From positions 62,001 to 126,000 of the forward strand of contig NZ_QICJ01000001.1 of the NCBI RefSeq assembly GCF_003201105.1: a DNA stretch of 64,000 nucleotides, in the 5' to 3' direction. The notes under the pieces are model-generated. The model worked only from the letters and a program-made list of their open reading frames with translations. It did no database searches and was not told the DNA's origin. Shown here piece by piece: positions 1 to 64,000 of this stretch (the stretch's first letter is position 1; each line of letters starts with the position of its first letter). This DNA is from Dyella sp. AtDHG13. Its GTDB lineage: Bacteria; Pseudomonadota; Gammaproteobacteria; Xanthomonadales; Rhodanobacteraceae. A program made the translations under genes and the position numbers.

Positions 1-36
1 AAGGGCGTGCGCTACGGGCGACGTACGTCACGACAA

Positions 37-3000
37 TCAGATATTTCCTACATTTTGGCGTCGCTCCGCACGCTGCTCCATCCAGTCGTACAGCACCGGC
101 AACAGCAGCAAGGTGAGCAGCGTGGAGGTGATCAGGCCGCCGACTACCACGGTGGCCAAGGGACGCTGGGTTTCCGCGCCCACGCCGCTGGAGAGCAGCA
201 TCGGCACCAACCCCAGGATGGCCACGCTCGCCGTCATCAGCACCGGGCGCAGGCGCAAGGTCGTGCCGCGCATCACCGCGTCGCGCACGCCCATGCCCTT
301 GGCGCGCTGCTCGTTGAGGAAGCTCACCAGCACGATGCCATTGAGCATCGCCACGCCAAACACCGCGATAAAGCCGATGGCCGATGGCACGGACAGGTAT
401 TGCCCGGTAACCGCCAGCGCCACGATGCCGCCGATGGTGGCAAACGGCACGTTGGCGAGAATCAGCGCGGCGTACTTCATCGAGTTGAACGCCGTATAGA
501 GCAGGATGAAGATGAAGAAGATCGTGGCCGGCACGATCAGCGACAGGCGCTTCAAGGCACGCTGCTGGTTCTCGAACGCCCCGCCCCACGCTGTGTAGTA
601 GCCCGGCGGCAGCTTCACCTGCTGCGCGATGGCCGCATTCGCCTCACGCACGAAGCCGTCGATGTCGCGGCCGCGTACATCCATCTGGATCACCGCATAG
701 CGCTGCAGCTGCTCGCGACGGATAAAGGAATAACCCTCCGCCTCCGTCACTTCGGCCACCTGCGCCAGCTGCACGATGGCGCCGCCCGGCGACTGGATGG
801 GAATGCGCTCGATCGCCTGCATGGAGCGCTTGTCCGCATCGTCCAGCCGTACGGCGATATCGAAACGCTTGACGCCATCGATCAGGGTGCTGATCGGTTC
901 GCCGCCGATGCCGTTGCGCACCACGGTAAGCACGTCGTCCGCGTTCAAACCGTAGCGCGCAAGCGCGTCGCGGTCGACGCGGATGCGTATCTGCGGCTTG
1001 CCCAGGTTGGCTTCCAGGGCCAGATCGGCCACGCCGGGCACGCCAGCCAATACGTCCTTGATGCGCGCGCTCAGCCGGTCCAGCTCGCCCAGGTCGTCGC
1101 CATAGAGCTTGAGCGCCAGGGTGGCGCGCACGCCGGATATCAGCTCTTCGATGCGCATCTGGATGGGCTGCGTGTAGCTCACCACGGCGGTCGGCAACGC
1201 ATCGGACAGCTCGCGCTGCATGTCCGCCTCGATGCTTTCCAGCGTCTGTCCCTTGCGCCATTGCTCGCGCGGCTTGAGCGGTGTGTAGACCTCCATGTAG
1301 TTCACGTCCGCCGTTTCGCCCTTCTCGGCACGGCCGATCATCGCCAGCGTGGTATCCACCTCGGGGAACGATGCCTTGATGCGCGCGGCGACCTGCCGCG
1401 AGATCTCGATGGACTCGTCCAGCGAGGCCGACGGAATGGAGGTGATGCGCCACATGATGGCGCCCTCCTTCAGGTTGGGCATGAATTCCTTGCCCAGCAA
1501 CGGGAACAGCACCAGGCTGCCGAGCAAGGCGCCGCCCGCCATGCCGAGCACCCAGCCGCGCCGCCGCAGCGACCACGTCAGCACCGCGCCGTAGCGCTGC
1601 TTCAGGAAGGCCACGAGGCGCGTGTCGCGCTCTTCCTTCGGCTTCAGCAGCAGCGCGGCGAGCACGGGGATCAGGGTCAGGGCAAGCAACAGGGAGCCGG
1701 CCATGGCGAAGCTGATGTTGAACGCCATCGGCTTGAACATCTTGCCTTCCAGCCCTTGCAGGCTGAACAGCGGCAGGAACACCACGATGATGATGACGAT
1801 GGCGAACGTGATGGGGCTGGCCACTTCGCGCGCCGCCGCCAGCACCGCCGCCGTGCGATCCACCGGCAGGCCGTGCGCCTTGCGCTCGGCCATGATGCGG
1901 AACGCGTTCTCCACCATCACCACCGCGCCATCCACCATCATGCCGATGCCAATGGCAAGGCCCGCCAGCGACATCAGGTTGGCCGACAGCCCCGCCTGCT
2001 CCATGCAGATGAAAGCGATCAGCATGGCCAGCGGCAGCGCCACGACCACCACCAGCGCGCTGCGGAATTCGCCAAGGAACAGGAACAGCACCAGGGCCAC
2101 GAGGATCGAGCCCTCCACCAGCGCCCGCACGGCGGTGCCCACGGCCTTGTTCACCAGCTCGGTGCGCTCGTAGACCGGCTTGACCACCACGCCTTCGGGC
2201 AGGGCCTGCTGCACGGTATCCAGCTTGGCTTTCACCGCATCGACCACGCTTTTCGCGTTCTCGCCGATGCGCGCCAGCGCCTGCCCCATCACCACTTCCT
2301 TGCCATCGCGGGTGACCGCGCCGGTACGCGGCGCGCCGGCCTCTTCCACGGTGGCCACGTCGCGCACGTAGACGGGCGTGCCGTCCTCGGTCTTCAGCAC
2401 GATCTGGCCGATGTCGCGCGCGTCCCGTACCAGGCCGAGTCCGCGCACAAGGTATTGCTCGCGTCCCACGTCGACGAAGTTGCCACCGACCTGGGCGTTG
2501 TTGGCCTGCAAGGCCTCGATGACGTTGCGGAAGCCGAGGCCGTGCGCGATGAGCTTCATCGGATCGATACGCACCTGGTACTGCTTCTCCTGCCCGCCCC
2601 AGGAGGTAACGTCATCCACGCCGGGCGCGGTGCGCAGCATCAGGCGGATGGTCAAGTCCTGCAGGGTGCGCAGGCTGCGGTCGTCGGGCGCGCTTTTTAG
2701 CGCATCGTCCGCGCGCTCCACGGTGTACCAGAGCACCTGCCCCAGGCCCGAGGTGTTCGGCCCCATCTCCGGTTTGCCATAACCGGCAGGCAGGCGATCG
2801 CCCACCTGCTGCAGGCGTTCGTTCACCAGCTGGCGGGCGAAGTAGATGTCCATGTCGTCGCTGAAATACACGGAGACATAGGACAGCCCGAACAGGCTCA
2901 CCGACCGCACTTCCTCCACTTTCGGCAAGCCGGCCAGGGCCGACTCCACGGGCGTGGTGAGCAACTGTTCCACGTCCTCCGCGGCCAGGCCCGCGGCTTC

Positions 3001-3156
3001 CGTATAGACATTGACCTGCACCGGCGTCACATCCGGAAACGCGTCGATGGGCAGCTTGCGCACGGCCTGATAGCCAAGCACGCCGACGACGAGGAACGCG
3101 ATGATCACCAGCAGCTTGTAACGCAGCGAGAGTTCGACCAGACGGGCCAGCATCAT
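37..3156 (-). CDS. czcA: Heavy-metal efflux RND permease, CzcA family
   Basis: Inner-membrane proton-driven pump of a tripartite metal exporter. The 1039 aa match the usual CzcA/CusA length. Residues 15-30 form the first membrane helix, followed by a large periplasmic porter domain, helices at about 340-500, a second porter domain and C-terminal helices. The helix-4 signature reads GIGMMVDGAVVMVEN, with D409 and E416 aligning with D408 and E415 of the Cupriavidus CzcA; the first Asp (D402) is replaced by G403. The Met ligands known from CusA are not kept: RIEELISGVR and RYGLNADDV carry non-Met residues at two of the positions. This argues against Cu/Ag and for a Zn/Co/Cd/Ni-type substrate, but the exact metal is open. 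It is the last gene of the operon and overlaps czcB by 4 nt. Confidence 0.93.
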   Translation of the reverse strand: MMLARLVELSLRYKLLVIIAFLVVGVLGYQAVRKLPIDAFPDVTPVQVNVYTEAAGLAAEDVEQLLTTPVESALAGLPKVEEVRSVSLFGLSYVSVYFSDDMDIYFARQLVNERLQQVGDRLPAGYGKPEMGPNTSGLGQVLWYTVERADDALKSAPDDRSLRTLQDLTIRLMLRTAPGVDDVTSWGGQEKQYQVRIDPMKLIAHGLGFRNVIEALQANNAQVGGNFVDVGREQYLVRGLGLVRDARDIGQIVLKTEDGTPVYVRDVATVEEAGAPRTGAVTRDGKEVVMGQALARIGENAKSVVDAVKAKLDTVQQALPEGVVVKPVYERTELVNKAVGTAVRALVEGSILVALVLFLFLGEFRSALVVVVALPLAMLIAFICMEQAGLSANLMSLAGLAIGIGMMVDGAVVMVENAFRIMAERKAHGLPVDRTAAVLAAAREVASPITFAIVIIIVVFLPLFSLQGLEGKMFKPMAFNISFAMAGSLLLALTLIPVLAALLLKPKEERDTRLVAFLKQRYGAVLTWSLRRRGWVLGMAGGALLGSLVLFPLLGKEFMPNLKEGAIMWRITSIPSASLDESIEISRQVAARIKASFPEVDTTLAMIGRAEKGETADVNYMEVYTPLKPREQWRKGQTLESIEADMQRELSDALPTAVVSYTQPIQMRIEELISGVRATLALKLYGDDLGELDRLSARIKDVLAGVPGVADLALEANLGKPQIRIRVDRDALARYGLNADDVLTVVRNGIGGEPISTLIDGVKRFDIAVRLDDADKRSMQAIERIPIQSPGGAIVQLAQVAEVTEAEGYSFIRREQLQRYAVIQMDVRGRDIDGFVREANAAIAQQVKLPPGYYTAWGGAFENQQRALKRLSLIVPATIFFIFILLYTAFNSMKYAALILANVPFATIGGIVALAVTGQYLSVPSAIGFIAVFGVAMLNGIVLVSFLNEQRAKGMGVRDAVMRGTTLRLRPVLMTASVAILGLVPMLLSSGVGAETQRPLATVVVGGLITSTLLTLLLLPVLYDWMEQRAERRQNVGNI

Positions 3157-4235
3157 TCTTCTCCCAGCTGCGAGCGCAGCAGTCGCGCCTTGAGCGCAAA
3201 GGCGCCCTTGCTGACGTAGGACACGCCAGGCTTCAGGCCTTCACGCAGCTCCACCCAGCCGTCGCGGGTTTCGCCCACCTGCACGGCCACGGGCTCGAAG
3301 GCGCCCTTGCCGCTGGCGACGAACACGGTGGACTGGTTCTGCAGCAGCACCACCGATTCCACTGGAACCGCGAGCACGGAGCGACCACCCACGGCAATGC
3401 GCGCATCGACCAGTTCGCCCGGGTGCAGCAGGTCGCGGCTGTTGTCCACCGCGATGCGCACGGGCACGGTGCGGGTCTTTTCGTCGGTCTGGTGCGAGCG
3501 CTGCACGACCTTGCCGGGCAGGCTCTGCCCGTGGATGAGAACGCGCGCCGCATCGCCTTGCGCCACGCGCTCGGCGTCGGCGGGCGACATGCGCGCCTCC
3601 ACCCACACCGAATCCTCCTTGACCAGCGTGAACAGCATGCGTCCCGCATCGACGCGCTCGCCCACCAGGAACTGGTCGGTGGTGATGCGTCCATCGGTGG
3701 GGGCAAGCAACTCGTAGCTTCCATCCGCCCTGGCCGATCCGGCGTGCAGCACGCCCTGGATCTGCCCGTCGGACAAGCCATAGGCACGCAAGCGCGCACG
3801 CGCCTGGTCGCGCTGCACCTGCACTTCGGTGTAGCGGCGCCCGGACACCGCCCGCGGCCCCAGCGAGGACACGCGCCGCCACTCCTGCTCGGCGACGATC
3901 AGCGCACCCTGCGTTTCCGCCACCTGCACGCTGGACAGCACCACCAGCGGCTGGTCGGCCTTCACCACATCGCCCAGCCTGACCTTGCGCGACAACACCA
4001 TCGATTCGATGCGCGGCGACACCAGCACGGTGGAGTACGCGTCGACCTTGACCTCGCCAGGCGACTTGATCTCGTCGGCCAGCTCACGCGGAGCGAGCTT
4101 CGCCAGCACGATGCCGGCATCCTGCATGGCCCGCGCATCGAGCACCAGGGGATTGGCCGCCTGCTCTGCCGAAGCGTTCGTGGCGGCGATCGCCAGCGCC
4201 AATGCGCAGGCTGCATAAAGGGATAAGCGATTCAT
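3153..4235 (-). CDS. czcB: RND efflux periplasmic adaptor (membrane fusion protein), CzcB type
   Basis: Periplasmic adaptor linking the RND pump to the outer-membrane channel; 360 aa. It has an N-terminal signal sequence ending near ALAIAATNASA (about residue 23), a barrel-sandwich (biotinyl-lipoyl-like) hairpin, an alpha-helical hairpin around residues 110-170, and beta-barrel and membrane-proximal domains. I see no His-rich metal-binding N-terminus such as some CzcB proteins carry. It overlaps czcC upstream and czcA downstream by 4 nt each, so the three genes are translationally coupled. Confidence 0.9.
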   Translation of the reverse strand: MNRLSLYAACALALAIAATNASAEQAANPLVLDARAMQDAGIVLAKLAPRELADEIKSPGEVKVDAYSTVLVSPRIESMVLSRKVRLGDVVKADQPLVVLSSVQVAETQGALIVAEQEWRRVSSLGPRAVSGRRYTEVQVQRDQARARLRAYGLSDGQIQGVLHAGSARADGSYELLAPTDGRITTDQFLVGERVDAGRMLFTLVKEDSVWVEARMSPADAERVAQGDAARVLIHGQSLPGKVVQRSHQTDEKTRTVPVRIAVDNSRDLLHPGELVDARIAVGGRSVLAVPVESVVLLQNQSTVFVASGKGAFEPVAVQVGETRDGWVELREGLKPGVSYVSKGAFALKARLLRSQLGEE

Positions 4236-5500
4236 CGGGAAGCATCCTGTGTGCGGCCGTCCAGCCAGTCCGTCAGGCGGCCGGCGGCGGCGAGGTAGTC
4301 GAACCAGGCCTGCCAGGCCTGGCTTTCAAGAGCGAGCGCGGATAGCGCGGTGTCCAGGCTCTGCTTGAGCTGGACGAGGTAGTCGGAAGTACTGATTTCC
4401 CCGGCCTGCCACAGCTTTTCCAGCAGGGCGGCGCGTTCGTCGAAGGCGGCTGCGCGCCCTTCGCTGAAGGCGAGGCCCGCCGTGCGCAGGGCGTCGTAGC
4501 GCGCCTGCGCCTCGCGCAGCGTTGCGCCGCTGGCCAGCTGCCGCGCACGCACGGCCGCCGCCGCGGCGCCGGCGTCGGCCAGCGCGGCATCGACTTCGGC
4601 GCGCCCGCTGTTGAGCACGGGCAAGGGAATGCTCACGCTCAGGCCGATCACCTGATCGGTCGCCACGCCGGTGCGCACGCGGCCGCCGGTAAGGCTCACC
4701 GTGGGATCGGGAATGCGCGCGCGCCGCGCCACGTCGATGCCAGCCTGCGCCGTCGCTTCGTCGGCACGCGCCTTGATCAACTCGGGGCGGTCGTCCATCG
4801 ACAGAGGCACCACCGTGTTCGATCCCGGCGGCAACCCCGCCGGCAACGGCGGCGACGCCTTCACCGCGTCGCCCACGATGGCGTCGAGAGAGGCCCGCGC
4901 CGCCGCTTCGCTGCCGGCCAGCGACGCCTGCTGGATCTGGGCTTCGCCCAGGGCCAGTGCGGCCAGGTCGCGCTCCGGGCTGCTGATGTCGCCCACCTTC
5001 AGGCGCTCGGCCGCCAGCGCATCGAAGCGGCGCATCAGTTCGACGCGATGCTCGCCCAGCTCGCGCTGGCGCGACGCCAGCGCGGCACCGGACCAGGCCT
5101 TCAGCCAGCGCGACGCGACCTCCCTGCGCAGCAGTTCATAGGACGCCTCGCGACTGCGCCACGCCGCTTCGGCCTGCGAAGTGCGAGCGCGTCGCTTGCC
5201 CGAGAGATCGAGCGGCAGCGAAAGACCGGCCGTGCGCCGATCGACGTCGGCGTTCTCGGCATCGAGCGACAACGCGGGGTTGTAGACCGGCTGGGAGGCG
5301 GCGCGCACCCGCGCCTGGGCCGCCTCCACCTCGGCGCGCGCGGCCTGAACGTCGGGGCTGGCGCCCCATACGGCGCGCACGGCGCCCTGCAAGGGGGAAA
5401 CGGCGAGTGGCGCCGGAGTCTCGGCCACCGGCGAAGCCGCGGCGGTCGCAATGAAAAACAGGCAGGCAGCTCCCGCAAGGGCTGCACGTAGGACAGACAT
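4232..5500 (-). CDS. czcC: TolC-family outer-membrane channel of the metal efflux system
   Basis: Outer-membrane factor of the CzcCBA pump. I place the start at 5500 (MSVLRAALAG) rather than the in-frame upstream codon, because AGGAG sits at the right distance before it; this gives 422 aa with a signal peptide ending around FFIATAAAS. The body is two repeats rich in Ala, Glu and Arg with long alpha-helices, typical of outer-membrane efflux proteins. First structural pump gene of the operon, 65 nt downstream of the small Cys/His-rich gene. Confidence 0.88.
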   Translation of the reverse strand: MSVLRAALAGAACLFFIATAAASPVAETPAPLAVSPLQGAVRAVWGASPDVQAARAEVEAAQARVRAASQPVYNPALSLDAENADVDRRTAGLSLPLDLSGKRRARTSQAEAAWRSREASYELLRREVASRWLKAWSGAALASRQRELGEHRVELMRRFDALAAERLKVGDISSPERDLAALALGEAQIQQASLAGSEAAARASLDAIVGDAVKASPPLPAGLPPGSNTVVPLSMDDRPELIKARADEATAQAGIDVARRARIPDPTVSLTGGRVRTGVATDQVIGLSVSIPLPVLNSGRAEVDAALADAGAAAAAVRARQLASGATLREAQARYDALRTAGLAFSEGRAAAFDERAALLEKLWQAGEISTSDYLVQLKQSLDTALSALALESQAWQAWFDYLAAAGRLTDWLDGRTQDASR

Positions 5501-5565
5501 GGAAGCATCTCCTGAAAACGGACACGGCGAATGCACCCGCAAGGGCGCACGTCAGGCGGTCGTTT

Positions 5566-5967
5566 TCAGGCGATGGGTGGGCGCAGCAGGGAGCGCGTGG
5601 CTTCGGGCAGGCGGCCCGCGTCGATGGATGGCACGGCAAAGACCGCCTCGGGCATGCCGACGGCCAGCGCGACGGAAACCGGCAGCGTGGCCGCATGCGC
5701 GCAGGCGCAATGGCATGACGCGCCCTCGCCCAGCAGGCAATCGCCGTCGCCCTGCGGGGCGGGAGTGGCATCCACCGTCATGGCGATGGAGGTATGCGCC
5801 TGCGCCTGGAACGTGTCGCGCTCCCCGCCATCGGCAAGGCACACCGAGCCGCTGACCAGCTTGATCAACAGCACGACCACCACCAACACCCACAGGCCGC
5901 GATGGCGGCGCAGGCGATGGAGCAGTGGCAAGGAACGGGGCGACATGGGCTGGATGCTAGAAAACAA
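5566..5967 (-). CDS. Small Cys/His-rich membrane-anchored protein, CopL-like
   Basis: 133 aa from a TTG at 5967, or 126 aa from the ATG at 5946; neither has a strong ribosome site. One hydrophobic N-terminal segment (LWVLVVVVLLIKLVSG) is followed by an exported part with a dense motif SCHCACAH and a C-terminal end LLRPPIA. The motif and the RPPI ending resemble the CopL family of metal-binding regulatory proteins that precede metal-resistance operons in xanthomonads. By position it is the first gene of the czcCBA operon and could sense or buffer metal in the periplasm. Family membership is a recognition by motif, not a search. Confidence 0.6.
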   Translation of the reverse strand: MFSSIQPMSPRSLPLLHRLRRHRGLWVLVVVVLLIKLVSGSVCLADGGERDTFQAQAHTSIAMTVDATPAPQGDGDCLLGEGASCHCACAHAATLPVSVALAVGMPEAVFAVPSIDAGRLPEATRSLLRPPIA

Positions 5968-6114
5968 GTCGCGTGTTAGACAATTTCATTCGCGGCGTGG
6001 CGCACCTGTGACACGCCCGGCACGCAGGCCGTGACGTCCTGACACAAGGTTTCCGCACTATGGCGATCGCCGCCATGGCTATCATGTCGAGGCGTAGTCG
6101 GGTGGAGTCCGCAA

Positions 6115-9100
6115 GTGGCGCAAAGGCCGGGGCGAGCAACCAAGCAGGGGGTCCGGGGAGGCGCGGCGGCATGGAATGCGGCCCGGCTGGTCGTGTTGTT
6201 CTGGCTGGCGATGGTGCCGGCGCTGTGCCTTGGCGCCGCGAGGGACCCCTGGGCCCCCTTCGATGCGCCCTGGTTCGACCGCATCGGCGTCAACGACGGC
6301 CTGCCGCATTCCATCACCACCACGCTCGCGCAGGACAGCCGCGGGCTGATATGGATCGGCACGCTGTCGGGCCTGGTGCGCTACGACGGCTACCGCATGC
6401 AGGTGTTCAGCGCCACCGGCGGCAAGAGCGACATTCCCGATGCCTACGTGCGTTGCCTGCTCACGCTGCCGGATGGCGGCCTGCTGGTAGGCACCAACTC
6501 CGGCGGCCTGAGTCGCTTCAATCCGCTGGACAACACGTTCCGCAGTTACCTGGTGGGCCGCGGCGGCACCAGCGACCGGAAGATCTACGCCATGACGCCG
6601 GACGGCAGCCGCGGCGTGTGGATCGCCACGGAACGCGGCATCGACTACCTGGACCTGGGTAGCAACCGCATCACGCCCGTGCCGCTGGCCGAAGGCATGT
6701 CGCCACGCAGTTTCGGCATCCTGCAGGATCGCGCCGGCAACCTGTGGGTGGGCAACGTCGCCGGCCTGTTCGTGCGCCGCAGCGGCGAAAGCCGCTTCAC
6801 CCGCGTGGAACACCCGGCGAACGACGCCAACGTCGATGCCGTGCTCAGCGATGGCATCTGGGCCCTGCGGGAAGATCGCGAGGGACGCCTGTGGGCCGGC
6901 AGCACGCAATCCGGCGCGGCCTACCGCGACGCCTCCGGGCGCTGGCACGCGGTTCCGGGCTTCAGCGGCTATCCGCGCGACCACTCGCGCCGCGCCACGG
7001 TGCGCGCCTTCAGCGAGATGAGCGGCGACACCCTGTGGATCGCCACCGACGGCGATGGCGTGCTCGCCTATGACGTGAACGCCGGCAGCTTGCACGCCAT
7101 CGTCCATGACACAGCCCAGCCCTCCTCGCTGCCCGGCGACTCGGTGCGCGACCTGCTGCAGGACAGCTCCGGCAACCTGTGGGTCGCCACCGACCTTGGC
7201 GTGGCGCGCTACAACCCCGATGCCCGCAAGGCCTTCGCCCTGCAGCCTTCGACCAGCGACAGCCGGTCGCTGGCCAACACCAATGTGCGCGGCATCTTCG
7301 TCGACAGCCGCCAGCGCATCTGGCTGGCCATGAGCGCGGGCCGCATCGACGTGATCGACCTGGCGGACGGCGCCATCCGCCACCTCGAACTCAACGGTGT
7401 GCAGGCGCGCCGCGACGTGCAGGCCTTTGCCGAAATGCCCGATGGCACCCTGTGGGTCGGCACGCAGGGCCTGGCGACGATCAACCCCGACACGCTGGCC
7501 ATCCACGGTTCGGCCATTCCAGAAATGGACGACAAACCGGTGCTGCACCTGCTGGCCGACGATGGCCAGCTGCTGATCGGCACCTACGATGGCGTGTACC
7601 GGTACGACACGCGCACGCATGCCCTGGCGCATTTCACGCACGACGCCAATGACCCTGGCAGCCTGTCCAGCGATACGGTGAGGCGCATCGCCCGTATCGG
7701 CAACGACATCTGGTACGTGACCGGGCGCGGCATCAGCATCGCCGGCAGCGCACTGCAGAACCACGGCTTCGAAAACCTGTTCCATCGCCCCGGCGACAAC
7801 ACTAGCCTGCCCAACAACCTGGCCAGCTCCATCGCCATGGACCCGCAGGGCAACCTGCTGGTCGGCACCTATGGCGGCCTGGCGATATTGCAGCCGCGCA
7901 GCGCGGGCGAGCCTTACCGGTTCAACACCATCGGCATCGCCAATGGTTTGCCCAGCGATAACGTCAACGCCGTGCAGCCGGACGACCTCGGCAACCCGTG
8001 GGTGAGCCTGCCCAACGGCCTGGCGATGATCGACGCCAACACGCATGCCGTGCACACGCTGGGCCTGCGCGACGGCCTGCGCATTTCCAGCTACGTCTAC
8101 GCGGCCGCTGCACGCGCGCCGGGTGGCGAACTGCTGTTCGGCGGACTCGGCGGCCTGACCGTCGTGCGTCCATCTTGGCAGCCGCGCGACGAAGCCGACG
8201 CGCCGCTGGCCATCACTTATGCGGCGGTCAATGGCGCGCCGCTGGCCTTCGGGAAACTCCCCCGCAGCGGTGAGTCTCTGGCGATCCGTTCGCGCAACCG
8301 CAGCCTGCGCGTGGATTTCGCCCTCCTCGACTACGAAGCGCCGGCGGAAACCAGCTACAGCTACCGCATGGAAGGTTTCGACGAGGAATGGATCGAAGTG
8401 CCGCGCGGCGGCTTGCCGACGGCGATCTACACCAACCTGCCCCACGGCGACTACAAGCTTCGCCTGCGTGCGCAGACGCACGGCATGCAGCCGCGCGTGA
8501 TCGAGTCCGGCGTGGACGTCAGCGTCGAGCCGCGCTGGTACGAAACCATCCAGGCGCTGGTGGCCGCGGGCATCCTTGCGCTGGTCGCCATCGTCGGCGT
8601 CATCCAGCTGCGCACGCTGTATCTGCGCCGCCAGGCGCGGCAACTGCAGCAGCAGATCGACCTGCGCACGCAGGACCTGCTGGTCGCCAACAAGCGCCTG
8701 GACGAGCTGGCCAATACGGACGCCCTCACCGGCGCCTGCAACCGGCGGCGGCTGCTGGAACTGGCGGAAGAAGTGCGCGCGCTGAGCGCCGATGGCCAGG
8801 CCTGCATCGCCCTGCTCGATCTGGACCGCTTCAAGCGCATCAACGACACCTATGGCCACCTGGCTGGCGACGCAGTGATCCGCCATGCCTGCCGAATCAT
8901 GCAGGAGCAGAGCCGCGACACGGACATCATCGGCCGCTATGGCGGCGAAGAACTACTCGCCTGCCTGCCGGCCAGCACGCTGGAACAAGGTATGGCGGTC
9001 GCCGAGCGCATCCGTGCCGCGCTGGCAGAACATCCACTGGAACACGACGGCCACGCCATCGTGGTCACCGTCAGCATTGGCGTGGCGGCCTACCGCGCGG

Positions 9101-9192
9101 GAGAAACCCTGTCGCAATGGCTGACCCGCGCCGACGGAGCGCTGTACGAAGCCAAGCACGGCGGCCGCAATCGCTGCGTGGCCGCGCACTGA
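6115..9192 (+). CDS. Sensory diguanylate cyclase with N-terminal beta-propeller
   Basis: 1025 aa, GTG start with GGAG about 9 nt upstream. Order: signal sequence (about 22-42); a periplasmic two-component-regulator propeller with many repeats of the form D-x-x-G-x-L-W-(I/V)-G-T (about 50-700); a Y_Y_Y domain (about 720-805); one membrane helix (about 812-832); a short coiled coil; and a GGDEF domain (about 860-1022). The active-site signature is GGEEL, with Leu in place of the usual Phe. An inhibitory RxxD site (RDTD) lies five residues before it. It should make cyclic di-GMP in response to a periplasmic ligand, probably a sugar polymer or peptide by analogy with other propeller sensors. Its TGA stop is also the left flank of a mobile-like repeat. 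Confidence 0.9.
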   Translation: MAQRPGRATKQGVRGGAAAWNAARLVVLFWLAMVPALCLGAARDPWAPFDAPWFDRIGVNDGLPHSITTTLAQDSRGLIWIGTLSGLVRYDGYRMQVFSATGGKSDIPDAYVRCLLTLPDGGLLVGTNSGGLSRFNPLDNTFRSYLVGRGGTSDRKIYAMTPDGSRGVWIATERGIDYLDLGSNRITPVPLAEGMSPRSFGILQDRAGNLWVGNVAGLFVRRSGESRFTRVEHPANDANVDAVLSDGIWALREDREGRLWAGSTQSGAAYRDASGRWHAVPGFSGYPRDHSRRATVRAFSEMSGDTLWIATDGDGVLAYDVNAGSLHAIVHDTAQPSSLPGDSVRDLLQDSSGNLWVATDLGVARYNPDARKAFALQPSTSDSRSLANTNVRGIFVDSRQRIWLAMSAGRIDVIDLADGAIRHLELNGVQARRDVQAFAEMPDGTLWVGTQGLATINPDTLAIHGSAIPEMDDKPVLHLLADDGQLLIGTYDGVYRYDTRTHALAHFTHDANDPGSLSSDTVRRIARIGNDIWYVTGRGISIAGSALQNHGFENLFHRPGDNTSLPNNLASSIAMDPQGNLLVGTYGGLAILQPRSAGEPYRFNTIGIANGLPSDNVNAVQPDDLGNPWVSLPNGLAMIDANTHAVHTLGLRDGLRISSYVYAAAARAPGGELLFGGLGGLTVVRPSWQPRDEADAPLAITYAAVNGAPLAFGKLPRSGESLAIRSRNRSLRVDFALLDYEAPAETSYSYRMEGFDEEWIEVPRGGLPTAIYTNLPHGDYKLRLRAQTHGMQPRVIESGVDVSVEPRWYETIQALVAAGILALVAIVGVIQLRTLYLRRQARQLQQQIDLRTQDLLVANKRLDELANTDALTGACNRRRLLELAEEVRALSADGQACIALLDLDRFKRINDTYGHLAGDAVIRHACRIMQEQSRDTDIIGRYGGEELLACLPASTLEQGMAVAERIRAALAEHPLEHDGHAIVVTVSIGVAAYRAGETLSQWLTRADGALYEAKHGGRNRCVAAH

Positions 9193-9364
9193 GAGCCCGC
9201 TCGAAATCTCGCATGAGCGCACATTTCTCCTCACCGTCATCCCCGCGAAAGCGGGGATCCAGTGACTTTTACTCGCCGCGAGAAGGCTTAAAGACACTGC
9301 TCCCCGCTTTCGCGGGGATGACGGTGAGGGAGCAGGTACTGCTCAGAAGATTTCGAGCAGGCTC
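9193..9364. mobile_element. MITE-like element R1 with 3-bp TGA duplication
   Basis: 172 bp non-coding element filling the gap after the diguanylate cyclase gene. The ends are imperfect inverted repeats: GAGCCCGCTCGAAATCT on the left, and the complement of the right end reads GAGCCTGCTCGAAATCT. Inside is a perfect 29-bp inverted repeat (9229-9257 with 9301-9329) built from CGTCATCCCCGCGAAAGCGG-type palindromes. The triplet TGA flanks both sides (9190-9192 and 9365-9367); the left one is the gene's stop codon. TNA triplets are the duplication known for some IS5-family (IS1031-type) elements. No transposase is inside. Confidence 0.7.
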
Positions 9365-9377
9365 TGAGGTACCGCAT

Positions 9378-10040
9378 TCAACCGAAGTGACGGTGCCGGT
9401 AAATGGCGTAACCCAGGCCCACGATGCCGGTCAGCGCCGCCGGCGCCAGCAGCACGCGCTCCTGCACCACGGCGAAACCCAGCGCACCCGCGGCGGCACC
9501 CACGATGAAACAGCTCGCCACCAGCAGGCACACCTGGATGCGCAACGTATCGACCTCGAGTCCACGCAGGCGCTGGCCGAGATAGATGCCCAGGTCGGTG
9601 AAGATGCCCGACAGATGCGTGGTACGCAGCGTGGCGCCGCTATACGTGCTGACCATGGCGTTCTGCAGCCCGCAGGCCATGGAGGCGAGATAGAGGCCCA
9701 GATCGCTCTCGCCATGGATCAAGGGCGTCGCCACGAACAACAGTAGCGATTCCAGCATCAGCACCACGCCGTAGCGCCGGCCCAGCTGCAGCGTGCGCTG
9801 CTGCACGATGAAGCCACTGAGCATGGCGCCGAACAGGAACGCACCGATCACGAAGCCCCAGTGCAGCACTTCGGCCGCATCCAGCCGGGCCAGCGCGATG
9901 CCCAGCTCCGTGCTGGTGCCGGTGAGATGCGTGATCGGCTGATGCCGGAAGCACAGGTATCCCACCGTATTGATGCTGCCCGCGATCAGCGCGAGCAGAC
10001 CGCCACCCACCCAGGCCCAGCGCGGCAGCTGGCGCAGCAT
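9378..10040 (-). CDS. DUF1275 (YoaK-like) membrane protein
   Basis: 220 aa with about six hydrophobic segments. The start (PRWAWVGGGLLALIAGSINT) and the conserved pattern GTSTELG and HLSGIFTDLG are typical of the YoaK/DUF1275 family, inner-membrane proteins of unknown transport function. It begins 6 nt after lolA and is probably read through from it. No further role can be inferred. Confidence 0.85.
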   Translation of the reverse strand: MLRQLPRWAWVGGGLLALIAGSINTVGYLCFRHQPITHLTGTSTELGIALARLDAAEVLHWGFVIGAFLFGAMLSGFIVQQRTLQLGRRYGVVLMLESLLLFVATPLIHGESDLGLYLASMACGLQNAMVSTYSGATLRTTHLSGIFTDLGIYLGQRLRGLEVDTLRIQVCLLVASCFIVGAAAGALGFAVVQERVLLAPAALTGIVGLGYAIYRHRHFG

Positions 10041-10046
10041 GGCCGC

Positions 10047-10706
10047 TCAGTTCTTGATCGGCTGCGTCTGGATCACCGGCGCGTCGCCGATCACGTCGGC
10101 CCCCGGCGGCGGCACGAAATTGAAGGTTTCCGGTGGAATCGCCACGTTGCGATGCCAGTCGGAGAAGCGGATGTCGGTGACGGCGCCGAGCTGGTCGCGG
10201 AACACCATGCGGGCCAGGCCGTTGGCGTCGAAGCCGAGGTCGGCGTAGTCGAACTGCGGATCCTTGGCCTTGGAGGTCAGGCGTAGCCAGCTCAGGCCAT
10301 CGTGATCGCCCTGCTCCACCGCATTGAAGTCCTTGTCCATCTGCTTCACGTTGGTCAGCACGGTCAGCGGACTGTGCGATTCCTCGGAGCTCTGCACGCG
10401 CACCGTGACTTGTTCCAGGTCCGGGTCGTACAGCCACACGCGGCTGCCATCAGCCACGATGGTCTGCTTGGACGGCGCCAGCGTCTCCCAGCGGAACTGC
10501 CGTGGCGCTTCCAGCGCCAAGGTGCCGTTGCTCGGCTTGCCGGCGTTGCCGTTGGCGTCCTTCAGCGTTTGCGAGAACTTGCCGGTGAGCGAGTGCAGGC
10601 CGGTGGTGAACGCGTCGAGTTTGCTGCGCGCCGGGCCGGCGGCCATGGCGAGGCTGCTGAGGGAGAAGGCGAGCGTGGCGGTGGCGAGGAGGAGCAGGCG
10701 TTTCAT
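10047..10706 (-). CDS. lolA: Outer-membrane lipoprotein carrier protein LolA
   Basis: Periplasmic chaperone that takes lipoproteins from the LolCDE exporter to the outer membrane. 219 aa with a signal peptide ending near SSLAMAAG. The mature part has the family pattern TGKFSQTLKD, RQFRWE and DGSRVWLYDPDLEQVTV, which form the open beta-barrel. It is encoded downstream of ftsK on the same strand, a conserved gammaproteobacterial arrangement, but the two are separated by 222 bp holding a paired REP repeat. Confidence 0.95.
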   Translation of the reverse strand: MKRLLLLATATLAFSLSSLAMAAGPARSKLDAFTTGLHSLTGKFSQTLKDANGNAGKPSNGTLALEAPRQFRWETLAPSKQTIVADGSRVWLYDPDLEQVTVRVQSSEESHSPLTVLTNVKQMDKDFNAVEQGDHDGLSWLRLTSKAKDPQFDYADLGFDANGLARMVFRDQLGAVTDIRFSDWHRNVAIPPETFNFVPPPGADVIGDAPVIQTQPIKN

Positions 10707-10795
10707 GGGTGCCTTGTGAGTGAGGCGGTGGAGCGAATTGTGAGACCGAAAGGCTTAACGGAGAAACCCATCCGATGCCGCGAAACCTTCAAGAC

Positions 10796-10921
10796 CGTCA
10801 TTCCGGCGCAGGCCGGAATCCAGCAGCGGTAGCGTGAGATTTTCGCACCAGTCCGGAAGCTGGACCTCATCGCGACAACCCGCCGCATCGAAACTGGATT
10901 CCGGCCTTCGCCGGAATGACG
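10796..10921. repeat. Paired REP-like palindromes between ftsK and lolA
   Basis: Two inverted copies of a 28-bp unit, CGTCATTCCGGCG-x-x-GGCCGGAATCCAG at 10796-10823 and its complement at 10894-10921, separated by 70 bp. Each unit is itself a palindrome, so the transcript can fold into two small hairpins or one large one. The same unit recurs near 15.9, 24.7 and 35.7 kb. It lies between ftsK and lolA and could act as an RNA-stability or partial termination element. Confidence 0.8.
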
Positions 10922-10928
10922 AGCAAGA

Positions 10929-13253
10929 TCAATTCTTCGGCGGTGGCGGCGCCAGCACCTCGCGGTTGCCGTTGTGCTGCGGCGCGCTGACCACGCCGTC
11001 CTGCTCCATCTGTTCGATCAGGCGCGCGGCGCGGTTGTAGCCGATGCGCAGGTGGCGCTGCACGCCGGAAATCGAGGCGCGACGCGTCTCGGTGACGATG
11101 CGCACGGCCTTGTCGTACAGCTGCGCGTCGGCGTCGCCGCCTTCCTCGCCGTCCTGCGGCAGGCCGGAGTCGTTGATGAACTTGCCGTCACTGGTCGCCT
11201 GGACTTCTTCCAGCACACCCTCGATGTACTGTGGCGAGCCCTGCGCCTTGAGCCAGTTCACCACGCCATGCACCTCGTGGTCGTCCACGAAGGCGCCGTG
11301 CACGCGTTCCGGCGTAGCCGTGCCTGGCGGCAGGTAGAGCATGTCGCCGTGGCCCAGCAGGGCTTCGGCGCCGGACTGGTCGAGGATGGTGCGCGAGTCG
11401 ATCTTGCTCGACACCTGGAAGGCGATGCGGGTGGGGATATTGGCCTTGATCAGGCCGGTGATCACGTCCACCGACGGGCGCTGCGTCGCCAGCACCAGGT
11501 GCACGCCGGCGGCGCGGGCCTTCTGCGCGAGGCGGGCGATCAGTTCCTCGACCTTCTTGCCGACGATCATCATCATGTCGGCGAACTCGTCGATGATGAT
11601 CACGATGTACGGCAGCGGCTCCAGCGGTTCGGCCGCCAGGTTCGGCATTTCGGGGTTCGGGCGGAACAGCGGATCCAGCAGCGGCTGGCCGGCGTTCTCA
11701 GCGTCCCTCACCTTCTTGTTGAAACCGGCGAGGTTGCGCACGCCCACGGCGGCCATCAGCTTGTAGCGGCGCTCCATTTCGGCGACGCACCAGCGCAGCG
11801 CGTTGGCGGCTTCCTTCATGTCGGTCACAACCGGCGCGAGCAGATGCGGGATGCCTTCGTAGACCGAAAGCTCCAGCATCTTCGGGTCGATCATGATCAT
11901 GCGCACGTCCTTGGCGCTGGCCTTGTACAGCAGGCTCAGCACCATGGCATTCACGGCGACGGACTTGCCCGAACCGGTGGTGCCCGCCACCAGCAGGTGC
12001 GGCATCTTGGCGAGGTCGGCCACCACCGGGCGGCCGGCGATGTCCTTGCCCAGCGCCAGCGCCAGCGGCGACTTCATGGCGTCGTACTTGTCCGAACGCA
12101 GGATCTCGGAGAGATAGACGATCTGCTTCTTGGCGTTGGGGATTTCCAGGCCGATCACGTTCTTGCCCGGAATCACGTCCACCACGCGCACGCTGACCAC
12201 GGACAGGCCACGCGCGATGTCCTTGTCCAGGCTGGACACCTGCGAACCGCGCACGCCGGCGGCGGGCTCCAGCTCGAAGCGCGTGATGACAGGGCCCGGA
12301 TAGACGCCGACCACCTTGGCCTCGATGCGGAAATCCTTGAGCTTCAGCTCGACCTGGCGCGAGAGCACTTCCAGCGTTTCTTCCGAGTAGCCAGGCCCCT
12401 GCTCCGGCGCCTCGTCCAGCAGCGACAGCGGCGGCAGCTCGCCCGGCGCGGAGGCGCCGGTGAACAGCGGAATCTGCGTTTCCAGCTTGGCGCGCTCGCT
12501 CTTCACCACCGGCGCGGGCGCGGTTTCGATGCGCACGGGCTCGCGCTTGGCCTGTTTCACGGCTTCGGTCTTCTTGACCACCTCGCGCTCGGCGCGCGCC
12601 TGGCGTGCGGCCAGCACTTCCGGCGCCTCGCGCAGCTTGCCGCCGAACCAGCCGGCGATCTTGAGTACGCCTTGGCCGGTGAGATCGGCCACCTTGAACC
12701 ACGACAGGCCCGTGGCCAGGGTCACCGCGATCAGGAACATCGCCAGCAGCAGCAGCGACGCCCCGCCGCCCAGCGCATGCGACAGGCCGCGCCCCACCCA
12801 CATGCCGATGATGCCGCCCACGCCCTGCGGCAGCACGGGCTCATCGATATTGAGATACAGCAGTGCCGGCAAGGTGATGAAGAAGAACACCGAGCCGATC
12901 AGGCGCAGCGAGGGCTCCCACGGCTGCACGGTGCGCTCGCCGCGATGGCGCAGCACCTGCACGCCAAGGAACAGCAGCAGCAGCGGGAAGAAATAGGAAA
13001 CCAGTCCGAAGATGTAGCGCAGGACGTTGGCGATGTTCGCGCCGACCTCGCCGCCGAAATTGCGCGCATGCTCGACGGTGCCGGCGTGGCCCCAGCTCGG
13101 ATCCTGGTCGTTGTAGCTGAACAGGCAGACCAGCAGATACAGCGCCAGCGGCAGCAGCAGCAGCGCGCCGGCCTCGCGCAGACGGCGCTTCAGTTCCTCA
13201 CTGAGGCCCTCTGGCTCTTTCTTGTCCTTCTTGACGTTCGCGGTACGCGGCAC
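10929..13253 (-). CDS. ftsK: DNA translocase FtsK
   Basis: Septum-anchored DNA pump that clears the chromosome dimer region at division. 774 aa, with four or more membrane helices in residues 25-190 and a short charged linker of about 100 residues (the E. coli linker is several hundred). The motor has Walker A GTTGSGKS (424-431) and Walker [11 protein letters not shown]. The C-terminal winged-helix gamma domain (about 695-760, with [20 protein letters not shown]) recognises KOPS-type polar DNA sequences and touches XerD. The short linker gives it SpoIIIE-like length, usual for this order. Confidence 0.97.
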
Positions 13254-13341
13254 GTGGTCCTTATCCTGTCTTGAAACACAAGTCCGGCCGCCGTGGGGCG
13301 GCCGGACAGTACAACATCCGCCGAAGCGGCAGGGCTAGACC

Positions 13342-14406
13342 TTAGATCATGCCCTTGAGCGCCGGATGAACCAGCTCGCCGCCGTCCACGTTGATGCCCC
13401 CGCGCAGCGGTTCGAACTGGCGCCATTCGTTGCCGGCGGCCAGACGCTGCACGTACGGCAGGATAGCGGCAGAAATCGCCACCGACGAGGTCTGCGGCAC
13501 GGCACCCGGCATATTCGTGACGCAGAAGTGGGTCACGCCGTGCACGTCGTAGGTCGGCTCCTTCCAGGTGGTCGGGCGCGAGGTCTCGAAGCAGCCGCCC
13601 TGGTCGATGGAGATGTCCACCAGCACGCTGCCCTTCTCCATGGTCTTGACCATCTCCTCGGTGACCACGCGCGGCGCCTTGGCGCTGGGGATCAGCACGG
13701 CGCCGACCACCAGGTCGGCAGTGGCCACTTCTTCGGCCACGCTGGACTCATAGGCGTACAGCGCGGTGACGTTCGGGCCCATGGCCATCATTTCGGCCAG
13801 GCGATCCTGGCGCTTGTCGAACACCACCACGTTGGCGCCAGCGGCGGCCGCGAGGGCGGCAGCGTTGCCGCCGGCGGCGCCGGCGCCCAGCACCACGACC
13901 TTGCCGCGCGGGGTGGAGGCCATGCCGCCCAGCAGCTTGCCCTTGCCGCCCTGCGGACGGTGCAGCAGCGTGGTGCCGATCTGGGTGGCGATGCGGCCGG
14001 CGATCACCGACATCGGCAGCAGCAGCGGCAGGCCACCGTTCTCTTCCACCGACTCGAACGCCACGCCGGTCAGGCCGATGTCGAGCAGGCTCTTGGTCAG
14101 CGCCGGCTCGGCGGCCAGGTGCAGGTAGCAGAACAACAGGTGGTGCTTCTTGAGCAGGGCCAGGTCGCCGGCGATCGGCTCCTTCACCTTCACGATCAGC
14201 TCGCCGGCCTCGTACAGGGCGGCGGCATCGGCCACGACCTTCACGCCGACCTTGGCGTAGGCCTCGTCGGAGAAGCCGCTCTTCTCGCCAGCGCCGGACT
14301 GGATGAACACCTCGTGGCCACGGCGCACCAGGTCGGCGGCGGCGGCGGGGATGAGGGCAACACGACCTTCAAGGGTCTTGGTTTCGGAAGGAATGCCGAT
14401 ACGCAT
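13342..14406 (-). CDS. ald: Alanine dehydrogenase
   Basis: NAD-dependent enzyme interconverting L-alanine with pyruvate and ammonia. I start it at 14406 (MRIGIPSETKTLEGRVAL), the conserved N-terminus, rather than 63 nt upstream; this gives 354 aa. Visible are the substrate-binding KVKEPI, the catalytic-region YLHLAAEP, the dinucleotide fold VLGAGAAGGNAA and the C-terminal region VHGVTHFCVTNMPGAVP. It has a leader of about 200 nt with several predicted hairpins (see the 14461-14583 entry). Confidence 0.95.
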   Translation of the reverse strand: MRIGIPSETKTLEGRVALIPAAAADLVRRGHEVFIQSGAGEKSGFSDEAYAKVGVKVVADAAALYEAGELIVKVKEPIAGDLALLKKHHLLFCYLHLAAEPALTKSLLDIGLTGVAFESVEENGGLPLLLPMSVIAGRIATQIGTTLLHRPQGGKGKLLGGMASTPRGKVVVLGAGAAGGNAAALAAAAGANVVVFDKRQDRLAEMMAMGPNVTALYAYESSVAEEVATADLVVGAVLIPSAKAPRVVTEEMVKTMEKGSVLVDISIDQGGCFETSRPTTWKEPTYDVHGVTHFCVTNMPGAVPQTSSVAISAAILPYVQRLAAGNEWRQFEPLRGGINVDGGELVHPALKGMI

Positions 14407-14460
14407 GGGGAGTGGATCCTGATGGGGAGCTTGAGTGGCAACGACGCCGGGCCGCGGGCG

Positions 14461-14583
14461 ACCCGGCAATACCTGTGCCGGCAGCCTTGAATCGTCCCCG
14501 CGTCTTCCCCATGCTTCCGGGTTCGGACGCCTCGCTCCGACCCTGCCGTGAAGCGGCAGGAAACCACGGCACGCGAGGGAGCG
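14461..14583 (-). ncRNA. Candidate structured leader RNA upstream of ald
   Basis: The space between ald and trxB holds several GC-rich inverted repeats that would sit in the ald 5' leader. Helix A pairs 14542-14548 with 14554-14560 (7 bp, 5-nt loop). Helix B encloses it, pairing 14530-14535 with 14573-14578. Helix C pairs 14493-14497 with 14525-14529, with an inner CCC/GGG. Helix D pairs 14463-14468 with 14476-14481. I cannot match it to a known riboswitch. It could be a regulatory leader, or a chance result of high GC. Confidence 0.35.
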
Positions 14584-14616
14584 AATGACTCAACAAGTCG
14601 CCAGCAAACCCGAAGG

Positions 14617-14622
14617 ATTATA
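14617..14622 (-). promoter_or_regulatory. Possible ald promoter -10 (TATAAT)
   Basis: A perfect TATAAT reads toward ald about 210 nt before its start codon. The -35 region is weak (GTGAAA at 19 bp spacing). It fits a long leader for ald. Perfect TATAAT is rare in DNA this GC-rich. Confidence 0.35.
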
Positions 14623-14735
14623 ACCATGATGGGCAGGTCGTTTTCACATTCCCGCCACGCCGCGCGAGCAGACCACCTTTGCGCAGTTGCAGCAAAGTCA
14701 AAGGGATACGGCCCATCCCGCTGAAAACCAGCTGA

Positions 14736-15818
<1,083 letters not shown>

Positions 15819-15826
15819 TGATCCTC

Positions 15827-15867
15827 GGGCGCGCCGTGAGTTTCATTCTGGCGCGCCCAAGGTTTTT
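15827..15867 (+). terminator. Intrinsic terminator after trxB
   Basis: Perfect 9-bp stem GGGCGCGCC/GGCGCGCCC (15827-15835 with 15850-15858), 14-nt loop, then AAGG and five T. It starts 9 nt after the trxB stop. Confidence 0.7.
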
Positions 15868-15870
15868 GAT

Positions 15871-15996
15871 CGTCATTCCGGCGCAGGCCGGAATCCAGTT
15901 TCCGTAGTGATCGGTTGTCGCCTCGAACCTGTTGGTTGGCGTCATCGCGACAATCGAGCCTCACCGTTACTGGATTCCGGCCTACGCCGGAATGAC
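15871..15996. repeat. Paired REP-like palindromes after trxB
   Basis: Inverted copies of the CGTCATTCCGGCG...GGCCGGAATCCAG unit at 15871-15898 and 15970-15996, with 71 bp between. Same layout as the pair at 10796-10921. It fills the gap between trxB and the next plus-strand gene. Confidence 0.8.
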
Positions 15997-16040
15997 AGCG
16001 ATGTAACGCTGAGGCAACTTGCACCAACACCTGGACTGAC

Positions 16041-17177
16041 GTGATCGAAGCCCGCTTCCACGACAGCATCGAGCGCATCCCCGCCCCGGCATGGGATGCG
16101 CTACGCCCCGACGACAACCCTTTCGTCTCGCACGCCTTCCTGGCATTGCTGGAACGCACCGGCTGCATCCGTCCCGACTGGGGCTGGCAGGCACATCATC
16201 TGGGCTTGTATGAAGATGGCGCGCTCGTCGCCGCCGCACCGCTGTACCTGAAAGGCAATTCGCACGGCGAGTTCGTGTTCGACTGGAGCTGGGCCAGCGC
16301 ATGGGAGCGCGCCGGCGGCGACTACTATCCCAAGCTGCTCAACGCCGTGCCCTACTCGCCCGTGCCCGGCCCGCGCCTGCTGGCGGGCAATGACGCGCAC
16401 ACCGCCGAACGGCAGCAGGCCTTGGCGAAAGCGATGCGCGACTTTGCCGGACGCATGAATCTTTCGTCCGTGCACGCCAACTTCCTGCGCGACGACGAAT
16501 TGGCCGCCTTCGACGGCCCGTGGCTGGAACGATCGGACGTGCAGTTCCACTGGCACAACCGCGGCTACGCGGACTTTGCGCAGTTCCTCGCCGCACTGAA
16601 TCACAAGAAGCGGAAGAACATCCGGCAGGAGCGCGCGCATGTCGCCCAGGCCGGGCTGGATATCGCCATGCGTGGCGGCGACACGCTCAGTTCCGAGGAG
16701 TGGCGGCAGATCCACGCGCTGTACGAAGCCACCTTCGACGTCAAGGGCAATCATGCGGCGCTGACGCAGCAGATGTTCTCCAGCATGGGCGAGGTCCTTG
16801 GCGATCGCGTGCAGGTCGCGCTCGCGCGTCACGACGGCCGCATCATCGCCATGGCGCTGTTCCTGCAAAGCTGCAACACGCTGTACGGCCGCTACTGGGG
16901 CGCGGAGGTGGACGTCCCCGGCCTGCACTTCGAGCTTTGCTACTACCAGGGCATCGAATACGCCATCCGCCATGGCCTGCAACGCTTCGAGCCTGGCGCA
17001 CAGGGCGAGCACAAGCTCGCACGCGGCTTTCTCCCCGTGCGCACCCATTCACGGCACTACCTGGTCAATCGCAGCTTTCGCGACGCTGTGAGAGAGGCGC
17101 TGGTCCGCGAAGCCGAGGCGATGGACGAGTACGCGCAGGATCTGCTGCAACACAGCCCCTACGCGCACACCGCCTGA
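16041..17177 (+). CDS. DUF482 / GNAT-like acyltransferase family protein
   Basis: 378 aa from a GTG start. It resembles the DUF482 family, annotated as peptidogalycan-biosynthesis-like, with a FemAB/GNAT-type fold. Typical stretches are NPFVSHAFLALLE near the N-terminus, a central NHKKRKNIRQER, and a C-terminal RYWGAEVDVPGLHFELCYYQ followed by GAQGEHKLARGF. The substrate is unknown; family logic suggests transfer of an acyl or aminoacyl group. It converges on the next gene with one base between stop codons. Confidence 0.8.
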   Translation: MIEARFHDSIERIPAPAWDALRPDDNPFVSHAFLALLERTGCIRPDWGWQAHHLGLYEDGALVAAAPLYLKGNSHGEFVFDWSWASAWERAGGDYYPKLLNAVPYSPVPGPRLLAGNDAHTAERQQALAKAMRDFAGRMNLSSVHANFLRDDELAAFDGPWLERSDVQFHWHNRGYADFAQFLAALNHKKRKNIRQERAHVAQAGLDIAMRGGDTLSSEEWRQIHALYEATFDVKGNHAALTQQMFSSMGEVLGDRVQVALARHDGRIIAMALFLQSCNTLYGRYWGAEVDVPGLHFELCYYQGIEYAIRHGLQRFEPGAQGEHKLARGFLPVRTHSRHYLVNRSFRDAVREALVREAEAMDEYAQDLLQHSPYAHTA

Positions 17178-17178
17178 G

Positions 17179-18576
17179 TCAACCCAGCGAAATACTGACC
17201 ACCTTGCCCTCGGCGTCCAGCTCCACGCCAAACTCCAGATAGCTTCCGGGACCGAACTGGATCACGTAATCGTTCCAGGTCTTGTCCTTGTCCGGGCGTC
17301 GCCCCTTGAAGATGAAGGACGACGGTTCGCCAAACGGCCCCAGCTGTTTGGCCAGGCGCCCCGACAAACCCGACGCCATCTTGGCTTTCAGCTTGTCGCC
17401 GAACATCGCGGGATCTTCATTGCCCTTCTGCATCTGCGCGAAGGCCTTGCGCGCCTTCGCGGTCATTGCCGCGTCTTCGCCCGCCGCCGGCTTGCGCGCC
17501 GCCGCCGCGATCTCCGGATACATCGCCTCGAACGTGGCCGTCACCAGCATCTGCCCCGGCTCCGGATCGTCGCCGACGTTGGTGAACGCAATGACCTGGA
17601 TGCCCTGCCTGGGGAAATACTGGTTCGACGTGGTGAAGCCGAACGAGCCGCCGGTGTGGCCGATGCGCGGCTGGCCATCCAGGGTGTCGACGAACAGGCC
17701 CAGGCCGTAGTCGTTGCTGCCATCCGCCGGCGTCGTCATCAACGCATAGTCGGCGGGCCGGATGATCTTTCCGCTGCGCAGCGCGACGTTCCAGCGTTCC
17801 AGATCGTCCACCGTGGAAACCAGCACGCCCGCCGCACCGCCCACCGTGGCATGGATGGTCGGCGCCGCTTCCAGCTTGCCGTCCGCATGCCGATAACCCT
17901 TCGCCATGCCTGGCAGGCGCGATTCGTCATCGACCGTATAGGTGTGGGTCATACCTGCCGGCGCCAGCAGGTGCGTCTTCACGTAGTGAAGGTATGACTC
18001 GTGCGAGGTCGCCTCGATCACGCGGCCCAGCAAGACGTAGCCGCTGTTGGAATAGGACCAGCGGCTGCCCGGCGCGAAATCCAGCGGCTTGTCCTTGATG
18101 CGCGCCATGATCTGGTCGAAGGTGACCGGCTTCACCGCCCACTGCTCGACGTCCGGGCCGTCCAGATACTCCGGCATGCCGCTGGTATGGGACATCAGCT
18201 GCCGCAGCGTCACTTCCTTCGCGTGCGGCGCGTCGGGCAGATACGTCGCCAGCTTGGCGTTGACGTCGAGCTTTCCGGCTTCCTGCAACTGCAGGATGGC
18301 CGCCACCGTGAATTGCTTGGTGATCGAGCCGATCTCGTAATAGGTCGATGCCGTCGCCGGCGTCTTGCGCTCGCGATCGGCCAGACCGTAGGCGTGCACG
18401 TAGAGCGGCTGGCCATCGCGATAGATGGCGAGGGTCGCGCCCGGGGTATCCGTATGCCGCAACACGGCCAGGGCATCGCCGTCGATGCGTTTGACCAGCG
18501 CGGGGTCCATGCCCGGCGAAGCCGCCACGGCCGCCGGGGCCAGAAGGATCATCCACCACCACAAGCGACGACGCAT
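17179..18576 (-). CDS. Exported serine hydrolase of the beta-lactamase / class C PBP fold
   Basis: 465 aa from 18576, where AGGGA precedes the ATG; in-frame extension upstream to 18708 lacks support. Signal peptide about 1-19. The catalytic set is complete: SxxK as S84-ITK87, YSN at 175-177 and HTG at 307-309. A C-terminal beta-rich domain of about 100 residues (DUF3471-like region) follows. Such proteins act as esterases, D-aminopeptidases or PBP-like enzymes; the sequence does not decide which. Not a proven beta-lactamase. Confidence 0.85.
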   Translation of the reverse strand: MRRRLWWWMILLAPAAVAASPGMDPALVKRIDGDALAVLRHTDTPGATLAIYRDGQPLYVHAYGLADRERKTPATASTYYEIGSITKQFTVAAILQLQEAGKLDVNAKLATYLPDAPHAKEVTLRQLMSHTSGMPEYLDGPDVEQWAVKPVTFDQIMARIKDKPLDFAPGSRWSYSNSGYVLLGRVIEATSHESYLHYVKTHLLAPAGMTHTYTVDDESRLPGMAKGYRHADGKLEAAPTIHATVGGAAGVLVSTVDDLERWNVALRSGKIIRPADYALMTTPADGSNDYGLGLFVDTLDGQPRIGHTGGSFGFTTSNQYFPRQGIQVIAFTNVGDDPEPGQMLVTATFEAMYPEIAAAARKPAAGEDAAMTAKARKAFAQMQKGNEDPAMFGDKLKAKMASGLSGRLAKQLGPFGEPSSFIFKGRRPDKDKTWNDYVIQFGPGSYLEFGVELDAEGKVVSISLG

Positions 18577-18666
18577 GCCGGATCCCTGAGCGTTGTAGAG
18601 GAAGGGCATGCTAACCACATCCCCATGCCGGTAGCATGTACCGGACATCCTGGTTTTGATGGCCCC

Positions 18667-19398
18667 ATGATCCGACTGCCCCTGCTCGACGCGACCAGGC
18701 CGGAGCACTTCCCTGATCCGCGCAAGGCGCTGAACGATCCGAACGGCCTGCTGGCCTTCGGCGGCGATCTGTCACCCCGCCGCCTGCTGGCGGCCTATGC
18801 GCAGGGCATCTTTCCCTGGTTCAACGAAGACGAGCCGCTGCTGTGGTGGTCGCCCGATCCGCGCTGCGTGTTCCACACCCGCGCGCTGGTGCCCAATCGC
18901 AGCCTGCGCCGGCGCCTGGCCCAGGTGGACTGGACCGTCACCATCGACCACGCCTTCCGCGAGGTGGTGGAGGCCTGCGCCGCGCCGCGCCCGGGCCAGA
19001 GCGGCACCTGGATCGTTCCCGCGATGATCTCGGCCTATGAGCAACTGCACCTCATGGGCCACGCGCACAGCGTGGAAGTGTGGGAACACGACCGTCTCGT
19101 CGGCGGCATCTACGGCATCGCGGTCGGCCGCCTGTTCTGCGGCGAGTCCATGTTCAGCCGTGAAAGCGGCGGCTCGCGCGTCGCCTTGATGGCGCTGGCC
19201 AAACTGCTGCGGCACTGGGACTTCCCCTGGATCGACGCCCAGGTCACCAACGCCCACCTATTGCAGCTGGGCGCGGTGGAATACCCGCGCACGGAATTCC
19301 TGCGCACCATTGCCCAGCTCACGCAGTTGCCCGGACAGCCCGGCAGCTGGAAGCCGTTCACGCCGCGCGCCCAGCTGACCGATCAACCCGCCGATTGA
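18667..19398 (+). CDS. aat: Leucyl/phenylalanyl-tRNA--protein transferase
   Basis: N-end-rule enzyme that adds Leu or Phe from tRNA to proteins starting with Lys or Arg, marking them for ClpS/ClpAP. 243 aa from the ATG at 18667. Diagnostic motifs are LLAFGGDLSPRRLLAAYAQG, IFPWF, WWSPDPRCV and GGIYGIAVGRLFCGESMFS. It reads toward the minus-strand glutathionylspermidine-synthase-like gene. Confidence 0.97.
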   Translation: MIRLPLLDATRPEHFPDPRKALNDPNGLLAFGGDLSPRRLLAAYAQGIFPWFNEDEPLLWWSPDPRCVFHTRALVPNRSLRRRLAQVDWTVTIDHAFREVVEACAAPRPGQSGTWIVPAMISAYEQLHLMGHAHSVEVWEHDRLVGGIYGIAVGRLFCGESMFSRESGGSRVALMALAKLLRHWDFPWIDAQVTNAHLLQLGAVEYPRTEFLRTIAQLTQLPGQPGSWKPFTPRAQLTDQPAD

Positions 19399-19420
19399 GG
19401 CGCTACGCGCAGGCTACCGC

Positions 19421-20524
19421 TCAGCGAAACAGGTGCGGTACGAAGCAGCTGGTGTTGCGCGTGATGCGGTCGGCGTCTTCGCGCATGCCGATGCCCACGG
19501 CACTGTTGCCGACCACCCACGAACCCACCAACGCGTGGCGGCCGTCGAACACCGGCAACGGCGCCAGCGCCTGATAGATGCACGGCTCGATGGCGGGGCT
19601 CTCCGGCTGTCCCGGTTCCAGCACCATGATGCCCGCACCCTCCCTGCCCCAATACGGCTTGCGCACCACGGCGCCCTCTAGATCGGCACGGCGACGGCTC
19701 GCCGGCAGCAGGTTCGGATGCCCCGGAAAGAACTCCCACAGCAGCGGCAGGATGGCCTTGTTCGACAACACCATCTTCCACGCCGGCTCGAACCAGCGCA
19801 GGCGGGTCTGCGGCAGATGCACCGAGAAAGGCTCGGCCAGCATCCATTCCCACGGATACAGCTTGAACAGCCTTTCGATGGGCGCGTCGTCGAGGTCGAT
19901 GAAGTCCCTGCCCGACCAGCCGATCTGTTCCACGTCGAGCGAGGTCGTGCGATGGCCGGCCTGCATGCAGGTGTCGATCAGGTAGTCGCAGGTCAGCGCA
20001 TCCTCGGTGCTTTCGTAGCAGGCGGCAAAATGCACGTGCGAGGCCGCAGGCAGCATGCGCCAGCGCTCGACCAGCGCCTCGTGGATGGAGTTGAACTGAT
20101 CCGCCTCTGGCGCCACGTCCTGCAGCCAGTACCACTGCGCCACGGCGGCCTCGAACAAGGCCGTGGGCGTATCGGCGTTGTATTCCAGCAAACGGGGCGG
20201 CGATGTGCCGTCGTAGGAGAGATCCATGCGGCCGTAGAGTGCGGGCTCGCGATCCCACCAGCTGCGTTCGATCAGCGTGGCGGCGCGCTCGTCCAGTCCC
20301 AGCTCCGCATAGCGGCTGCTGCGCACGACGCGATCCACGGCATCCAGGCAAAGCGCGTGCAACTCGTTAGTAGCGCCTTCCAGCGCATCGATCTGCGCCT
20401 CGTCAAAGACATAGCAGACGTCTTCGCGCCAGTAAGGCTCGCCGTCGATGGTGTGGAAGGCGAAGCCTTGCGACTCCAGCCGCTGCTGCCATCCGGCGCG
20501 CGGCGTGCTCGCGATGCGGCGCAT
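19421..20524 (-). CDS. Glutathionylspermidine synthase-like ATP-grasp ligase
   Basis: 367 aa, matching the YgiC/YjfC family, the synthetase half of GspS without its amidase domain. Visible are CLDAVDRVV, RMDLSYDG, LEYNADTPTALFEAA, and the ATP-binding C-terminal part VVRKPYWGREGAGIMVLE. Reference GspS joins glutathione to spermidine; whether this subgroup does is not established. It is the last gene of a three-gene unit with DUF350 and DUF1190 proteins, the same company as yjfL-yjfM-yjfC of E. coli. Confidence 0.85.
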   Translation of the reverse strand: MRRIASTPRAGWQQRLESQGFAFHTIDGEPYWREDVCYVFDEAQIDALEGATNELHALCLDAVDRVVRSSRYAELGLDERAATLIERSWWDREPALYGRMDLSYDGTSPPRLLEYNADTPTALFEAAVAQWYWLQDVAPEADQFNSIHEALVERWRMLPAASHVHFAACYESTEDALTCDYLIDTCMQAGHRTTSLDVEQIGWSGRDFIDLDDAPIERLFKLYPWEWMLAEPFSVHLPQTRLRWFEPAWKMVLSNKAILPLLWEFFPGHPNLLPASRRRADLEGAVVRKPYWGREGAGIMVLEPGQPESPAIEPCIYQALAPLPVFDGRHALVGSWVVGNSAVGIGMREDADRITRNTSCFVPHLFR

Positions 20525-20527
20525 CCG

Positions 20528-21004
20528 TCAGCTGGCTCGCGCGGATACGCGCCCGGTGGAACCGAAGCCGCCGCGCGTTCCCAGTTCCACGCCACGCGGC
20601 CCTGCGGTGCCGTCGATGGCGCCCACGCGGCCACCGGAAGCCAGCGCGCGACCGGGGCCGGGATCGTCCTTGCCTCCACCGCCGCCGCTGCGATACCAGG
20701 GGCCGTAGTAATGCAGCCCGCCGTAGGAGCCGCCGTTCACGGAGGTATCGATCTGGCACTGGCCGCTGGAGTAATCGTGCACGCAGTCTTCGTAGCTGTC
20801 GTAGCGGTTGCGCTGCACGTCCTGCCCGCGCCCGAGCATGGACAGTCCGACCAGCGTGGCGCCGCCGAGGGCGAGCAAGGGCACGGCCAGCGAGCGCTTC
20901 TGGTTACGCGGCGGCAGCGGGTGAAACGATGCGTCGCGCCGCGGCGCGGGTTTTCCCGCAGGACGAAGTTCGTGCGACGGACTGTGTTTGCTGTGGTTGC
21001 CCAT
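20528..21004 (-). CDS. DUF1190 (YgiB/YjfM-like) small exported protein
   Basis: 158 aa. An N-terminal basic segment and one hydrophobic stretch (SLAVPLLALGGATLVGLSML) are followed by YDSYEDCVHDYSSGQCQ, the two-Cys pattern of DUF1190. The C-terminal half is glycine-rich and low in complexity. It lies 3 nt before the GSP-synthase-like gene and 6 nt after the DUF350 gene. Function unknown; genetic linkage to the ligase is conserved. Confidence 0.7.
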   Translation of the reverse strand: MGNHSKHSPSHELRPAGKPAPRRDASFHPLPPRNQKRSLAVPLLALGGATLVGLSMLGRGQDVQRNRYDSYEDCVHDYSSGQCQIDTSVNGGSYGGLHYYGPWYRSGGGGGKDDPGPGRALASGGRVGAIDGTAGPRGVELGTRGGFGSTGRVSARAS

Positions 21005-21010
21005 CGCCCG

Positions 21011-21412
21011 TCACCACGTCATCGCCGCGGCGTTCACCAGGCCCACGGCCACCGCGATCACCGCGGCGAAGATCGCCACCGCACGATTGTCCTCTTCGAT
21101 CTGCGTGGCGAGATCGCGGATCAGCAGATGGATCGCCTGATGCGCCAGCCATTGCACGATGAGCGCCACCAGCCCCCACAGGGCCAGGTCCACCAGGCTC
21201 ACGCTGTGCGACATGGCGCTGACCAGGGGCGCAATGAAACCGATCACGGCGCCGCCCAGGCTGATCGCCGCCGCCTGGTTGCCATGGCGGATAAGCGCGA
21301 TCTCCCGCTGCGGCGTCAACCAGATGTGCACCGTGCAGAAGACGGCAAGAAAGAGGACACCCAAGCCGAAGTACGCCGCGAACGCCGGCAGCGTGGAAAG
21401 ATCTGGCAACAC
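21011..21412 (-). CDS. DUF350 (YjfL-like) membrane protein
   Basis: 133 aa from a GTG with GGGGAG upstream. Four hydrophobic helices; conserved features are the charged loop QREIALIRHGNQAAAISLGG and the repeat-like RDLATQIEEDNRAVAIFAA. First gene of the DUF350-DUF1190-ligase operon. Confidence 0.8.
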   Translation of the reverse strand: MLPDLSTLPAFAAYFGLGVLFLAVFCTVHIWLTPQREIALIRHGNQAAAISLGGAVIGFIAPLVSAMSHSVSLVDLALWGLVALIVQWLAHQAIHLLIRDLATQIEEDNRAVAIFAAVIAVAVGLVNAAAMTW

Positions 21413-21508
21413 CTTGACTCCCCTTGACCCCGCCCATCCGGAGCGACGCCGCAGTGTAGCGCAGCGGAAGGCGGCGCCCTGAGCCTGATCGTCAGCCGGT
21501 GGGTGACA

Positions 21509-21802
21509 TCAGGAGTCTTCTGGCTCGATCAGCACGTCGACCGCCTGCCCCGCACTCACGCTCGCGGCCATCGCGGCCGATTCCTCCAGCTGCAACCAGA
21601 ACGTGCCCGAACGCTCGATCACGGCGCCGCGGAAATCGCGCCCGTTGAGGCTGCCGCGAACCCGATGGCCATGGCCGCATTTCCACAAGGGCCGCGCCGG
21701 CGTGGACCACTGGCTGACCGGATCGAAAGGCAGCGGCAGCAGCCACGGCTGCTGGTCGCTATGTACGGTGGCGCGAAACGCTACGGCGCGATGCTTGTTC
21801 AT
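21509..21802 (-). CDS. DUF1905 domain protein
   Basis: 97 aa from the ATG at 21802, chosen for its AGGGGAAC ribosome site. It shows the small beta-barrel pattern VRGSLNGRDFRGAVIERSG and LQLEESAAMAASVSAGQAVDV. The start lies inside the 3' end of the methyltransferase gene (44-nt overlap), so the two are probably coupled. Function unknown. Confidence 0.7.
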   Translation of the reverse strand: MNKHRAVAFRATVHSDQQPWLLPLPFDPVSQWSTPARPLWKCGHGHRVRGSLNGRDFRGAVIERSGTFWLQLEESAAMAASVSAGQAVDVLIEPEDS

Positions 21803-22484
21803 CCCCGTTCCCCTGGCGTGCCCCGGCAATAAAGATAACGGAGGCCGGACGCCCGGTGTGAGGATGGAGTGGCTCGACGAGGTCCCGCAGGCCCAGGCCC
21901 GCCCGCTCGAAGGCCGACACCCAGCCGCCCAGCGTGCGGAAATACCAGGGCGCGGCTTCGCCGAACCCCTCGCCGCAGCCGATCCAGGAACCTTCGCGCC
22001 AGCCGTCCGCGTAGGGCTCCGCAGCCATCAGGGGATGCACCGTCTGGACGATCAGCCGGCCGCCCGGCGCAAGCAGCCCAGGCACGGCGGCAAGCAAGGC
22101 ATCGACCGATGCGCCACCCAGCAGGGAGAAATTGCACACCACGATATCGGCCCGCTCACGCAACGCGCCGGCGGCGATGTCTTCATAGGAAAGCACGCGG
22201 AAGGCTCCGCCGCCCTTTGCGCGAGCCGACTCCACCAGCGCCGGCACCACGTCCACACCGATGACCTGCACGCCTTGCGCGGCAAGTGCGCGGGCCAGCC
22301 AGCCTTCGCCGCAGCCCACGTCGATGACCGTGCGCGGCGACCGCGCCAGCACGGCATCGACGATGGCCTGGTCGGTCACCAGCCTGCGGCTTTCGATGCG
22401 TTCCTCGCGCACGGCGCGTTCCCACGCCGGCGCATTGGCCTGCCAGGCGTCGAGAATCCGTGCCTCGTCCGCCTCGGCACGCAC
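21759..22484 (-). CDS. Class I SAM-dependent methyltransferase
   Basis: About 241 aa from a GTG at 22484, 8 nt after the ispG stop. The open frame extends to an ATG at 22571, but that would overlap ispG by 80 nt and the extra residues look non-native. Motif I is VIDVGCGEGWLARALAAQGV; motif II is ADIVVCNFSLL, and LLAPGGRLIVQTVHP follows. The substrate is unknown; the tight link with ispG suggests shared transcription rather than a shared pathway. Confidence 0.8.
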   Translation of the reverse strand: MRAEADEARILDAWQANAPAWERAVREERIESRRLVTDQAIVDAVLARSPRTVIDVGCGEGWLARALAAQGVQVIGVDVVPALVESARAKGGGAFRVLSYEDIAAGALRERADIVVCNFSLLGGASVDALLAAVPGLLAPGGRLIVQTVHPLMAAEPYADGWREGSWIGCGEGFGEAAPWYFRTLGGWVSAFERAGLGLRDLVEPLHPHTGRPASVIFIAGARQGNGDEQASRRSVSRHRT

Positions 22485-22491
22485 CCAGATA

Positions 22492-23748
22492 TCAACCCGC
22501 GCGGCTGGCGTACTTGGACGCCACGTAGTTATCGAGGATGCCGATGAACTCGCTGGCGATGTTGTCGCCACGCAGTGTCATCGCCTTCTGTCCGTCGATA
22601 AACACCGGCGCCGACGGCGCCTCGCCATTGCCCGGCAGCGAGATGCCGATGTTGGCGTGCTTGGATTCACCTGGACCATTCACCACGCAGCCCATCACGG
22701 CGAGCGTGAGGTTCTCCACGCCGTCGTACTTCACGCGCCACAGCGGCATCTGCTCGCGCACGTGATCCTGCACGGTGCGCGCGAGCACCTGGAAGAATTC
22801 GCTGGTGGTGCGGCCGCAGCCCGGGCAAGCCGTGACCAGCGGGGTGAACGCGCGCAGGCCCATGGTCTGCAGCAGCTCCTGCGCCACGATCACTTCGCCG
22901 GTGCGCGAGGCGCCGGGTTCGGGCGTGAGCGAAATGCGGATGGTGTCGCCGATGCCTTCCTGCAGCAGCACGGCCAGTGCCGCCGCCGAGGCCGTGATGC
23001 CCTTGGAGCCCATGCCCGCCTCGGTCAGGCCCAGGTGCAAGGCGTAGTCGCAGCGCGCGGCGATGTCGCGGTACACCGCGATCAGCTCCTGCACGCCCGA
23101 CACCTTGCACGAGAGAATGATGCGGTCGCGCGGCAGGCCGATCTCCTCGGCGCGCTTGGCCGAGTCCAGCGCGGAACGGATCAGCGCTTCGCGCGCCACG
23201 TGCGAGGCATCCCACGGCTCGGCGCGCTGGTGGTTCTCGTCCATCAGCGTGGCGACCATGCTCTGGTCGAGCGAACCCCAGTTGGCGCCGATGCGCACGG
23301 GCTTGCCGTAGCGCAACGCCATCTCGATGATGGCGGCGAACTGCGTGTCCTTCTTCTTGCCGAAGCCGACATTGCCCGGGTTGATGCGGTACTTGGCGAG
23401 CGCCTCGGCGCAGGCGGGCTCGGCTTCCAGCAGCTGATGGCCGTTGTAGTGGAAGTCGCCGATGAGCGGCACGTCCACGCCCATCATCGCCAGCTTGTCG
23501 CGAATGCGCGGCACCGCGGCGGCGGCGGCCGGCGTATTCACCGTGATGCGCACCAGCTCGGAGCCGGCACGCGCCAGCTCGGCGATCTGCTTGGCGGTGC
23601 TGGTCGGATCTTCCGTATCGGTGTTGGTCATCGACTGCACCACGATGGGTGCACCGCCACCCACCGTGATCTTGCCGATCTTGACGCCGACGCCGGGACG
23701 GCGGGGAGCGGGCTGGGCGGGACGCGGAGAAGGAGTCGTGTCGCTCAT
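22492..23748 (-). CDS. ispG: 4-hydroxy-3-methylbut-2-enyl diphosphate synthase (flavodoxin/ferredoxin)
   Basis: Penultimate enzyme of the methylerythritol phosphate isoprenoid pathway, with a [4Fe-4S] cluster. Start at 23748 ([12 protein letters not shown]), 418 aa. The TIM barrel carries [13 protein letters not shown] and INPGNVG; the C-terminal domain has cluster cysteines in ACPGCGR and [12 protein letters not shown]. It heads the ispG-methyltransferase-DUF1905 run. Confidence 0.97.
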
Positions 23749-23927
23749 GTAGTGGGATCGCGATGTGGGACGGCAACAGGGCAAGGATACCCGAACCGCC
23801 GGACACTCCCTAGCAAGCGTCGCAGCGCCGTGCGCGATGCGGCAAAACCGCGCATTGGAGCCATTCTGAGCACTTGAGCGAGGATCATGAAGGCCTGCCC
23901 CAACGCACGGAAACAGGAGTGCATCCC

Positions 23928-24665
23928 ATGCTTCAGATCTCCCGCCAGGATGGTGACCAGCGCATGTCGCCCTCGACCTCCTGCGCCGGCTGCGGCCACG
24001 CCGCCGTCTGCCAGGCCAGCGGCTACGACCGGCCGGAACTGTCAGGCCTGCGTCATATAGCTGAACGCATCGGGCCGATGCGTACCGGCGAATACCTGTA
24101 TCGCCCGATGTCGCCGTTCCGTGCGCTCTACGCGGTGCAGACCGGCATGGCCAAGACCGTGGCGGTGGACGTGGCGGGACGCGAACAGGTGCTGGCCTTC
24201 CACCTGCCCGGCGAATTGATCGGCCTGGATGCAGTGGAGCGCGAAGTGCACGACAACGCCGTGGTCGCGCTGGGCAAGACGCAGTTCTGCCGCTTCCCCT
24301 ATACCGCCGTGCGCCAGATCGCCGCGCAGCAGCCGGAGGTGCCGTGGCATCTGGTGCAGTCGGCGAGCCAGCGCATTTCGCGCCTGCAGCTGACCAGCGG
24401 CAACTACATGGCGGAAGAGCGCTTCGCCGCCTTCCTCGTGGACATGCGCGATCGCCGCGCCGTGCTCGGCCTGCCTTCGGATTACCTGCCGCTGCCGATG
24501 TCCCGCGCCGATATCGGCAACCACCTGCGCCTCACCACCGAAACCATCAGCCGCCTGCTCGGCCGCTTCCGCGAACGCGGCTGGGTGCGCGCGGATCGCC
24601 TGGGCCTTTACATCCTCGACCTGCCGGCGCTGCGTGAGCAGGGTTTGTCGTTGCTGATGCATTGA
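23928..24665 (+). CDS. fnr: Fnr-type oxygen-responsive transcription regulator
   Basis: CRP/FNR-family regulator, 245 aa, start at 23928 after CAGGAG. Cluster cysteines C19, C22, C28 and C121 correspond to the four ligands of the oxygen-labile [4Fe-4S] cluster in E. coli FNR. A cyclic-nucleotide-like fold spans about 40-160. The winged helix has [20 protein letters not shown], whose recognition helix keeps the E--SR residues that read TTGAT-N4-ATCAA. It should therefore sense low oxygen and bind FNR boxes. I find no convincing FNR box directly before it. Confidence 0.93.
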
Positions 24666-24677
24666 GTGTTCTTTTCG

Positions 24678-24786
24678 GAGCTTGTTCACGATCTCCATGA
24701 AGTTCATTTCCCTCACCGTCATTCCGGCGTAGGCCGGAATGACGGTGAGGGGGATTAAGCGCTCACGCGAGATTTAGAACAGACTC
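24678..24786. mobile_element. MITE-like element R2 with central perfect palindrome
   Basis: 109 bp between the convergent fnr and acetyl-CoA hydrolase genes. The left end GAGCTTGTTCACGATCTCC matches the ends of element R4; the complement of the right end, GAGTCTGTTCTAAATCTCGC, resembles R1. The centre (24710-24751) is a 19-bp perfect stem of the CCGTCATTCCGGC type with a 4-nt loop, able to terminate transcription both ways. The right end touches the hydrolase TGA stop (TCA on the plus strand); the left flank is TCG, one base off a duplication. Confidence 0.6.
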
Positions 24787-26733
24787 TCAGCCAGCCGCCC
24801 TGCGCAAAGCGGCTTTTAACAGCCGCTGTTGAATACGATCACCAACGGACGTCGGCCGGGTCAGCCCCATGCGCTCCAGCGCCTCGTCCTCACCGGGCAC
24901 GGCCTCGCCGGGTGCCAGCGCGGCTTTCACCACCTCGATCTTGCCGCGCCACGTCGCGCTGCGTTTCTTGAGCCAATCGAGCGCGGGCAGCAGGCGCTGC
25001 TCCACCTCGGTGAAGTCGCTGCCGAACGGAAACGGCGACAGCAGGCCCTTCGCCTGCCAGGGCGCAAGCACCTCCCGAAGATGCTCGGGACGGTTGTTCC
25101 GCCAGCGCTCGGGAATCTGGAAATCGGCGGCCAGCTTGCCGTGCGCCTTGGCCTCCGCGCAGAGGGCATCGATAAAGCGCGCATCGGCAATGGAGAGCAT
25201 GGCCTCCACGCACTCGCTGTCGGTCTTGCCGCGCAGGTCGGCCACGCCGTATTCCGTCACGAACAGGTCGCGCAGGTGGCGCGCGATGGTGGTGTGCCCG
25301 TAGTTCCAGCGGATATTGGTTTCGACGCCGCCAGGCCCCTGCCGCGTCGACCGCAGCATCAGGATGGAGCGGCCATCGGGCAGTTCGTGCGCCATGGCCA
25401 CGAAGTTGTATTGCCCGCCCACGCCGCTGACCACCTCGCCGTTCTCCAGCCCGTCGGACACCGCCGAGCCCAGCAGGGTCGCCATCATGCAGGTATTGAA
25501 GAAACGCGCGCCGCGACGCTGCAGCGTGGCGAGCATCTGGTGGTCGCCATACAGCTGGTTGACGTTGGAGACGCGGCACATGTCCAGCGCATCCGGATCG
25601 CTCGCGTCGAGCTCGCCCAGCCATTGGTATAGCTCGCGCGAGCCCAGGAAGAACGCGCCACGCAGGTAATGGCCGCCGGGTGTCTCGGGCGACAGCCGTC
25701 CGCACGCGGCCGCGCGCTCCAGCGCCATGTTGTCCCAGGCGCGGCGCTTGAGGATGCCTGCGCGCTGCAGGTGCATGAAACCATCCATCACCATTTCGCT
25801 GGCGCCGTACAGGCCGGTGCGCAAAGGCGCAAGGCCGCCCATGCGCGAAGCCAGGGCGTGCGTGCCGCCGCGCGGATCCAGCGCCACCAGCGCGCGACGC
25901 CACTGCGTGTTGTCCTCCTGCCGCCAGCGCAGCGCATAGACCAGTGCGTCGGACAACGCGCCGATGCCGATCTGCAGGCAGCCGCCGTCGCGCACCAGTG
26001 CGCTGGCATGCATGCCCAGCGCGTATTCGGTCAGATCGATGGGCTGGCGCGGCACGGCGAACAAGGGCGGCGCCTGTTCCGTGTTGAGTTCGATGTCGAA
26101 GTAATCCCGCTCCACTTCGGCATGGCCGCTGATATAGGGCAGATCCGGATGCACCGCCGCCACCATCAGCGGCCGTGGCTTGCCCGCCTGCACCACGCGG
26201 TCGATGAAGTCGAACGTCAGGTCCGGATTGCACGACAGGCTGTAGCGTACGCCCTCGGGCGTTTCGCGGCGCGCCACCAGCTGCACGAGCAGGTTGATGT
26301 CCTGCACGGCCAGATCGCGGGCGACGTGCGTGTAGTTCTGGCTGATGTAGTTGCGCTGCGCACTGCCCGACCGCAGCAGCGCACCCGACTGCATGTAGAA
26401 CTCGTGCACGGCCACGTTGGACGGCAACTGGTTGCGCGCCTGGTCGAGCGCATACTCGGGATCGACCGCGCCGACGCCGAAATGCCGCTCCACGAACGGC
26501 CCGACGAAACGCGCCTCCAGACCCGGCGCCGGATGCGGACGCGTCAGGGACAGCGCGGTATAGAGCGCGAGCGAACGGGAGGTGTCGGCCTTGGTCAGCC
26601 GGTACAGCGCGTTGAGCAGGTCATGCGGCTTGCCCAGCCCCAGGGGAGCGGCCACGCGCAGGTCCGGGCCGATTCTCTCGGCGATCTGCTGGGCGCATGC
26701 TTCGGTGTCGGTATGACATTGCTCAGGCGACAT
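24787..26733 (-). CDS. Acetyl-CoA hydrolase/transferase family protein
   Basis: Family I CoA-transferase or hydrolase that handles acetyl-CoA and related thioesters (acetate, succinate, propionate). Start at 26733 (MSPEQCHTDTEACAQQIAER), 648 aa; the open frame runs 252 nt further upstream with only Arg-rich sequence. Visible are GIGALSDALVYAL, SGVGGQYNFV and the C-terminal VTEYGVADLRGKTDSE. At about 650 aa it belongs to the long subfamily, longer than the usual 500. Next to fnr, so a fermentative or overflow role is possible. Confidence 0.85.
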   Translation of the reverse strand: MSPEQCHTDTEACAQQIAERIGPDLRVAAPLGLGKPHDLLNALYRLTKADTSRSLALYTALSLTRPHPAPGLEARFVGPFVERHFGVGAVDPEYALDQARNQLPSNVAVHEFYMQSGALLRSGSAQRNYISQNYTHVARDLAVQDINLLVQLVARRETPEGVRYSLSCNPDLTFDFIDRVVQAGKPRPLMVAAVHPDLPYISGHAEVERDYFDIELNTEQAPPLFAVPRQPIDLTEYALGMHASALVRDGGCLQIGIGALSDALVYALRWRQEDNTQWRRALVALDPRGGTHALASRMGGLAPLRTGLYGASEMVMDGFMHLQRAGILKRRAWDNMALERAAACGRLSPETPGGHYLRGAFFLGSRELYQWLGELDASDPDALDMCRVSNVNQLYGDHQMLATLQRRGARFFNTCMMATLLGSAVSDGLENGEVVSGVGGQYNFVAMAHELPDGRSILMLRSTRQGPGGVETNIRWNYGHTTIARHLRDLFVTEYGVADLRGKTDSECVEAMLSIADARFIDALCAEAKAHGKLAADFQIPERWRNNRPEHLREVLAPWQAKGLLSPFPFGSDFTEVEQRLLPALDWLKKRSATWRGKIEVVKAALAPGEAVPGEDEALERMGLTRPTSVGDRIQQRLLKAALRRAAG

Positions 26734-26810
26734 GGAGCGACGTGACGAGGTCGATGTTGCGTATTGGTGACACGGGCGAAGTGAATACCGCTTGAAGAAG
26801 TTACGACCCC

Positions 26811-28283
26811 ATGCCCTACACTCGGAGCATGAGTCGCCATGTCGCATCCGCCCATGCCCGCCTGCTCGCCGAGCAGGCACTGAGCCGCGCCGCCGGCGCC
26901 CCCTTGTTGACCGGCAACCACGTCGAACTGCTGATCGACGCCGCCGCCCATTACGACGCCTGGCTGGCCGCCATCCACGACGCACGGGAGCGCGTGCTGC
27001 TGGAGAACTACATCATCCGCAACGATGCGGTAGGCGTGGCCTTTCGCGACGCGCTGGTCGAATGCGCCCAACGCGGCGTGTTCGTCGCCGTGGTGTACGA
27101 CTGGCTCGGCTGCAAGGGGCAATCCCGGGACCGTTTCTGGGCACCGCTGCGCGCCGCCGGCGGACAGGTGCGCGCGTTCAACCCTGTGCAGTTCGGGCAG
27201 CCGTTCGGGTGGATCAGCCGCGACCATCGCAAGCTGCTGGTGGTGGATGGCGTGCAGGGCTTTCTTTCCGGCGTGTGCATCAGCGAGAAGTGGCTGGGCG
27301 ATGCCGCCAAGGGCATCGCTCCCTGGCGCGACACCGGCGTCGCCCTGCGCGGCCCGGCCGTGGCCGAGCTGGAACATGCTTTTGCCGAAAGCTGGTCCAG
27401 CATCGGCACGCCGCTTTCGCCGTTCGCCACGGCGGATGCCGGCGACGACGCCGGCAACGTGGCCTTGCGCGTCATCGCGACGCAGCCGGCCACCGCAGGC
27501 ATGTACCGCCTCGACCAGCTCATCGCCGCCATGGCACGCAAGACGCTGTGGCTCACCGATGCTTACTTCATCGGCGTGGCGCCCTACGTGCAGGCCCTGG
27601 CCGCCGCGGCACGCGACGGCGTGGACGTGCGCCTGCTCGTGCCCGGCAGCAGCGACATCCCGGTGGTCGCCGGCATGTCGCGCGCGGGCTATCGGCCGCT
27701 GCTCAAGGCCGGCATCCGCGTCTTCGAGTGGAACGGCTCGATGCTGCACGCCAAGACCGCCGTCGCGGACGGCCTCTGGGCGCGCGTGGGCTCGTCCAAC
27801 CTCAACCTTTCCAGCTGGCTGGGCAATCGCGAAATCGACGTGGCGGTGGAAGACACCGGCTTCGCGCAGCAACTCGCCGAGCAATACGAGCGTGACCTGG
27901 AAAACGCCACCGAGATCGTGCTCGCCCCTGGTCGCTGGCGCCGGCATGCCGATCACGTGCAAAGCAGCGCGGGCCGGTCGGCGCGGCCACGGCCCATCGG
28001 CGGCAGTTCCGGGCGCGCCGCGGCCGGTGCGCTGCGCATTGCCAATACCGTGGGCGCAGCATTGACCGATCGCCGCGTGCTCGGCGACACCGCCACCGCG
28101 CCTCTGTTGATCGGCACCGCCGTGCTGAGCGTGCTGGCCGTGGTGGCGATTTTCTGGCCCGCGATCATCGGCTGGCCGCTGGCCGTGCTGGCCCTCTGGC
28201 TTGCCCTGAATTTCGCGGCCAGGGCCTGGCGGCTGCGCCGGCGCTTCAAGCGGCGGGCGGCCGAACTCGGCAACGGAGAATGA
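26811..28283 (+). CDS. Phospholipase D-like / cardiolipin synthase-type protein
   Basis: 490 aa from 26811 (or 484 aa from the ATG at 26829). It has two HKD motifs: H139-x-K141-x4-D146 (HRKLLVVDG) and H313-x-K315-x4-D320 (HAKTAVADG), the second followed by GSSNLN. Two hydrophobic helices lie near the C-terminus (about 430-475), an unusual place, since ClsA has them at the N-terminus. ClsB-like proteins make cardiolipin; this is a reasonable but unproven role. Divergent from the acetyl-CoA hydrolase gene. Confidence 0.85.
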   Translation: MPYTRSMSRHVASAHARLLAEQALSRAAGAPLLTGNHVELLIDAAAHYDAWLAAIHDARERVLLENYIIRNDAVGVAFRDALVECAQRGVFVAVVYDWLGCKGQSRDRFWAPLRAAGGQVRAFNPVQFGQPFGWISRDHRKLLVVDGVQGFLSGVCISEKWLGDAAKGIAPWRDTGVALRGPAVAELEHAFAESWSSIGTPLSPFATADAGDDAGNVALRVIATQPATAGMYRLDQLIAAMARKTLWLTDAYFIGVAPYVQALAAAARDGVDVRLLVPGSSDIPVVAGMSRAGYRPLLKAGIRVFEWNGSMLHAKTAVADGLWARVGSSNLNLSSWLGNREIDVAVEDTGFAQQLAEQYERDLENATEIVLAPGRWRRHADHVQSSAGRSARPRPIGGSSGRAAAGALRIANTVGAALTDRRVLGDTATAPLLIGTAVLSVLAVVAIFWPAIIGWPLAVLALWLALNFAARAWRLRRRFKRRAAELGNGE

Positions 28284-28408
28284 CCGGCCAATACCCAATA
28301 GTTTCATAGGGATATGCGGCATGCCTTAGGTCACGGCTGCGCTTGATGACGCAAGCGGATGTAATCCCGGCGTTCCTCAGGCGAATCTCATGATAGGCTC
28401 GTCACTTC

Positions 28409-29782
28409 ATGCGCTCGCCAGACGACTACAGTTCCGACCAGGCCGGCCCGCCGCCGCGCCAGATCCTGACGCCCAGTTCGCTCAACCGACTGGTGCGGGA
28501 CCTGCTGGAAGACGCGCTGCCGCTGATCTGGATCGAGGGCGAGCTGTCGAACGTGGCCCGCCCCGCCTCGGGCCATCTGTACTTCACCTTGAAGGACGCC
28601 AACGCCCAGGTGCGTTGCGCCATGTTCCGCCCCAAGTCCACCTGGCTGAAATTCCGGCCCGGCGACGGCATGCACGTGCTGGTGCGGGCGCGCGTGGGGC
28701 TGTACGAGCCGCGCGGCGAATTCCAGCTGGTGGCCGAGCACATGGAGCCCGCCGGCGAAGGTGCCCTGCAGCGCGAGTTCGAGCAGCTCAAGGCGCGCCT
28801 GGATGCGGAAGGCCTGTTCCATCCCGACCGCAAGCGCGCCCTGCCCCGTTATGCGCGGCGCATCGGCGTCATCACCTCGGCCACCGGCGCGGCCATCCGC
28901 GACGTGCTCAGCGTGATGTCGCGGCGCTGGCCGCTGGCCGACGTCGAGGTGCTGCCGGTGCCCGTGCAGGGCCGCGAGGCGCCGCCCGCCATCGTGCAGA
29001 TGCTGCGCCGCGCGTCCGCGAGCGGACGCTACGACGTATTGCTACTGACCCGCGGCGGTGGATCGCTGGAAGATCTCTGGGCCTTCAACGACGAACAGGT
29101 CGCCCGCGCCATCCACGCCAGCGCGGTGCCGGTGGTGTCGGCGGTGGGCCACGAAATCGACTTCAGCATCGCCGACTTTGTCGCCGACCTGCGCGCACCC
29201 ACGCCATCGGCCGCGGCCGAACTGCTGGTGCCCGATGCCCACGCGCTGCAACGCCACCTGCGCCAGTTGCAGCAACGGCTGGTGACGCTGGAGCAGCGCC
29301 GCCTGCAATCGCGCAGCCAGCGCGTGGACCATCTGTTCGCGCGCCTGCAGGCGCAGCGTCCGCAGGCACGACTGGCGCGTGATCGCGAGCGCCTGACCCA
29401 TCTGCATCGCCGCCTGCTCGGTGTGCAACGGGAACAGACGCAACGACGCCGCAACCAGGTGGAGCGCGCGCATGCGCGGCTGCTCGCGCAACATCCCAGG
29501 CTGCGCCTGATGCTGCTGCAACGCCGCTCGGCCGAACTGATGCAGCGTCTGCGCCACGCCATCGAACGCAAGCTGGAACGCGAGCGGCTCAACCTGCGCC
29601 AGACCGGCCGCGCCCTGCACGCCATCAGCCCACTGGCCACGCTGGAACGCGGTTACTCCATCCTGTTCGACAAGGATGGCAAGGTGCTGCGATCGGCCGC
29701 CGGCGTGGATGAAGGCACACCCGTGCGTGCGCGACTGGCAGATGGCGAATTGCCGCTGATGGTCACCAAGAAGAGCCACTGA
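28409..29782 (+). CDS. xseA: Exodeoxyribonuclease VII large subunit
   Basis: Nuclease subunit degrading single-stranded DNA, 457 aa. The N-terminal OB fold has IWIEGELSNVARPASGHLYF; the catalytic domain has RRIGVITSATGAAIRDVL, LLTRGGGSLEDLWAFNDE and AVGHEIDFSIADFVAD. A long Arg/Gln-rich coiled coil follows (about 285-400), where the small subunits bind. xseB is not adjacent. Confidence 0.96.
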   Translation: MRSPDDYSSDQAGPPPRQILTPSSLNRLVRDLLEDALPLIWIEGELSNVARPASGHLYFTLKDANAQVRCAMFRPKSTWLKFRPGDGMHVLVRARVGLYEPRGEFQLVAEHMEPAGEGALQREFEQLKARLDAEGLFHPDRKRALPRYARRIGVITSATGAAIRDVLSVMSRRWPLADVEVLPVPVQGREAPPAIVQMLRRASASGRYDVLLLTRGGGSLEDLWAFNDEQVARAIHASAVPVVSAVGHEIDFSIADFVADLRAPTPSAAAELLVPDAHALQRHLRQLQQRLVTLEQRRLQSRSQRVDHLFARLQAQRPQARLARDRERLTHLHRRLLGVQREQTQRRRNQVERAHARLLAQHPRLRLMLLQRRSAELMQRLRHAIERKLERERLNLRQTGRALHAISPLATLERGYSILFDKDGKVLRSAAGVDEGTPVRARLADGELPLMVTKKSH

Positions 29783-29852
29783 ACGCGCCTCGCCTCACGC
29801 GCCCTGAACGCTGCCTGCCGCATGCTCCGCGCTTCGATGCAAGGAGCGAGGC

Positions 29853-31496
29853 ATGAAGGCAGCGCAACTGTTCGTCAAAGCACTGGAAGCCGAGGGCGTG
29901 CACAGCATCTTCGGCGTTCCCGGTGAAGAGAACCTGGATTTCGTCGAGGCCCTGCGCGAATCCTCCATCCGCCTTATCGTCACCCGCCATGAGCAGGCCG
30001 CCGGCTTCATGGCCGCCACCTGGGGACGGCTCACCGGCGAAGCCGGCGTCGCCCTTTCCACGCTTGGGCCCGGCGCCACCAACCTGGTCACGGCCGCCGC
30101 CTATGCACAGCTGGGCGCCATGCCCATGCTGATGATCACCGGCCAGAAACCCATCCGCGAGCACAAGCAGGGCCTGTTCCAGCTGGTCGACGTGGTCGAC
30201 ATGATGCAGCCGCTGACCAAGTACACGCGGCAGATCGTGTCCGCCGCGACCATCCCGGCACGCGTGCGCGAAGCCTTCCGCCGCGCCGAGGAAGAGCGCC
30301 CCGGCGCCGTGCACCTGGAACTGCCCGAGGACATCGCGCGCGATACGGTCGACGAGGCCATCCTGCTGCCCACCGAATACGCGCGACGCCCCGCGCCCGA
30401 CGATGCGGCGCTGGTGCAGGCCGCCGAGGCGATCACCCGGGCGAAGCATCCCATTCTGATGATCGGCGCCGCCGCCAACCGCCAGCGCACCACCGTCGCG
30501 CTGCGCGACTTCATCGACAAGCTGGGCATTCCGTTCTTCACCACGCAGATGGGCAAGGGCGTGATCGACGAGGATCACCCGCTGTGGCTGGGCAATGCGG
30601 CGCTGTCGGACGGCGACTTCGTGCATCGCGCCATCGACGCCGCCGACGTGATCGTCAACGCCGGCCACGACGTGGTGGAGAAGCCGCCGTTCTTTATGCG
30701 CAAGGGCCGGCGCACGGTGATCCATATCAACTTTTCCAGCGCCGAAGTGGATGCGGTGTATTTCCCGCAGATCGAAGTGGTGGGCGACATCGCCCACACG
30801 GTCGAACGGTTGACCGACGCCCTGCAGCCGCAGGCGCATTGGAACTTCGATTACTTCGACCGGGTGCGCACGGCATTCCACAAACAGTTGCAGGATCATG
30901 CGCGCGACGACCGCTTCCCCATGCATCCGGTGCGCATCGTCGACGACACGCGCCGCTTCATGCCCGACGACGGCATGCTGTGCCTGGACAACGGCATGTA
31001 CAAGATCTGGTACGCGCGCTATTACCGCGCGCGCCAGCCCAACACCATCCTGCTCGACAACGCGCTCGCCACCATGGGCGCCGGCCTGCCATCGGCGATG
31101 GCGGCGAAAATGGTGTACCCCGAGCGCAAGGTGCTCGCCATCTGCGGCGACGGCGGCTTCATGATGAACGCGCAGGAGCTGGAAACCGCCGTGCGCCTGA
31201 AGCTGGACCTGGTGATCCTGCTCGTGCGCGACGACGCCTACGGCATGATCCGCTGGAAACAGGCCGAGATGGGTTATCCCGACTACGGCATGCTGTTCGG
31301 CAACCCCGATTTCGTCGCCTTTGCGCAGGCGCACGGCGCGCATGGGCATCGCCCGGCGAGCGCCGACGAGTTCCTGCCGACGCTGGAGCGCGCGTTCAAC
31401 GCCGGCGGCGTGCACCTGATCGATCTTGCCATCGACTACTCGGACAACCACCGCATACTCAACGAAGAGATCCCGCGGCTCAGCGCAGCGGTCTGA
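29853..31496 (+). CDS. Acetolactate synthase large-subunit-like ThDP enzyme
   Basis: 547 aa, strong site AAGGAGCGAGG. It has the ThDP-activating Glu in RHEQAAGFMA, the N-terminal GVPGEENLDF, and the cofactor motif starting GDGGFMMNAQELETAV. The length and the lack of an adjacent small subunit suggest a catabolic or unlinked enzyme rather than the branched-chain IlvB. It forms a two-gene unit with an aldehyde dehydrogenase 21 nt downstream, so the substrate may be an aldehyde or 2-oxoacid other than pyruvate. Confidence 0.8.
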   Translation: MKAAQLFVKALEAEGVHSIFGVPGEENLDFVEALRESSIRLIVTRHEQAAGFMAATWGRLTGEAGVALSTLGPGATNLVTAAAYAQLGAMPMLMITGQKPIREHKQGLFQLVDVVDMMQPLTKYTRQIVSAATIPARVREAFRRAEEERPGAVHLELPEDIARDTVDEAILLPTEYARRPAPDDAALVQAAEAITRAKHPILMIGAAANRQRTTVALRDFIDKLGIPFFTTQMGKGVIDEDHPLWLGNAALSDGDFVHRAIDAADVIVNAGHDVVEKPPFFMRKGRRTVIHINFSSAEVDAVYFPQIEVVGDIAHTVERLTDALQPQAHWNFDYFDRVRTAFHKQLQDHARDDRFPMHPVRIVDDTRRFMPDDGMLCLDNGMYKIWYARYYRARQPNTILLDNALATMGAGLPSAMAAKMVYPERKVLAICGDGGFMMNAQELETAVRLKLDLVILLVRDDAYGMIRWKQAEMGYPDYGMLFGNPDFVAFAQAHGAHGHRPASADEFLPTLERAFNAGGVHLIDLAIDYSDNHRILNEEIPRLSAAV

Positions 31497-31517
31497 GCCC
31501 ACCATTCGGAGCCATCC

Positions 31518-32948
31518 ATGCTTGCCAAGAGTTACCCCTATTACCTTGCCAACCAGCCGCAGACGTCCAAGGAAACGATGGACGTGCTGGACAAGTACAG
31601 CGGCAAGGTGGCCACCAAGGTCGCCGTGCCCGACGCCAAGGCCGTCGAAAAAGCCATCGCCGCCGCCGTGAAGGCCACCGCCCCCATGCGCGAATTCAAG
31701 CCGTGGGCACGGCAGGAAGTGCTGCAGCATTGCGCGCAGCGTTTCAAGGAACGCCGCGAGGAACTGGCCTATGCGCTATGCGTGGAAGCCGGCAAGCCGA
31801 TCAAGGATTCCGACGGCGAAGTCACGCGACTGATCGAGACTTTCTCCATCGCCGCCGAAGAAGCCGTGCGCATCAATGGCGAAACCATCAACCTGGACCT
31901 TGCCAAGCGTCTCGACGGCTACCACGGCCACACCAAGCGCGTGCCGCTGGGCCCGGTGTCGTTCATCACGCCCTTCAATTTCCCGCTGAACCTGGTTGCG
32001 CACAAAGTCGCGCCCGCCATCGCCGCCGGATGTCCCTTCGTGCTCAAGCCGGCGGAGCGCACGCCGATCGGCGCGCTCATCATCGGCGAGGTGCTGGCGG
32101 AAACCGACCTGCCGAAGGGCGCCTTCTCCATCCTCAACCTGGACGGCAAGCACGCCAGCCCGCTGGTGGAAGACCCGCGCTTCAAGCTGCTCTCCTTCAC
32201 CGGCAGCCAGATCGGCTGGGACCTTAAGGCGAAGGCCGGCCACAAGAAAGTGACCTTGGAACTCGGCGGCAACGCCGCGTGCATCGTCGATGCCGACCAG
32301 GCGCCGAAACTCGACTACGTGATCGACCGCCTTGTGTTCGGCGCGTTCTACCAGTCCGGCCAGAGCTGCATCAGCGTGCAGCGCATCTATGTGCACGAGT
32401 CGCTTTACGACGAACTGAAAAAGCGGCTGGTCGCCGCCGTGAAGAAACTCAAGGCCGGCGACCCGAAGAAGAAAGACACCTTCCTCGGCCCGATGATCGA
32501 CGAGGCCGCCGCCGAACGCCTGCACGGCTGGATCGAAGAGGCGCGCGAGGGCGGCGGCAAGGTGCTCTGCGGCGGCAAGCGCAACGGCACCATGCTCGAA
32601 GCCACCCTGATGGAAAACGTGCCCACCAGCGCCAAGGCCCACCGCATGGAAGCCTTCGGTCCGTTCGCCCTGCTCGCACCGTTCAAGACCTTCGACGAAG
32701 TGGTGGCGATGGTCAACGATTCGGACTACGGCCTGCAGGCCGGCATCTTCACCGACAGCCTCTCCAACGCCATGCGCGCCTGGAACGAACTGGACCAAGG
32801 CGGCGTCATCGTCAACGACGTACCCAGCTTCCGCGTCGACAACATGCCCTACGGCGGCGTGAAACTCTCCGGCATCGGCCGCGAAGGCGTGCGCTGGGCC
32901 ATCGAGGACATGACGGAATTGCGCCTGATGGTGATGCGCGAGCGGTGA
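31518..32948 (+). CDS. NAD(P)-dependent aldehyde dehydrogenase
   Basis: 476 aa. It has the ALDH catalytic set: PFNFPLNLVAHKVAPAIAAG with the conserved Asn, FTGSQIGWDL, the general-base Glu in LELGGNAACIV and the nucleophile Cys in YQSGQSCISVQR. The start shows no strong Shine-Dalgarno and lies 21 nt after the ThDP-enzyme stop, consistent with one transcript. The substrate is unknown. The TGA stop touches repeat element R3. Confidence 0.88.
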   Translation: MLAKSYPYYLANQPQTSKETMDVLDKYSGKVATKVAVPDAKAVEKAIAAAVKATAPMREFKPWARQEVLQHCAQRFKERREELAYALCVEAGKPIKDSDGEVTRLIETFSIAAEEAVRINGETINLDLAKRLDGYHGHTKRVPLGPVSFITPFNFPLNLVAHKVAPAIAAGCPFVLKPAERTPIGALIIGEVLAETDLPKGAFSILNLDGKHASPLVEDPRFKLLSFTGSQIGWDLKAKAGHKKVTLELGGNAACIVDADQAPKLDYVIDRLVFGAFYQSGQSCISVQRIYVHESLYDELKKRLVAAVKKLKAGDPKKKDTFLGPMIDEAAAERLHGWIEEAREGGGKVLCGGKRNGTMLEATLMENVPTSAKAHRMEAFGPFALLAPFKTFDEVVAMVNDSDYGLQAGIFTDSLSNAMRAWNELDQGGVIVNDVPSFRVDNMPYGGVKLSGIGREGVRWAIEDMTELRLMVMRER

Positions 32949-33117
32949 GAGCAAACCGCCTCCCCGTCGGCCTCACATGAGCACACATCTGCCTTCACCG
33001 TCATCCCCGCGAAAGCGGGACGAGCGCTCAGCGCGAAGAACGCCCGTAGGGCGGCCCATGGGCGAGCGCAGCGAGTAATCCAGCGACTTTGCTCCCGGCG
33101 AGAAGGTTAAGAACACC
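32949..33117. mobile_element. Truncated MITE-like element R3 carrying a 57-bp insert
   Basis: From the aldehyde dehydrogenase stop codon onward this copies the left half of R1: ATGAGCxCACAT, TTCACCGTCATCCCCGCGAA and, further on, GAGAAGGTTAAGAACAC. Between GAAAGCGGG and ATCCAGCGACTTT lies an extra block, 33021-33077, absent from R1. It contains two small palindromes (GCCC-GTA-GGGC and GCCCATGGGC). The right arm of the element is missing; the phosphate-permease remnant begins where it should be. Confidence 0.6.
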
Positions 33118-33118
33118 A

Positions 33119-34159
33119 GATGACAGCCCTTCCCAGTTGAAAGACTTCTCTCCTTCGCGGGGCGTGTTCCGCGGCCTGGTGTTCTCGCCCATCGCCGGCT
33201 TTCTGCTCGCCGGGCTGCTGATGCTGCTGCTCAAGCAACTGGTGAAGATTCCCGCGCTGTACCGCGCGCCCGAGGGCAAGACGCCACCGCCGTGGCCTAT
33301 CCGCGCGCTGCTGGTGCTCACCTGCACCGGCGTGAGCTTCAGCCACGGCTCCAACGACGGCCAGAAAGGCATGGGCCTGATCATGCTGATCCTGATCGGC
33401 ACCGTGCCGACGGCCTATGCACTCAACGGCGCGGTATCGGGTGGCTAGGTGAAGACCTTCCACCAGGTTTCGGTCGATACGCAGCGCGTGCTCGGCAGCC
33501 TGGCAGGCAGCGTGACCTTCGATGGCGATCCGCGCGCCGCCATCACCAGCGCCGTGCAGCAGCGCGCGGCGCAGACGACCACCGCGCCGGCGCTCGCCCA
33601 GCTGATCGGGCAGATCGATCACGAGGTCGGCAATCGTCCCTCGCTCAAATCCGTGCCGCCCGAGCAGATGGGCAACGTGCGCAATGACATCTACCTCGCC
33701 AATGCGGCCATTCCGCTGGTGCTGGCGCAGGCCGGGCTCAGCAAGGAGCAGACCGGCACGCTTACCGCGTGGCGCGGCCTGGGCACGCAGGCCATCCAGT
33801 TCATCCCGCCGTGGGTGAAGGTGGCCGTGGCGCTCGCGCTGGGCCTGGGCACCATGGTGGGCTGGAAGCGTATCGTGGTGACGGTGGGCGAGAAGATCGG
33901 CAAGGAGCACCTGACCTATGCGCAGGGCGCCTCGGCCGAACTGGTGGCGATGGGCCTGATCCAGGCGGCCGACATGTACCACCTGCCGGTCAGCACCACG
34001 CATGTGCTCACCTCGGGCGTCGCCGGCACCATGGCCGCCAACGGTTCCGGGCTGCAATGGTCCACCGTGCGCAACCTGCTGATGGCCTGGGTGCTCACCC
34101 TGCCCGCCTCGATCCTGCTGGCGGGCGGGCTGTACGTTGTCCTCCGCCAGATCTTCTGA
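33119..34159 (+). pseudogene. Broken PiT-family inorganic phosphate transporter
   Basis: About 345 codons match the C-terminal part of large PiT phosphate permeases: FSPIAGFLLAGLLMLLL, TCTGVSFSHGSNDGQKGMGL (second PiT signature), LPVSTTHVLTSGVAGTMAAN. The N-terminal roughly 200 residues, including the first signature, are absent, and an in-frame TAG at 33446-33448 splits the rest. Both halves are in one frame, so the stop is a point change, not a frameshift. The 5' break coincides with the end of repeat R3. Residual open frames are long (120 and 236 codons), so decay looks recent. Confidence 0.85.
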
Positions 34160-34200
34160 GCGTTAGCGGATCGGGGGCGGAGGCGATCGGCCGTCCCTTA

Positions 34201-34466
34201 GAGCCTGTTCACGATCTCCGCGTGGCCCGCGCCGGAGGCTGTTTGCGCGCAGGACAAGGAAGAGCGAGGGAGTGTACGTCCGTACACGACCGAGCGATGA
34301 CGCCGGCCTGTGGGCAAACAGACCCGGCCCGAAGGGTTGTTCTTGAGTGGCCGCCCAACGACACCGCGCGGCTTGACCTGCCCACCAGGCAGGCGCTGCG
34401 TCGCGCGCTGCCGCCGGGCGGCCACTCAAGAACAACGCGGGCTACGTGGAGATCGTGAACAGGCTC
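34201..34466. mobile_element. MITE-like element R4 with exact TTA duplication
   Basis: 266 bp. Terminal arms 34201-34230 and 34437-34466 are inverted repeats matching at 28 of 30 bases and starting GAGCCTGTTCACGATCTCC. TTA flanks both ends (34198-34200, 34467-34469). Nested inside are inverted repeats: 34239-34253 with 34307-34321 (partial), a perfect 21-bp pair 34336-34356 with 34416-34436, and the palindrome GTGTACG-TC-CGTACAC at 34272-34287. No open frame looks real. It fits a non-autonomous element moved by an IS5-type transposase elsewhere in the genome. Confidence 0.75.
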
Positions 34467-34585
34467 TTAGGGTTGCACGGCGGTCTTCACGCGCCGCATC
34501 TGGCGCCGCGGTCACGGCTATTGTTCAATCATCGAGCCCGTCACGACGGGCTGTGGCCGTCGCGTCCCTTCAAGGAGCTTGCCGG

Positions 34586-35614
34586 ATGCACGTGAAAACC
34601 GCCCTTTGGCTGGGCGCCCTGACGCTTGCCACGTCCGCGTGGGCGCAGCATGCGCCAGCGCCTTCGGGCAGCAGCCCCGTCCCCGCGGCGCCCTCGACGG
34701 CCATCCAGCTGCAGGCGGTGACCGTGCGTGGCGAACAACCGGGCCCCGCGCTGTGGGAAGTGCGCCGCGGCAACCACATCCTGTGGATCGTCGGCACGCT
34801 GGCGCCGCTGCCCAAGCATGCCGAATGGCAATGGGCGAAACTGGAACAGGCGCTGTCGCGCGCCAGCGAGCTGCTGGAAGCGCCCTCGGCACGCCTGAAG
34901 ATGCCGCCCAGCCTGTACGCGCGCCTGGCCCTGCAGCCGTCGGCCAAGTTGAACCCGGGTGGCGCCACGCTGCAACGGCTGTTGCCGCCGGATACCTACA
35001 CGCGCTGGTTGGCGCTTCGCCACCAGTATCTTGGCGATGACGATGCGCTTCAGTACATGCGCCCGATCATCGTTGCCCAGCAGCTTTACGAAAAGGCGCT
35101 GGCGGCGAACGACCTCACCAACGACATCGACGTCGCCGACATGGTGGAGAAGCTCGCCCGCCACCACGGCGTACGCGTGATCGGCGTGCGCTACGAGCTG
35201 GTGGTCACGCATGCGCCGCCTGCCGTGCCCTCCGAGCAGGACCAGCAGAACGGCATCGCCTGCCTCGACGAAACCATGCACCTGGTCGAGCACGACATGC
35301 CCAAGCTCACCGAGCGCGCCAATGCCTGGGCCACGGGCGACATGAAGACACTGGAGAGCCTGATTCCGCAGAAGAGCTATGAGCCGTGCATCGTAGCGTC
35401 GATCAATGGCGACTTCGAGCACCAGCTCAACATTCCCGACCTGCCCCAGCGCATCGAATCGGCCTGGATGGAGGCTGCCGATGCCGCCATGGTCCGCAAC
35501 CGGTACACGGTGGCCATCCTGTCGATGGACCAGTTGCTGTCTTCGGACGGCTATCTCGCCAAGCTGAAGCAGCGCGGCTTTATCGTCCGCTCGCCGGACG
35601 AAGCGCAGCCCTGA
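34586..35614 (+). CDS. TraB/GumN family exported protein
   Basis: 342 aa from 34586, with AAGGAG upstream. Signal peptide about 1-21 (ALTLATSAWAQ). A Pro/Ser-rich spacer leads into the TraB/GumN fold: ALWEVRRGNHILWIVGTLAPLP near the start and RNRYTVAILSMDQLLSSDGYLAKLKQRGF near the end, the beta-strand/helix pattern of this metalloprotease-like family. The second GxxH element usually present at the C-terminal end is not obvious. Function unknown. Confidence 0.8.
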   Translation: MHVKTALWLGALTLATSAWAQHAPAPSGSSPVPAAPSTAIQLQAVTVRGEQPGPALWEVRRGNHILWIVGTLAPLPKHAEWQWAKLEQALSRASELLEAPSARLKMPPSLYARLALQPSAKLNPGGATLQRLLPPDTYTRWLALRHQYLGDDDALQYMRPIIVAQQLYEKALAANDLTNDIDVADMVEKLARHHGVRVIGVRYELVVTHAPPAVPSEQDQQNGIACLDETMHLVEHDMPKLTERANAWATGDMKTLESLIPQKSYEPCIVASINGDFEHQLNIPDLPQRIESAWMEAADAAMVRNRYTVAILSMDQLLSSDGYLAKLKQRGFIVRSPDEAQP

Positions 35615-35784
35615 TTGCCGGTTCACGATCTCCGTGACATTGATTGCCCTCACCGTCATTCCGGCGCAGGCCGGAATCCAGTGACCGCCACCTTGGGTTT
35701 TCGCGAGAGAGCTTCCGGAAAATCTTCGGCTGCCGCGGAAACTCAGCGCTTTCGCCACTGGATTCCGGCCTGCGCCGGAATGAC
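35615..35784. repeat. Element R5: degraded MITE-like left end plus paired REP units
   Basis: Begins directly after the TGA of the TraB/GumN gene. The first 52 bases align without gaps to the left end of R2, with GGTTCACGATCTCC intact and the first bases changed. It then carries two inverted REP units (35654-35681 and 35758-35784). I cannot find a matching right terminal repeat, so the element is eroded or truncated. Confidence 0.6.
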
Positions 35785-35873
35785 AGTAAGGAAAATGTGC
35801 GCCCAAGGAATATCGTGCGCAGCCCCGGCAGAAAGCCGCACATCGCGTTGATGCACGGCTTTTGCCTCGTGGC

Positions 35874-37433
35874 TTACCTGGTGGCGCTGTACAACGCCGC
35901 CGCATCCGCCTTGAAGGATTCCGCGCTACCCGGACGGCTGTAGAACATGTGTCCGCCCGGATACACCGACAGCTTCACGCGCTGCGCCTGCCCGAAGGTC
36001 GGCATCTGGTCGATGATCAGCCGTGAGGTGAAGAACGGGCACGACAGGTCGTTGTAGCCGTGCACGATCAGCACCTTCATGTTCGGATCGTTGCCGATCG
36101 CCTTGCGCAGGTCGGCCACCGGCTTGTCGTCGGCATTGCCGCGATCCCAGGCCTTGTTGACTTCATACGACAGCGCCTCGTAGTGCGCGTCCGTCTTCCA
36201 GCCCACTTCGCGCGTCACGAAATCCACCATGGCGCTGGTGGTCGGCGCCAGCAGCGCCTCGAGGATGGGGTCGCCCGACTGGCGTTCCGCCGAGCCCGGG
36301 AACGGATCGAACGCGGTGACGTTGGAGTCGTACACGCTGCCGATCTTCTTGTCCGAGCGATGCACTTCGCGCAGGTAGGTGCCGATGTCGACGCGTCCGT
36401 CCAGCCGCGACACGACCTGCGGATCCAGGCCGGTATAGGCCGACACCTTCTGCACCATGCGGCCGATCGCGCCCGGGTCGGAGCGGCCGGCGAGGAAATC
36501 GGTGACGAACTGGGTGCGCACGTAGGTCTCGACATCGGCCATGGCGGTCGGCGTGAGCTTGCCCTGGCTTTCCAGGCGCGCGGCCGTCATGGACGGCAGA
36601 TTGATCATCCACGGCAAGGGCGACAGCGCGTCGCCATCGCCGATGGCCGCCGGGTCGAGATACGGCGACACCATCACCAGGCCGTTGACGCCCACGCCCA
36701 TGCGCGTCTGCAGCTCATAGGCGATGCGCGGCGCGCGGTAGCCGCCATAGCTTTCGCCCATCACGTACTTGGGCGCGCGCAGGCGGCCGTGCTTGACCAG
36801 CCAGTCGTACACCACGCGCGAGAGGTACTTGATGTCCGCCTCGGTGGCGTAGAAATCCTTCTTGGTGTGCTCCTCGTCCTCCAGCGAGCGGGAGAATCCC
36901 GTGCCCACCGGATCGATGAACACCAGGTCACTCATGTCGAGCCAGGTGTTGGGGTTGTCCTTTGTGACGGCCGCGTCGGAAGGCGCGTCGCCGTCCACGC
37001 CGAACTGGATGCGCTTGGGGCCGATGGCGCCCATGTTGAGATACACCGACGATGCACCCGGGCCGCCGTTGAAGGCGAACGTGACCGGACGGTGCGGGTC
37101 GCTGCCCGGCACCACGTACGAGGTGTAGACCACCTCAGCGATCTTCTTGCCCTTGGCGTCGCGCACCGGAATGGTGCCCACCGTCGCCTCGTAGGACACC
37201 GTGCGGCCGCCCACGCGCACGCTCTGCTTGATGGTCTTGTCGGCAGGCAGCGGCGGCAGCTCGCCGTCGGCCTTCTTGTCGGCGGCCTCGGCCGCCGGCT
37301 TGGCGTCCTTGCCTTCCGCGGCATGGGCCGACCACGGCGCCATCGCCACCCACAGCACGAACACCGCCGCGCACCACGCGGCTCCACGCCCCACACGGGC
37401 GAAACGACCCAGAACAGGCAGATCAGGTTTCAT
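35874..37433 (-). CDS. Exported S10-family serine carboxypeptidase-like peptidase
   Basis: 519 aa from 37433 (MKPDLPVLGRFARVGRG), signal peptide ending near APWSAHAAE. The alpha/beta-hydrolase core has the S10 oxyanion region FAFNGGPGASSVYLNMGA, nucleophile S228 in GESYGGYR, the acid in HGYNDLSCPFFTS and the His in YPGGHMFY. Peptidase S10 enzymes remove C-terminal residues at acidic pH; many bacterial members are uncharacterised. Located in periplasm or secreted. Confidence 0.88.
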   Translation of the reverse strand: MKPDLPVLGRFARVGRGAAWCAAVFVLWVAMAPWSAHAAEGKDAKPAAEAADKKADGELPPLPADKTIKQSVRVGGRTVSYEATVGTIPVRDAKGKKIAEVVYTSYVVPGSDPHRPVTFAFNGGPGASSVYLNMGAIGPKRIQFGVDGDAPSDAAVTKDNPNTWLDMSDLVFIDPVGTGFSRSLEDEEHTKKDFYATEADIKYLSRVVYDWLVKHGRLRAPKYVMGESYGGYRAPRIAYELQTRMGVGVNGLVMVSPYLDPAAIGDGDALSPLPWMINLPSMTAARLESQGKLTPTAMADVETYVRTQFVTDFLAGRSDPGAIGRMVQKVSAYTGLDPQVVSRLDGRVDIGTYLREVHRSDKKIGSVYDSNVTAFDPFPGSAERQSGDPILEALLAPTTSAMVDFVTREVGWKTDAHYEALSYEVNKAWDRGNADDKPVADLRKAIGNDPNMKVLIVHGYNDLSCPFFTSRLIIDQMPTFGQAQRVKLSVYPGGHMFYSRPGSAESFKADAAALYSATR

Positions 37434-37563
37434 CGGCACTCTCACGCAAAGCCCCACGGAAATCGCCCGGCGGTACGCGCGGGCGAACGGCCATAGATGC
37501 GGCAAGCGCCACGGCGTCACCAGTGCCGTAAGGCAGGGTCAAGAGTTTGCGACGAGCGCCGCG

Positions 37564-38271
37564 CTACGCTTGCGGCGACGCAACAGGCGCATCGGCACGC
37601 GGGCGCGCGCCCACGATCACCAGCCAGAGCACGAAGACCACCTCGCCAAGTTGCAGCGGGAAGGCAATGCCCGACACCGTGTCCTCATAGGCAGGAAACA
37701 GCACGCCCGACACGCACAGCGCGAGATAGGCCAGCCCATTGAGCACCAGCCAGTAACCCAGAAAACGCGGCAGGAAGCGGGAGCGGATCACCAGCACGGC
37801 CAGCGGGAACAGCCACAGGCCCCAGAAGATCTCCGCGCAGGAAATCATCTGGCCATGCATGCGCAGGAACAGCGAGGCCAGCGCCTCGCGCTGATGCACG
37901 TCGAACGACGCCAGCCAGTCGCCGCCCTGCGCCAGAAGCAGGGCCGCCACGTCGTTCAATACATTGAACAGATACAGTGGCGTATCCATGAAGCCGAGCA
38001 CGAACATCAGCCCAGCCAGTTTCCTGTCGACGCCCTTGAACAGGTGATACAGCGCGAAGGTCAGGAACAGGCTGATGGCGCCCGTCAGCACGTCACTGAA
38101 GATGCCCAGCCGGAACAACGATTCATGCGCCGCGATGTTGTGCGCCGTGGCCGCCGCATCACCATGGACGAACAGCGCACTCGGGATATACACAAGCCGG
38201 AATGGCGCCACCAGCGTCAACGCCAGATAGATCAGGCCCGCGATGCGAGCGTCACGCTTGAGCACTGCCAT
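37564..38271 (-). CDS. DUF4386 membrane protein
   Basis: 235 aa from the ATG at 38271, which has GGGGAAC before it. Six hydrophobic segments; typical family start with RDARIAGLIYLALTLVAPF, plus LGFMDTPLYLFNVLNDVA. Function unknown. Confidence 0.8.
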   Translation of the reverse strand: MAVLKRDARIAGLIYLALTLVAPFRLVYIPSALFVHGDAAATAHNIAAHESLFRLGIFSDVLTGAISLFLTFALYHLFKGVDRKLAGLMFVLGFMDTPLYLFNVLNDVAALLLAQGGDWLASFDVHQREALASLFLRMHGQMISCAEIFWGLWLFPLAVLVIRSRFLPRFLGYWLVLNGLAYLALCVSGVLFPAYEDTVSGIAFPLQLGEVVFVLWLVIVGARPRADAPVASPQA

Positions 38272-38331
38272 GAGCGTTCCCCCTTGATATCCGCGCGCCA
38301 TATCGATGCGCCCCACGGACTTTTCGAGCGG

Positions 38332-39114
38332 CTATGTCACCGCCAAACCGGGCGCGGGACTGGTTCGGCCACGTCGCACCCACCACACCAGCCCAAGGGC
38401 AAGCACTGCACTCAACACGCGCAAGGCGTTGCCCAGCCATCCGGTCGCCGCGGTGGGTGCCACGTCGAATACGTCCCAGGCGGCGTTGAGCGAGCAGTGG
38501 AACACCAGTCCACTCCAGAGCCTGTATCCGTCCAGGGCATCGAGCAACGCAAATACGATGCCGCCGAAGCACGTGATCAGGAAAACCTGCATGGCCAGGT
38601 CATTGCCGCGCATGCCCACCCAGTGCACCCAGCCGAACACCAGGGCCTGGCACAGCACAGCAGGCGCCATGAGCCACCCCAGCGATCGGCGCGGAAAGAT
38701 AAAGCCGAAGCCGCGGAACACCAACTCTTCCGCCAGCGGAAACAGCAAGGCCGTGAACAGCAAGTCTGTCCAGTCGATGCTCGCCTGCAGCTTGCTGGTC
38801 AGGGCGCAACCGATCCAGAACGGAACGGTCGCCACCAGCACCAGTACCGGCGCCTTCCAGCCGCTCCCGGCCACACCGAACGAACGCCACAGCGAAAGCT
38901 GCGGATGCCTGGGCCGCAACACCAGCCACGCGGCGACGACCAACACCACGGCCAGCAGATTGTCCGCACTCGACCCGCTGAAGACAGGCATAGGCAAGCC
39001 AGGAATCCTGACACCCGCCAGCTGGGCCAGATCGCGCACATTCAGCGCCGCGAACAGCACAGCCACGATGACCATGGCCTTCCCTATCACCACTATCGAA
39101 TGCGGTTTCTGCAT
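38332..39114 (-). CDS. CPBP-family intramembrane glutamic/metalloprotease
   Basis: 260 aa, about eight hydrophobic helices. The CPBP (Abi/Rce1) motifs are present: [11 protein letters not shown] (EExxxR), FGWVH, and the final [13 protein letters not shown] (HxxxN/B). In other bacteria such proteins process peptides, anchor proteins or give bacteriocin immunity; no partner gene here indicates which. It lies 60 nt upstream of the DUF4386 gene on the same strand. Confidence 0.85.
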
Positions 39115-39262
39115 ACGCCCTCCTGGCGATCGCGACGCGCGCGAACAGAGTCGATGACCGCATCACTGTGACCCGCGCGGCCTGCCCGCCGCAAGAATGA
39201 CTGATGGGACAGATGCCTCGCCGGGTGGACCGGGCGCGGCGTCCAACGGCGTTCGCCCTTCG

Positions 39263-39856
39263 CTAGGTCAATTCGTTCCATTGAAAGTACCGACGATGCG
39301 CGATGCCGAGCAGATCGTGGTCTTCCTTGGTGTCGCCGTAGGCATACACCACGGGATAGCTGGCTAGGTCGTAGGCGGCGCGGACGCGACGCGATTTCTC
39401 GCCATTCACGCATTGCTCGCCGCGATATCGCCCGGTCAGGCGGCCATCGCTCGACTCCAGCTGCGAACACAACAGCTCCAACCCGTGCTCGCGGCACCAA
39501 TGGGACAGGTAGACGTCCAGCGCCCCGGAAACCACGACGATCCGGTCGCCCTGCTCACGGTGCCACTGGATCCGCTCCAGCGCCTGCGCGCGCAGCACGC
39601 CGGGAATCACCTCGCGGGCGAACGCTTCGCCGAGCGCAAAGGCGTCGGCCTCTCGCACGCCGCGGAACGCCACGCGCACGGCGCATTGGCGCATGAGGCT
39701 GGGCGATACCAACCCCAGCCTGTAACCAAGCACCATCGGCGCGAGCAAGGCCGTGCCCAGCGCACGGCGACGCGGCGGCACCGCAAACTCGATGAAGGAG
39801 CGGAACGTTTCCCGCGTCGTGATCGTTCCGTCGAAATCGAACAAGGCGAGATTCAT
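39263..39856 (-). CDS. HAD-IB family phosphatase
   Basis: 197 aa from 39856, with GGAGCGTC before the ATG. Motif I FDFDGTITTRETF, motif II VVVSGALDVYL, motif III with K154 in NGEKSRRV and motif IV AYGDTKEDHDLL. This is the SerB/phosphatidylglycerophosphatase-like subgroup. Enzymes of this size in this group often act on phospholipid or phosphoserine intermediates; not determined here. Confidence 0.85.
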   Translation of the reverse strand: MNLALFDFDGTITTRETFRSFIEFAVPPRRRALGTALLAPMVLGYRLGLVSPSLMRQCAVRVAFRGVREADAFALGEAFAREVIPGVLRAQALERIQWHREQGDRIVVVSGALDVYLSHWCREHGLELLCSQLESSDGRLTGRYRGEQCVNGEKSRRVRAAYDLASYPVVYAYGDTKEDHDLLGIAHRRYFQWNELT

Positions 39857-39918
39857 GACGCTCCATGGCGATGGCCGCGGCGCATCCTCGGCACGCGGCG
39901 CCGAACCGTCAAGTGCCT

Positions 39919-40857
39919 TCAGGCGGCGGTTTCCGCCTCGGACTGGCGCAAGCGCGCCACGTCGCGCAGCGGCGGCGCGCCGAAGCGGCGGCTGTATTCG
40001 CGGCTGAACTGCGAAGGGCTTTCGTAGCCCACGCGGTGCGCGGCCGTCGCCACGTCGCACTGGCCCGCCAGCAGCAGGCGGCGCGCCTCGTGCAGGCGCA
40101 GTTCCTTCTGGTACTGCAGCGGACTGATCCCGGTGATGGCGCGAAAATGATGATGCAGCGAGGACGCGCTCATGTTCACTCGCGCGGCCAGCTCGTCGAT
40201 GCGCAGCGGTTCGTCGTAGTGGCGGCGCAGCCATTCGATGGCGCGCGAGGTCTGGTGGCTCTGGCTGCCGGAGGTGGCGATCTGCGCCAGTCGCGCGCCC
40301 TGCTCGCCCGTGAGCAGGCGGTACAGCAGTTCCCGTTCGATCAGCGGGCCGAGCACGGCAAGATCGTGCGGCGCGTCGAGCAGGCGCACCAGCCGCAACA
40401 GCGGATCGAGCAGGCCGCCATCCAGCGGGCTCATCGACAGCCCCGGCGCCGAGACCGCCGCGCCACGGTGTCGTTGCACGTCGGGCAGCAGCTCGCGGAT
40501 GCGCTGCAGGTCGAGCCGGTAGGTCAGGCACAGGCACGGTTCCTCCGGCGAGGCCCGCACGACCTGCGCGGACACGGGCACGTCGACCGCCGTCACCATG
40601 TATGCGCCCGGCTCATGCAGGAACGTCTGCTGGCCCAGCAGGATCTGCTTCGCGCCTTGCAGGGCAAGACCGACACAGGGCTCGTAGATCGCGCAGACCG
40701 GCACGCCGGTCGAGTTGGCCCGATATAGGAGCAGGGCCGGCCAGGCCGTATCGCAGGTGCCTTCGGCCGGCACCAATCGTTCAATCCGCGCTGTCAATTC
40801 CTCGCCATCCAGCACCGAGCGCGCCGGAATATCGGGACGGGAAAGCTTTTCGTTCAT
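39919..40857 (-). CDS. AraC-family transcription regulator
   Basis: 312 aa. N-terminal cupin-like AraC_N domain (about 45-200: YEPCVGLALQGAKQILLG) and two helix-turn-helix units at the C-terminus, IDELAARVNMSASSLHHHFR and CDVATAAHRVGYESPSQFSR. It is divergent from the alcohol dehydrogenase gene, the usual arrangement when regulators of this group control an adjacent oxidoreductase. Confidence 0.93.
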   Translation of the reverse strand: MNEKLSRPDIPARSVLDGEELTARIERLVPAEGTCDTAWPALLLYRANSTGVPVCAIYEPCVGLALQGAKQILLGQQTFLHEPGAYMVTAVDVPVSAQVVRASPEEPCLCLTYRLDLQRIRELLPDVQRHRGAAVSAPGLSMSPLDGGLLDPLLRLVRLLDAPHDLAVLGPLIERELLYRLLTGEQGARLAQIATSGSQSHQTSRAIEWLRRHYDEPLRIDELAARVNMSASSLHHHFRAITGISPLQYQKELRLHEARRLLLAGQCDVATAAHRVGYESPSQFSREYSRRFGAPPLRDVARLRQSEAETAA

Positions 40858-40930
40858 GGACTTGCCACCCTTTTATACCGTGCAAGCTTGCCCGTTCCTC
40901 CGTCGCTTGGGGAGTGTTTCCGGCCGGATG

Positions 40931-40964
40931 TTGCAGGATCGGGCAATCATTTCGCAGGATCCGG
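40931..40964 (+). promoter_or_regulatory. Candidate AraC-type operator: direct repeats 21 bp apart
   Basis: The intergenic region between the regulator and adh holds GCAGGATC at 40933-40940 and again at 40954-40961, within longer matching 15-mers (about 12 of 15 bases identical). The 21-bp period places both on one DNA face, as for AraC-family dimers. Likely target of the divergent regulator. Confidence 0.45.
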
Positions 40965-41032
40965 CTACCCGGCGCCGCCGCCCGACACCCATACTGCGCC
41001 ACCTCGCTGTTCCGTCCCCAAGGAGTCACACC

Positions 41033-42091
41033 ATGACGTTCCCGACCCGCGGCTATGCCGCACAGTCCGCCACCACGCCCCTGGCTCCGTTCCAGTTCGA
41101 GCGCCGCGCGCCGCGCCCGGACGACGTGGTGATCGACATCCTGTATTGCGGCGTGTGCCACTCCGACATTCACCAGGCACGCAACGAGTGGCACAGCAGC
41201 ATGTTCCCGATGGTGCCCGGCCATGAAATCGTCGGCCGCGTCAGCGCAGTGGGCAGCGCGGTGACCAGGTTCAAGGCCGGCGACACCGTGGGCGTCGGCT
41301 GCATGGTGGACTCGTGCCAGCACTGCGCGTCATGCCAGGCCGGCCTGGAGCAGTACTGCGAACAGGGCGCCACCTGGACGTACAACGACAAGGACCGCCA
41401 GGACGGTACGCTCACCTTCGGCGGCTACTCCGAGCGCGTCGTGGTGTCGGATAAGTTCGTGGTGTCCATCTCCGACAAGCTGGACCTGAAGGCCGCCGCG
41501 CCGCTGCTGTGCGCGGGCATCACCACCTGGTCGCCGCTGCGCCACTGGAAGGTGGGCAAGGGCAGCAAGATCGCCGTGATCGGCCTGGGCGGCCTGGGCC
41601 ACATGGGCCTGAAGTTCGCCAAGGCCATGGGCGCGGACGTCACCCTGTTCACCCGCTCGCCGGGCAAGGAAGAGGAAGCGCGCCGCCTGGGCGCCGACCA
41701 CGTGGTGCTGTCCACCGACGAGAAGCAGATGGCCGCCGTGGCGCGCCAGTTCGAGTTCATCCTGGACACCGTGCCGAACCCGCACGACCTCAACCCGTAC
41801 CTCAACACGCTGTCGCTCAACGGCACGCTGTGCCTGGTCGGCCAGTTGCAGCCGCTCGATCCGCCGGTGAACGCCACATCGGTGGTGCTGGGCCGCCGTT
41901 CCATCGCCGGCTCGGCCATCGGCGGCATCGCCGAAACGCAGGAAATGCTGGATTTCTGCGCCGAGCACAACATCGTCAGCGACATCGAAGTGATCGACAT
42001 GAAGGACATCAACGCCGCCTACGAGCGTGTGATCAAGAGCGACGTGCGCTATCGCTTCGTGATCGACATGGCCTCGCTGAAGGCAGCCTGA
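41033..42091 (+). CDS. Zinc-dependent NAD(P) alcohol dehydrogenase, YahK/cinnamyl type
   Basis: 352 aa, AGGAG before the ATG. Catalytic zinc site YCGVCHSDIH and PGHEIVG; structural zinc cysteines in CQHCASCQAGLEQYC; cofactor fold IAVIGLGGLGHMGLKFAKAM. YahK-like enzymes reduce a broad range of aldehydes with NADPH. Probably controlled by the divergent AraC protein; ends in a double hairpin terminator. Confidence 0.94.
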   Translation: MTFPTRGYAAQSATTPLAPFQFERRAPRPDDVVIDILYCGVCHSDIHQARNEWHSSMFPMVPGHEIVGRVSAVGSAVTRFKAGDTVGVGCMVDSCQHCASCQAGLEQYCEQGATWTYNDKDRQDGTLTFGGYSERVVVSDKFVVSISDKLDLKAAAPLLCAGITTWSPLRHWKVGKGSKIAVIGLGGLGHMGLKFAKAMGADVTLFTRSPGKEEEARRLGADHVVLSTDEKQMAAVARQFEFILDTVPNPHDLNPYLNTLSLNGTLCLVGQLQPLDPPVNATSVVLGRRSIAGSAIGGIAETQEMLDFCAEHNIVSDIEVIDMKDINAAYERVIKSDVRYRFVIDMASLKAA

Positions 42092-42103
42092 TGAAGTGAA
42101 GTT

Positions 42104-42167
42104 CCGGGCGGGTCGCTCCGCCCGGGCAACATGCAAAGCCGGCCATTACGTGGCCGGCTTTGTTTTT
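42104..42167 (+). terminator. Tandem-hairpin terminator after adh
   Basis: First hairpin CCGGGCGG/CCGCCCGG (42104-42111 with 42118-42125). Second, an 11-bp stem AAAGCCGGCCA/TGGCCGGCTTT (42135-42145 with 42151-42161), 5-nt loop, then G and five T. The stop codon of the convergent ClC gene (TTA on the plus strand, 42146-42148) is in the loop. Confidence 0.88.
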
Positions 42168-43996
42168 ACGCCCAGATGTCGGCTGGCTTCGTGCGCCTCG
42201 CGCAGGCGACGGGCGTGCGCCTTGAGCAGGTCGCCTCGCGTGACGATGCCCACCATCCGCCCATCGCGCGACACCACCACGAGGCGTCCGACATCCGCCT
42301 CGACCATGTGGTCGGCTGCCTCGCGCAAGGTGTGATCCTCGCGCACCACGATGGGCGAGCGCGTCAGCAGCGATTGCACGGATGTTTCGGCCGGTGTCGC
42401 CGTGCGCAGCAGGTCCCTGCGCGTCACCACGCCCAGCAGGCGCCCTTCGCCATCGACCACCGGGAAACCCTGATGCTTGGCCGGCGCCGCTTCCGTGGCG
42501 AGCCATGCGCGCACCTCGCCCACGCTTTCCGATGCGCGCAGGCTCACCACGTTCCGGCTGCAAGCTTCGCCCACGGAAATGCGTTCCAGGTAATCCGCCG
42601 CGTATTCGGCGGGCACGCGAACGCCGCGGCGGGCGATCTTCTCGGTCATGATGGTGTTGCGCATCAGCAGGCCGGAAACCAGATACGCCGCGGCGCATGC
42701 ACCAAGCAAGGGCAGCAGGCCGTGCGGCTGCTGCGTGGTCTCGAACGCGAATACCACCGAGGTGAGGAAGGCGCGCGACGCACCGGCGAAGATCGCCGCC
42801 ATGCACACCAGCGCGGCCACGCGCGCATCCACGTGCAGCCACGGCAACCAGTTCACGCACAGCAGGCCAAGCACGCCGCCCAGCGCGCTGCCGATGGTGA
42901 ACAGCGGCGCCAGCGTGCCACCCGAAGTGCCGCTGCCCAGGGCCACCGACCACGACAACAGCTTCATCAGGCACAGGGACAGCATGCCGGCGAAGCCGAT
43001 CTGGCCGGCGATCAGCGCACCGATATTGGTGTAGCCCACACCGAGCGTGGCCGGCATGAAGTAACCCACCACGCCCACCACCACGCCGCCGATGGCCGGC
43101 CACCACATCCAGTGGATGGGCAGCTTCTCGAAGCCGTCCTCGATGGCATAGGCAAGCTTGGTGATGCCCACGCTGGCCACGCCGGTGACCACACCCATCG
43201 CGATATACGCAACCACCGCGCTGAGCGTAGGCGTGTCGACTGGCGGCATCGGGAACATCGGCTCGTTGCCCTCGAGCACGTAGCGCACCGCGGTGCCGAT
43301 GACGGCGGCCAGGGCCACGGGAATCAGCGAGCGGGCGCGGCGCTCGAACAGCAGCAGTTCGATGGACAGCAGCACCGCGGAAATGGGTGCGGAGAACACC
43401 GCCGCCATGCCCGCCGCGGCACCGGCGGCAAGCAGCGTCTTGCGCTCGTCGGCAGTGACATGCAGCAGCTGGCCGACCAGCGAGCCCAGCGCGCCGCCCG
43501 TGGCGATGATCGGACCTTCCGCGCCAAACGGGCCGCCCGTACCGATGGCGATGGCGGAAGACACTGGCTTCAGCCAGGTGATGCGCGGCGGGATCCGGCT
43601 TTCGTTGAGCAGCACCTGCTCCATCGCCTCGGGGATGCCATGGCCACGAATCGCGCGCGAACCCCAACGCGCCATCACGCCCACGATCAGGCCACCCACT
43701 ACCGGCACCGCGATCACCCACAGCCCCAGGTGATTGCCCGCTGGACTGCTGAAGTCGCTGCTGATGCGCCCATAGAACGCGAGATTGGTCACCAGGCCGA
43801 TCAAGCCCGTCAGCAGCCGGGCCACGCCAGCCACCGCCGAGCCCAGCACCATCGCCAGGAAACAGATCCACGACACGCGACGACCCAGCGGCCGGAAACG
43901 ACGCGGCATATGCGCGTCGCTGAGCGCAGGGTCCAGCGAAGGGGCGAGCGAAAGCGCCGCACGCGAGTGCGGATCGGAAGCTGTGTCAGGGTGCAT
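42146..43996 (-). CDS. ClC-type chloride channel/transporter with CBS domains
   Basis: 616 aa. Ten or more membrane helices in residues 40-440, with selectivity-filter regions GHGIPEAM, GAEGPIIATGG (gating Glu kept, which suggests H+/Cl- exchange or gating) and GSGTSGGTLAPLF. Two CBS domains fill the C-terminal part (about 480-600), ending LVVVSRDGRMVGIVTRGDLL; these usually bind adenine nucleotides. An alternative start at M30 is possible. Confidence 0.92.
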   Translation of the reverse strand: MHPDTASDPHSRAALSLAPSLDPALSDAHMPRRFRPLGRRVSWICFLAMVLGSAVAGVARLLTGLIGLVTNLAFYGRISSDFSSPAGNHLGLWVIAVPVVGGLIVGVMARWGSRAIRGHGIPEAMEQVLLNESRIPPRITWLKPVSSAIAIGTGGPFGAEGPIIATGGALGSLVGQLLHVTADERKTLLAAGAAAGMAAVFSAPISAVLLSIELLLFERRARSLIPVALAAVIGTAVRYVLEGNEPMFPMPPVDTPTLSAVVAYIAMGVVTGVASVGITKLAYAIEDGFEKLPIHWMWWPAIGGVVVGVVGYFMPATLGVGYTNIGALIAGQIGFAGMLSLCLMKLLSWSVALGSGTSGGTLAPLFTIGSALGGVLGLLCVNWLPWLHVDARVAALVCMAAIFAGASRAFLTSVVFAFETTQQPHGLLPLLGACAAAYLVSGLLMRNTIMTEKIARRGVRVPAEYAADYLERISVGEACSRNVVSLRASESVGEVRAWLATEAAPAKHQGFPVVDGEGRLLGVVTRRDLLRTATPAETSVQSLLTRSPIVVREDHTLREAADHMVEADVGRLVVVSRDGRMVGIVTRGDLLKAHARRLREAHEASRHLGVKTKPAT

Positions 43997-44083
43997 CGGG
44001 AGGGCCCGTAGGCGGGAAATCCGCGCAAGGTTACGCGGATACGGGCGCGATAGCTGGCTGGAAAATGAACGGAATTTTTCGCG

Positions 44084-44866
44084 TCACGCGGCCAGCGGCG
44101 GCGCCTTCGGCGCGTTCCAGCCCAGCAGGTTGTACACGTGGTAGCGCAGGATTCCCAGGTACTCGTGCAGCGATACGTCCATCAGGAAAAAATTCCACGA
44201 GTCCGGCGCCACTTCACGACGCGCATTGACCCAGTCGCCCGCCACCGGCTGCGGCACGATGCCGAAGTGGGCGAAGTACAGCAGCGAGCGGCGCAGGTGG
44301 ATGCCTGAAGTGACCAGCACGATGTGCTGGGGCGCGTAGCCGGCAAGGATCGGACGGCTGAACTGCGCGTTCTGCCAGGTGCTCATGCTACGCGATTCCA
44401 ACGCGATATCCGCCTCGGGAATGCCCAGCGCACGCAGCGCCCTGCCGTAGACCACGGCCTCCGGTTCGCCGTGGCCCTGCGAATCGCCGCCGCTGGCGAC
44501 AACGTGGCACTCCTTGCCTGCCGCCTTGCACGCGCCGTACAGCTGCGCGGCGCGCAGCAGGCGACCGTCGACGAAGAACGAAGGCTGCAAGGGCCGGTCT
44601 TCCACCACGGCCGTGCCCGCGCCGAGCACCACGATGGCGTTGCGCGGCGCCCATGCGATGGACGGGTTCACCTCATAGCCGTGTTGCAGGCTATCCGACA
44701 GCCAGCGCGGCAGCGCACCGCAACCGATGCCGAAGAACACCAGCAGGGTCAATGCCAGCACCGCATGCCCCGTCCTTCGCCAGCGCCGGCGATACAGCAA
44801 CACGCATAACAACAGCAGCACGACGAGGACGGTGAGCATGCGGATTCCCGGCTCCATGAAAGGCAT
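44084..44866 (-). CDS. YdcF/DUF218 family membrane protein
   Basis: 260 aa from 44866; the Met at 44839 (MLTVLVVLLLLCVLLYRRRW) has a better ribosome site and may be the true start. Two N-terminal membrane helices are followed by the DUF218 domain: IVVLGAGTAV, SGGDSQGHGEPEAVVYGRAL, SRSMSTWQNAQFS and VTSGIHLRRSLLYF. Family members (ElyC/SanA-like) are linked to envelope polysaccharide or vancomycin permeability phenotypes; the reaction is unknown. Confidence 0.85.
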   Translation of the reverse strand: MPFMEPGIRMLTVLVVLLLLCVLLYRRRWRRTGHAVLALTLLVFFGIGCGALPRWLSDSLQHGYEVNPSIAWAPRNAIVVLGAGTAVVEDRPLQPSFFVDGRLLRAAQLYGACKAAGKECHVVASGGDSQGHGEPEAVVYGRALRALGIPEADIALESRSMSTWQNAQFSRPILAGYAPQHIVLVTSGIHLRRSLLYFAHFGIVPQPVAGDWVNARREVAPDSWNFFLMDVSLHEYLGILRYHVYNLLGWNAPKAPPLAA

Positions 44867-44984
44867 GGCATCTTAGGACCTTACGACACGGCGAGGCGAT
44901 AGCCCACATCCCTGCCCTCTGTCGGCTTATGGACACGCTCGGCGTCAGCCGGGTAGACAACGGAGCAAGGCGGGGAACCGGTTC

Positions 44985-46418
44985 ATGACCACACTCGTTT
45001 TCGTGCACGGCTGGAGCGTGACCAACACATCCACGTATGGCGACCTGCCCCGGCAACTGCAGGCGCAAGCCGCGGCGGCGGGCGTCGCCCTCGACGTGAC
45101 CGACCTGTGGCTGTCCAAATACGTGAGCTTCGATGATGCGGTGACCATGCCCGACGTGGTGCGCGCCTTCGACCACGCGCTGCGCGACCTGCATCTGCAG
45201 GACGCCAGCTTCGCCTGCATCACCCACTCCACCGGCGGCCCCGTGGTGCGCGAATGGCTGCGCGCCCAGCGCGAGCGGCCGCATGCCTTCAGCACCATCC
45301 GCCTCACCCACCTGATGATGCTGGCGCCGGCCAACTTTGGCTCCGCGCTGGCCCAGCTCGGCAAGGGCGTGCTGGGGCGCGTGCGCGCCTGGGCCGGCGG
45401 CGTGGAGCCCGGGCAGCGCATCCTCGACTGGCTGGAACTGGGCAGCGGCGAATCGCTGTCGCTCAACCTCGACCACATCCACGGCGACGATCCCGCGGGC
45501 CGCGACCAGTTCCTGTTCGTGCTGACCGGCGATCGCCCGGACCGCGCGCTCTACGACCACATCAACAGCTATACCGGCGAAGACGGCTCCGACGGCGTGG
45601 TGCGCATCGCGGCGGCCAACCTCAACGCGCGCCATGCGGTGCTCGCCCGCGCCAGTAACGGCGACCCCGGCACGCTGGCGCTCAACGTCACCACCGCGCC
45701 GCGCACGGCGTTCAAGCTGATACCGGGCGCCTCCCACTCGGGCACCGACCAGGGCGTGATGGCGTCGGCGCCATCAGCCACGGTGGATGCCCTGCTGCGC
45801 TGCATGCAGGTGCGCCACGCGGACGGCTACCGGCAACTGTGCGATGCCTTCGACAACGAAAACGCACAGCGCGATGCGCAGCGCGTCGAGCTGGAATCCG
45901 TGGGGCCGTTTCCGGCGCGCGTGCACATCCACGATCCACGCAGCATGCTGATCGTGCGCCTCACCGACGAAGGTGGCGAGCCGCTGATGGGCGCGCGCTG
46001 GCTGCTCAAGGCAGGCAGTCCGCCCAATCCCGACTGGATGCCGCAAGGCTTCATGCTCGACCGCCAGGCCAACAGCCGGCAGCGCCACGTGGTCACCTTT
46101 TTCTTCAATCACGCCGTGCTGGCCGGCGCACCGCGCGCGGCCGATCCGCGCAACAGCCGCCGCACGCTGCGTGCCGCCACGGCCAGCCATGGCCCCTACA
46201 GCGCCACCGTCGAACCGAGCGACCTGAGCGGCCTGGTGCACCATGCCATCGCCTCCACCGCGGCCAAGGACGATCTGTTCCAGATCCTCGGCCCGCACCA
46301 GAGCACCGTGCTGGACGTGGTGCTGCCGCGACTGGTGCGCGAAGGTGTGTTCCGCCTCACGCAATCGCTCGCGCCCGAAGACTTCAGCCACCCGAAGGTG
46401 GGCGGGATCATTCCCTGA
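44985..46418 (+). CDS. Alpha/beta-hydrolase (lipase/phospholipase-like) with unknown C-terminal domain
   Basis: 477 aa, GGGGAAC before the ATG, no signal peptide. N-terminal lipase core: oxyanion VFVHGW, nucleophile S82 in ITHSTGGPV, probable acid D203 in GSDGVV and His H251 in GASHSGTDQG. From about residue 270 a separate domain of some 200 residues follows, with PARVHIHDPRSMLIVRLTDE and HAIASTAAKDDLFQILGPHQ; I do not recognise it. The layout resembles some type VI lipase effectors, but no VgrG, PAAR or immunity gene is adjacent. Confidence 0.7.
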   Translation: MTTLVFVHGWSVTNTSTYGDLPRQLQAQAAAAGVALDVTDLWLSKYVSFDDAVTMPDVVRAFDHALRDLHLQDASFACITHSTGGPVVREWLRAQRERPHAFSTIRLTHLMMLAPANFGSALAQLGKGVLGRVRAWAGGVEPGQRILDWLELGSGESLSLNLDHIHGDDPAGRDQFLFVLTGDRPDRALYDHINSYTGEDGSDGVVRIAAANLNARHAVLARASNGDPGTLALNVTTAPRTAFKLIPGASHSGTDQGVMASAPSATVDALLRCMQVRHADGYRQLCDAFDNENAQRDAQRVELESVGPFPARVHIHDPRSMLIVRLTDEGGEPLMGARWLLKAGSPPNPDWMPQGFMLDRQANSRQRHVVTFFFNHAVLAGAPRAADPRNSRRTLRAATASHGPYSATVEPSDLSGLVHHAIASTAAKDDLFQILGPHQSTVLDVVLPRLVREGVFRLTQSLAPEDFSHPKVGGIIP

Positions 46419-46472
46419 GGCGAATGGCCCCGCCGTGTCGCCACCCGCCAACCCCATCGCGCGCCATGCCGC

Positions 46473-46502
46473 GTTTCATCGACATGCACCCTTCGATGAA
46501 AC
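46473..46502. other. Perfect 10-bp hairpin in the gap before the sigma-factor gene
   Basis: GTTTCATCGA (46473-46482) and TCGATGAAAC (46493-46502) form a perfect stem around a 10-nt loop, with no T-run on either strand. It lies 94 nt before the ECF sigma gene; it may be an operator or a weak terminator. The rest of the 177-bp gap shows nothing distinct. Confidence 0.4.
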
Positions 46503-46595
46503 CGCCTCGCCATGCCCGTCGCCGCTCGACCATCTCACGCGCCTGCGCGCGCTGATGCTTACCGGCGCGGGCGGTTTGCCTTAACCTCGCTGCCC

Positions 46596-47150
46596 ATGGA
46601 CGCCCCCGTGGACGACGACGCGACACTGATGCTTGCCTATGCACGCGGCGAGCTGTCGGCGTTCGACACGCTGTATGCGCGTCATCGCGGGGCGCTGTAC
46701 CGCTTCCTGCTGCGCACCGCGCGCGATCCGCAACTGGCCGAGGAACTTTTCCAGGACACCTGGAGCCGCGTCATCGCCTCGCGCACGCGCTACACGCCGC
46801 AGGCGAAATTCACCACCTGGCTACTGCAGATCGCGCATAACCTGTTGATCGACAATCATCGCCGCAAGCGCCCGGTCGCCACCGGCGAGGAGGCGGAGCG
46901 TGTTTTCGAGCAAGCCGCCGCCCACGAGCACAAACAGCCCGAACATGTGCTGTCCGAATTCGAGCGTCGTCGGCGGCTGCAGGTCGCCATCGAGCAATTG
47001 CCGGACGAGCAGCGCACCGCCGTGCTGCTGCGGCTGGAAAACGATCTGAGCGTGGAGGAGATCGCCGAAGTCACCGGCGTGGGACGCGAAACCGCCAAGT
47101 CGCGACTGCGCTATGCCATGAACCGTTTGCGCGAGCAGTTGGCCGAATGA
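46596..47150 (+). CDS. ECF-type RNA polymerase sigma factor
   Basis: 184 aa from 46596 (MDAPVDDDATLMLAYARGEL). Sigma region 2 (about 10-75) has LAEELFQDTWSRVIASR; region 4 (about 125-180) has LSVEEIAEVTGVGRETAKSRLRYAMNRLRE. Its stop overlaps the next gene's start by 4 nt, so sigma factor and membrane partner are coupled. Target promoters are unknown. Confidence 0.93.
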   Translation: MDAPVDDDATLMLAYARGELSAFDTLYARHRGALYRFLLRTARDPQLAEELFQDTWSRVIASRTRYTPQAKFTTWLLQIAHNLLIDNHRRKRPVATGEEAERVFEQAAAHEHKQPEHVLSEFERRRRLQVAIEQLPDEQRTAVLLRLENDLSVEEIAEVTGVGRETAKSRLRYAMNRLREQLAE

Positions 47151-48013
47151 GTACGCACGACCACGACAACGACGCGCTGCCGGGCGACGACGAGCTGAAG
47201 GCGCTCTACCGGAGCCTGCCACGCAAGGAGCCGTCGCCCGAGCTGGATCGCGCGGTGAAGCGCGCGGCCGCGGAGGCCGTGCGCGCCACGCCCCGGCGTG
47301 GACCCGTGCGCTGGCCCATCGCCGTGGCCAGCGTCGCCATGGTCGTGGTCGCCGCCGGGTTGGGCTGGCGCATGCTGCAGCAACCCTCGAGCGTGCCGCA
47401 GATCACCAGCGCGAGCCGCGTGCCGACAAGCGCGGCGCCTGCTTCCCCGTCCATGGCGCCACCGCCGCCGGCACCGGCAATCGCTGCCGCTCCCCAGCCA
47501 CTGGCTCCGCCGCCTACCGAGACGGCCAGGAGCGCTCCGTCGCCGCAGCTGGAGCGCGAGAACATCCGCTCCGCCATGAAACCCAAGGTGGTGGCGCAAG
47601 CGGCCCCGCATGTCGCATCGCCGGCCGGCACGCAAGCCCCCGCGCCCGTGCCGGCCATGACGGAGGAAAGCATCGTCGCGGCACCTGCACCGCCGGCGCC
47701 AGTTGCCCCGATCCAGGCGGCGCCAGCGCCTGATGTGGCCGCCGACTCGGCATCGGCAGGCGGCACAACCGAACACCAGAGCTATCGTGCCGCCGCCATG
47801 AAGGCCATGGCGGCACCCGCGCCCATGGCTGCGTCGGACGCGACGGCGTCCCGTGCCTCGGATACGCCGTCGCAGGAGCTGGACAAGATCCGCCAGCTTT
47901 TCGCCTTGCAGCGTCGCGACGAGGGCTTGAAGCGGCTCGCGGCCTTCCGCAAGGCCCATCCGGACATCGCCCTGCCCGACGATCTGCGTGCCCAGCTGCC
48001 CGATCATGAGTGA
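47147..48013 (+). CDS. Single-span membrane protein, probable anti-sigma partner
   Basis: 288 aa. Acidic N-terminal cytoplasmic part (about 1-53), one membrane helix (WPIAVASVAMVVVAAGLGW), then a long periplasmic Pro/Ala-rich linker (about 80-235) and a short C-terminal helical segment (ELDKIRQLFALQRRDEGLKR). It lacks the HxxxCxxC zinc motif of classical anti-sigma factors. Position right after an ECF sigma gene is the main evidence for the role. Confidence 0.6.
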   Translation: MSTHDHDNDALPGDDELKALYRSLPRKEPSPELDRAVKRAAAEAVRATPRRGPVRWPIAVASVAMVVVAAGLGWRMLQQPSSVPQITSASRVPTSAAPASPSMAPPPPAPAIAAAPQPLAPPPTETARSAPSPQLERENIRSAMKPKVVAQAAPHVASPAGTQAPAPVPAMTEESIVAAPAPPAPVAPIQAAPAPDVAADSASAGGTTEHQSYRAAAMKAMAAPAPMAASDATASRASDTPSQELDKIRQLFALQRRDEGLKRLAAFRKAHPDIALPDDLRAQLPDHE

Positions 48014-48602
48014 CATGCTGCACAGCCTCGCCATCGCCTGCCAGCATGCCGAGGAGATCAAGAAGAGCCGCTTCCTCGCCCAGGCCGCCCCGGTGCAGAC
48101 ACCCGAGCAGGCGCTGGCCTTCGTGCGGCAGGTGAGCGACCCGGCCGCCACGCACAATTGCTGGGCCTATCGCATCGGCCAGGACTACCGCTTCAACGAC
48201 GATGGCGAACCCGGCGGCACGGCGGGGCGCCCCATCCTGCAAGCCATCGAAGGCCAGGGCATCGACCGTGCCGTGGTGGTGGTGACGCGCTGGTACGGCG
48301 GCATCAAGCTCGGCGCGGGCGGACTGGTGCGCGCCTACGGCGGCACTGCGGCGGAATGCCTGCGACGCGCCGAACGCGTACCCATCGTCGCCATGGCGCG
48401 GCTGGGCTTGCGTTGCGATTTCGCCGAACTCGCCCTGCTGAAGGCTCGGCTGCGCGAACTGGACGCCGAGATCGCGCGCGAAGACTTTGGCGCCGAGGGC
48501 GTGGAGCTCGAGATCCAGTTGCCGGCGCACCGCGTGGACGAAGCCCAGGCCCGCGTCACCGACATCAGCCGCGGCCGGCACATGGCCCGGCGGCTGGATT
48601 GA
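48006..48602 (+). CDS. YigZ/IMPACT family protein
   Basis: 198 aa, starting 8 nt before the upstream stop codon. N-terminal UPF0029 domain with KKSRFLAQAAPV, SDPAATHNCWAYRIG, DDGEPGGTAGRPIL and VVVVTRWYGGIKLGAGGLVRAY; C-terminal DUF1949-like domain. Possibly a translation- or RNA-related factor by analogy with eukaryotic IMPACT; enzymatic role not established. Confidence 0.93.
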   Translation: MSDMLHSLAIACQHAEEIKKSRFLAQAAPVQTPEQALAFVRQVSDPAATHNCWAYRIGQDYRFNDDGEPGGTAGRPILQAIEGQGIDRAVVVVTRWYGGIKLGAGGLVRAYGGTAAECLRRAERVPIVAMARLGLRCDFAELALLKARLRELDAEIAREDFGAEGVELEIQLPAHRVDEAQARVTDISRGRHMARRLD

Positions 48603-48707
48603 ATCGCTCCCGATCCGCCCCACCTTGATCACGTTGCACGCTCCCCGCCGGCCGGCAAAACCCCGGAGAATGAGGCAGGGAACCCCTTCCATTGCACGCG
48701 AGAGCCC

Positions 48708-50477
48708 ATGAGCGATACCGCCGCCCCGCCCCGTCCCGCTCGCCGCATCGGCGCGCTCGCGCGCCTCTGGCCTTTCGTCAAACCCCATCGTTCACTCGCG
48801 CTGGGCTGGCTGGTGTTCCTGGCCATCTCCTCCACGGCCACGCTCGTGTTGCCGATGGCGGTGCGGCACATGATCGACCAGGGCTTCGTCCATTCCAGCG
48901 CAGCGGCCATCAACACCACCTTCCTCGGCCTGTTCGGCGTGGCGCTGGTGATGGCCTTCGCCACGGCGGCGCGCTACTACTGCATCACCTTGCTGGGCGA
49001 GCGCGCCCTGGCGTCGCTGCGCTCGAAGCTCTACGCGCACGTGATCCGGCTCGACGTGGGCTTCTTCGAGCGCAGCCGCGTCGGTGAACTGATCTCGCGC
49101 CTGGGCACCGACACCGAGGTGATCCAGGCGCTGCTCGGCTCGGGCATCTCGGTCGCGCTGCGCAGCGCGGTGATGCTGCTGGGCGCCACCGCCATGATGA
49201 TCTGGACCAGTCCGCGCCTGGCCGGGCTGACGGCGCTGGTGATTCCCGCGGTGATGCTACCGATCCTCCTGTTCGGCCGCCGCGTGCAGAAACTGTCGCG
49301 CGCCAGCCAGGACCGCCTCGCCGACACCGCCGCCATCGCCAACGAAACCCTCAACGCCGCGCAAGCCGTGAAGGCCTATGCGCGCGAGGACATCGAAAGC
49401 ACGCGCTACGCCAGCGCCATCACCCGCGCGCTCGCCACCGCGCGCAAGCGCATTGGCATGCGCTCCATGCTCACCGCCACGGTGATCGTGCTGTTCTTTG
49501 GCGCCATCACCCTGGTGCTGTGGGCCGGCGCGCGCGACGTCATCGCCGGCACGCTGGGCGCGGGCGTGCTGGGCCAGTTCGTGCTGTACGCCATCTTCGC
49601 CGCCGGCTCGCTGGCCGGTCTTTCGGAAGTATGGGGCGACGTGCTGCGCGCGGCGGGCGCCATGGAACGCATCGGCGAACTGTTCGAGGAGCGCGCGGAC
49701 ATCACCAGCCCGGCCACACCGACGCCGCTGCCCAAACCCGTGCAGGGCGAGCTGCGCTTCGAGAAGCTGGGCTTCCACTATCCAACGCGCCCCGACAGCC
49801 CGGCGCTGTACGACTTCGACCTGACCATCCATCCCGGCGAAACGGTGGCGTTGGTCGGTCCTTCCGGCGCCGGCAAGAGCACCGTGTTCGCCCTGCTGCT
49901 GCGCTTCTACGATCCGCAGACCGGCCGCATCACGCTGGACGGCGTCGACCTGCGCGCGCTCACGCTGCCGGAACTGCGCGGCGCCATCGCGCTGGTACCG
50001 CAGGAAACGGTGATCTTCGGCGGCACCGCTGCCGACAACATCCGTTTCGGCCGCCAGGATGCAGACGACGACGAAGTGCGCGACGCCGCGCGCGCCGCGG
50101 AGGCGCACGACTTCATCAGCGCCATGAGCAAGGGTTACGACGAGGAACTGGGCGAGCGTGGCGTGCGCCTTTCCGGCGGACAACGGCAACGCATCGCCAT
50201 CGCCCGCGCCATTCTTCGCGACGCACCCCTGCTGCTGCTGGACGAAGCCACCTCCGCGCTGGACGCGCAATCGGAAGCGGCCATCCAGCAAGCGCTGGAG
50301 CGTCTCGAGAAAGGCCGCACCACCCTGGTGATCGCCCACCGCCTCGCCACTGTGCAGCGCGCCGACCGCATCGTGGTGATGGACGGCGGCCGCATCGTCG
50401 CGCAGGGCACGCACCAAAGCCTGTTGGCCGAAGGCGGGCTCTATGCGGAACTGGCGAGGCTGCAGTTCACCGCCTGA
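48708..50477 (+). CDS. ABC exporter, fused permease and ATPase (MsbA/lipid-exporter type)
   Basis: 589 aa. Six membrane helices in residues 25-305; nucleotide-binding domain with Walker A VGPSGAGKST, signature LSGGQRQRIAIARAIL, Walker B LLLLDEATSALD and switch AHRLATV. Half-transporter that works as a homodimer. MsbA-like exporters move lipids, peptides or drugs; the substrate cannot be read from sequence. Confidence 0.93.
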   Translation: MSDTAAPPRPARRIGALARLWPFVKPHRSLALGWLVFLAISSTATLVLPMAVRHMIDQGFVHSSAAAINTTFLGLFGVALVMAFATAARYYCITLLGERALASLRSKLYAHVIRLDVGFFERSRVGELISRLGTDTEVIQALLGSGISVALRSAVMLLGATAMMIWTSPRLAGLTALVIPAVMLPILLFGRRVQKLSRASQDRLADTAAIANETLNAAQAVKAYAREDIESTRYASAITRALATARKRIGMRSMLTATVIVLFFGAITLVLWAGARDVIAGTLGAGVLGQFVLYAIFAAGSLAGLSEVWGDVLRAAGAMERIGELFEERADITSPATPTPLPKPVQGELRFEKLGFHYPTRPDSPALYDFDLTIHPGETVALVGPSGAGKSTVFALLLRFYDPQTGRITLDGVDLRALTLPELRGAIALVPQETVIFGGTAADNIRFGRQDADDDEVRDAARAAEAHDFISAMSKGYDEELGERGVRLSGGQRQRIAIARAILRDAPLLLLDEATSALDAQSEAAIQQALERLEKGRTTLVIAHRLATVQRADRIVVMDGGRIVAQGTHQSLLAEGGLYAELARLQFTA

Positions 50478-50504
50478 GGCTTGATGCAGGGAGCACGCCG
50501 CCGA

Positions 50505-51239
50505 TCAGGGCGGCGATGCCAAGGCCGTCGCCAGTGCACGCACTTCTTGTTCGTCGGTGCGGATTTCGCCACCGGCCATATCGGTGAGCAAAGGGTTGGT
50601 CCATTGCATGCCCGAGGCATGGACCGCCTTGGCGGAGGCGTGGAACTCCGTCGCTCCGGTCGTGCGGACAAGATCCGCAAGGTTCGAGGCTTGAATGCCT
50701 GCGCCCGGCATCACCGCGATGCGCCCTGCCGCCTGCACCACCAGGCGGCGGATCGACTCCGCTCCCGTGATGGCGGACGCCGCGCCGCCCGAGGTCAGCA
50801 CGCGCTCCGCACCCAGCGAAATGACATCCTCCAGCGCCTGCGGCAGGTCGCGCGTCATGTCGAAGGCGCGATGGAACGTCATGCCCATGCCGCCCGCTGC
50901 GGCCAGCAAAGGCTGGCAACGCGCCACGTCGACGCGACCGTCGGCATCGAGCACGCCGAACACCACGCCATCGCAACCGATCGAGAGGCAGGTCTCGATG
51001 TCCTGCTGCATGGTGGCCAGCTCGTCGTCGCTGTAGAGAAAATCCCCGGCCCGCGGACGGATAAGCACGTAGACCGGAATGCTCAGCCGTTCGCGCACGC
51101 GTGCGATCTGCGCGGCAGACGGGGTGAGCCCGCCCAGTTCCAGCCCGGTGCACAGCTCCACGCGATCCGCTCCGCCCGCTTGCGCCGCCAGGGCGGAAGC
51201 CAGCGAGTTGGCGGCGATCTCGAGCAGCGGGCGCGCCAT
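50505..51239 (-). CDS. cutC: CutC family protein
   Basis: 244 aa from 51239; its ATG overlaps the upstream stop by one base (TGATG). TIM-barrel motifs VELCTGLELGGLTPS, VLIRPRAGDFLYSD, GMTFHRAFDM and LTSGGAAS. Called a copper-homeostasis protein from E. coli genetics, but that role has been disputed, so metal function should not be assumed. Confidence 0.93.
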   Translation of the reverse strand: MARPLLEIAANSLASALAAQAGGADRVELCTGLELGGLTPSAAQIARVRERLSIPVYVLIRPRAGDFLYSDDELATMQQDIETCLSIGCDGVVFGVLDADGRVDVARCQPLLAAAGGMGMTFHRAFDMTRDLPQALEDVISLGAERVLTSGGAASAITGAESIRRLVVQAAGRIAVMPGAGIQASNLADLVRTTGATEFHASAKAVHASGMQWTNPLLTDMAGGEIRTDEQEVRALATALASPP

Positions 51240-52267
51240 CAGTACACGCTCTTGGAGGGCAGCAGGCCGTCCTGCTTCTTCGCATCGCACACGGCGTACG
51301 AGAAGCCGGGCTGGATGGCGAAGGCGCCGACCTCGCCGTGGCGGTTCATCGCGAGGAAACCCACCTGCAGATCCTTCGATGCGGCGGGACGGCGCTTGAC
51401 GATGCGCATCACTGCCTCGTGGCAGGCATCCTGCGGCGAGCGGCCCTGCCGCATCAGCTCCACCACCAGGAAACTGCCGACGTTGCGGATCACTTCCTCG
51501 CCCACGCCGGTGGACGTGGCGGCGCCAACGTCGCCATCCACGTACAGGCCAGCGCCAATGATCGGGCTATCGCCGACGCGGCCGCGCATCTTCCACGCCA
51601 TGCCGCTGGTCGTGCAGGCGCCCGCCAGCCGGCCGTTGGCATCGATGGCGAGCATGCCGATGGTGTCGTGGTTGTCCTTGCCGCCCGGCAGGCCGGTCTT
51701 GCCGTAGTCCTTCACTTCGCTGTTGGCGGTGGGCTGGTAGTGCGCGGTCTTGAGCCACTCCTTCCATGCCGCTTCGGATTCGGGCGTGAGCAGGTCTTCT
51801 TTCTTGAAGCCCTGTTCCAGCGCAAATTGCAGCGCGCCATCGCCCACCAGCAACACGTGTGGCGTGCGCTCCATGACGCGTCGCGCCACCTGGATCGGAT
51901 GGGCGATGTGCTCCAGTGCCGCCACGGCGCCGCAGCTGCCATCGGCGTCCATGATGCTGGCGTCCAGCGAAACATGCCCGTCGCGATCCGGATAACCCGC
52001 GCGGCCCACGCTGTGATTCTTGAGGTCGGCCTCCGGGATCATCACGCCCGCTTCCACCGCGTCCAGCGAACGGCCGCCCTTGGACAGCACGCCCCATGCC
52101 GCCTGGTTGGCGGCCACGCCGAAGTCCCAGGTCGACACCACGCGCGGCATCGTTCCGCCGCCACGCACGGCAGCCTTGGTGTCCGCCATCGCATTGGCCC
52201 CACCGGCCAACGCCACCGCCGAAGCACCCAGCAGGGACGCTTTCAGAAAATCTCTACGATCCGCCAT
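51239..52267 (-). CDS. N4-(beta-N-acetylglucosaminyl)-L-asparaginase family amidase, Tat-exported
   Basis: 342 aa from 52267, with GGGAGAGGG before the ATG. The N-terminus has the twin-arginine motif RRDFLKASLLGASAVALAGG, so it is exported folded. N-terminal-nucleophile hydrolase: autocleavage site HDTIGMLAID exposes the catalytic Thr; GRVGDSPIIGAGLYVD is the substrate region. Aspartylglucosaminidases split GlcNAc-Asn; bacterial members may also act on isoaspartyl peptides. Confidence 0.9.
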   Translation of the reverse strand: MADRRDFLKASLLGASAVALAGGANAMADTKAAVRGGGTMPRVVSTWDFGVAANQAAWGVLSKGGRSLDAVEAGVMIPEADLKNHSVGRAGYPDRDGHVSLDASIMDADGSCGAVAALEHIAHPIQVARRVMERTPHVLLVGDGALQFALEQGFKKEDLLTPESEAAWKEWLKTAHYQPTANSEVKDYGKTGLPGGKDNHDTIGMLAIDANGRLAGACTTSGMAWKMRGRVGDSPIIGAGLYVDGDVGAATSTGVGEEVIRNVGSFLVVELMRQGRSPQDACHEAVMRIVKRRPAASKDLQVGFLAMNRHGEVGAFAIQPGFSYAVCDAKKQDGLLPSKSVY

Positions 52268-52280
52268 CGTGCCCTCTCCC

Positions 52281-52322
52281 AAAGAAAGAAGCCCCGCGCC
52301 TTGCGACGCGGGGCTTCTTCTA
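52281..52322 (-). terminator. Intrinsic terminator after the cold-shock gene
   Basis: Read on the minus strand, a 13-bp stem AAGAAGCCCCGCG/CGCGGGGCTTCTT (52286-52298 with 52307-52319), 8-nt loop, then TCTTT. A smaller hairpin CCGGCG/CGCCGG at 52332-52347 precedes it. Confidence 0.85.
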
Positions 52323-52357
52323 CATCGATGACCGGCGCAAGCGCCGGCTCGCCGAAA

Positions 52358-52564
52358 TCAACCAGCGATCTCGACGCCCGAAGCCTGGGCACCCTTGGGA
52401 CCCGTGGTGACTTCGAACTTCACGCGCTGACCTTCCTGCAGGCTGCGAAAGCCCTTGGCGTTGATCGCCGAAAAGTGGACGAACACGTCCTCCCCACCGT
52501 CCTCAGGCGCGATGAAGCCGAAACCCTTGGCGTCGTTGAACCACTTGACCGTACCGAAACGCAT
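52358..52564 (-). CDS. Cold-shock domain protein, CspA family
   Basis: 68 aa, start at 52564. RNP1 KGFGFI and RNP2 DVFVHF, the RNA/DNA-binding strands of the cold-shock beta-barrel. An RNA chaperone that melts secondary structure; some family members are constitutive. It has a leader of about 90 nt after the candidate promoter and its own terminator. Confidence 0.95.
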
Positions 52565-52654
52565 TGCGTGAACCTCTGAATCATGGACTGGATGCACCAC
52601 GGTATAGCGCTGAATCACCTTGACCCCTTGGTCCGCCGCCCCTGGCACCGGAGA

Positions 52655-52684
52655 AGTATCAACATGTTTTATGCCAAAGCGCAA
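52655..52684 (-). promoter_or_regulatory. Candidate promoter of the cold-shock gene
   Basis: On the minus strand TTGCGC, an 18-bp spacer and GATACT, about 90 nt before the start codon. This leaves an untranslated leader like those of cspA-type genes. Matches are partial (4 of 6 and 4 of 6). Confidence 0.4.
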
Positions 52685-52725
52685 TACGGCGGATGCCCTG
52701 GCACGTTAAAACCCCTACCGGCTGC

Positions 52726-53469
52726 TCAGCTTTTGAGCAAAACACCGAGGATGCGCGGCACTTCGGCGGTGGCCGCGGCCAGATGGGCGAAGATTTCCTC
52801 GATGCTGATTTCCGCCTCGTCTCCGCAGCCGGCGGCGAAGTTGGCCACCAGCGCAAGGCAGGCGTAATCCATCTCCAGCTCACGGGCGAGCACGGCCTCG
52901 GGCATGCCGGTCATGCCGACCAGGTCGCAGCCGTCGCGCTTCATGCGGGCGATTTCCGCACGTGTTTCCAGGCGCGGGCCCTGCGTGGCGCCGTAGCAAC
53001 CGCCGTCAACGACGGCGATGCCGGCCTTGCCGGCGGCAGCGATCAGCTCGCGCCGCAGCGATTCGGTGTAGGGCTCGCTGAAATCGATATGGCGGACTTC
53101 GGCGCCCTCCACGTCGCAAAAACTCGTGTAGCGGCCATGGGTGTAGTCGATGACCTGATCCGGCACCACGATGACGCGTGGGCCCATGTCGCCGCGGATG
53201 CCGCCCACGGCGTTCACGCCGACCACCTTGCGCGCACCCAGTGAGTGCAGCGCCCACAGGTTGGCGCGATAGTTCACACGGTGCGGCGGGATGGTGTGGC
53301 TCTCGCCATGACGCGCGAGGAAGGCCACCTTGCGGCCGGCGAAGTCGCCGGTCACCACGTCGCCCGATGCCGGCCCATATGGGGTGTCGAGGGCATGGCG
53401 CGAAGTGTTCTCGAGCCCGGGGAAGTTGTACAAGCCGCTGCCGCCGATGACGGCCAGGTCGATGCTCAC
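52726..53469 (-). CDS. S-methyl-5'-thioinosine phosphorylase (MTAP/PNP family)
   Basis: 247 aa from a GTG at 53469, with CAGGAA upstream; the longer frame to 53715 is not supported. Phosphorylase motifs VIGGSGLY, RHGESHTIPPHRVNYRANL, GVNAVGGIRGD, and GPRLETRAEIARMKRDG with VGMTGMPEAVLAREL. Xanthomonad and pseudomonad members of this branch split methylthioinosine rather than methylthioadenosine; that subgroup assignment is by family knowledge, so MTAP activity is the alternative. Confidence 0.85.
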   Translation of the reverse strand: MSIDLAVIGGSGLYNFPGLENTSRHALDTPYGPASGDVVTGDFAGRKVAFLARHGESHTIPPHRVNYRANLWALHSLGARKVVGVNAVGGIRGDMGPRVIVVPDQVIDYTHGRYTSFCDVEGAEVRHIDFSEPYTESLRRELIAAAGKAGIAVVDGGCYGATQGPRLETRAEIARMKRDGCDLVGMTGMPEAVLARELEMDYACLALVANFAAGCGDEAEISIEEIFAHLAAATAEVPRILGVLLKS

Positions 53470-53488
53470 GATGCGTTCCTGTCTGGAT

Positions 53489-54049
53489 TCAAAAGTCTTT
53501 GATGGAGGCGGCCAGCCGCTCGGCGAAGCTCTGCAGATGGCGGCCCAGCGCCTCCCGCGTGCGGTCGTCGGCGAGGCGGCCATCGATGATCTTGGTATGC
53601 GCCTGGAACACCAGCACGTCGCCCTGCGGTTCGGTGCGGGCGCCTGCCCTGCGCAGCACGAGGCGAAGCTGGTCCTGCGCTCGCACCGTGCCGGTGATGC
53701 CTGGGCTTGCGCCAACGATGCAGATGGTCTTGCCCGTGAGCGCCGCCACCTTGCCCGCCTTGCCCGCGCGCGAGGCCCAGTCCACGGCGTTCTTCAGCAC
53801 ACCGGTGATGCCGCCGTTGTACTCGGGACAGGCGAACAGCAGGCCATCCGCGCGCTCGATGGCCTGCTTGAACTCCACGACGGGTGCGGGATCACCCTGC
53901 TCTTCCACGTCCTGGTTGAACAACGGCAGGTCGTGCAGGCGATGGATGATGATGTTCATCCCCGCCGGCGCCAGTTCCTGCGCCGCATGCAGCAGCGCGG
54001 TATTGAACGAAGCCTGCCGCAGGCTGCCGGAAATCCCCAGAACGTTCAT
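53489..54049 (-). CDS. NADPH-dependent FMN reductase (ChrR/YieF-like)
   Basis: 186 aa. Flavodoxin-like fold with the FMN-phosphate loop GISGSLRQASFN and the isoalloxazine loop CPEYNGGITGVLKNAVDW. Homologues reduce quinones, chromate and azo dyes; the physiological role is probably quinone or flavin reduction against oxidative stress. Confidence 0.9.
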   Translation of the reverse strand: MNVLGISGSLRQASFNTALLHAAQELAPAGMNIIIHRLHDLPLFNQDVEEQGDPAPVVEFKQAIERADGLLFACPEYNGGITGVLKNAVDWASRAGKAGKVAALTGKTICIVGASPGITGTVRAQDQLRLVLRRAGARTEPQGDVLVFQAHTKIIDGRLADDRTREALGRHLQSFAERLAASIKDF

Positions 54050-54090
54050 TGCTCACTCCCGTAGCGCCCCGCCTCGAGGGAAGCGCGATG

Positions 54091-54639
54091 TCACTTCAGC
54101 GCATAGATGCCCGGCAGGTTGCGACCCTGCTCGTGATAGTCCATGCCAAAACCGAACACGTAGCGATCCGGCAGCTCGACGCCGTTGAAGTCGGACGCGA
54201 TGCCATCCACCAGCCGGTCGTGCTGCTTGGTGCAGAGGCTGGCGATCAGCACGCGGCGCGCGCTGCGGCGCAGGCAGTCGTCGCGCACGGCCTTGAGGGT
54301 GTGGCCTTCGTCCAGGATGTCGTCCACCAACAACACGGTTCGGCCGGTGAGGTCGACGGCCGGCTCGCGCAGCCAGTGCAGCTCGCTGCCCGAGGTGGCG
54401 CCGCGGTAACGCGTGGCGTGCACGTAGTCGAGTTCCACGTCGGTGCGGATGGCCAGCGCCAGCAGACCGGCGAAGATCAGTGCGCCATTCATGACGGTGA
54501 GGAACACCGCCCGTTCGCCATCCAGCGCCGCGTCGATGTCGCGCCCCATGGCAGCGATCACCGATTCTAGCGATGCGCGGTCGAACAACAGGTCGGCGTC
54601 GGCGAGCGCCTTGGCCAGCGAGGGAGAGGATGAAGTCAT
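54091..54639 (-). CDS. hpt: Hypoxanthine-guanine phosphoribosyltransferase
   Basis: 182 aa from 54639. PRPP-binding motif LLVDDILDEGHTL; hood and base region LDYVHATRYRG and ELPDRYVFGFGMDYHEQGRN. Purine-base salvage, which fits hypoxanthine released by the nearby thioinosine phosphorylase. Overlaps nagZ by 4 nt (ATGA). Confidence 0.92.
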   Translation of the reverse strand: MTSSSPSLAKALADADLLFDRASLESVIAAMGRDIDAALDGERAVFLTVMNGALIFAGLLALAIRTDVELDYVHATRYRGATSGSELHWLREPAVDLTGRTVLLVDDILDEGHTLKAVRDDCLRRSARRVLIASLCTKQHDRLVDGIASDFNGVELPDRYVFGFGMDYHEQGRNLPGIYALK

Positions 54640-55658
54640 GCGGATGGGTTTCCTTCCGCGGCATGCAGCGCCGCGATGCGCGCGATGAAACGCTCGCGCT
54701 GGGGATTGTCGTTGAGGCTGTCCCAGGTGGACGCCACCGCGCCACGCAAGGCAGCGATGCGTTCGGGCGCGGCGGCTGCGCGGCCCTGCACGGCGGCGAT
54801 GGCCTCGTCCACTACGTCGGGAAAACAGGCGAGCACCAGATCGCAACCGGCGTCGAGGTGTGCGTGCACCCGTGCAGCCACGCCGCCAGCCGCGCCGGCG
54901 GCCGCCATGCTGATGTCGTCGCTGATCACCGCGCCACCGAAACCCAATTCGCCGCGCAGGATGTCCTTGATCCAACGCGAGGAAAAGCCGGCAGGCTGCG
55001 GATCCACTTCGGGATAGATCACGTGCGCCACCATCACGGCCTCGGCGTGCGCGGCCATGCCTTCGGCGAACGGCACCAGGTCGTCGCGACGGATGATGTC
55101 GAGCGGGCGCGGGTCGATAGCCGTCGCCTTGTGCGTGTCCACCGCCACCGAGCCATGCCCAGGGAAGTGCTTGAGCACCGCCGCCATGCCGCCCAGGTGC
55201 ATGCCGCGCACATAGGCCTGCGAGAGTTCGGCCGTGATGGCCGGGTCGGCATGAAAGGCGCGCTGCCCGATGGCCGCATTGCCGCGCGCCAGATCGACCA
55301 CCGGGGCGAAGCTGAAGTCCACGCCGCTGGCACGCAGCTCGCTGGACATGATCCAGGCGTGCTCCTCCGCCAGGTGGATCGCTTCTTCCGGGTCGCGGTC
55401 GTAAACGGCGCCGATGGTGCACAGTGGCGGCAGGCGCGTATAGCTGTCACGGAAACGCTGGACGGGGCCGCCTTCCTGGTCCACGGCGATGAGCATGTCC
55501 TCGCCGCCCACGTCACGGATATCGTCCACCAGCGCCATCAGCTGATCGCGCGAGCTGTAGTTGCGCGAAAACAGCACCACGCCCGACACGCCCGGCGCCT
55601 TCAGCCACGCGTGCTCCGACGGTGCCAGCGTAGTGCCGGCCAAACCGATCATCAGCAT
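54636..55658 (-). CDS. nagZ: Beta-N-acetylhexosaminidase
   Basis: Cytoplasmic glycoside hydrolase family 3 enzyme removing GlcNAc from recycled muropeptides. 340 aa from 55658, with GGGAGACG before the ATG. Visible are DQEGGPVQRF, the active-site loop KHFPGHGSVAVDTHK (catalytic His) and the nucleophile Asp in VISDDISM. The product pathway feeds cell-wall recycling. Confidence 0.94.
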   Translation of the reverse strand: MLMIGLAGTTLAPSEHAWLKAPGVSGVVLFSRNYSSRDQLMALVDDIRDVGGEDMLIAVDQEGGPVQRFRDSYTRLPPLCTIGAVYDRDPEEAIHLAEEHAWIMSSELRASGVDFSFAPVVDLARGNAAIGQRAFHADPAITAELSQAYVRGMHLGGMAAVLKHFPGHGSVAVDTHKATAIDPRPLDIIRRDDLVPFAEGMAAHAEAVMVAHVIYPEVDPQPAGFSSRWIKDILRGELGFGGAVISDDISMAAAGAAGGVAARVHAHLDAGCDLVLACFPDVVDEAIAAVQGRAAAAPERIAALRGAVASTWDSLNDNPQRERFIARIAALHAAEGNPSA

Positions 55659-56179
55659 GACGATGCGTCTCCCGCGGCCGAACGCTCTTCTTGCGTCCAG
55701 CGCGCATAAGGATGAGCAATGAGGTTGACGTTGTAGTAGCGGGCCAGGTGGCTCACCTCGCGTCCCAGCCACGCGGGGCGCGGAAACGCGGCGTCCGCCG
55801 AAGGCAGCTCGACCTCGGCCACGACCAGCCCGGCGTTCTCGCCAAAGAACTCGTCGATCTCGAACAGCACGCCGTCGACGATCACGTGGTGGCGGATCTT
55901 CTCGACCACGCCGTCGCAAAGATCGGCAAGCATCTGCTCGGCATCCGCGATGGACACGGGGTACTCGAACTCCGCGCGCTCGATGCCCAGCTGCGCGGAC
56001 TTGATGTTCAGCCACGCGCGCTCGCCCGCGCGACGGACACGCACCGAGGCGCGCGCCGTGCCGTCGTGCAGCGCCTGCGCACTCACCAGGTAGCCCTGGG
56101 CGATGCGCTCGCTTTCGCTGACCGCATCGCGCCAGCCATCGTCGCCCAGGAGGAATTTGCGTTCGATCTCAATGCCCAT
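55652..56179 (-). CDS. CYTH domain protein (adenylate cyclase/thiamine-triphosphatase fold)
   Basis: 175 aa from 56179. The ExExK motif EIERKFLL at residues 3-10 is the mark of the triphosphate tunnel enzymes, with later Lys/Arg/Glu clusters RVRRAGERAWLNIK and FEIDEFFGENAGLVVAEVEL lining the tunnel. Likely an inorganic triphosphatase or similar. Overlaps the nagZ start by 7 nt. Confidence 0.9.
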   Translation of the reverse strand: MGIEIERKFLLGDDGWRDAVSESERIAQGYLVSAQALHDGTARASVRVRRAGERAWLNIKSAQLGIERAEFEYPVSIADAEQMLADLCDGVVEKIRHHVIVDGVLFEIDEFFGENAGLVVAEVELPSADAAFPRPAWLGREVSHLARYYNVNLIAHPYARWTQEERSAAGDASSC

Positions 56180-56235
56180 GCTTTGGCCGATGATTGGGGG
56201 ATTGTGTGACGGGGCGGTGAAAGCGGCGGCGCCGC

Positions 56236-57549
56236 TCAGCGCTCGAACAAGGCGATCGACTCCACGTGCGCGGTATGGGGGAACATGTCCATTACCCCCG
56301 CCGCGCTCAGGCGGAACCCGTGCTTCTGCACGAGGATGCCGGCATCGCGGGCCAGCGAGCCCGGATGGCACGACACGTAGACGATGCGCCGGGTTTCCTT
56401 GTGCGGCAGGTATTCCAGCACCTTGTCCGCGCCGGCCCGCGGCGGGTCGAGCAGCAGCTTGTCCCAGGGCTGCCTGGCCCAGTGCGCGTGCCGCTGGTCT
56501 TCGAACAGGTTGGCCACCTCGAAGCGTGCATGGGTGATGCCGTTGCGCGCGGCGTTCTCCGCGGCGCGCTCCACCAGGCCGTGCTCGCCTTCCACGCCCA
56601 CCACCTCCGCCACGCGGCGGCCAATGGGCAGGGTGAAGTTGCCCAGGCCGCAGAACAGATCGAGCACGCGATCGGTCGGCTGCGGATCGAGCAGCTCCAT
56701 CGCCCGCGCCATCATGCGGCGGTTCATGCCGGCGTTCACCTGCACGAAGTCGAGCGGGCGGAATTCCAGCTCCACGTCCTCGATGGCTGCATCGCCACTG
56801 GGAATGCGAAACGCCAGGCGCGGCGCCTCCGGCCACAGCGGATGCACGCTGGTCACGCCGCCCGGCTGCAGGTACATGGCGAAGCCATGTTGCTTGCCGA
56901 ACTCGATCAGCGCCGACTGGTCGCGCTCGCTCAGCGGCACCATGTGACGGAACACCAGCGCGACGACATCGTCGCCGGCGGCGAACTCGATCTGCGGAAT
57001 GTCCGCCGCCGCATCCATGCCGCTCACCAGTTCGGCGAGCAGGCCGATCTTGGGACCCAGCGCCGGATGCACGACCTCGCACTGCGTGATGTCGGCCACG
57101 AAGCGCGGATTGCTTTCCTCGCGGAAACCCACCAAGACGCGCCCCTTCTTCGCCACGGATCGCACGGACAGGCGCCCCTTGCGACGGTAAGCCCACGGCT
57201 CGTCGGTGACCGGCGACAGCCAGGCTTCCGGCATTACCTTGCCGATGCGCTCGAAGTTGTCCTTCAGCACCCGCTGCTTCACCTCGATCTGCGAGGCGGC
57301 ATCCAGGTGCTGCAGCGAGCAGCCGCCGCACTGGCCGAAGTGCTGGCAGCGTGGCTCCACGCGATGCGGCGAACGGGTCAGCAGCTCCACCACCTCGGCC
57401 TCGTCGTAATGGCGATGCCGCTTGCGGATGCGCAGCTTGACCTCTTCGCCCAGCAGCGCGCCGCTGACGAACACGGCCTTGCCGTCGATGCGCGCGACGC
57501 CTTTGCCTTCATGGCTGAGGTCGGTGATGGTGGCTTCGAATTCTTTCAT
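56236..57549 (-). CDS. rlmD: 23S rRNA (uracil-1939-C5)-methyltransferase
   Basis: 437 aa. TRAM domain (about 1-60), [4Fe-4S] cysteines C68, C74 and C77 in CQHFGQCGGC plus one in ITQCEVV, and the SAM domain VLDLFCGLGNFTLP with catalytic Cys in VYVSCHPGSLARD. Methylates U1939 of 23S rRNA using SAM. Confidence 0.95.
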   Translation of the reverse strand: MKEFEATITDLSHEGKGVARIDGKAVFVSGALLGEEVKLRIRKRHRHYDEAEVVELLTRSPHRVEPRCQHFGQCGGCSLQHLDAASQIEVKQRVLKDNFERIGKVMPEAWLSPVTDEPWAYRRKGRLSVRSVAKKGRVLVGFREESNPRFVADITQCEVVHPALGPKIGLLAELVSGMDAAADIPQIEFAAGDDVVALVFRHMVPLSERDQSALIEFGKQHGFAMYLQPGGVTSVHPLWPEAPRLAFRIPSGDAAIEDVELEFRPLDFVQVNAGMNRRMMARAMELLDPQPTDRVLDLFCGLGNFTLPIGRRVAEVVGVEGEHGLVERAAENAARNGITHARFEVANLFEDQRHAHWARQPWDKLLLDPPRAGADKVLEYLPHKETRRIVYVSCHPGSLARDAGILVQKHGFRLSAAGVMDMFPHTAHVESIALFER

Positions 57550-57575
57550 TGCAGGTGTCGTATTCCAGAAACGCG

Positions 57576-57604
57576 CGCGCCCGGATCAGCGGGACCCGGG
57601 CGCG
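57576..57604. terminator. Hairpin between the ydbL-like gene and rlmD
   Basis: Perfect 9-bp stem CGCGCCCGG/CCGGGCGCG with an 11-nt loop. The T-run after it on the minus strand is poor (CGCGTTTCTGG), so termination after the ydbL-like gene may be partial. Confidence 0.45.
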
Positions 57605-57679
57605 GTGATCGGGCTGGTAGCCAGTTCGCCGGCCCGCGTCGGGCGGCGCCAGGGAACGGGCCGTGAATGGGCGAGTGGC

Positions 57680-58285
57680 TTACTTCTGCTTCCAGGCGCC
57701 CGAAGGGTCCTGATAATACCAGCCCTGGCGCGCCCGCTCGATCCAGCCCTTGGCGAAGGTGGCGCGGATCTGCGACTCCCACTCCGGGTGATTGTTGGCA
57801 TTGGCCACTTCGCGATACAGGGCGTTGCGGTCGCGGTTCTCGTCGGCCACGGCGGCGTTCACGCCCGCGCGCTGGTCGAGCGGCAGCTTGCCGGCGTCGC
57901 GCACGGCCACCAGGCCGTCCTGGGTGAAACCCAGCACGCCGCTGTTGAACAGCGGCGCCAGCGTGTCACGGAAGCGTGCCTGCATGCGCCCGTGGATCGC
58001 GTCCGTCGTCGCCGTCTGGATGCGCAGGTTGGGCGCATCGGCCGCATAGGCGGCCGGAATCAGCAGGTCCAGCAGCATGGCGGAGGGCTGGCCGCCTTTT
58101 TTCGGCGCCGGCGCGGGCTCGTTGTTCTTGGCGGGCGGCGCAGGCGTCGCGTTGTCCAGCACGGTGCCGATGAACTGGTCGGCCGCCTTCTGCGCGGCGG
58201 CTTCGGGGAAATAGACGTTGATGGTGACGCACCCCACCAGCGCGACCAGCAACAGGGTCAGCAATCCATAGACAAGCTTGCGCAT
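57680..58285 (-). CDS. YdbL/DUF1318 protein with lipoprotein N-terminus, possible YnbE-YdbL fusion
   Basis: 201 aa. Signal peptide with lipobox LVALVGC (Cys19). After it comes a beta-type stretch VTINVYFPEAAAQKAADQFI, a Pro/Ala linker and the DUF1318 domain (about 95-200: ALYREVANANNHPEWESQIR, RARQGWYYQDPSGAWK). E. coli YdbL is only about 110 aa and the separate lipoprotein YnbE has a similar N-terminus, so this gene may combine both. It lies 52 nt downstream of the ydbH-like gene. Confidence 0.75.
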   Translation of the reverse strand: MRKLVYGLLTLLLVALVGCVTINVYFPEAAAQKAADQFIGTVLDNATPAPPAKNNEPAPAPKKGGQPSAMLLDLLIPAAYAADAPNLRIQTATTDAIHGRMQARFRDTLAPLFNSGVLGFTQDGLVAVRDAGKLPLDQRAGVNAAVADENRDRNALYREVANANNHPEWESQIRATFAKGWIERARQGWYYQDPSGAWKQK

Positions 58286-58337
58286 CTTCGACTCCTTCGG
58301 GACGGTGTGGGGCGGTGGCGCCTGATTCGACAGGCCC

Positions 58338-60359
58338 TTAGTGGACTTCCGGTCCGTTGCCCTCGATGGCGGCCTTCAGGCGACGGACGAGGGTCGGCCA
58401 GTCGACCTGGGTCTGGTGACCGATCACCTGCAGGCGCGGCAGTCCGCTGCCCTCGACGATAGTGTAGCCGTCGGCGTCGTTGTCCAGGCCACCCATGTGG
58501 CACACGGAAGCCTGCAGCGTGCAACTGAGACCGATGCGCTTGTAACCGAAGGTCTTGAACAGCTTGAGCACCGCGCCCTGCAAACCAGCCGCCGCGCCGC
58601 CGCCACCGACCGTGGTCAGGTTGTTCACGGCGCGTTGACTGATGCGCCCGCCACTGCCTGCCAGCAGGCTGGCCTTGAAGGCGACGGGATTCCAGTTGAC
58701 CAGGCGCAGCTCGTCGATGGAGCCATCCATGCGGCCGGTGATGTTGCCGAAGTCGAAGACGCTGGTCATGGCGCCCAGGTCGAGCTGGCGTAGCTGCACG
58801 TCACTGGTAAGCACGGGACTGGGGCCGAAGGGGCTTTGCAGGGCCAGGCGCGTGATGTCGATGAAGCCGTCGAACACATTGACCGACAGGCCGCCCTCGA
58901 GCTCGAAGCGGTCGTCCACCCAGCGCAAGGCCGGAACGGCGCCGCCCAGCGTGCCCGGAAACTCCGGCCAGCCCATGGCGCGCGAGAACGCCGCCATGTC
59001 GATGCCCGCAAAAGCCAGCGAGGTTTCCAGTCGCCGTCCCTTAGACGCCGCGGGGCGCCATTCCAGATCGCCCACGTGCACGCGGCCGTTGAGCAGCGGA
59101 ATATCGACCGAGTGCTGCAGGCTGAGCGCGCCGCTGCGGCTTTGCCAGCGCATCTGCGCGGGCCCGTGCGGCATGCGATAGACCTGCAGGGCCTGCCAGG
59201 ACAGCGTGGTCGCCGGCCGATCGGCGTTGGCGTTCCAGTCGAGGCCGCCATGCAGGCCCTTCACGCCCAGCCGGCCTTCGCCGTCCGCTGCGTCCAGGCC
59301 ATCGGTATCGAAGGCAAAGCTGCGCAGGCCATCGGCGCCGAGATCCAGGTTGCCGCTGAGCTGCCCCTGGATGTGCATGTCGCGCAGCCCCAGCGTGGCC
59401 AGCCATGCCTGTCCATAGCGCTGATAGGCAGCAGGGAAACGCGATTGCAGGCGGTCGAGCTTGAGCTGCTGCAGATCGCCCTTGGCATTGAACGCCATGG
59501 AGCCGTCGAGCTGCAGCGCATCGGCATCGGCCACGCGCAGGCGGCTGAAATCGACCGCACCATTGTGCGTGGCCGCGGACAGGCTCAACTGCACGGAGTG
59601 ATCGGGCAGCCGGGCAAAGATGGGGCCCAGCAGCAATTCGCCGCCTCGCAGGCTGGCATCGAGATCGATGCGCGACGGTGCGCTGGTCGTATCGATATTC
59701 AGGCGTCCATTGCCGTTGACGGACTGTCCCGCCAACGCGCCGCCCGGCGTATCGAAGCCGCCGCCGCTCAACGCGAACTGCCCGGATGCCTGCAAACCCT
59801 TGTCCTGCAGGTCCAGCGCCATGTCCGCATCCAGCTTGCCGCCGGTGGCGCGGCCGGACCACACCGTGCTCAGGATGCCCTGCAACCAGGCCAACGGCAC
59901 GCCCTTGAGGCTGATCTGCGCGTGCGTGGGCTGATCCAGCGGAAGCGCGGTGCTGGCCTGGATGGCCCCCTGCGACAGGTCGATCTGGAGCGTGTTGGCG
60001 GCTTGGTCGATCACCATCGACACTTTCGCATTGCTCAGCGCGCCACCCTGCGCACCCGACAGCTGGGCGACGCCATCGAACAGCCAGCGCATATGGGTGT
60101 CGCGCTGCAAGGTGCCCTGCAGGTCCACGCCGACGCGCTTCCAGCCCATGGACGGAACGTCGGCCTTGGCGGCCTTCAGGCTCAGCTTGAGTCCGCCCTG
60201 CCCGTCTTCGCCGATCTGCGATTGCACGCCCTGCATCTTGAGGCCGGGCACGGTCACCGTCTTCGCGCCCAGCGCCACATCCGCGCGGGCCGGCAAGGAC
60301 CAGGCCACCCCCAACAGGATGATCAGACTGAGCAGCAGGTGGCTTGATGTGGCACGCAT
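58338..60359 (-). CDS. YdbH-like AsmA/DUF748-type envelope protein
   Basis: 673 aa from 60359 (MRATSSHLLLSLIILLGVAW), one N-terminal membrane anchor, then a long run of short beta-strands typical of the bridge-like lipid-transport (AsmA/TamB/YhdP/YdbH) proteins. Typical is the C-terminal end KTFGYKRIGLSCTLQASVCHMGG with two Cys. YdbH with YnbE forms an intermembrane bridge in E. coli that helps move phospholipids; the pairing with YdbL here fits that system. Shorter than E. coli YdbH (about 880 aa). Confidence 0.8.
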   Translation of the reverse strand: MRATSSHLLLSLIILLGVAWSLPARADVALGAKTVTVPGLKMQGVQSQIGEDGQGGLKLSLKAAKADVPSMGWKRVGVDLQGTLQRDTHMRWLFDGVAQLSGAQGGALSNAKVSMVIDQAANTLQIDLSQGAIQASTALPLDQPTHAQISLKGVPLAWLQGILSTVWSGRATGGKLDADMALDLQDKGLQASGQFALSGGGFDTPGGALAGQSVNGNGRLNIDTTSAPSRIDLDASLRGGELLLGPIFARLPDHSVQLSLSAATHNGAVDFSRLRVADADALQLDGSMAFNAKGDLQQLKLDRLQSRFPAAYQRYGQAWLATLGLRDMHIQGQLSGNLDLGADGLRSFAFDTDGLDAADGEGRLGVKGLHGGLDWNANADRPATTLSWQALQVYRMPHGPAQMRWQSRSGALSLQHSVDIPLLNGRVHVGDLEWRPAASKGRRLETSLAFAGIDMAAFSRAMGWPEFPGTLGGAVPALRWVDDRFELEGGLSVNVFDGFIDITRLALQSPFGPSPVLTSDVQLRQLDLGAMTSVFDFGNITGRMDGSIDELRLVNWNPVAFKASLLAGSGGRISQRAVNNLTTVGGGGAAAGLQGAVLKLFKTFGYKRIGLSCTLQASVCHMGGLDNDADGYTIVEGSGLPRLQVIGHQTQVDWPTLVRRLKAAIEGNGPEVH

Positions 60360-60403
60360 GACGCGCCATTCTGCCAAAATCAGCTGAACGACACGGACTA
60401 GTC

Positions 60404-61159
60404 ATGCAACACCCGATTTCCAGCACCCCATCGGGGCACCGGAACGCGCCCGAGGCCGTCCGCGCGCTGGTGGCCGACGATGATCCGAGCAGCCGCTTCT
60501 TCCTGGTGGAAGCCTTGCGCAGCCTGGGGCTCGACGCGCATGCCTGCCACGATGGTCCGTCCGCCATCGCCATGGCCCGGCAGGAAGCCTTCGACCTGCT
60601 GCTGCTCGACTGCCGCATGCCCGGCGCCGGCGCCGAAGAAGTGCTGGCGGCGCTGCGTGGCGATCCGGATGCGCGCTCCAGTGACTGCACCGCCGTCGCG
60701 ACCAGCGCCGAGATGGACATGAAGCAACGCCAGCGCCTGCTGTCCTCGGAATTCAGCGAGGTGCTGCAGAAGCCCTGCAACCTGGCCGACCTGCGACGCA
60801 TCCTGGCCCTGGTGCAGGCCGGCACCACCAGCACGCCGCTGCTGGATGACGCACAGGCCATCGCGACCATGGGCGACGCCGAAGTGGTGAAAGCCATGCG
60901 CACACTGCTACGCGTGGAACTGACCGGCCTCTACCAGGACCTCGACGCGCTGCTGAACACCCCGGACGCGCTGGCAGATCGCCTGCATCGGCTGCGCTCG
61001 TCCTGCGGTTTCTGCGGCGCCACGGCCCTGGGCCTGCAGACGACGGTGCTGCAGCGTCACCTGAAGATGGGCCATGCGGGGGCATCGGTGCCTCTGTCGC
61101 GCTTCCGGCGTTCCCTGCTGGCCACCATCGAGGCGCTTGCCGCCGAGGACAAGGCCTGA
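60404..61159 (+). CDS. Response regulator with C-terminal HPt-like domain
   Basis: 251 aa. Receiver domain: acidic cluster D25-D27, phospho-acceptor D69 in LLLLDCRMP, K123 in LQKPC. C-terminal helical domain (about 145-250) has H195 in RLHRLRSSCGFCGA, which matches the HPt motif around the phospho-His. No DNA-binding or output domain. It probably works as a phosphorelay intermediate with a sensor kinase elsewhere. Divergent from the ydbH-like gene, convergent with recO. Confidence 0.82.
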   Translation: MQHPISSTPSGHRNAPEAVRALVADDDPSSRFFLVEALRSLGLDAHACHDGPSAIAMARQEAFDLLLLDCRMPGAGAEEVLAALRGDPDARSSDCTAVATSAEMDMKQRQRLLSSEFSEVLQKPCNLADLRRILALVQAGTTSTPLLDDAQAIATMGDAEVVKAMRTLLRVELTGLYQDLDALLNTPDALADRLHRLRSSCGFCGATALGLQTTVLQRHLKMGHAGASVPLSRFRRSLLATIEALAAEDKA

Positions 61160-61171
61160 GGCCACACCGGC

Positions 61172-61882
61172 TCAGCGGCGCGACATGGCCGCACCGAGCA
61201 CGTGCCACGCACGCAGCTCGCCGCCGCCCAGGTGGAAGCGGATCACCTCGCGCATCATCGTCCGCAATGCCGACAAGCCAGCCGCATCGGGCATCACGTC
61301 CGCGGCGAGCGCGATCAGATCGGCGCCACGCAAGGCATGCGCCGTACCGGCCCGACACGGCATGGGCCCCTGCTCCACCACATAGCGATAGAGCTGCGTG
61401 GACTCTACCGGCTCGCCAGACTCCGCCTCGAACTCCAGCTGAAGCGCATAGCCCACCGCCTCCAGCAGGTCGCGCTCGAAACGCCGCAGGCTCCATGCCA
61501 AGGGTTCGCCGCCGGCCAGGCGCGGCAGCGTGCGCGCGTAGGCGTCGAACAGCTCGGGCAGCGGATCCTGCCGCCCCGTCAGGCGGACAGCCAGCTCATT
61601 GAGATAAAGACCGGCAAGCCCCGCGTCCCCGACAAGACGCAACGGCGCCCCCACGCCTTCGGCCGACTGCAAGGTCGCCAGTTCGCCCCGCTGCATCAAG
61701 TCGAGCGACAGCAACTGGAAGGGTTCGAGCTGTGCGCGCTGCAGCCGCGCGCGCTCACGCCGCACGCCGCGTGCGACCACGCCGAGCCGCCCATGGTCCC
61801 TGGTCAGGCACTCGAGCAGCAGCGACGTCTCACGATAGGGCCGCGAGTGAAGAACATAGGCAGGCTGCTGTTCGATGCGCAT
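61172..61882 (-). CDS. recO: DNA repair protein RecO
   Basis: Recombination mediator of the RecFOR pathway, 236 aa. N-terminal OB fold with PAYVLHSRPYRETSLLLE and GRLGVVARGVR, followed by the helical domain LNELAVRL and LRRFERDLLEAVGYAL. No Cys-zinc motif is seen, as in many proteobacterial RecO proteins. It follows era in the usual rnc-era-recO order. Confidence 0.94.
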   Translation of the reverse strand: MRIEQQPAYVLHSRPYRETSLLLECLTRDHGRLGVVARGVRRERARLQRAQLEPFQLLSLDLMQRGELATLQSAEGVGAPLRLVGDAGLAGLYLNELAVRLTGRQDPLPELFDAYARTLPRLAGGEPLAWSLRRFERDLLEAVGYALQLEFEAESGEPVESTQLYRYVVEQGPMPCRAGTAHALRGADLIALAADVMPDAAGLSALRTMMREVIRFHLGGGELRAWHVLGAAMSRR

Positions 61883-61950
61883 GGAAAGGAGCGGTGCGCC
61901 CGGGTCATCCCGTCGTCAGGAATGGAGGTTGCCGGCAGGCGCAGGCGCGA

Positions 61951-62886
61951 TCAATCGGTGTAGCCGAACTTCTTCAGCATGGTCTCGTCGTCCACCCAGC
62001 CTTCGCGCACCTTGACCCAAAGGCGCAGGAACACCTTGCGCTCGAAAGCGCGCTCCATGTGGCGGCGTGCCGACGTGCCGATAGCCTTGAGCTGCGCGCC
62101 GCCATTGCCGATCACGATGGCCTTCTGGCCTTCGCGCTCCACCCAGATGACGGCGTGAATCTCGGCGACACCGTCCTCGCGATCCTTGAATTGCTCGATC
62201 TCGACGGTGGTGGCGTAGGGCAGCTCCTGGTCCAGCCGCAGCATCAGCTGTTCGCGCACCATCTCCGCGGCGAGGAAGCGCTCGCTGCGATCGGTGATCT
62301 CGTCCTCGCCGAATACCGGCGGCTGCACCGGCAGACGCTTGAGAATGCCCGCTTCCAGGTCCTTCAGGCCCTTTTCCTTCAGGGCGCTGACGTAATACAC
62401 GTCGTCGAAGCTGTGACGCGTCATCAACTCCACCACGAACGGCAGCATGGCCGACTTTTCCTTGGCCAGGTCGACCTTGTTGATCACCAGCAGGCGCGGC
62501 ACCTTCTGCTCCACCAGCGCGTCGTAGAGGGCCTCGTCCTCGTCCGTCCAGCGGCCGGCCTCGATCACCTGCACGACCACGTCCACTTCGCTGATCGCCG
62601 ACCGGGCCGCCCGGTTCAGGCTGCGATTCATGGCGCGCTTGGCGCCACGATGCAGGCCCGGCGTATCGACGTACATGATCTGGCCGGCTTCGCTGGTGGC
62701 GATGCCCAGGATGCGGTGGCGGGTGGTCTGCGGCCGCGGGCTGACGATGGACAAGCGGAACCCGATCAGCGCGTTGAGCAGGGTCGATTTGCCCACATTG
62801 GGGCGACCGGCGAGCGCCACGGTGCCGCAGCGGAAATCGTCGTGGGGAAGTTCGGCGGGCGCGCCGAGATCGAGTTCGTCGTTCAT
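61951..62886 (-). CDS. era: GTPase Era
   Basis: Essential ribosome-assembly GTPase for the 30S subunit. 311 aa: G1 [10 protein letters not shown]3 DTPG, G4 NKVD, and a C-terminal KH domain with [18 protein letters not shown] that binds the 3' end of 16S rRNA. Overlaps rnc by 4 nt. Confidence 0.97.
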
Positions 62887-63539
62887 GAATTCAGTTCCTG
62901 CAATCGGCGCAGCACGGTTTCAGCGGCGTCCTGTTCGGCGGCGCGGCGACTGGTGCCGCGACCCTCGGCGCGGATCGGCGCCGGCTCGGTGATTTCGCAG
63001 GACACGTCGAAGGTCTTGGCGTGGTCTTCGCCATGGCTGTCGATCAGATCGTACTGCGGCAAGGGCCAGCCGCGCGCCTGCAGGAGTTCCTGCAGGCGGG
63101 TCTTGGCGTCCTTGGAGGATCGCGGGATAGCGGCCACCAGCGGCTCGAACAGCGCGCGCACCACGGCGCGGCAGGCGTCGAACCCGGCGTCCAGGTAAAC
63201 CGCCGCCACCAGCGCCTCGAAGGCGTCGGCCAGGATCGACTCACGCCTAAAGCCGCCGCTCTTCAGCTCGCCGGAGCCCAGTTTCAGTTCGTCGCCCAGC
63301 TCCAGCTCGCGGGCGATCACGGCTAGCGCCTGGCCGTTCACCAGCTGGGCCCGCAAGCGGGACATCTCGCCCTCGCTGGCGTTGGGGTGGGCCTCGTACA
63401 GCAGTTCCGCCACGACGACGCCCAGCAGGGCGTCGCCAAGGAACTCCATCCGCTCATTGTTCGGCCGGCCGGCGCTGCGATGCGTCAGCGCCAGCTGCGC
63501 AAGGGAGGGATCGCGAAATCGATAGTCGAGCTTGGTCAA
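62883..63539 (-). CDS. rnc: Ribonuclease III
   Basis: Double-strand-specific endonuclease for rRNA and mRNA processing. 218 aa: catalytic signature [13 protein letters not shown], second acidic site [15 protein letters not shown], and a C-terminal dsRNA-binding domain (about 150-215) ending [18 protein letters not shown]. 15 nt after the DUF4845 gene. Confidence 0.97.
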
Positions 63540-63554
63540 ATCCAGAGCCTGTGC

Positions 63555-63932
63555 TTAACCGTCGACATTGCCCTGCAGCTCTACGCTCTTTTCGAAGTGC
63601 ACGAGGAAGTCGATGTTGTACATGAAGGGAATGCGCTTGTCGTAGCTGACGTTGAGCTCCGTGGCGTTGCCGGTGCGCTTGAGGCTGATGTCCTGCGGCG
63701 TGATGGTGTCATCGCTCACGTATTGGAAGTCCAGCTTCTTCATCAGCGCACCGCGGACCTCCGCCGGAGTCTTGGCGGCGTTTTCCGAAGCCAGCTGATT
63801 CATGGCCTTCGTCACGCCCATGAACTCGGTGTACGCAGGCACCAGCTTCATCGCCATGTAGCCGAAAAAGCCCACCACCATGAGCACCACGAGAAACCCG
63901 ATCAGGGTGATGCCTTTCTGCTTCGATTTCAT
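63555..63932 (-). CDS. DUF4845 membrane protein
   Basis: 125 aa with an N-terminal pilin-like hydrophobic segment (GITLIGFLVVLMVVGFFGYM) and a small periplasmic domain. Found in gammaproteobacteria between lepB and rnc; lepB would lie just beyond the window end. Function unknown. Confidence 0.88.
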   Translation of the reverse strand: MKSKQKGITLIGFLVVLMVVGFFGYMAMKLVPAYTEFMGVTKAMNQLASENAAKTPAEVRGALMKKLDFQYVSDDTITPQDISLKRTGNATELNVSYDKRIPFMYNIDFLVHFEKSVELQGNVDG

Positions 63933-64000
63933 AGTCCCCTCGCTATGCCGCCTCGCGGCGATTTCCGGCTGACTGGCATGGCGCCACCGAACCGCTCCGG

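Follow-up and report, generated by a model that had tools for sequence, protein, structure and literature searches.

The stop-codon niche of IS5-type MITEs is real in Dyella sedimenti and weak elsewhere, and it is mostly the outcome of a target rule that spares stop codons, together with selection. Our preferred reading, to which we give a probability of roughly 0.8, is that the elements are non-autonomous IS5-family (NF033580-type) MITEs with a TNA target, that stop codons are spared when they insert while gene breaks are selected against, and that a smaller residue of stop preference is left over.

Results

The window, the whole 64,000-nucleotide stretch analysed here (G000 C1:62001-126000), belongs to a 5.10-Mb genome, in 32 contigs, of Dyella sp. 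AtDHG13, a member of a genus of soil bacteria. A sequence-only reading had described five related elements in it, R1 to R5, of which R1, R3 and R5 directly follow a TGA and R2 touches one on the minus strand with its right end. This observation is confirmed, and the stops are those of genes bearing Pfam domains (GGDEF, AcetylCoA_hyd_C, Aldedh and TraB/GumN across the four genes). Genes were called with a codon-usage gene caller made for this analysis, and the gene ends are exact at R1, R2 (minus strand), R3 and R5. The TGA at 9190-9192 (forward strand) terminates the GGDEF gene (6193-9192) and also serves as the left-hand TGA of the duplication flanking R1, as judged from gene calls, Pfam and orthologues with an empty site; the right TGA copy lies at 9365-9367 on the same strand. 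Between them, R1 (9193-9364) is a family B MITE of 172 bp whose 17-bp TIRs (9193-9209, GAGCCCGCTCGAAATCT, and 9348-9364, AGATTTCGAGCAGGCTC; one mismatch between the two) flank two inverted CGTC palindromes, the first of which (9235-9262, forward strand) is a CGTC REP with CGTC tag, 8-bp stem, 4-nt loop and CCA tail. R2 (24678-24786), a family B MITE of 109 bp with a single CGTC palindrome, adjoins at its right end the TCA at 24787-24789, the TGA stop of the minus-strand gene 24787-26733, and has no remaining duplication, since its left flank is TCG.

R3 (32949-33118, the right boundary being set by eye and uncertain) is a probable decayed family B copy that begins directly 3' of the TGA at 32946-32948. 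Only GAGC of its end matches, no right end was recognised, and the family B end pattern missed it in the own-genome search; its one CGTC palindrome, though damaged, is similar to that of R1. R5 (35615-35826) is a decayed family B copy with two inverted CGTC palindromes (from 35654 to about 35789), whose left end, with three mismatches, comes after the TGA at 35612-35614 and whose right end is degraded. R4 (34201-34466; 266 bp) is different: it has perfect 17-bp TIRs and the exact TTA duplication previously pointed out (34198-34200 and 34467-34469), lies 41 bp downstream of a stop, abuts none, and belongs to family A. A single family for R1-R5 was therefore rejected; shared ends and inner palindromes hold for R1, R2 and R5, and R3 joins them by its inner part and position. 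What family A (R4) and family B (R1, R2, R5 and probably R3) have in common is the IS5-type end GAGCCTGTTC.

Family A elements are 266 or 311 bp long, with an additional 51-bp form in D. sedimenti; paired ends are 40-311 bp apart, which leaves no room for a transposase gene. A search of the own genome for the family-A end, allowing two mismatches at most, gave 31 matches and its reversed control 0, which is beyond chance; a looser end pattern gave 277 matches against 115 for the control at up to two mismatches, and therefore only its matches with 0 or 1 mismatch were pursued. The genus search covered the own genome and 19 others, among them D. sedimenti N-S-14 (G009), and the family-A end (at most one mismatch) was present in 13 of these 20 Dyella genomes, own included. 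We examined 60 places in the own genome, 35 in D. sedimenti and 40 in ten other Dyella genomes, omitting one place in G003 from the family-A end search and one own-genome place with two mismatches (C7:87959).

The excess at stop codons was clear in D. sedimenti. Of 46 elements found there, 25 were at a stop; after four of another end type and one without a TNA flank had been dropped, the remaining 41 family-A copies comprised 23 at a stop, 10 others within 150 bp on the 3' side, 8 others and none within a gene. The null was built from a 400-kb sample of the same genome, with places of the same pentamer classes picked independently of the elements (25 sites that break no gene for the CTWAG class), and an unknown flank base in one-end elements was counted as matching, which raised the expected number. 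When all matching sites are used, 7.0 of 41 are expected at stops (P=1e-8) and 18.7 copies are expected to break a gene. Sites breaking no gene give 15.6 at stops (P=0.01), and stop or 3'-side sites give 16.8 of 33, again against 23 (P=0.017); one of the 23 stops is that of a weak 34-aa gene call, and with 22 the harmless-site P becomes 0.023. A null drawn from the stretches around the elements gives 10.6 expected against 24 of 44 observed (P=7e-6). In the sample of this compact GC-rich genome, C-TNA-G occurs at 86 places where an insertion would break no gene, and 46 of these are stop codons. Since harmless sites already predict 15.6 stops and 23 were observed, most of the bias is accounted for by the motif together with selection against gene breaks, the harmlessness suggested earlier, and what is left is a modest residue.

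The bias was stronger in the 17 copies whose two ends are good and whose duplications are identical: 14 were at stops, when the null from the 400-kb sample predicts 6.0 (P=5e-5) and that from the genus 3.9. Fifteen of the 17 lie on a 3' side, and among these the 14 at stops compare with 7.2 expected. These values, like the 23 of 41 for the whole set, would suit a transposition complex actively drawn to stops or gene 3' ends by DNA structure or by the state of transcription or translation, over and above motif and selection. We think this unlikely: the 17-copy subset was picked after the data had been seen and leans to stops because stop codons are conserved and identical duplications are better kept there, the CTWAG null is built on the 25 non-breaking sites mentioned, and of the 13 autonomous copies examined in G146, described below, a single one is at a stop (by reading, with a gene model trained on Dyella).

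Outside D. sedimenti the excess was weak. Elements with a TNA flank numbered 38 in the ten other Dyella genomes, and 12 of them were at stops against 7.4 expected (P=0.05; 4 dropped). The own genome gave 3 of 17 against 3.0 (7 dropped; both families mixed in this set), so that having four of the five window copies at stops looks like a chance cluster. One might go further and suppose that luck explains all and the niche does not exist, as the own-genome count would allow, but D. sedimenti, with its excess under both the all-site and the harmless-site nulls, largely refutes this, and we consider it very unlikely. For family B in the own genome, 3 of 47 rows were judged chance; 9 of the 44 others are at stops, three of these in the window. 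None of the 14 rows nested within another repeat is at a stop, and the non-nested rows outside the window give 6 of 27. L038, in which the gene stop lies one base inside a changed element end, was left out of the count. The predicted genome-wide enrichment at stops is supported by the D. sedimenti excess, but not as a rule in the own genome or for its family B. When the null was limited to harmless sites no more than 150 bp downstream of genes and applied to all elements, the excess was absent (39 of 99 against 41.8 overall; D. sedimenti 24 of 44 against 20.4); the elements are not so restricted, and the sample-based D. sedimenti null is the matched comparison.

IS5 subgroups usually duplicate TNA. 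In D. sedimenti, identical triplets flanked 17 of 24 copies with two ends of at most two mismatches, with 6.5 expected by shuffling; the own genome gave 3 of 6 copies with two good ends (1.7 expected) and the ten other Dyella genomes 4 of 20 (3.4 expected), which are few. In the 17 reconstructed D. sedimenti sites, the base before TNA is C in 13 and the base after it is G in 16. The target is thus about C-TNA-G with the 3-bp TNA duplicated, and the niche is TNA rather than TGA. TGA-specific targeting was rejected: the 23 stops consist of 11 TAA (three of them with TAG on the opposite strand), 9 TGA and 3 TAG alone, whereas the 400-kb sample uses TGA 265, TAG 53 and TAA 44 times. The earlier proposal of a TNA-preferring IS5-type transposase that accepts TGA accordingly keeps its TNA target, but TAA is favoured relative to use and TAG is spared too. 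With a TTA triplet a TAG stop survives because the first G of the element completes TAG, and convergent gene pairs at L062, L075 and L086 share a site that reads as a TAA stop for one gene and as a TAG stop for its partner on the opposite strand. The target triplet and the element's first letter together keep TAA, TGA and TAG all intact.

Empty sites were seen in three cases. Among 18 loci orthologous to R1, none has an R1-type end in the 110 bases past the stop; in 13 the next gene begins within 24 bases on the opposite strand, L209 and L211 have GCCGCGCACTGA in common with the window, and L215, L217 and L223 have different extra sequence past the stop. None of the 19 loci orthologous to L077 has its element; the gene ends in TGA at 12 of them and in TAA at 7. 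Three loci about 70% identical to L155 (family B, TAA duplication) likewise lack the element of L155, with TAA once and TGA twice. Since the orthologues keep the stop without the element, the stop existed before the element in these cases, and the insertion into a pre-existing stop codon proposed earlier is borne out. At E<=1e-20, the flank of L075 had zero matches among the 19 further Dyella genomes. Very stable hairpins do stand right past the stops (z=-13.4 for R1 and z=-11.7 for the 51-bp L077), and elements might be kept there because the hairpin helps the upstream gene as a terminator or mRNA 3' end. Such a benefit is improbable in our view, as any element with long TIRs folds in this way, Rfam has zero matches across window positions 9000-36000, and the R1 and L077 insertions are missing in the orthologues of other species.

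An IS5-family transposase with such ends was found in relatives. G146, from another genus of the same bacterial family, carries an IS5-family element of 848-849 bp with ends GAGCCTGTTCAAAGTCTC (15 matches in the genome), flanked by identical TNA triplets at 10 of the 13 loci inspected. At L116 of this genome the intact gene encodes a 262-aa transposase (NF033580, 261 bits; PF01609 and PF13340), and GAGCCTGTTCAAAGTCT-type ends surround the intact gene there and in others; L105 of G080 has GAGCCTGTTCACGATCT at both element ends and a stop inside the transposase frame. The TIRs of the MITEs thus match those of full IS5-family elements (L105, L116 and others). The transposase search at E<=1e-10 gave matches in 12 of the 233 genomes that represent the bacterial family, but in the own genome no transposase with these ends was found at that threshold, so the earlier expectation of an IS5-type gene with the same ends is borne out in relatives only; a MITE does not strictly need an autonomous partner in its own genome, since the partner may have been lost. 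D. sedimenti contains relics with these ends, one of which fuses an IS end to a family-A end. PF13340 gave two matches in 20 Dyella genomes, both in D. sedimenti and both below cut-off, and PF01609, searched in 7 genomes, was found at two own-genome places (L100 and L103), where no matching end pair was seen within the stretch fetched.

The REP tag of the window elements is CGTC and not GTAG; for GTAG REPs, we know of no TNA duplication. The available portion of PMC3733652 defines a CGTC REP by a CGTC tag, an 8-9 bp stem starting with AT, a 4-5 nt loop and a CCA tail, reports that these REPs are not associated with transposase genes or ends, and leaves open how they move. The palindromes of R1 and R5 fit its CGTC-1 definition as given there; R2 has tag, stem and loop and lacks the CCA tail. 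The own genome contains 257 exact CGTC REPs. In 40 stretches sampled from this list, with loci previously fetched for ends left out, most of 51 CGTC REP units are without ends and several have a decayed end about 40 bp out. On the strength of that sample, family B might be regarded as ordinary CGTC REP dimers, their IS5-like ends a recombination by-product and no mobile unit. This seems improbable, since, of 18 rows that have a CGTC tag on the side of the end, 14 have the first one at 39-43 bp inward from it (42 bp in R1; the others 31, 51, 51 and 62), R1 forms a single unit of 172 bp that shows both a TGA duplication and empty sites, and L155 and L017 have identical duplications. Of the 15 element rows in G005, 12 have a CGTC palindrome between their ends, and two of the 12 share an end. 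Family B looks like an IS5-type MITE that has captured CGTC REPs, which suggests a possible route by which these REPs move, the moving transposase presumably being of the IS5 kind.

Discussion

In the preferred reading of non-autonomous IS5-family MITEs, a trans-acting transposase would use the GAGCCTGTTC ends, insert at about C-TNA-G and duplicate TNA; its action on the MITEs is what we infer, while the duplications and empty sites that support insertion were observed. The left duplication copy would keep TAA and TGA stops because TNA includes both, and T-TA|G would rebuild a TAG stop because the element begins with G. Many survivors would then sit on stops, given the large share of stops among harmless C-TNA-G sites and selection against gene-breaking insertions. 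The residue of about 1.5-fold after correction may come from selection against insertions in promoters or terminators, or from target accessibility. It is also possible, though we hold it only tentatively, that this stop-sparing system is a standing safe harbour with some real stop preference beyond selection, and that the same ends captured and spread CGTC REP dimers, supplying their missing transposase.

The case provides a counted example in which target motif, genome composition and selection jointly place mobile elements on stops, by the simple rule that TNA plus a first G spares TAA, TGA and TAG. A specific candidate for the way CGTC REPs move also follows from it, the question left open in the portion of PMC3733652 available. 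Among the matches listed in the open-access literature (titles and abstract starts), we saw none that dealt with IS5 MITEs occupying a stop-codon niche.

The IS5-family elements of the NF033580 kind (transpos_IS5_3) and their MITEs share with ours the GAGCC.. ends, the 3-bp TNA duplication and, in the related full element, the DDE transposase (PF01609 and PF13340); what differs here is the stop-codon excess in one species, the TAG rebuilt via the first G and an own genome in which no autonomous partner was found. R1 and R5 agree with the CGTC REPs, as far as the accessible part of PMC3733652 describes them, in the CGTC tag, the 8-bp stem beginning with AT, the 4-nt loop, the CCA tail and the inverted pairing, but here IS5-type ends enclose the REPs and R1 has a TNA duplication. 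The GTAG REPs with RAYTs in that same part are similar in that their ends often give a TAG stop to neighbours and that they lie mostly downstream of genes, whereas their tag is another one and their transposases are of the tyrosine class, IS200/IS605-like. QMITE2 of Coxiella burnetii is likewise a TIR-bearing MITE, and its short forms had been reported as REPs in PMC3733652, but its direct repeats, in the part of PMC5896051 at hand, are 7-9 bp long, which points to another transposase.

Related elements and relics of the two MITE families

CGTC REPs, palindromes carrying a CGTC tag and of the kind that the family B MITEs enclose, occur at 257 places in the genome of Dyella sp. AtDHG13, where their stems vary (ATTCCGGC, ATCCCCGC, ATTCCCGC and ATCCCGGC among the variants), and most of those sampled from these places stand without IS5-type ends, the terminal inverted repeats of the MITEs. 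Family-B-like ends are surrounded at 14 loci of the same genome by conserved outer sequence like GCGCCTGYCTTG (for example, stretches L004 at local position 4014, L041 at 4112 and L053 at 4077), and these loci may represent either a longer-ended relative or a nest.

Variant ends were observed in four elements of D. sedimenti (L061, 7338-7498; L075, 2994-3156; L074, 6647-6802; L095, 36-281), which start with GAGCCTGTTC as the MITEs do and continue with AACATCT or AAAATCT; three of the four contain a CTCCCAACCTCC core and two lie at a stop codon. A chimeric relic (L097, 1327-1701) consists of a partial IS5-type transposase element terminated by a family A end, and it adjoins a TGA stop.

At the stop codon orthologous to that preceding R1, a family B copy, two other Dyella species carry different repeats on the 3' side: a GGCTTGTTCGAGG sequence in L215 and a CGTC palindrome in L223.

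Between decayed R3, just upstream, and the family A copy R4, 41 bp downstream, lies a PHO4 phosphate transporter remnant (window 33149-34159, + strand), recognized by a profile match that covers only positions 118-350 of the 350-position profile and split by an in-frame TAG into two adjoining ORFs.
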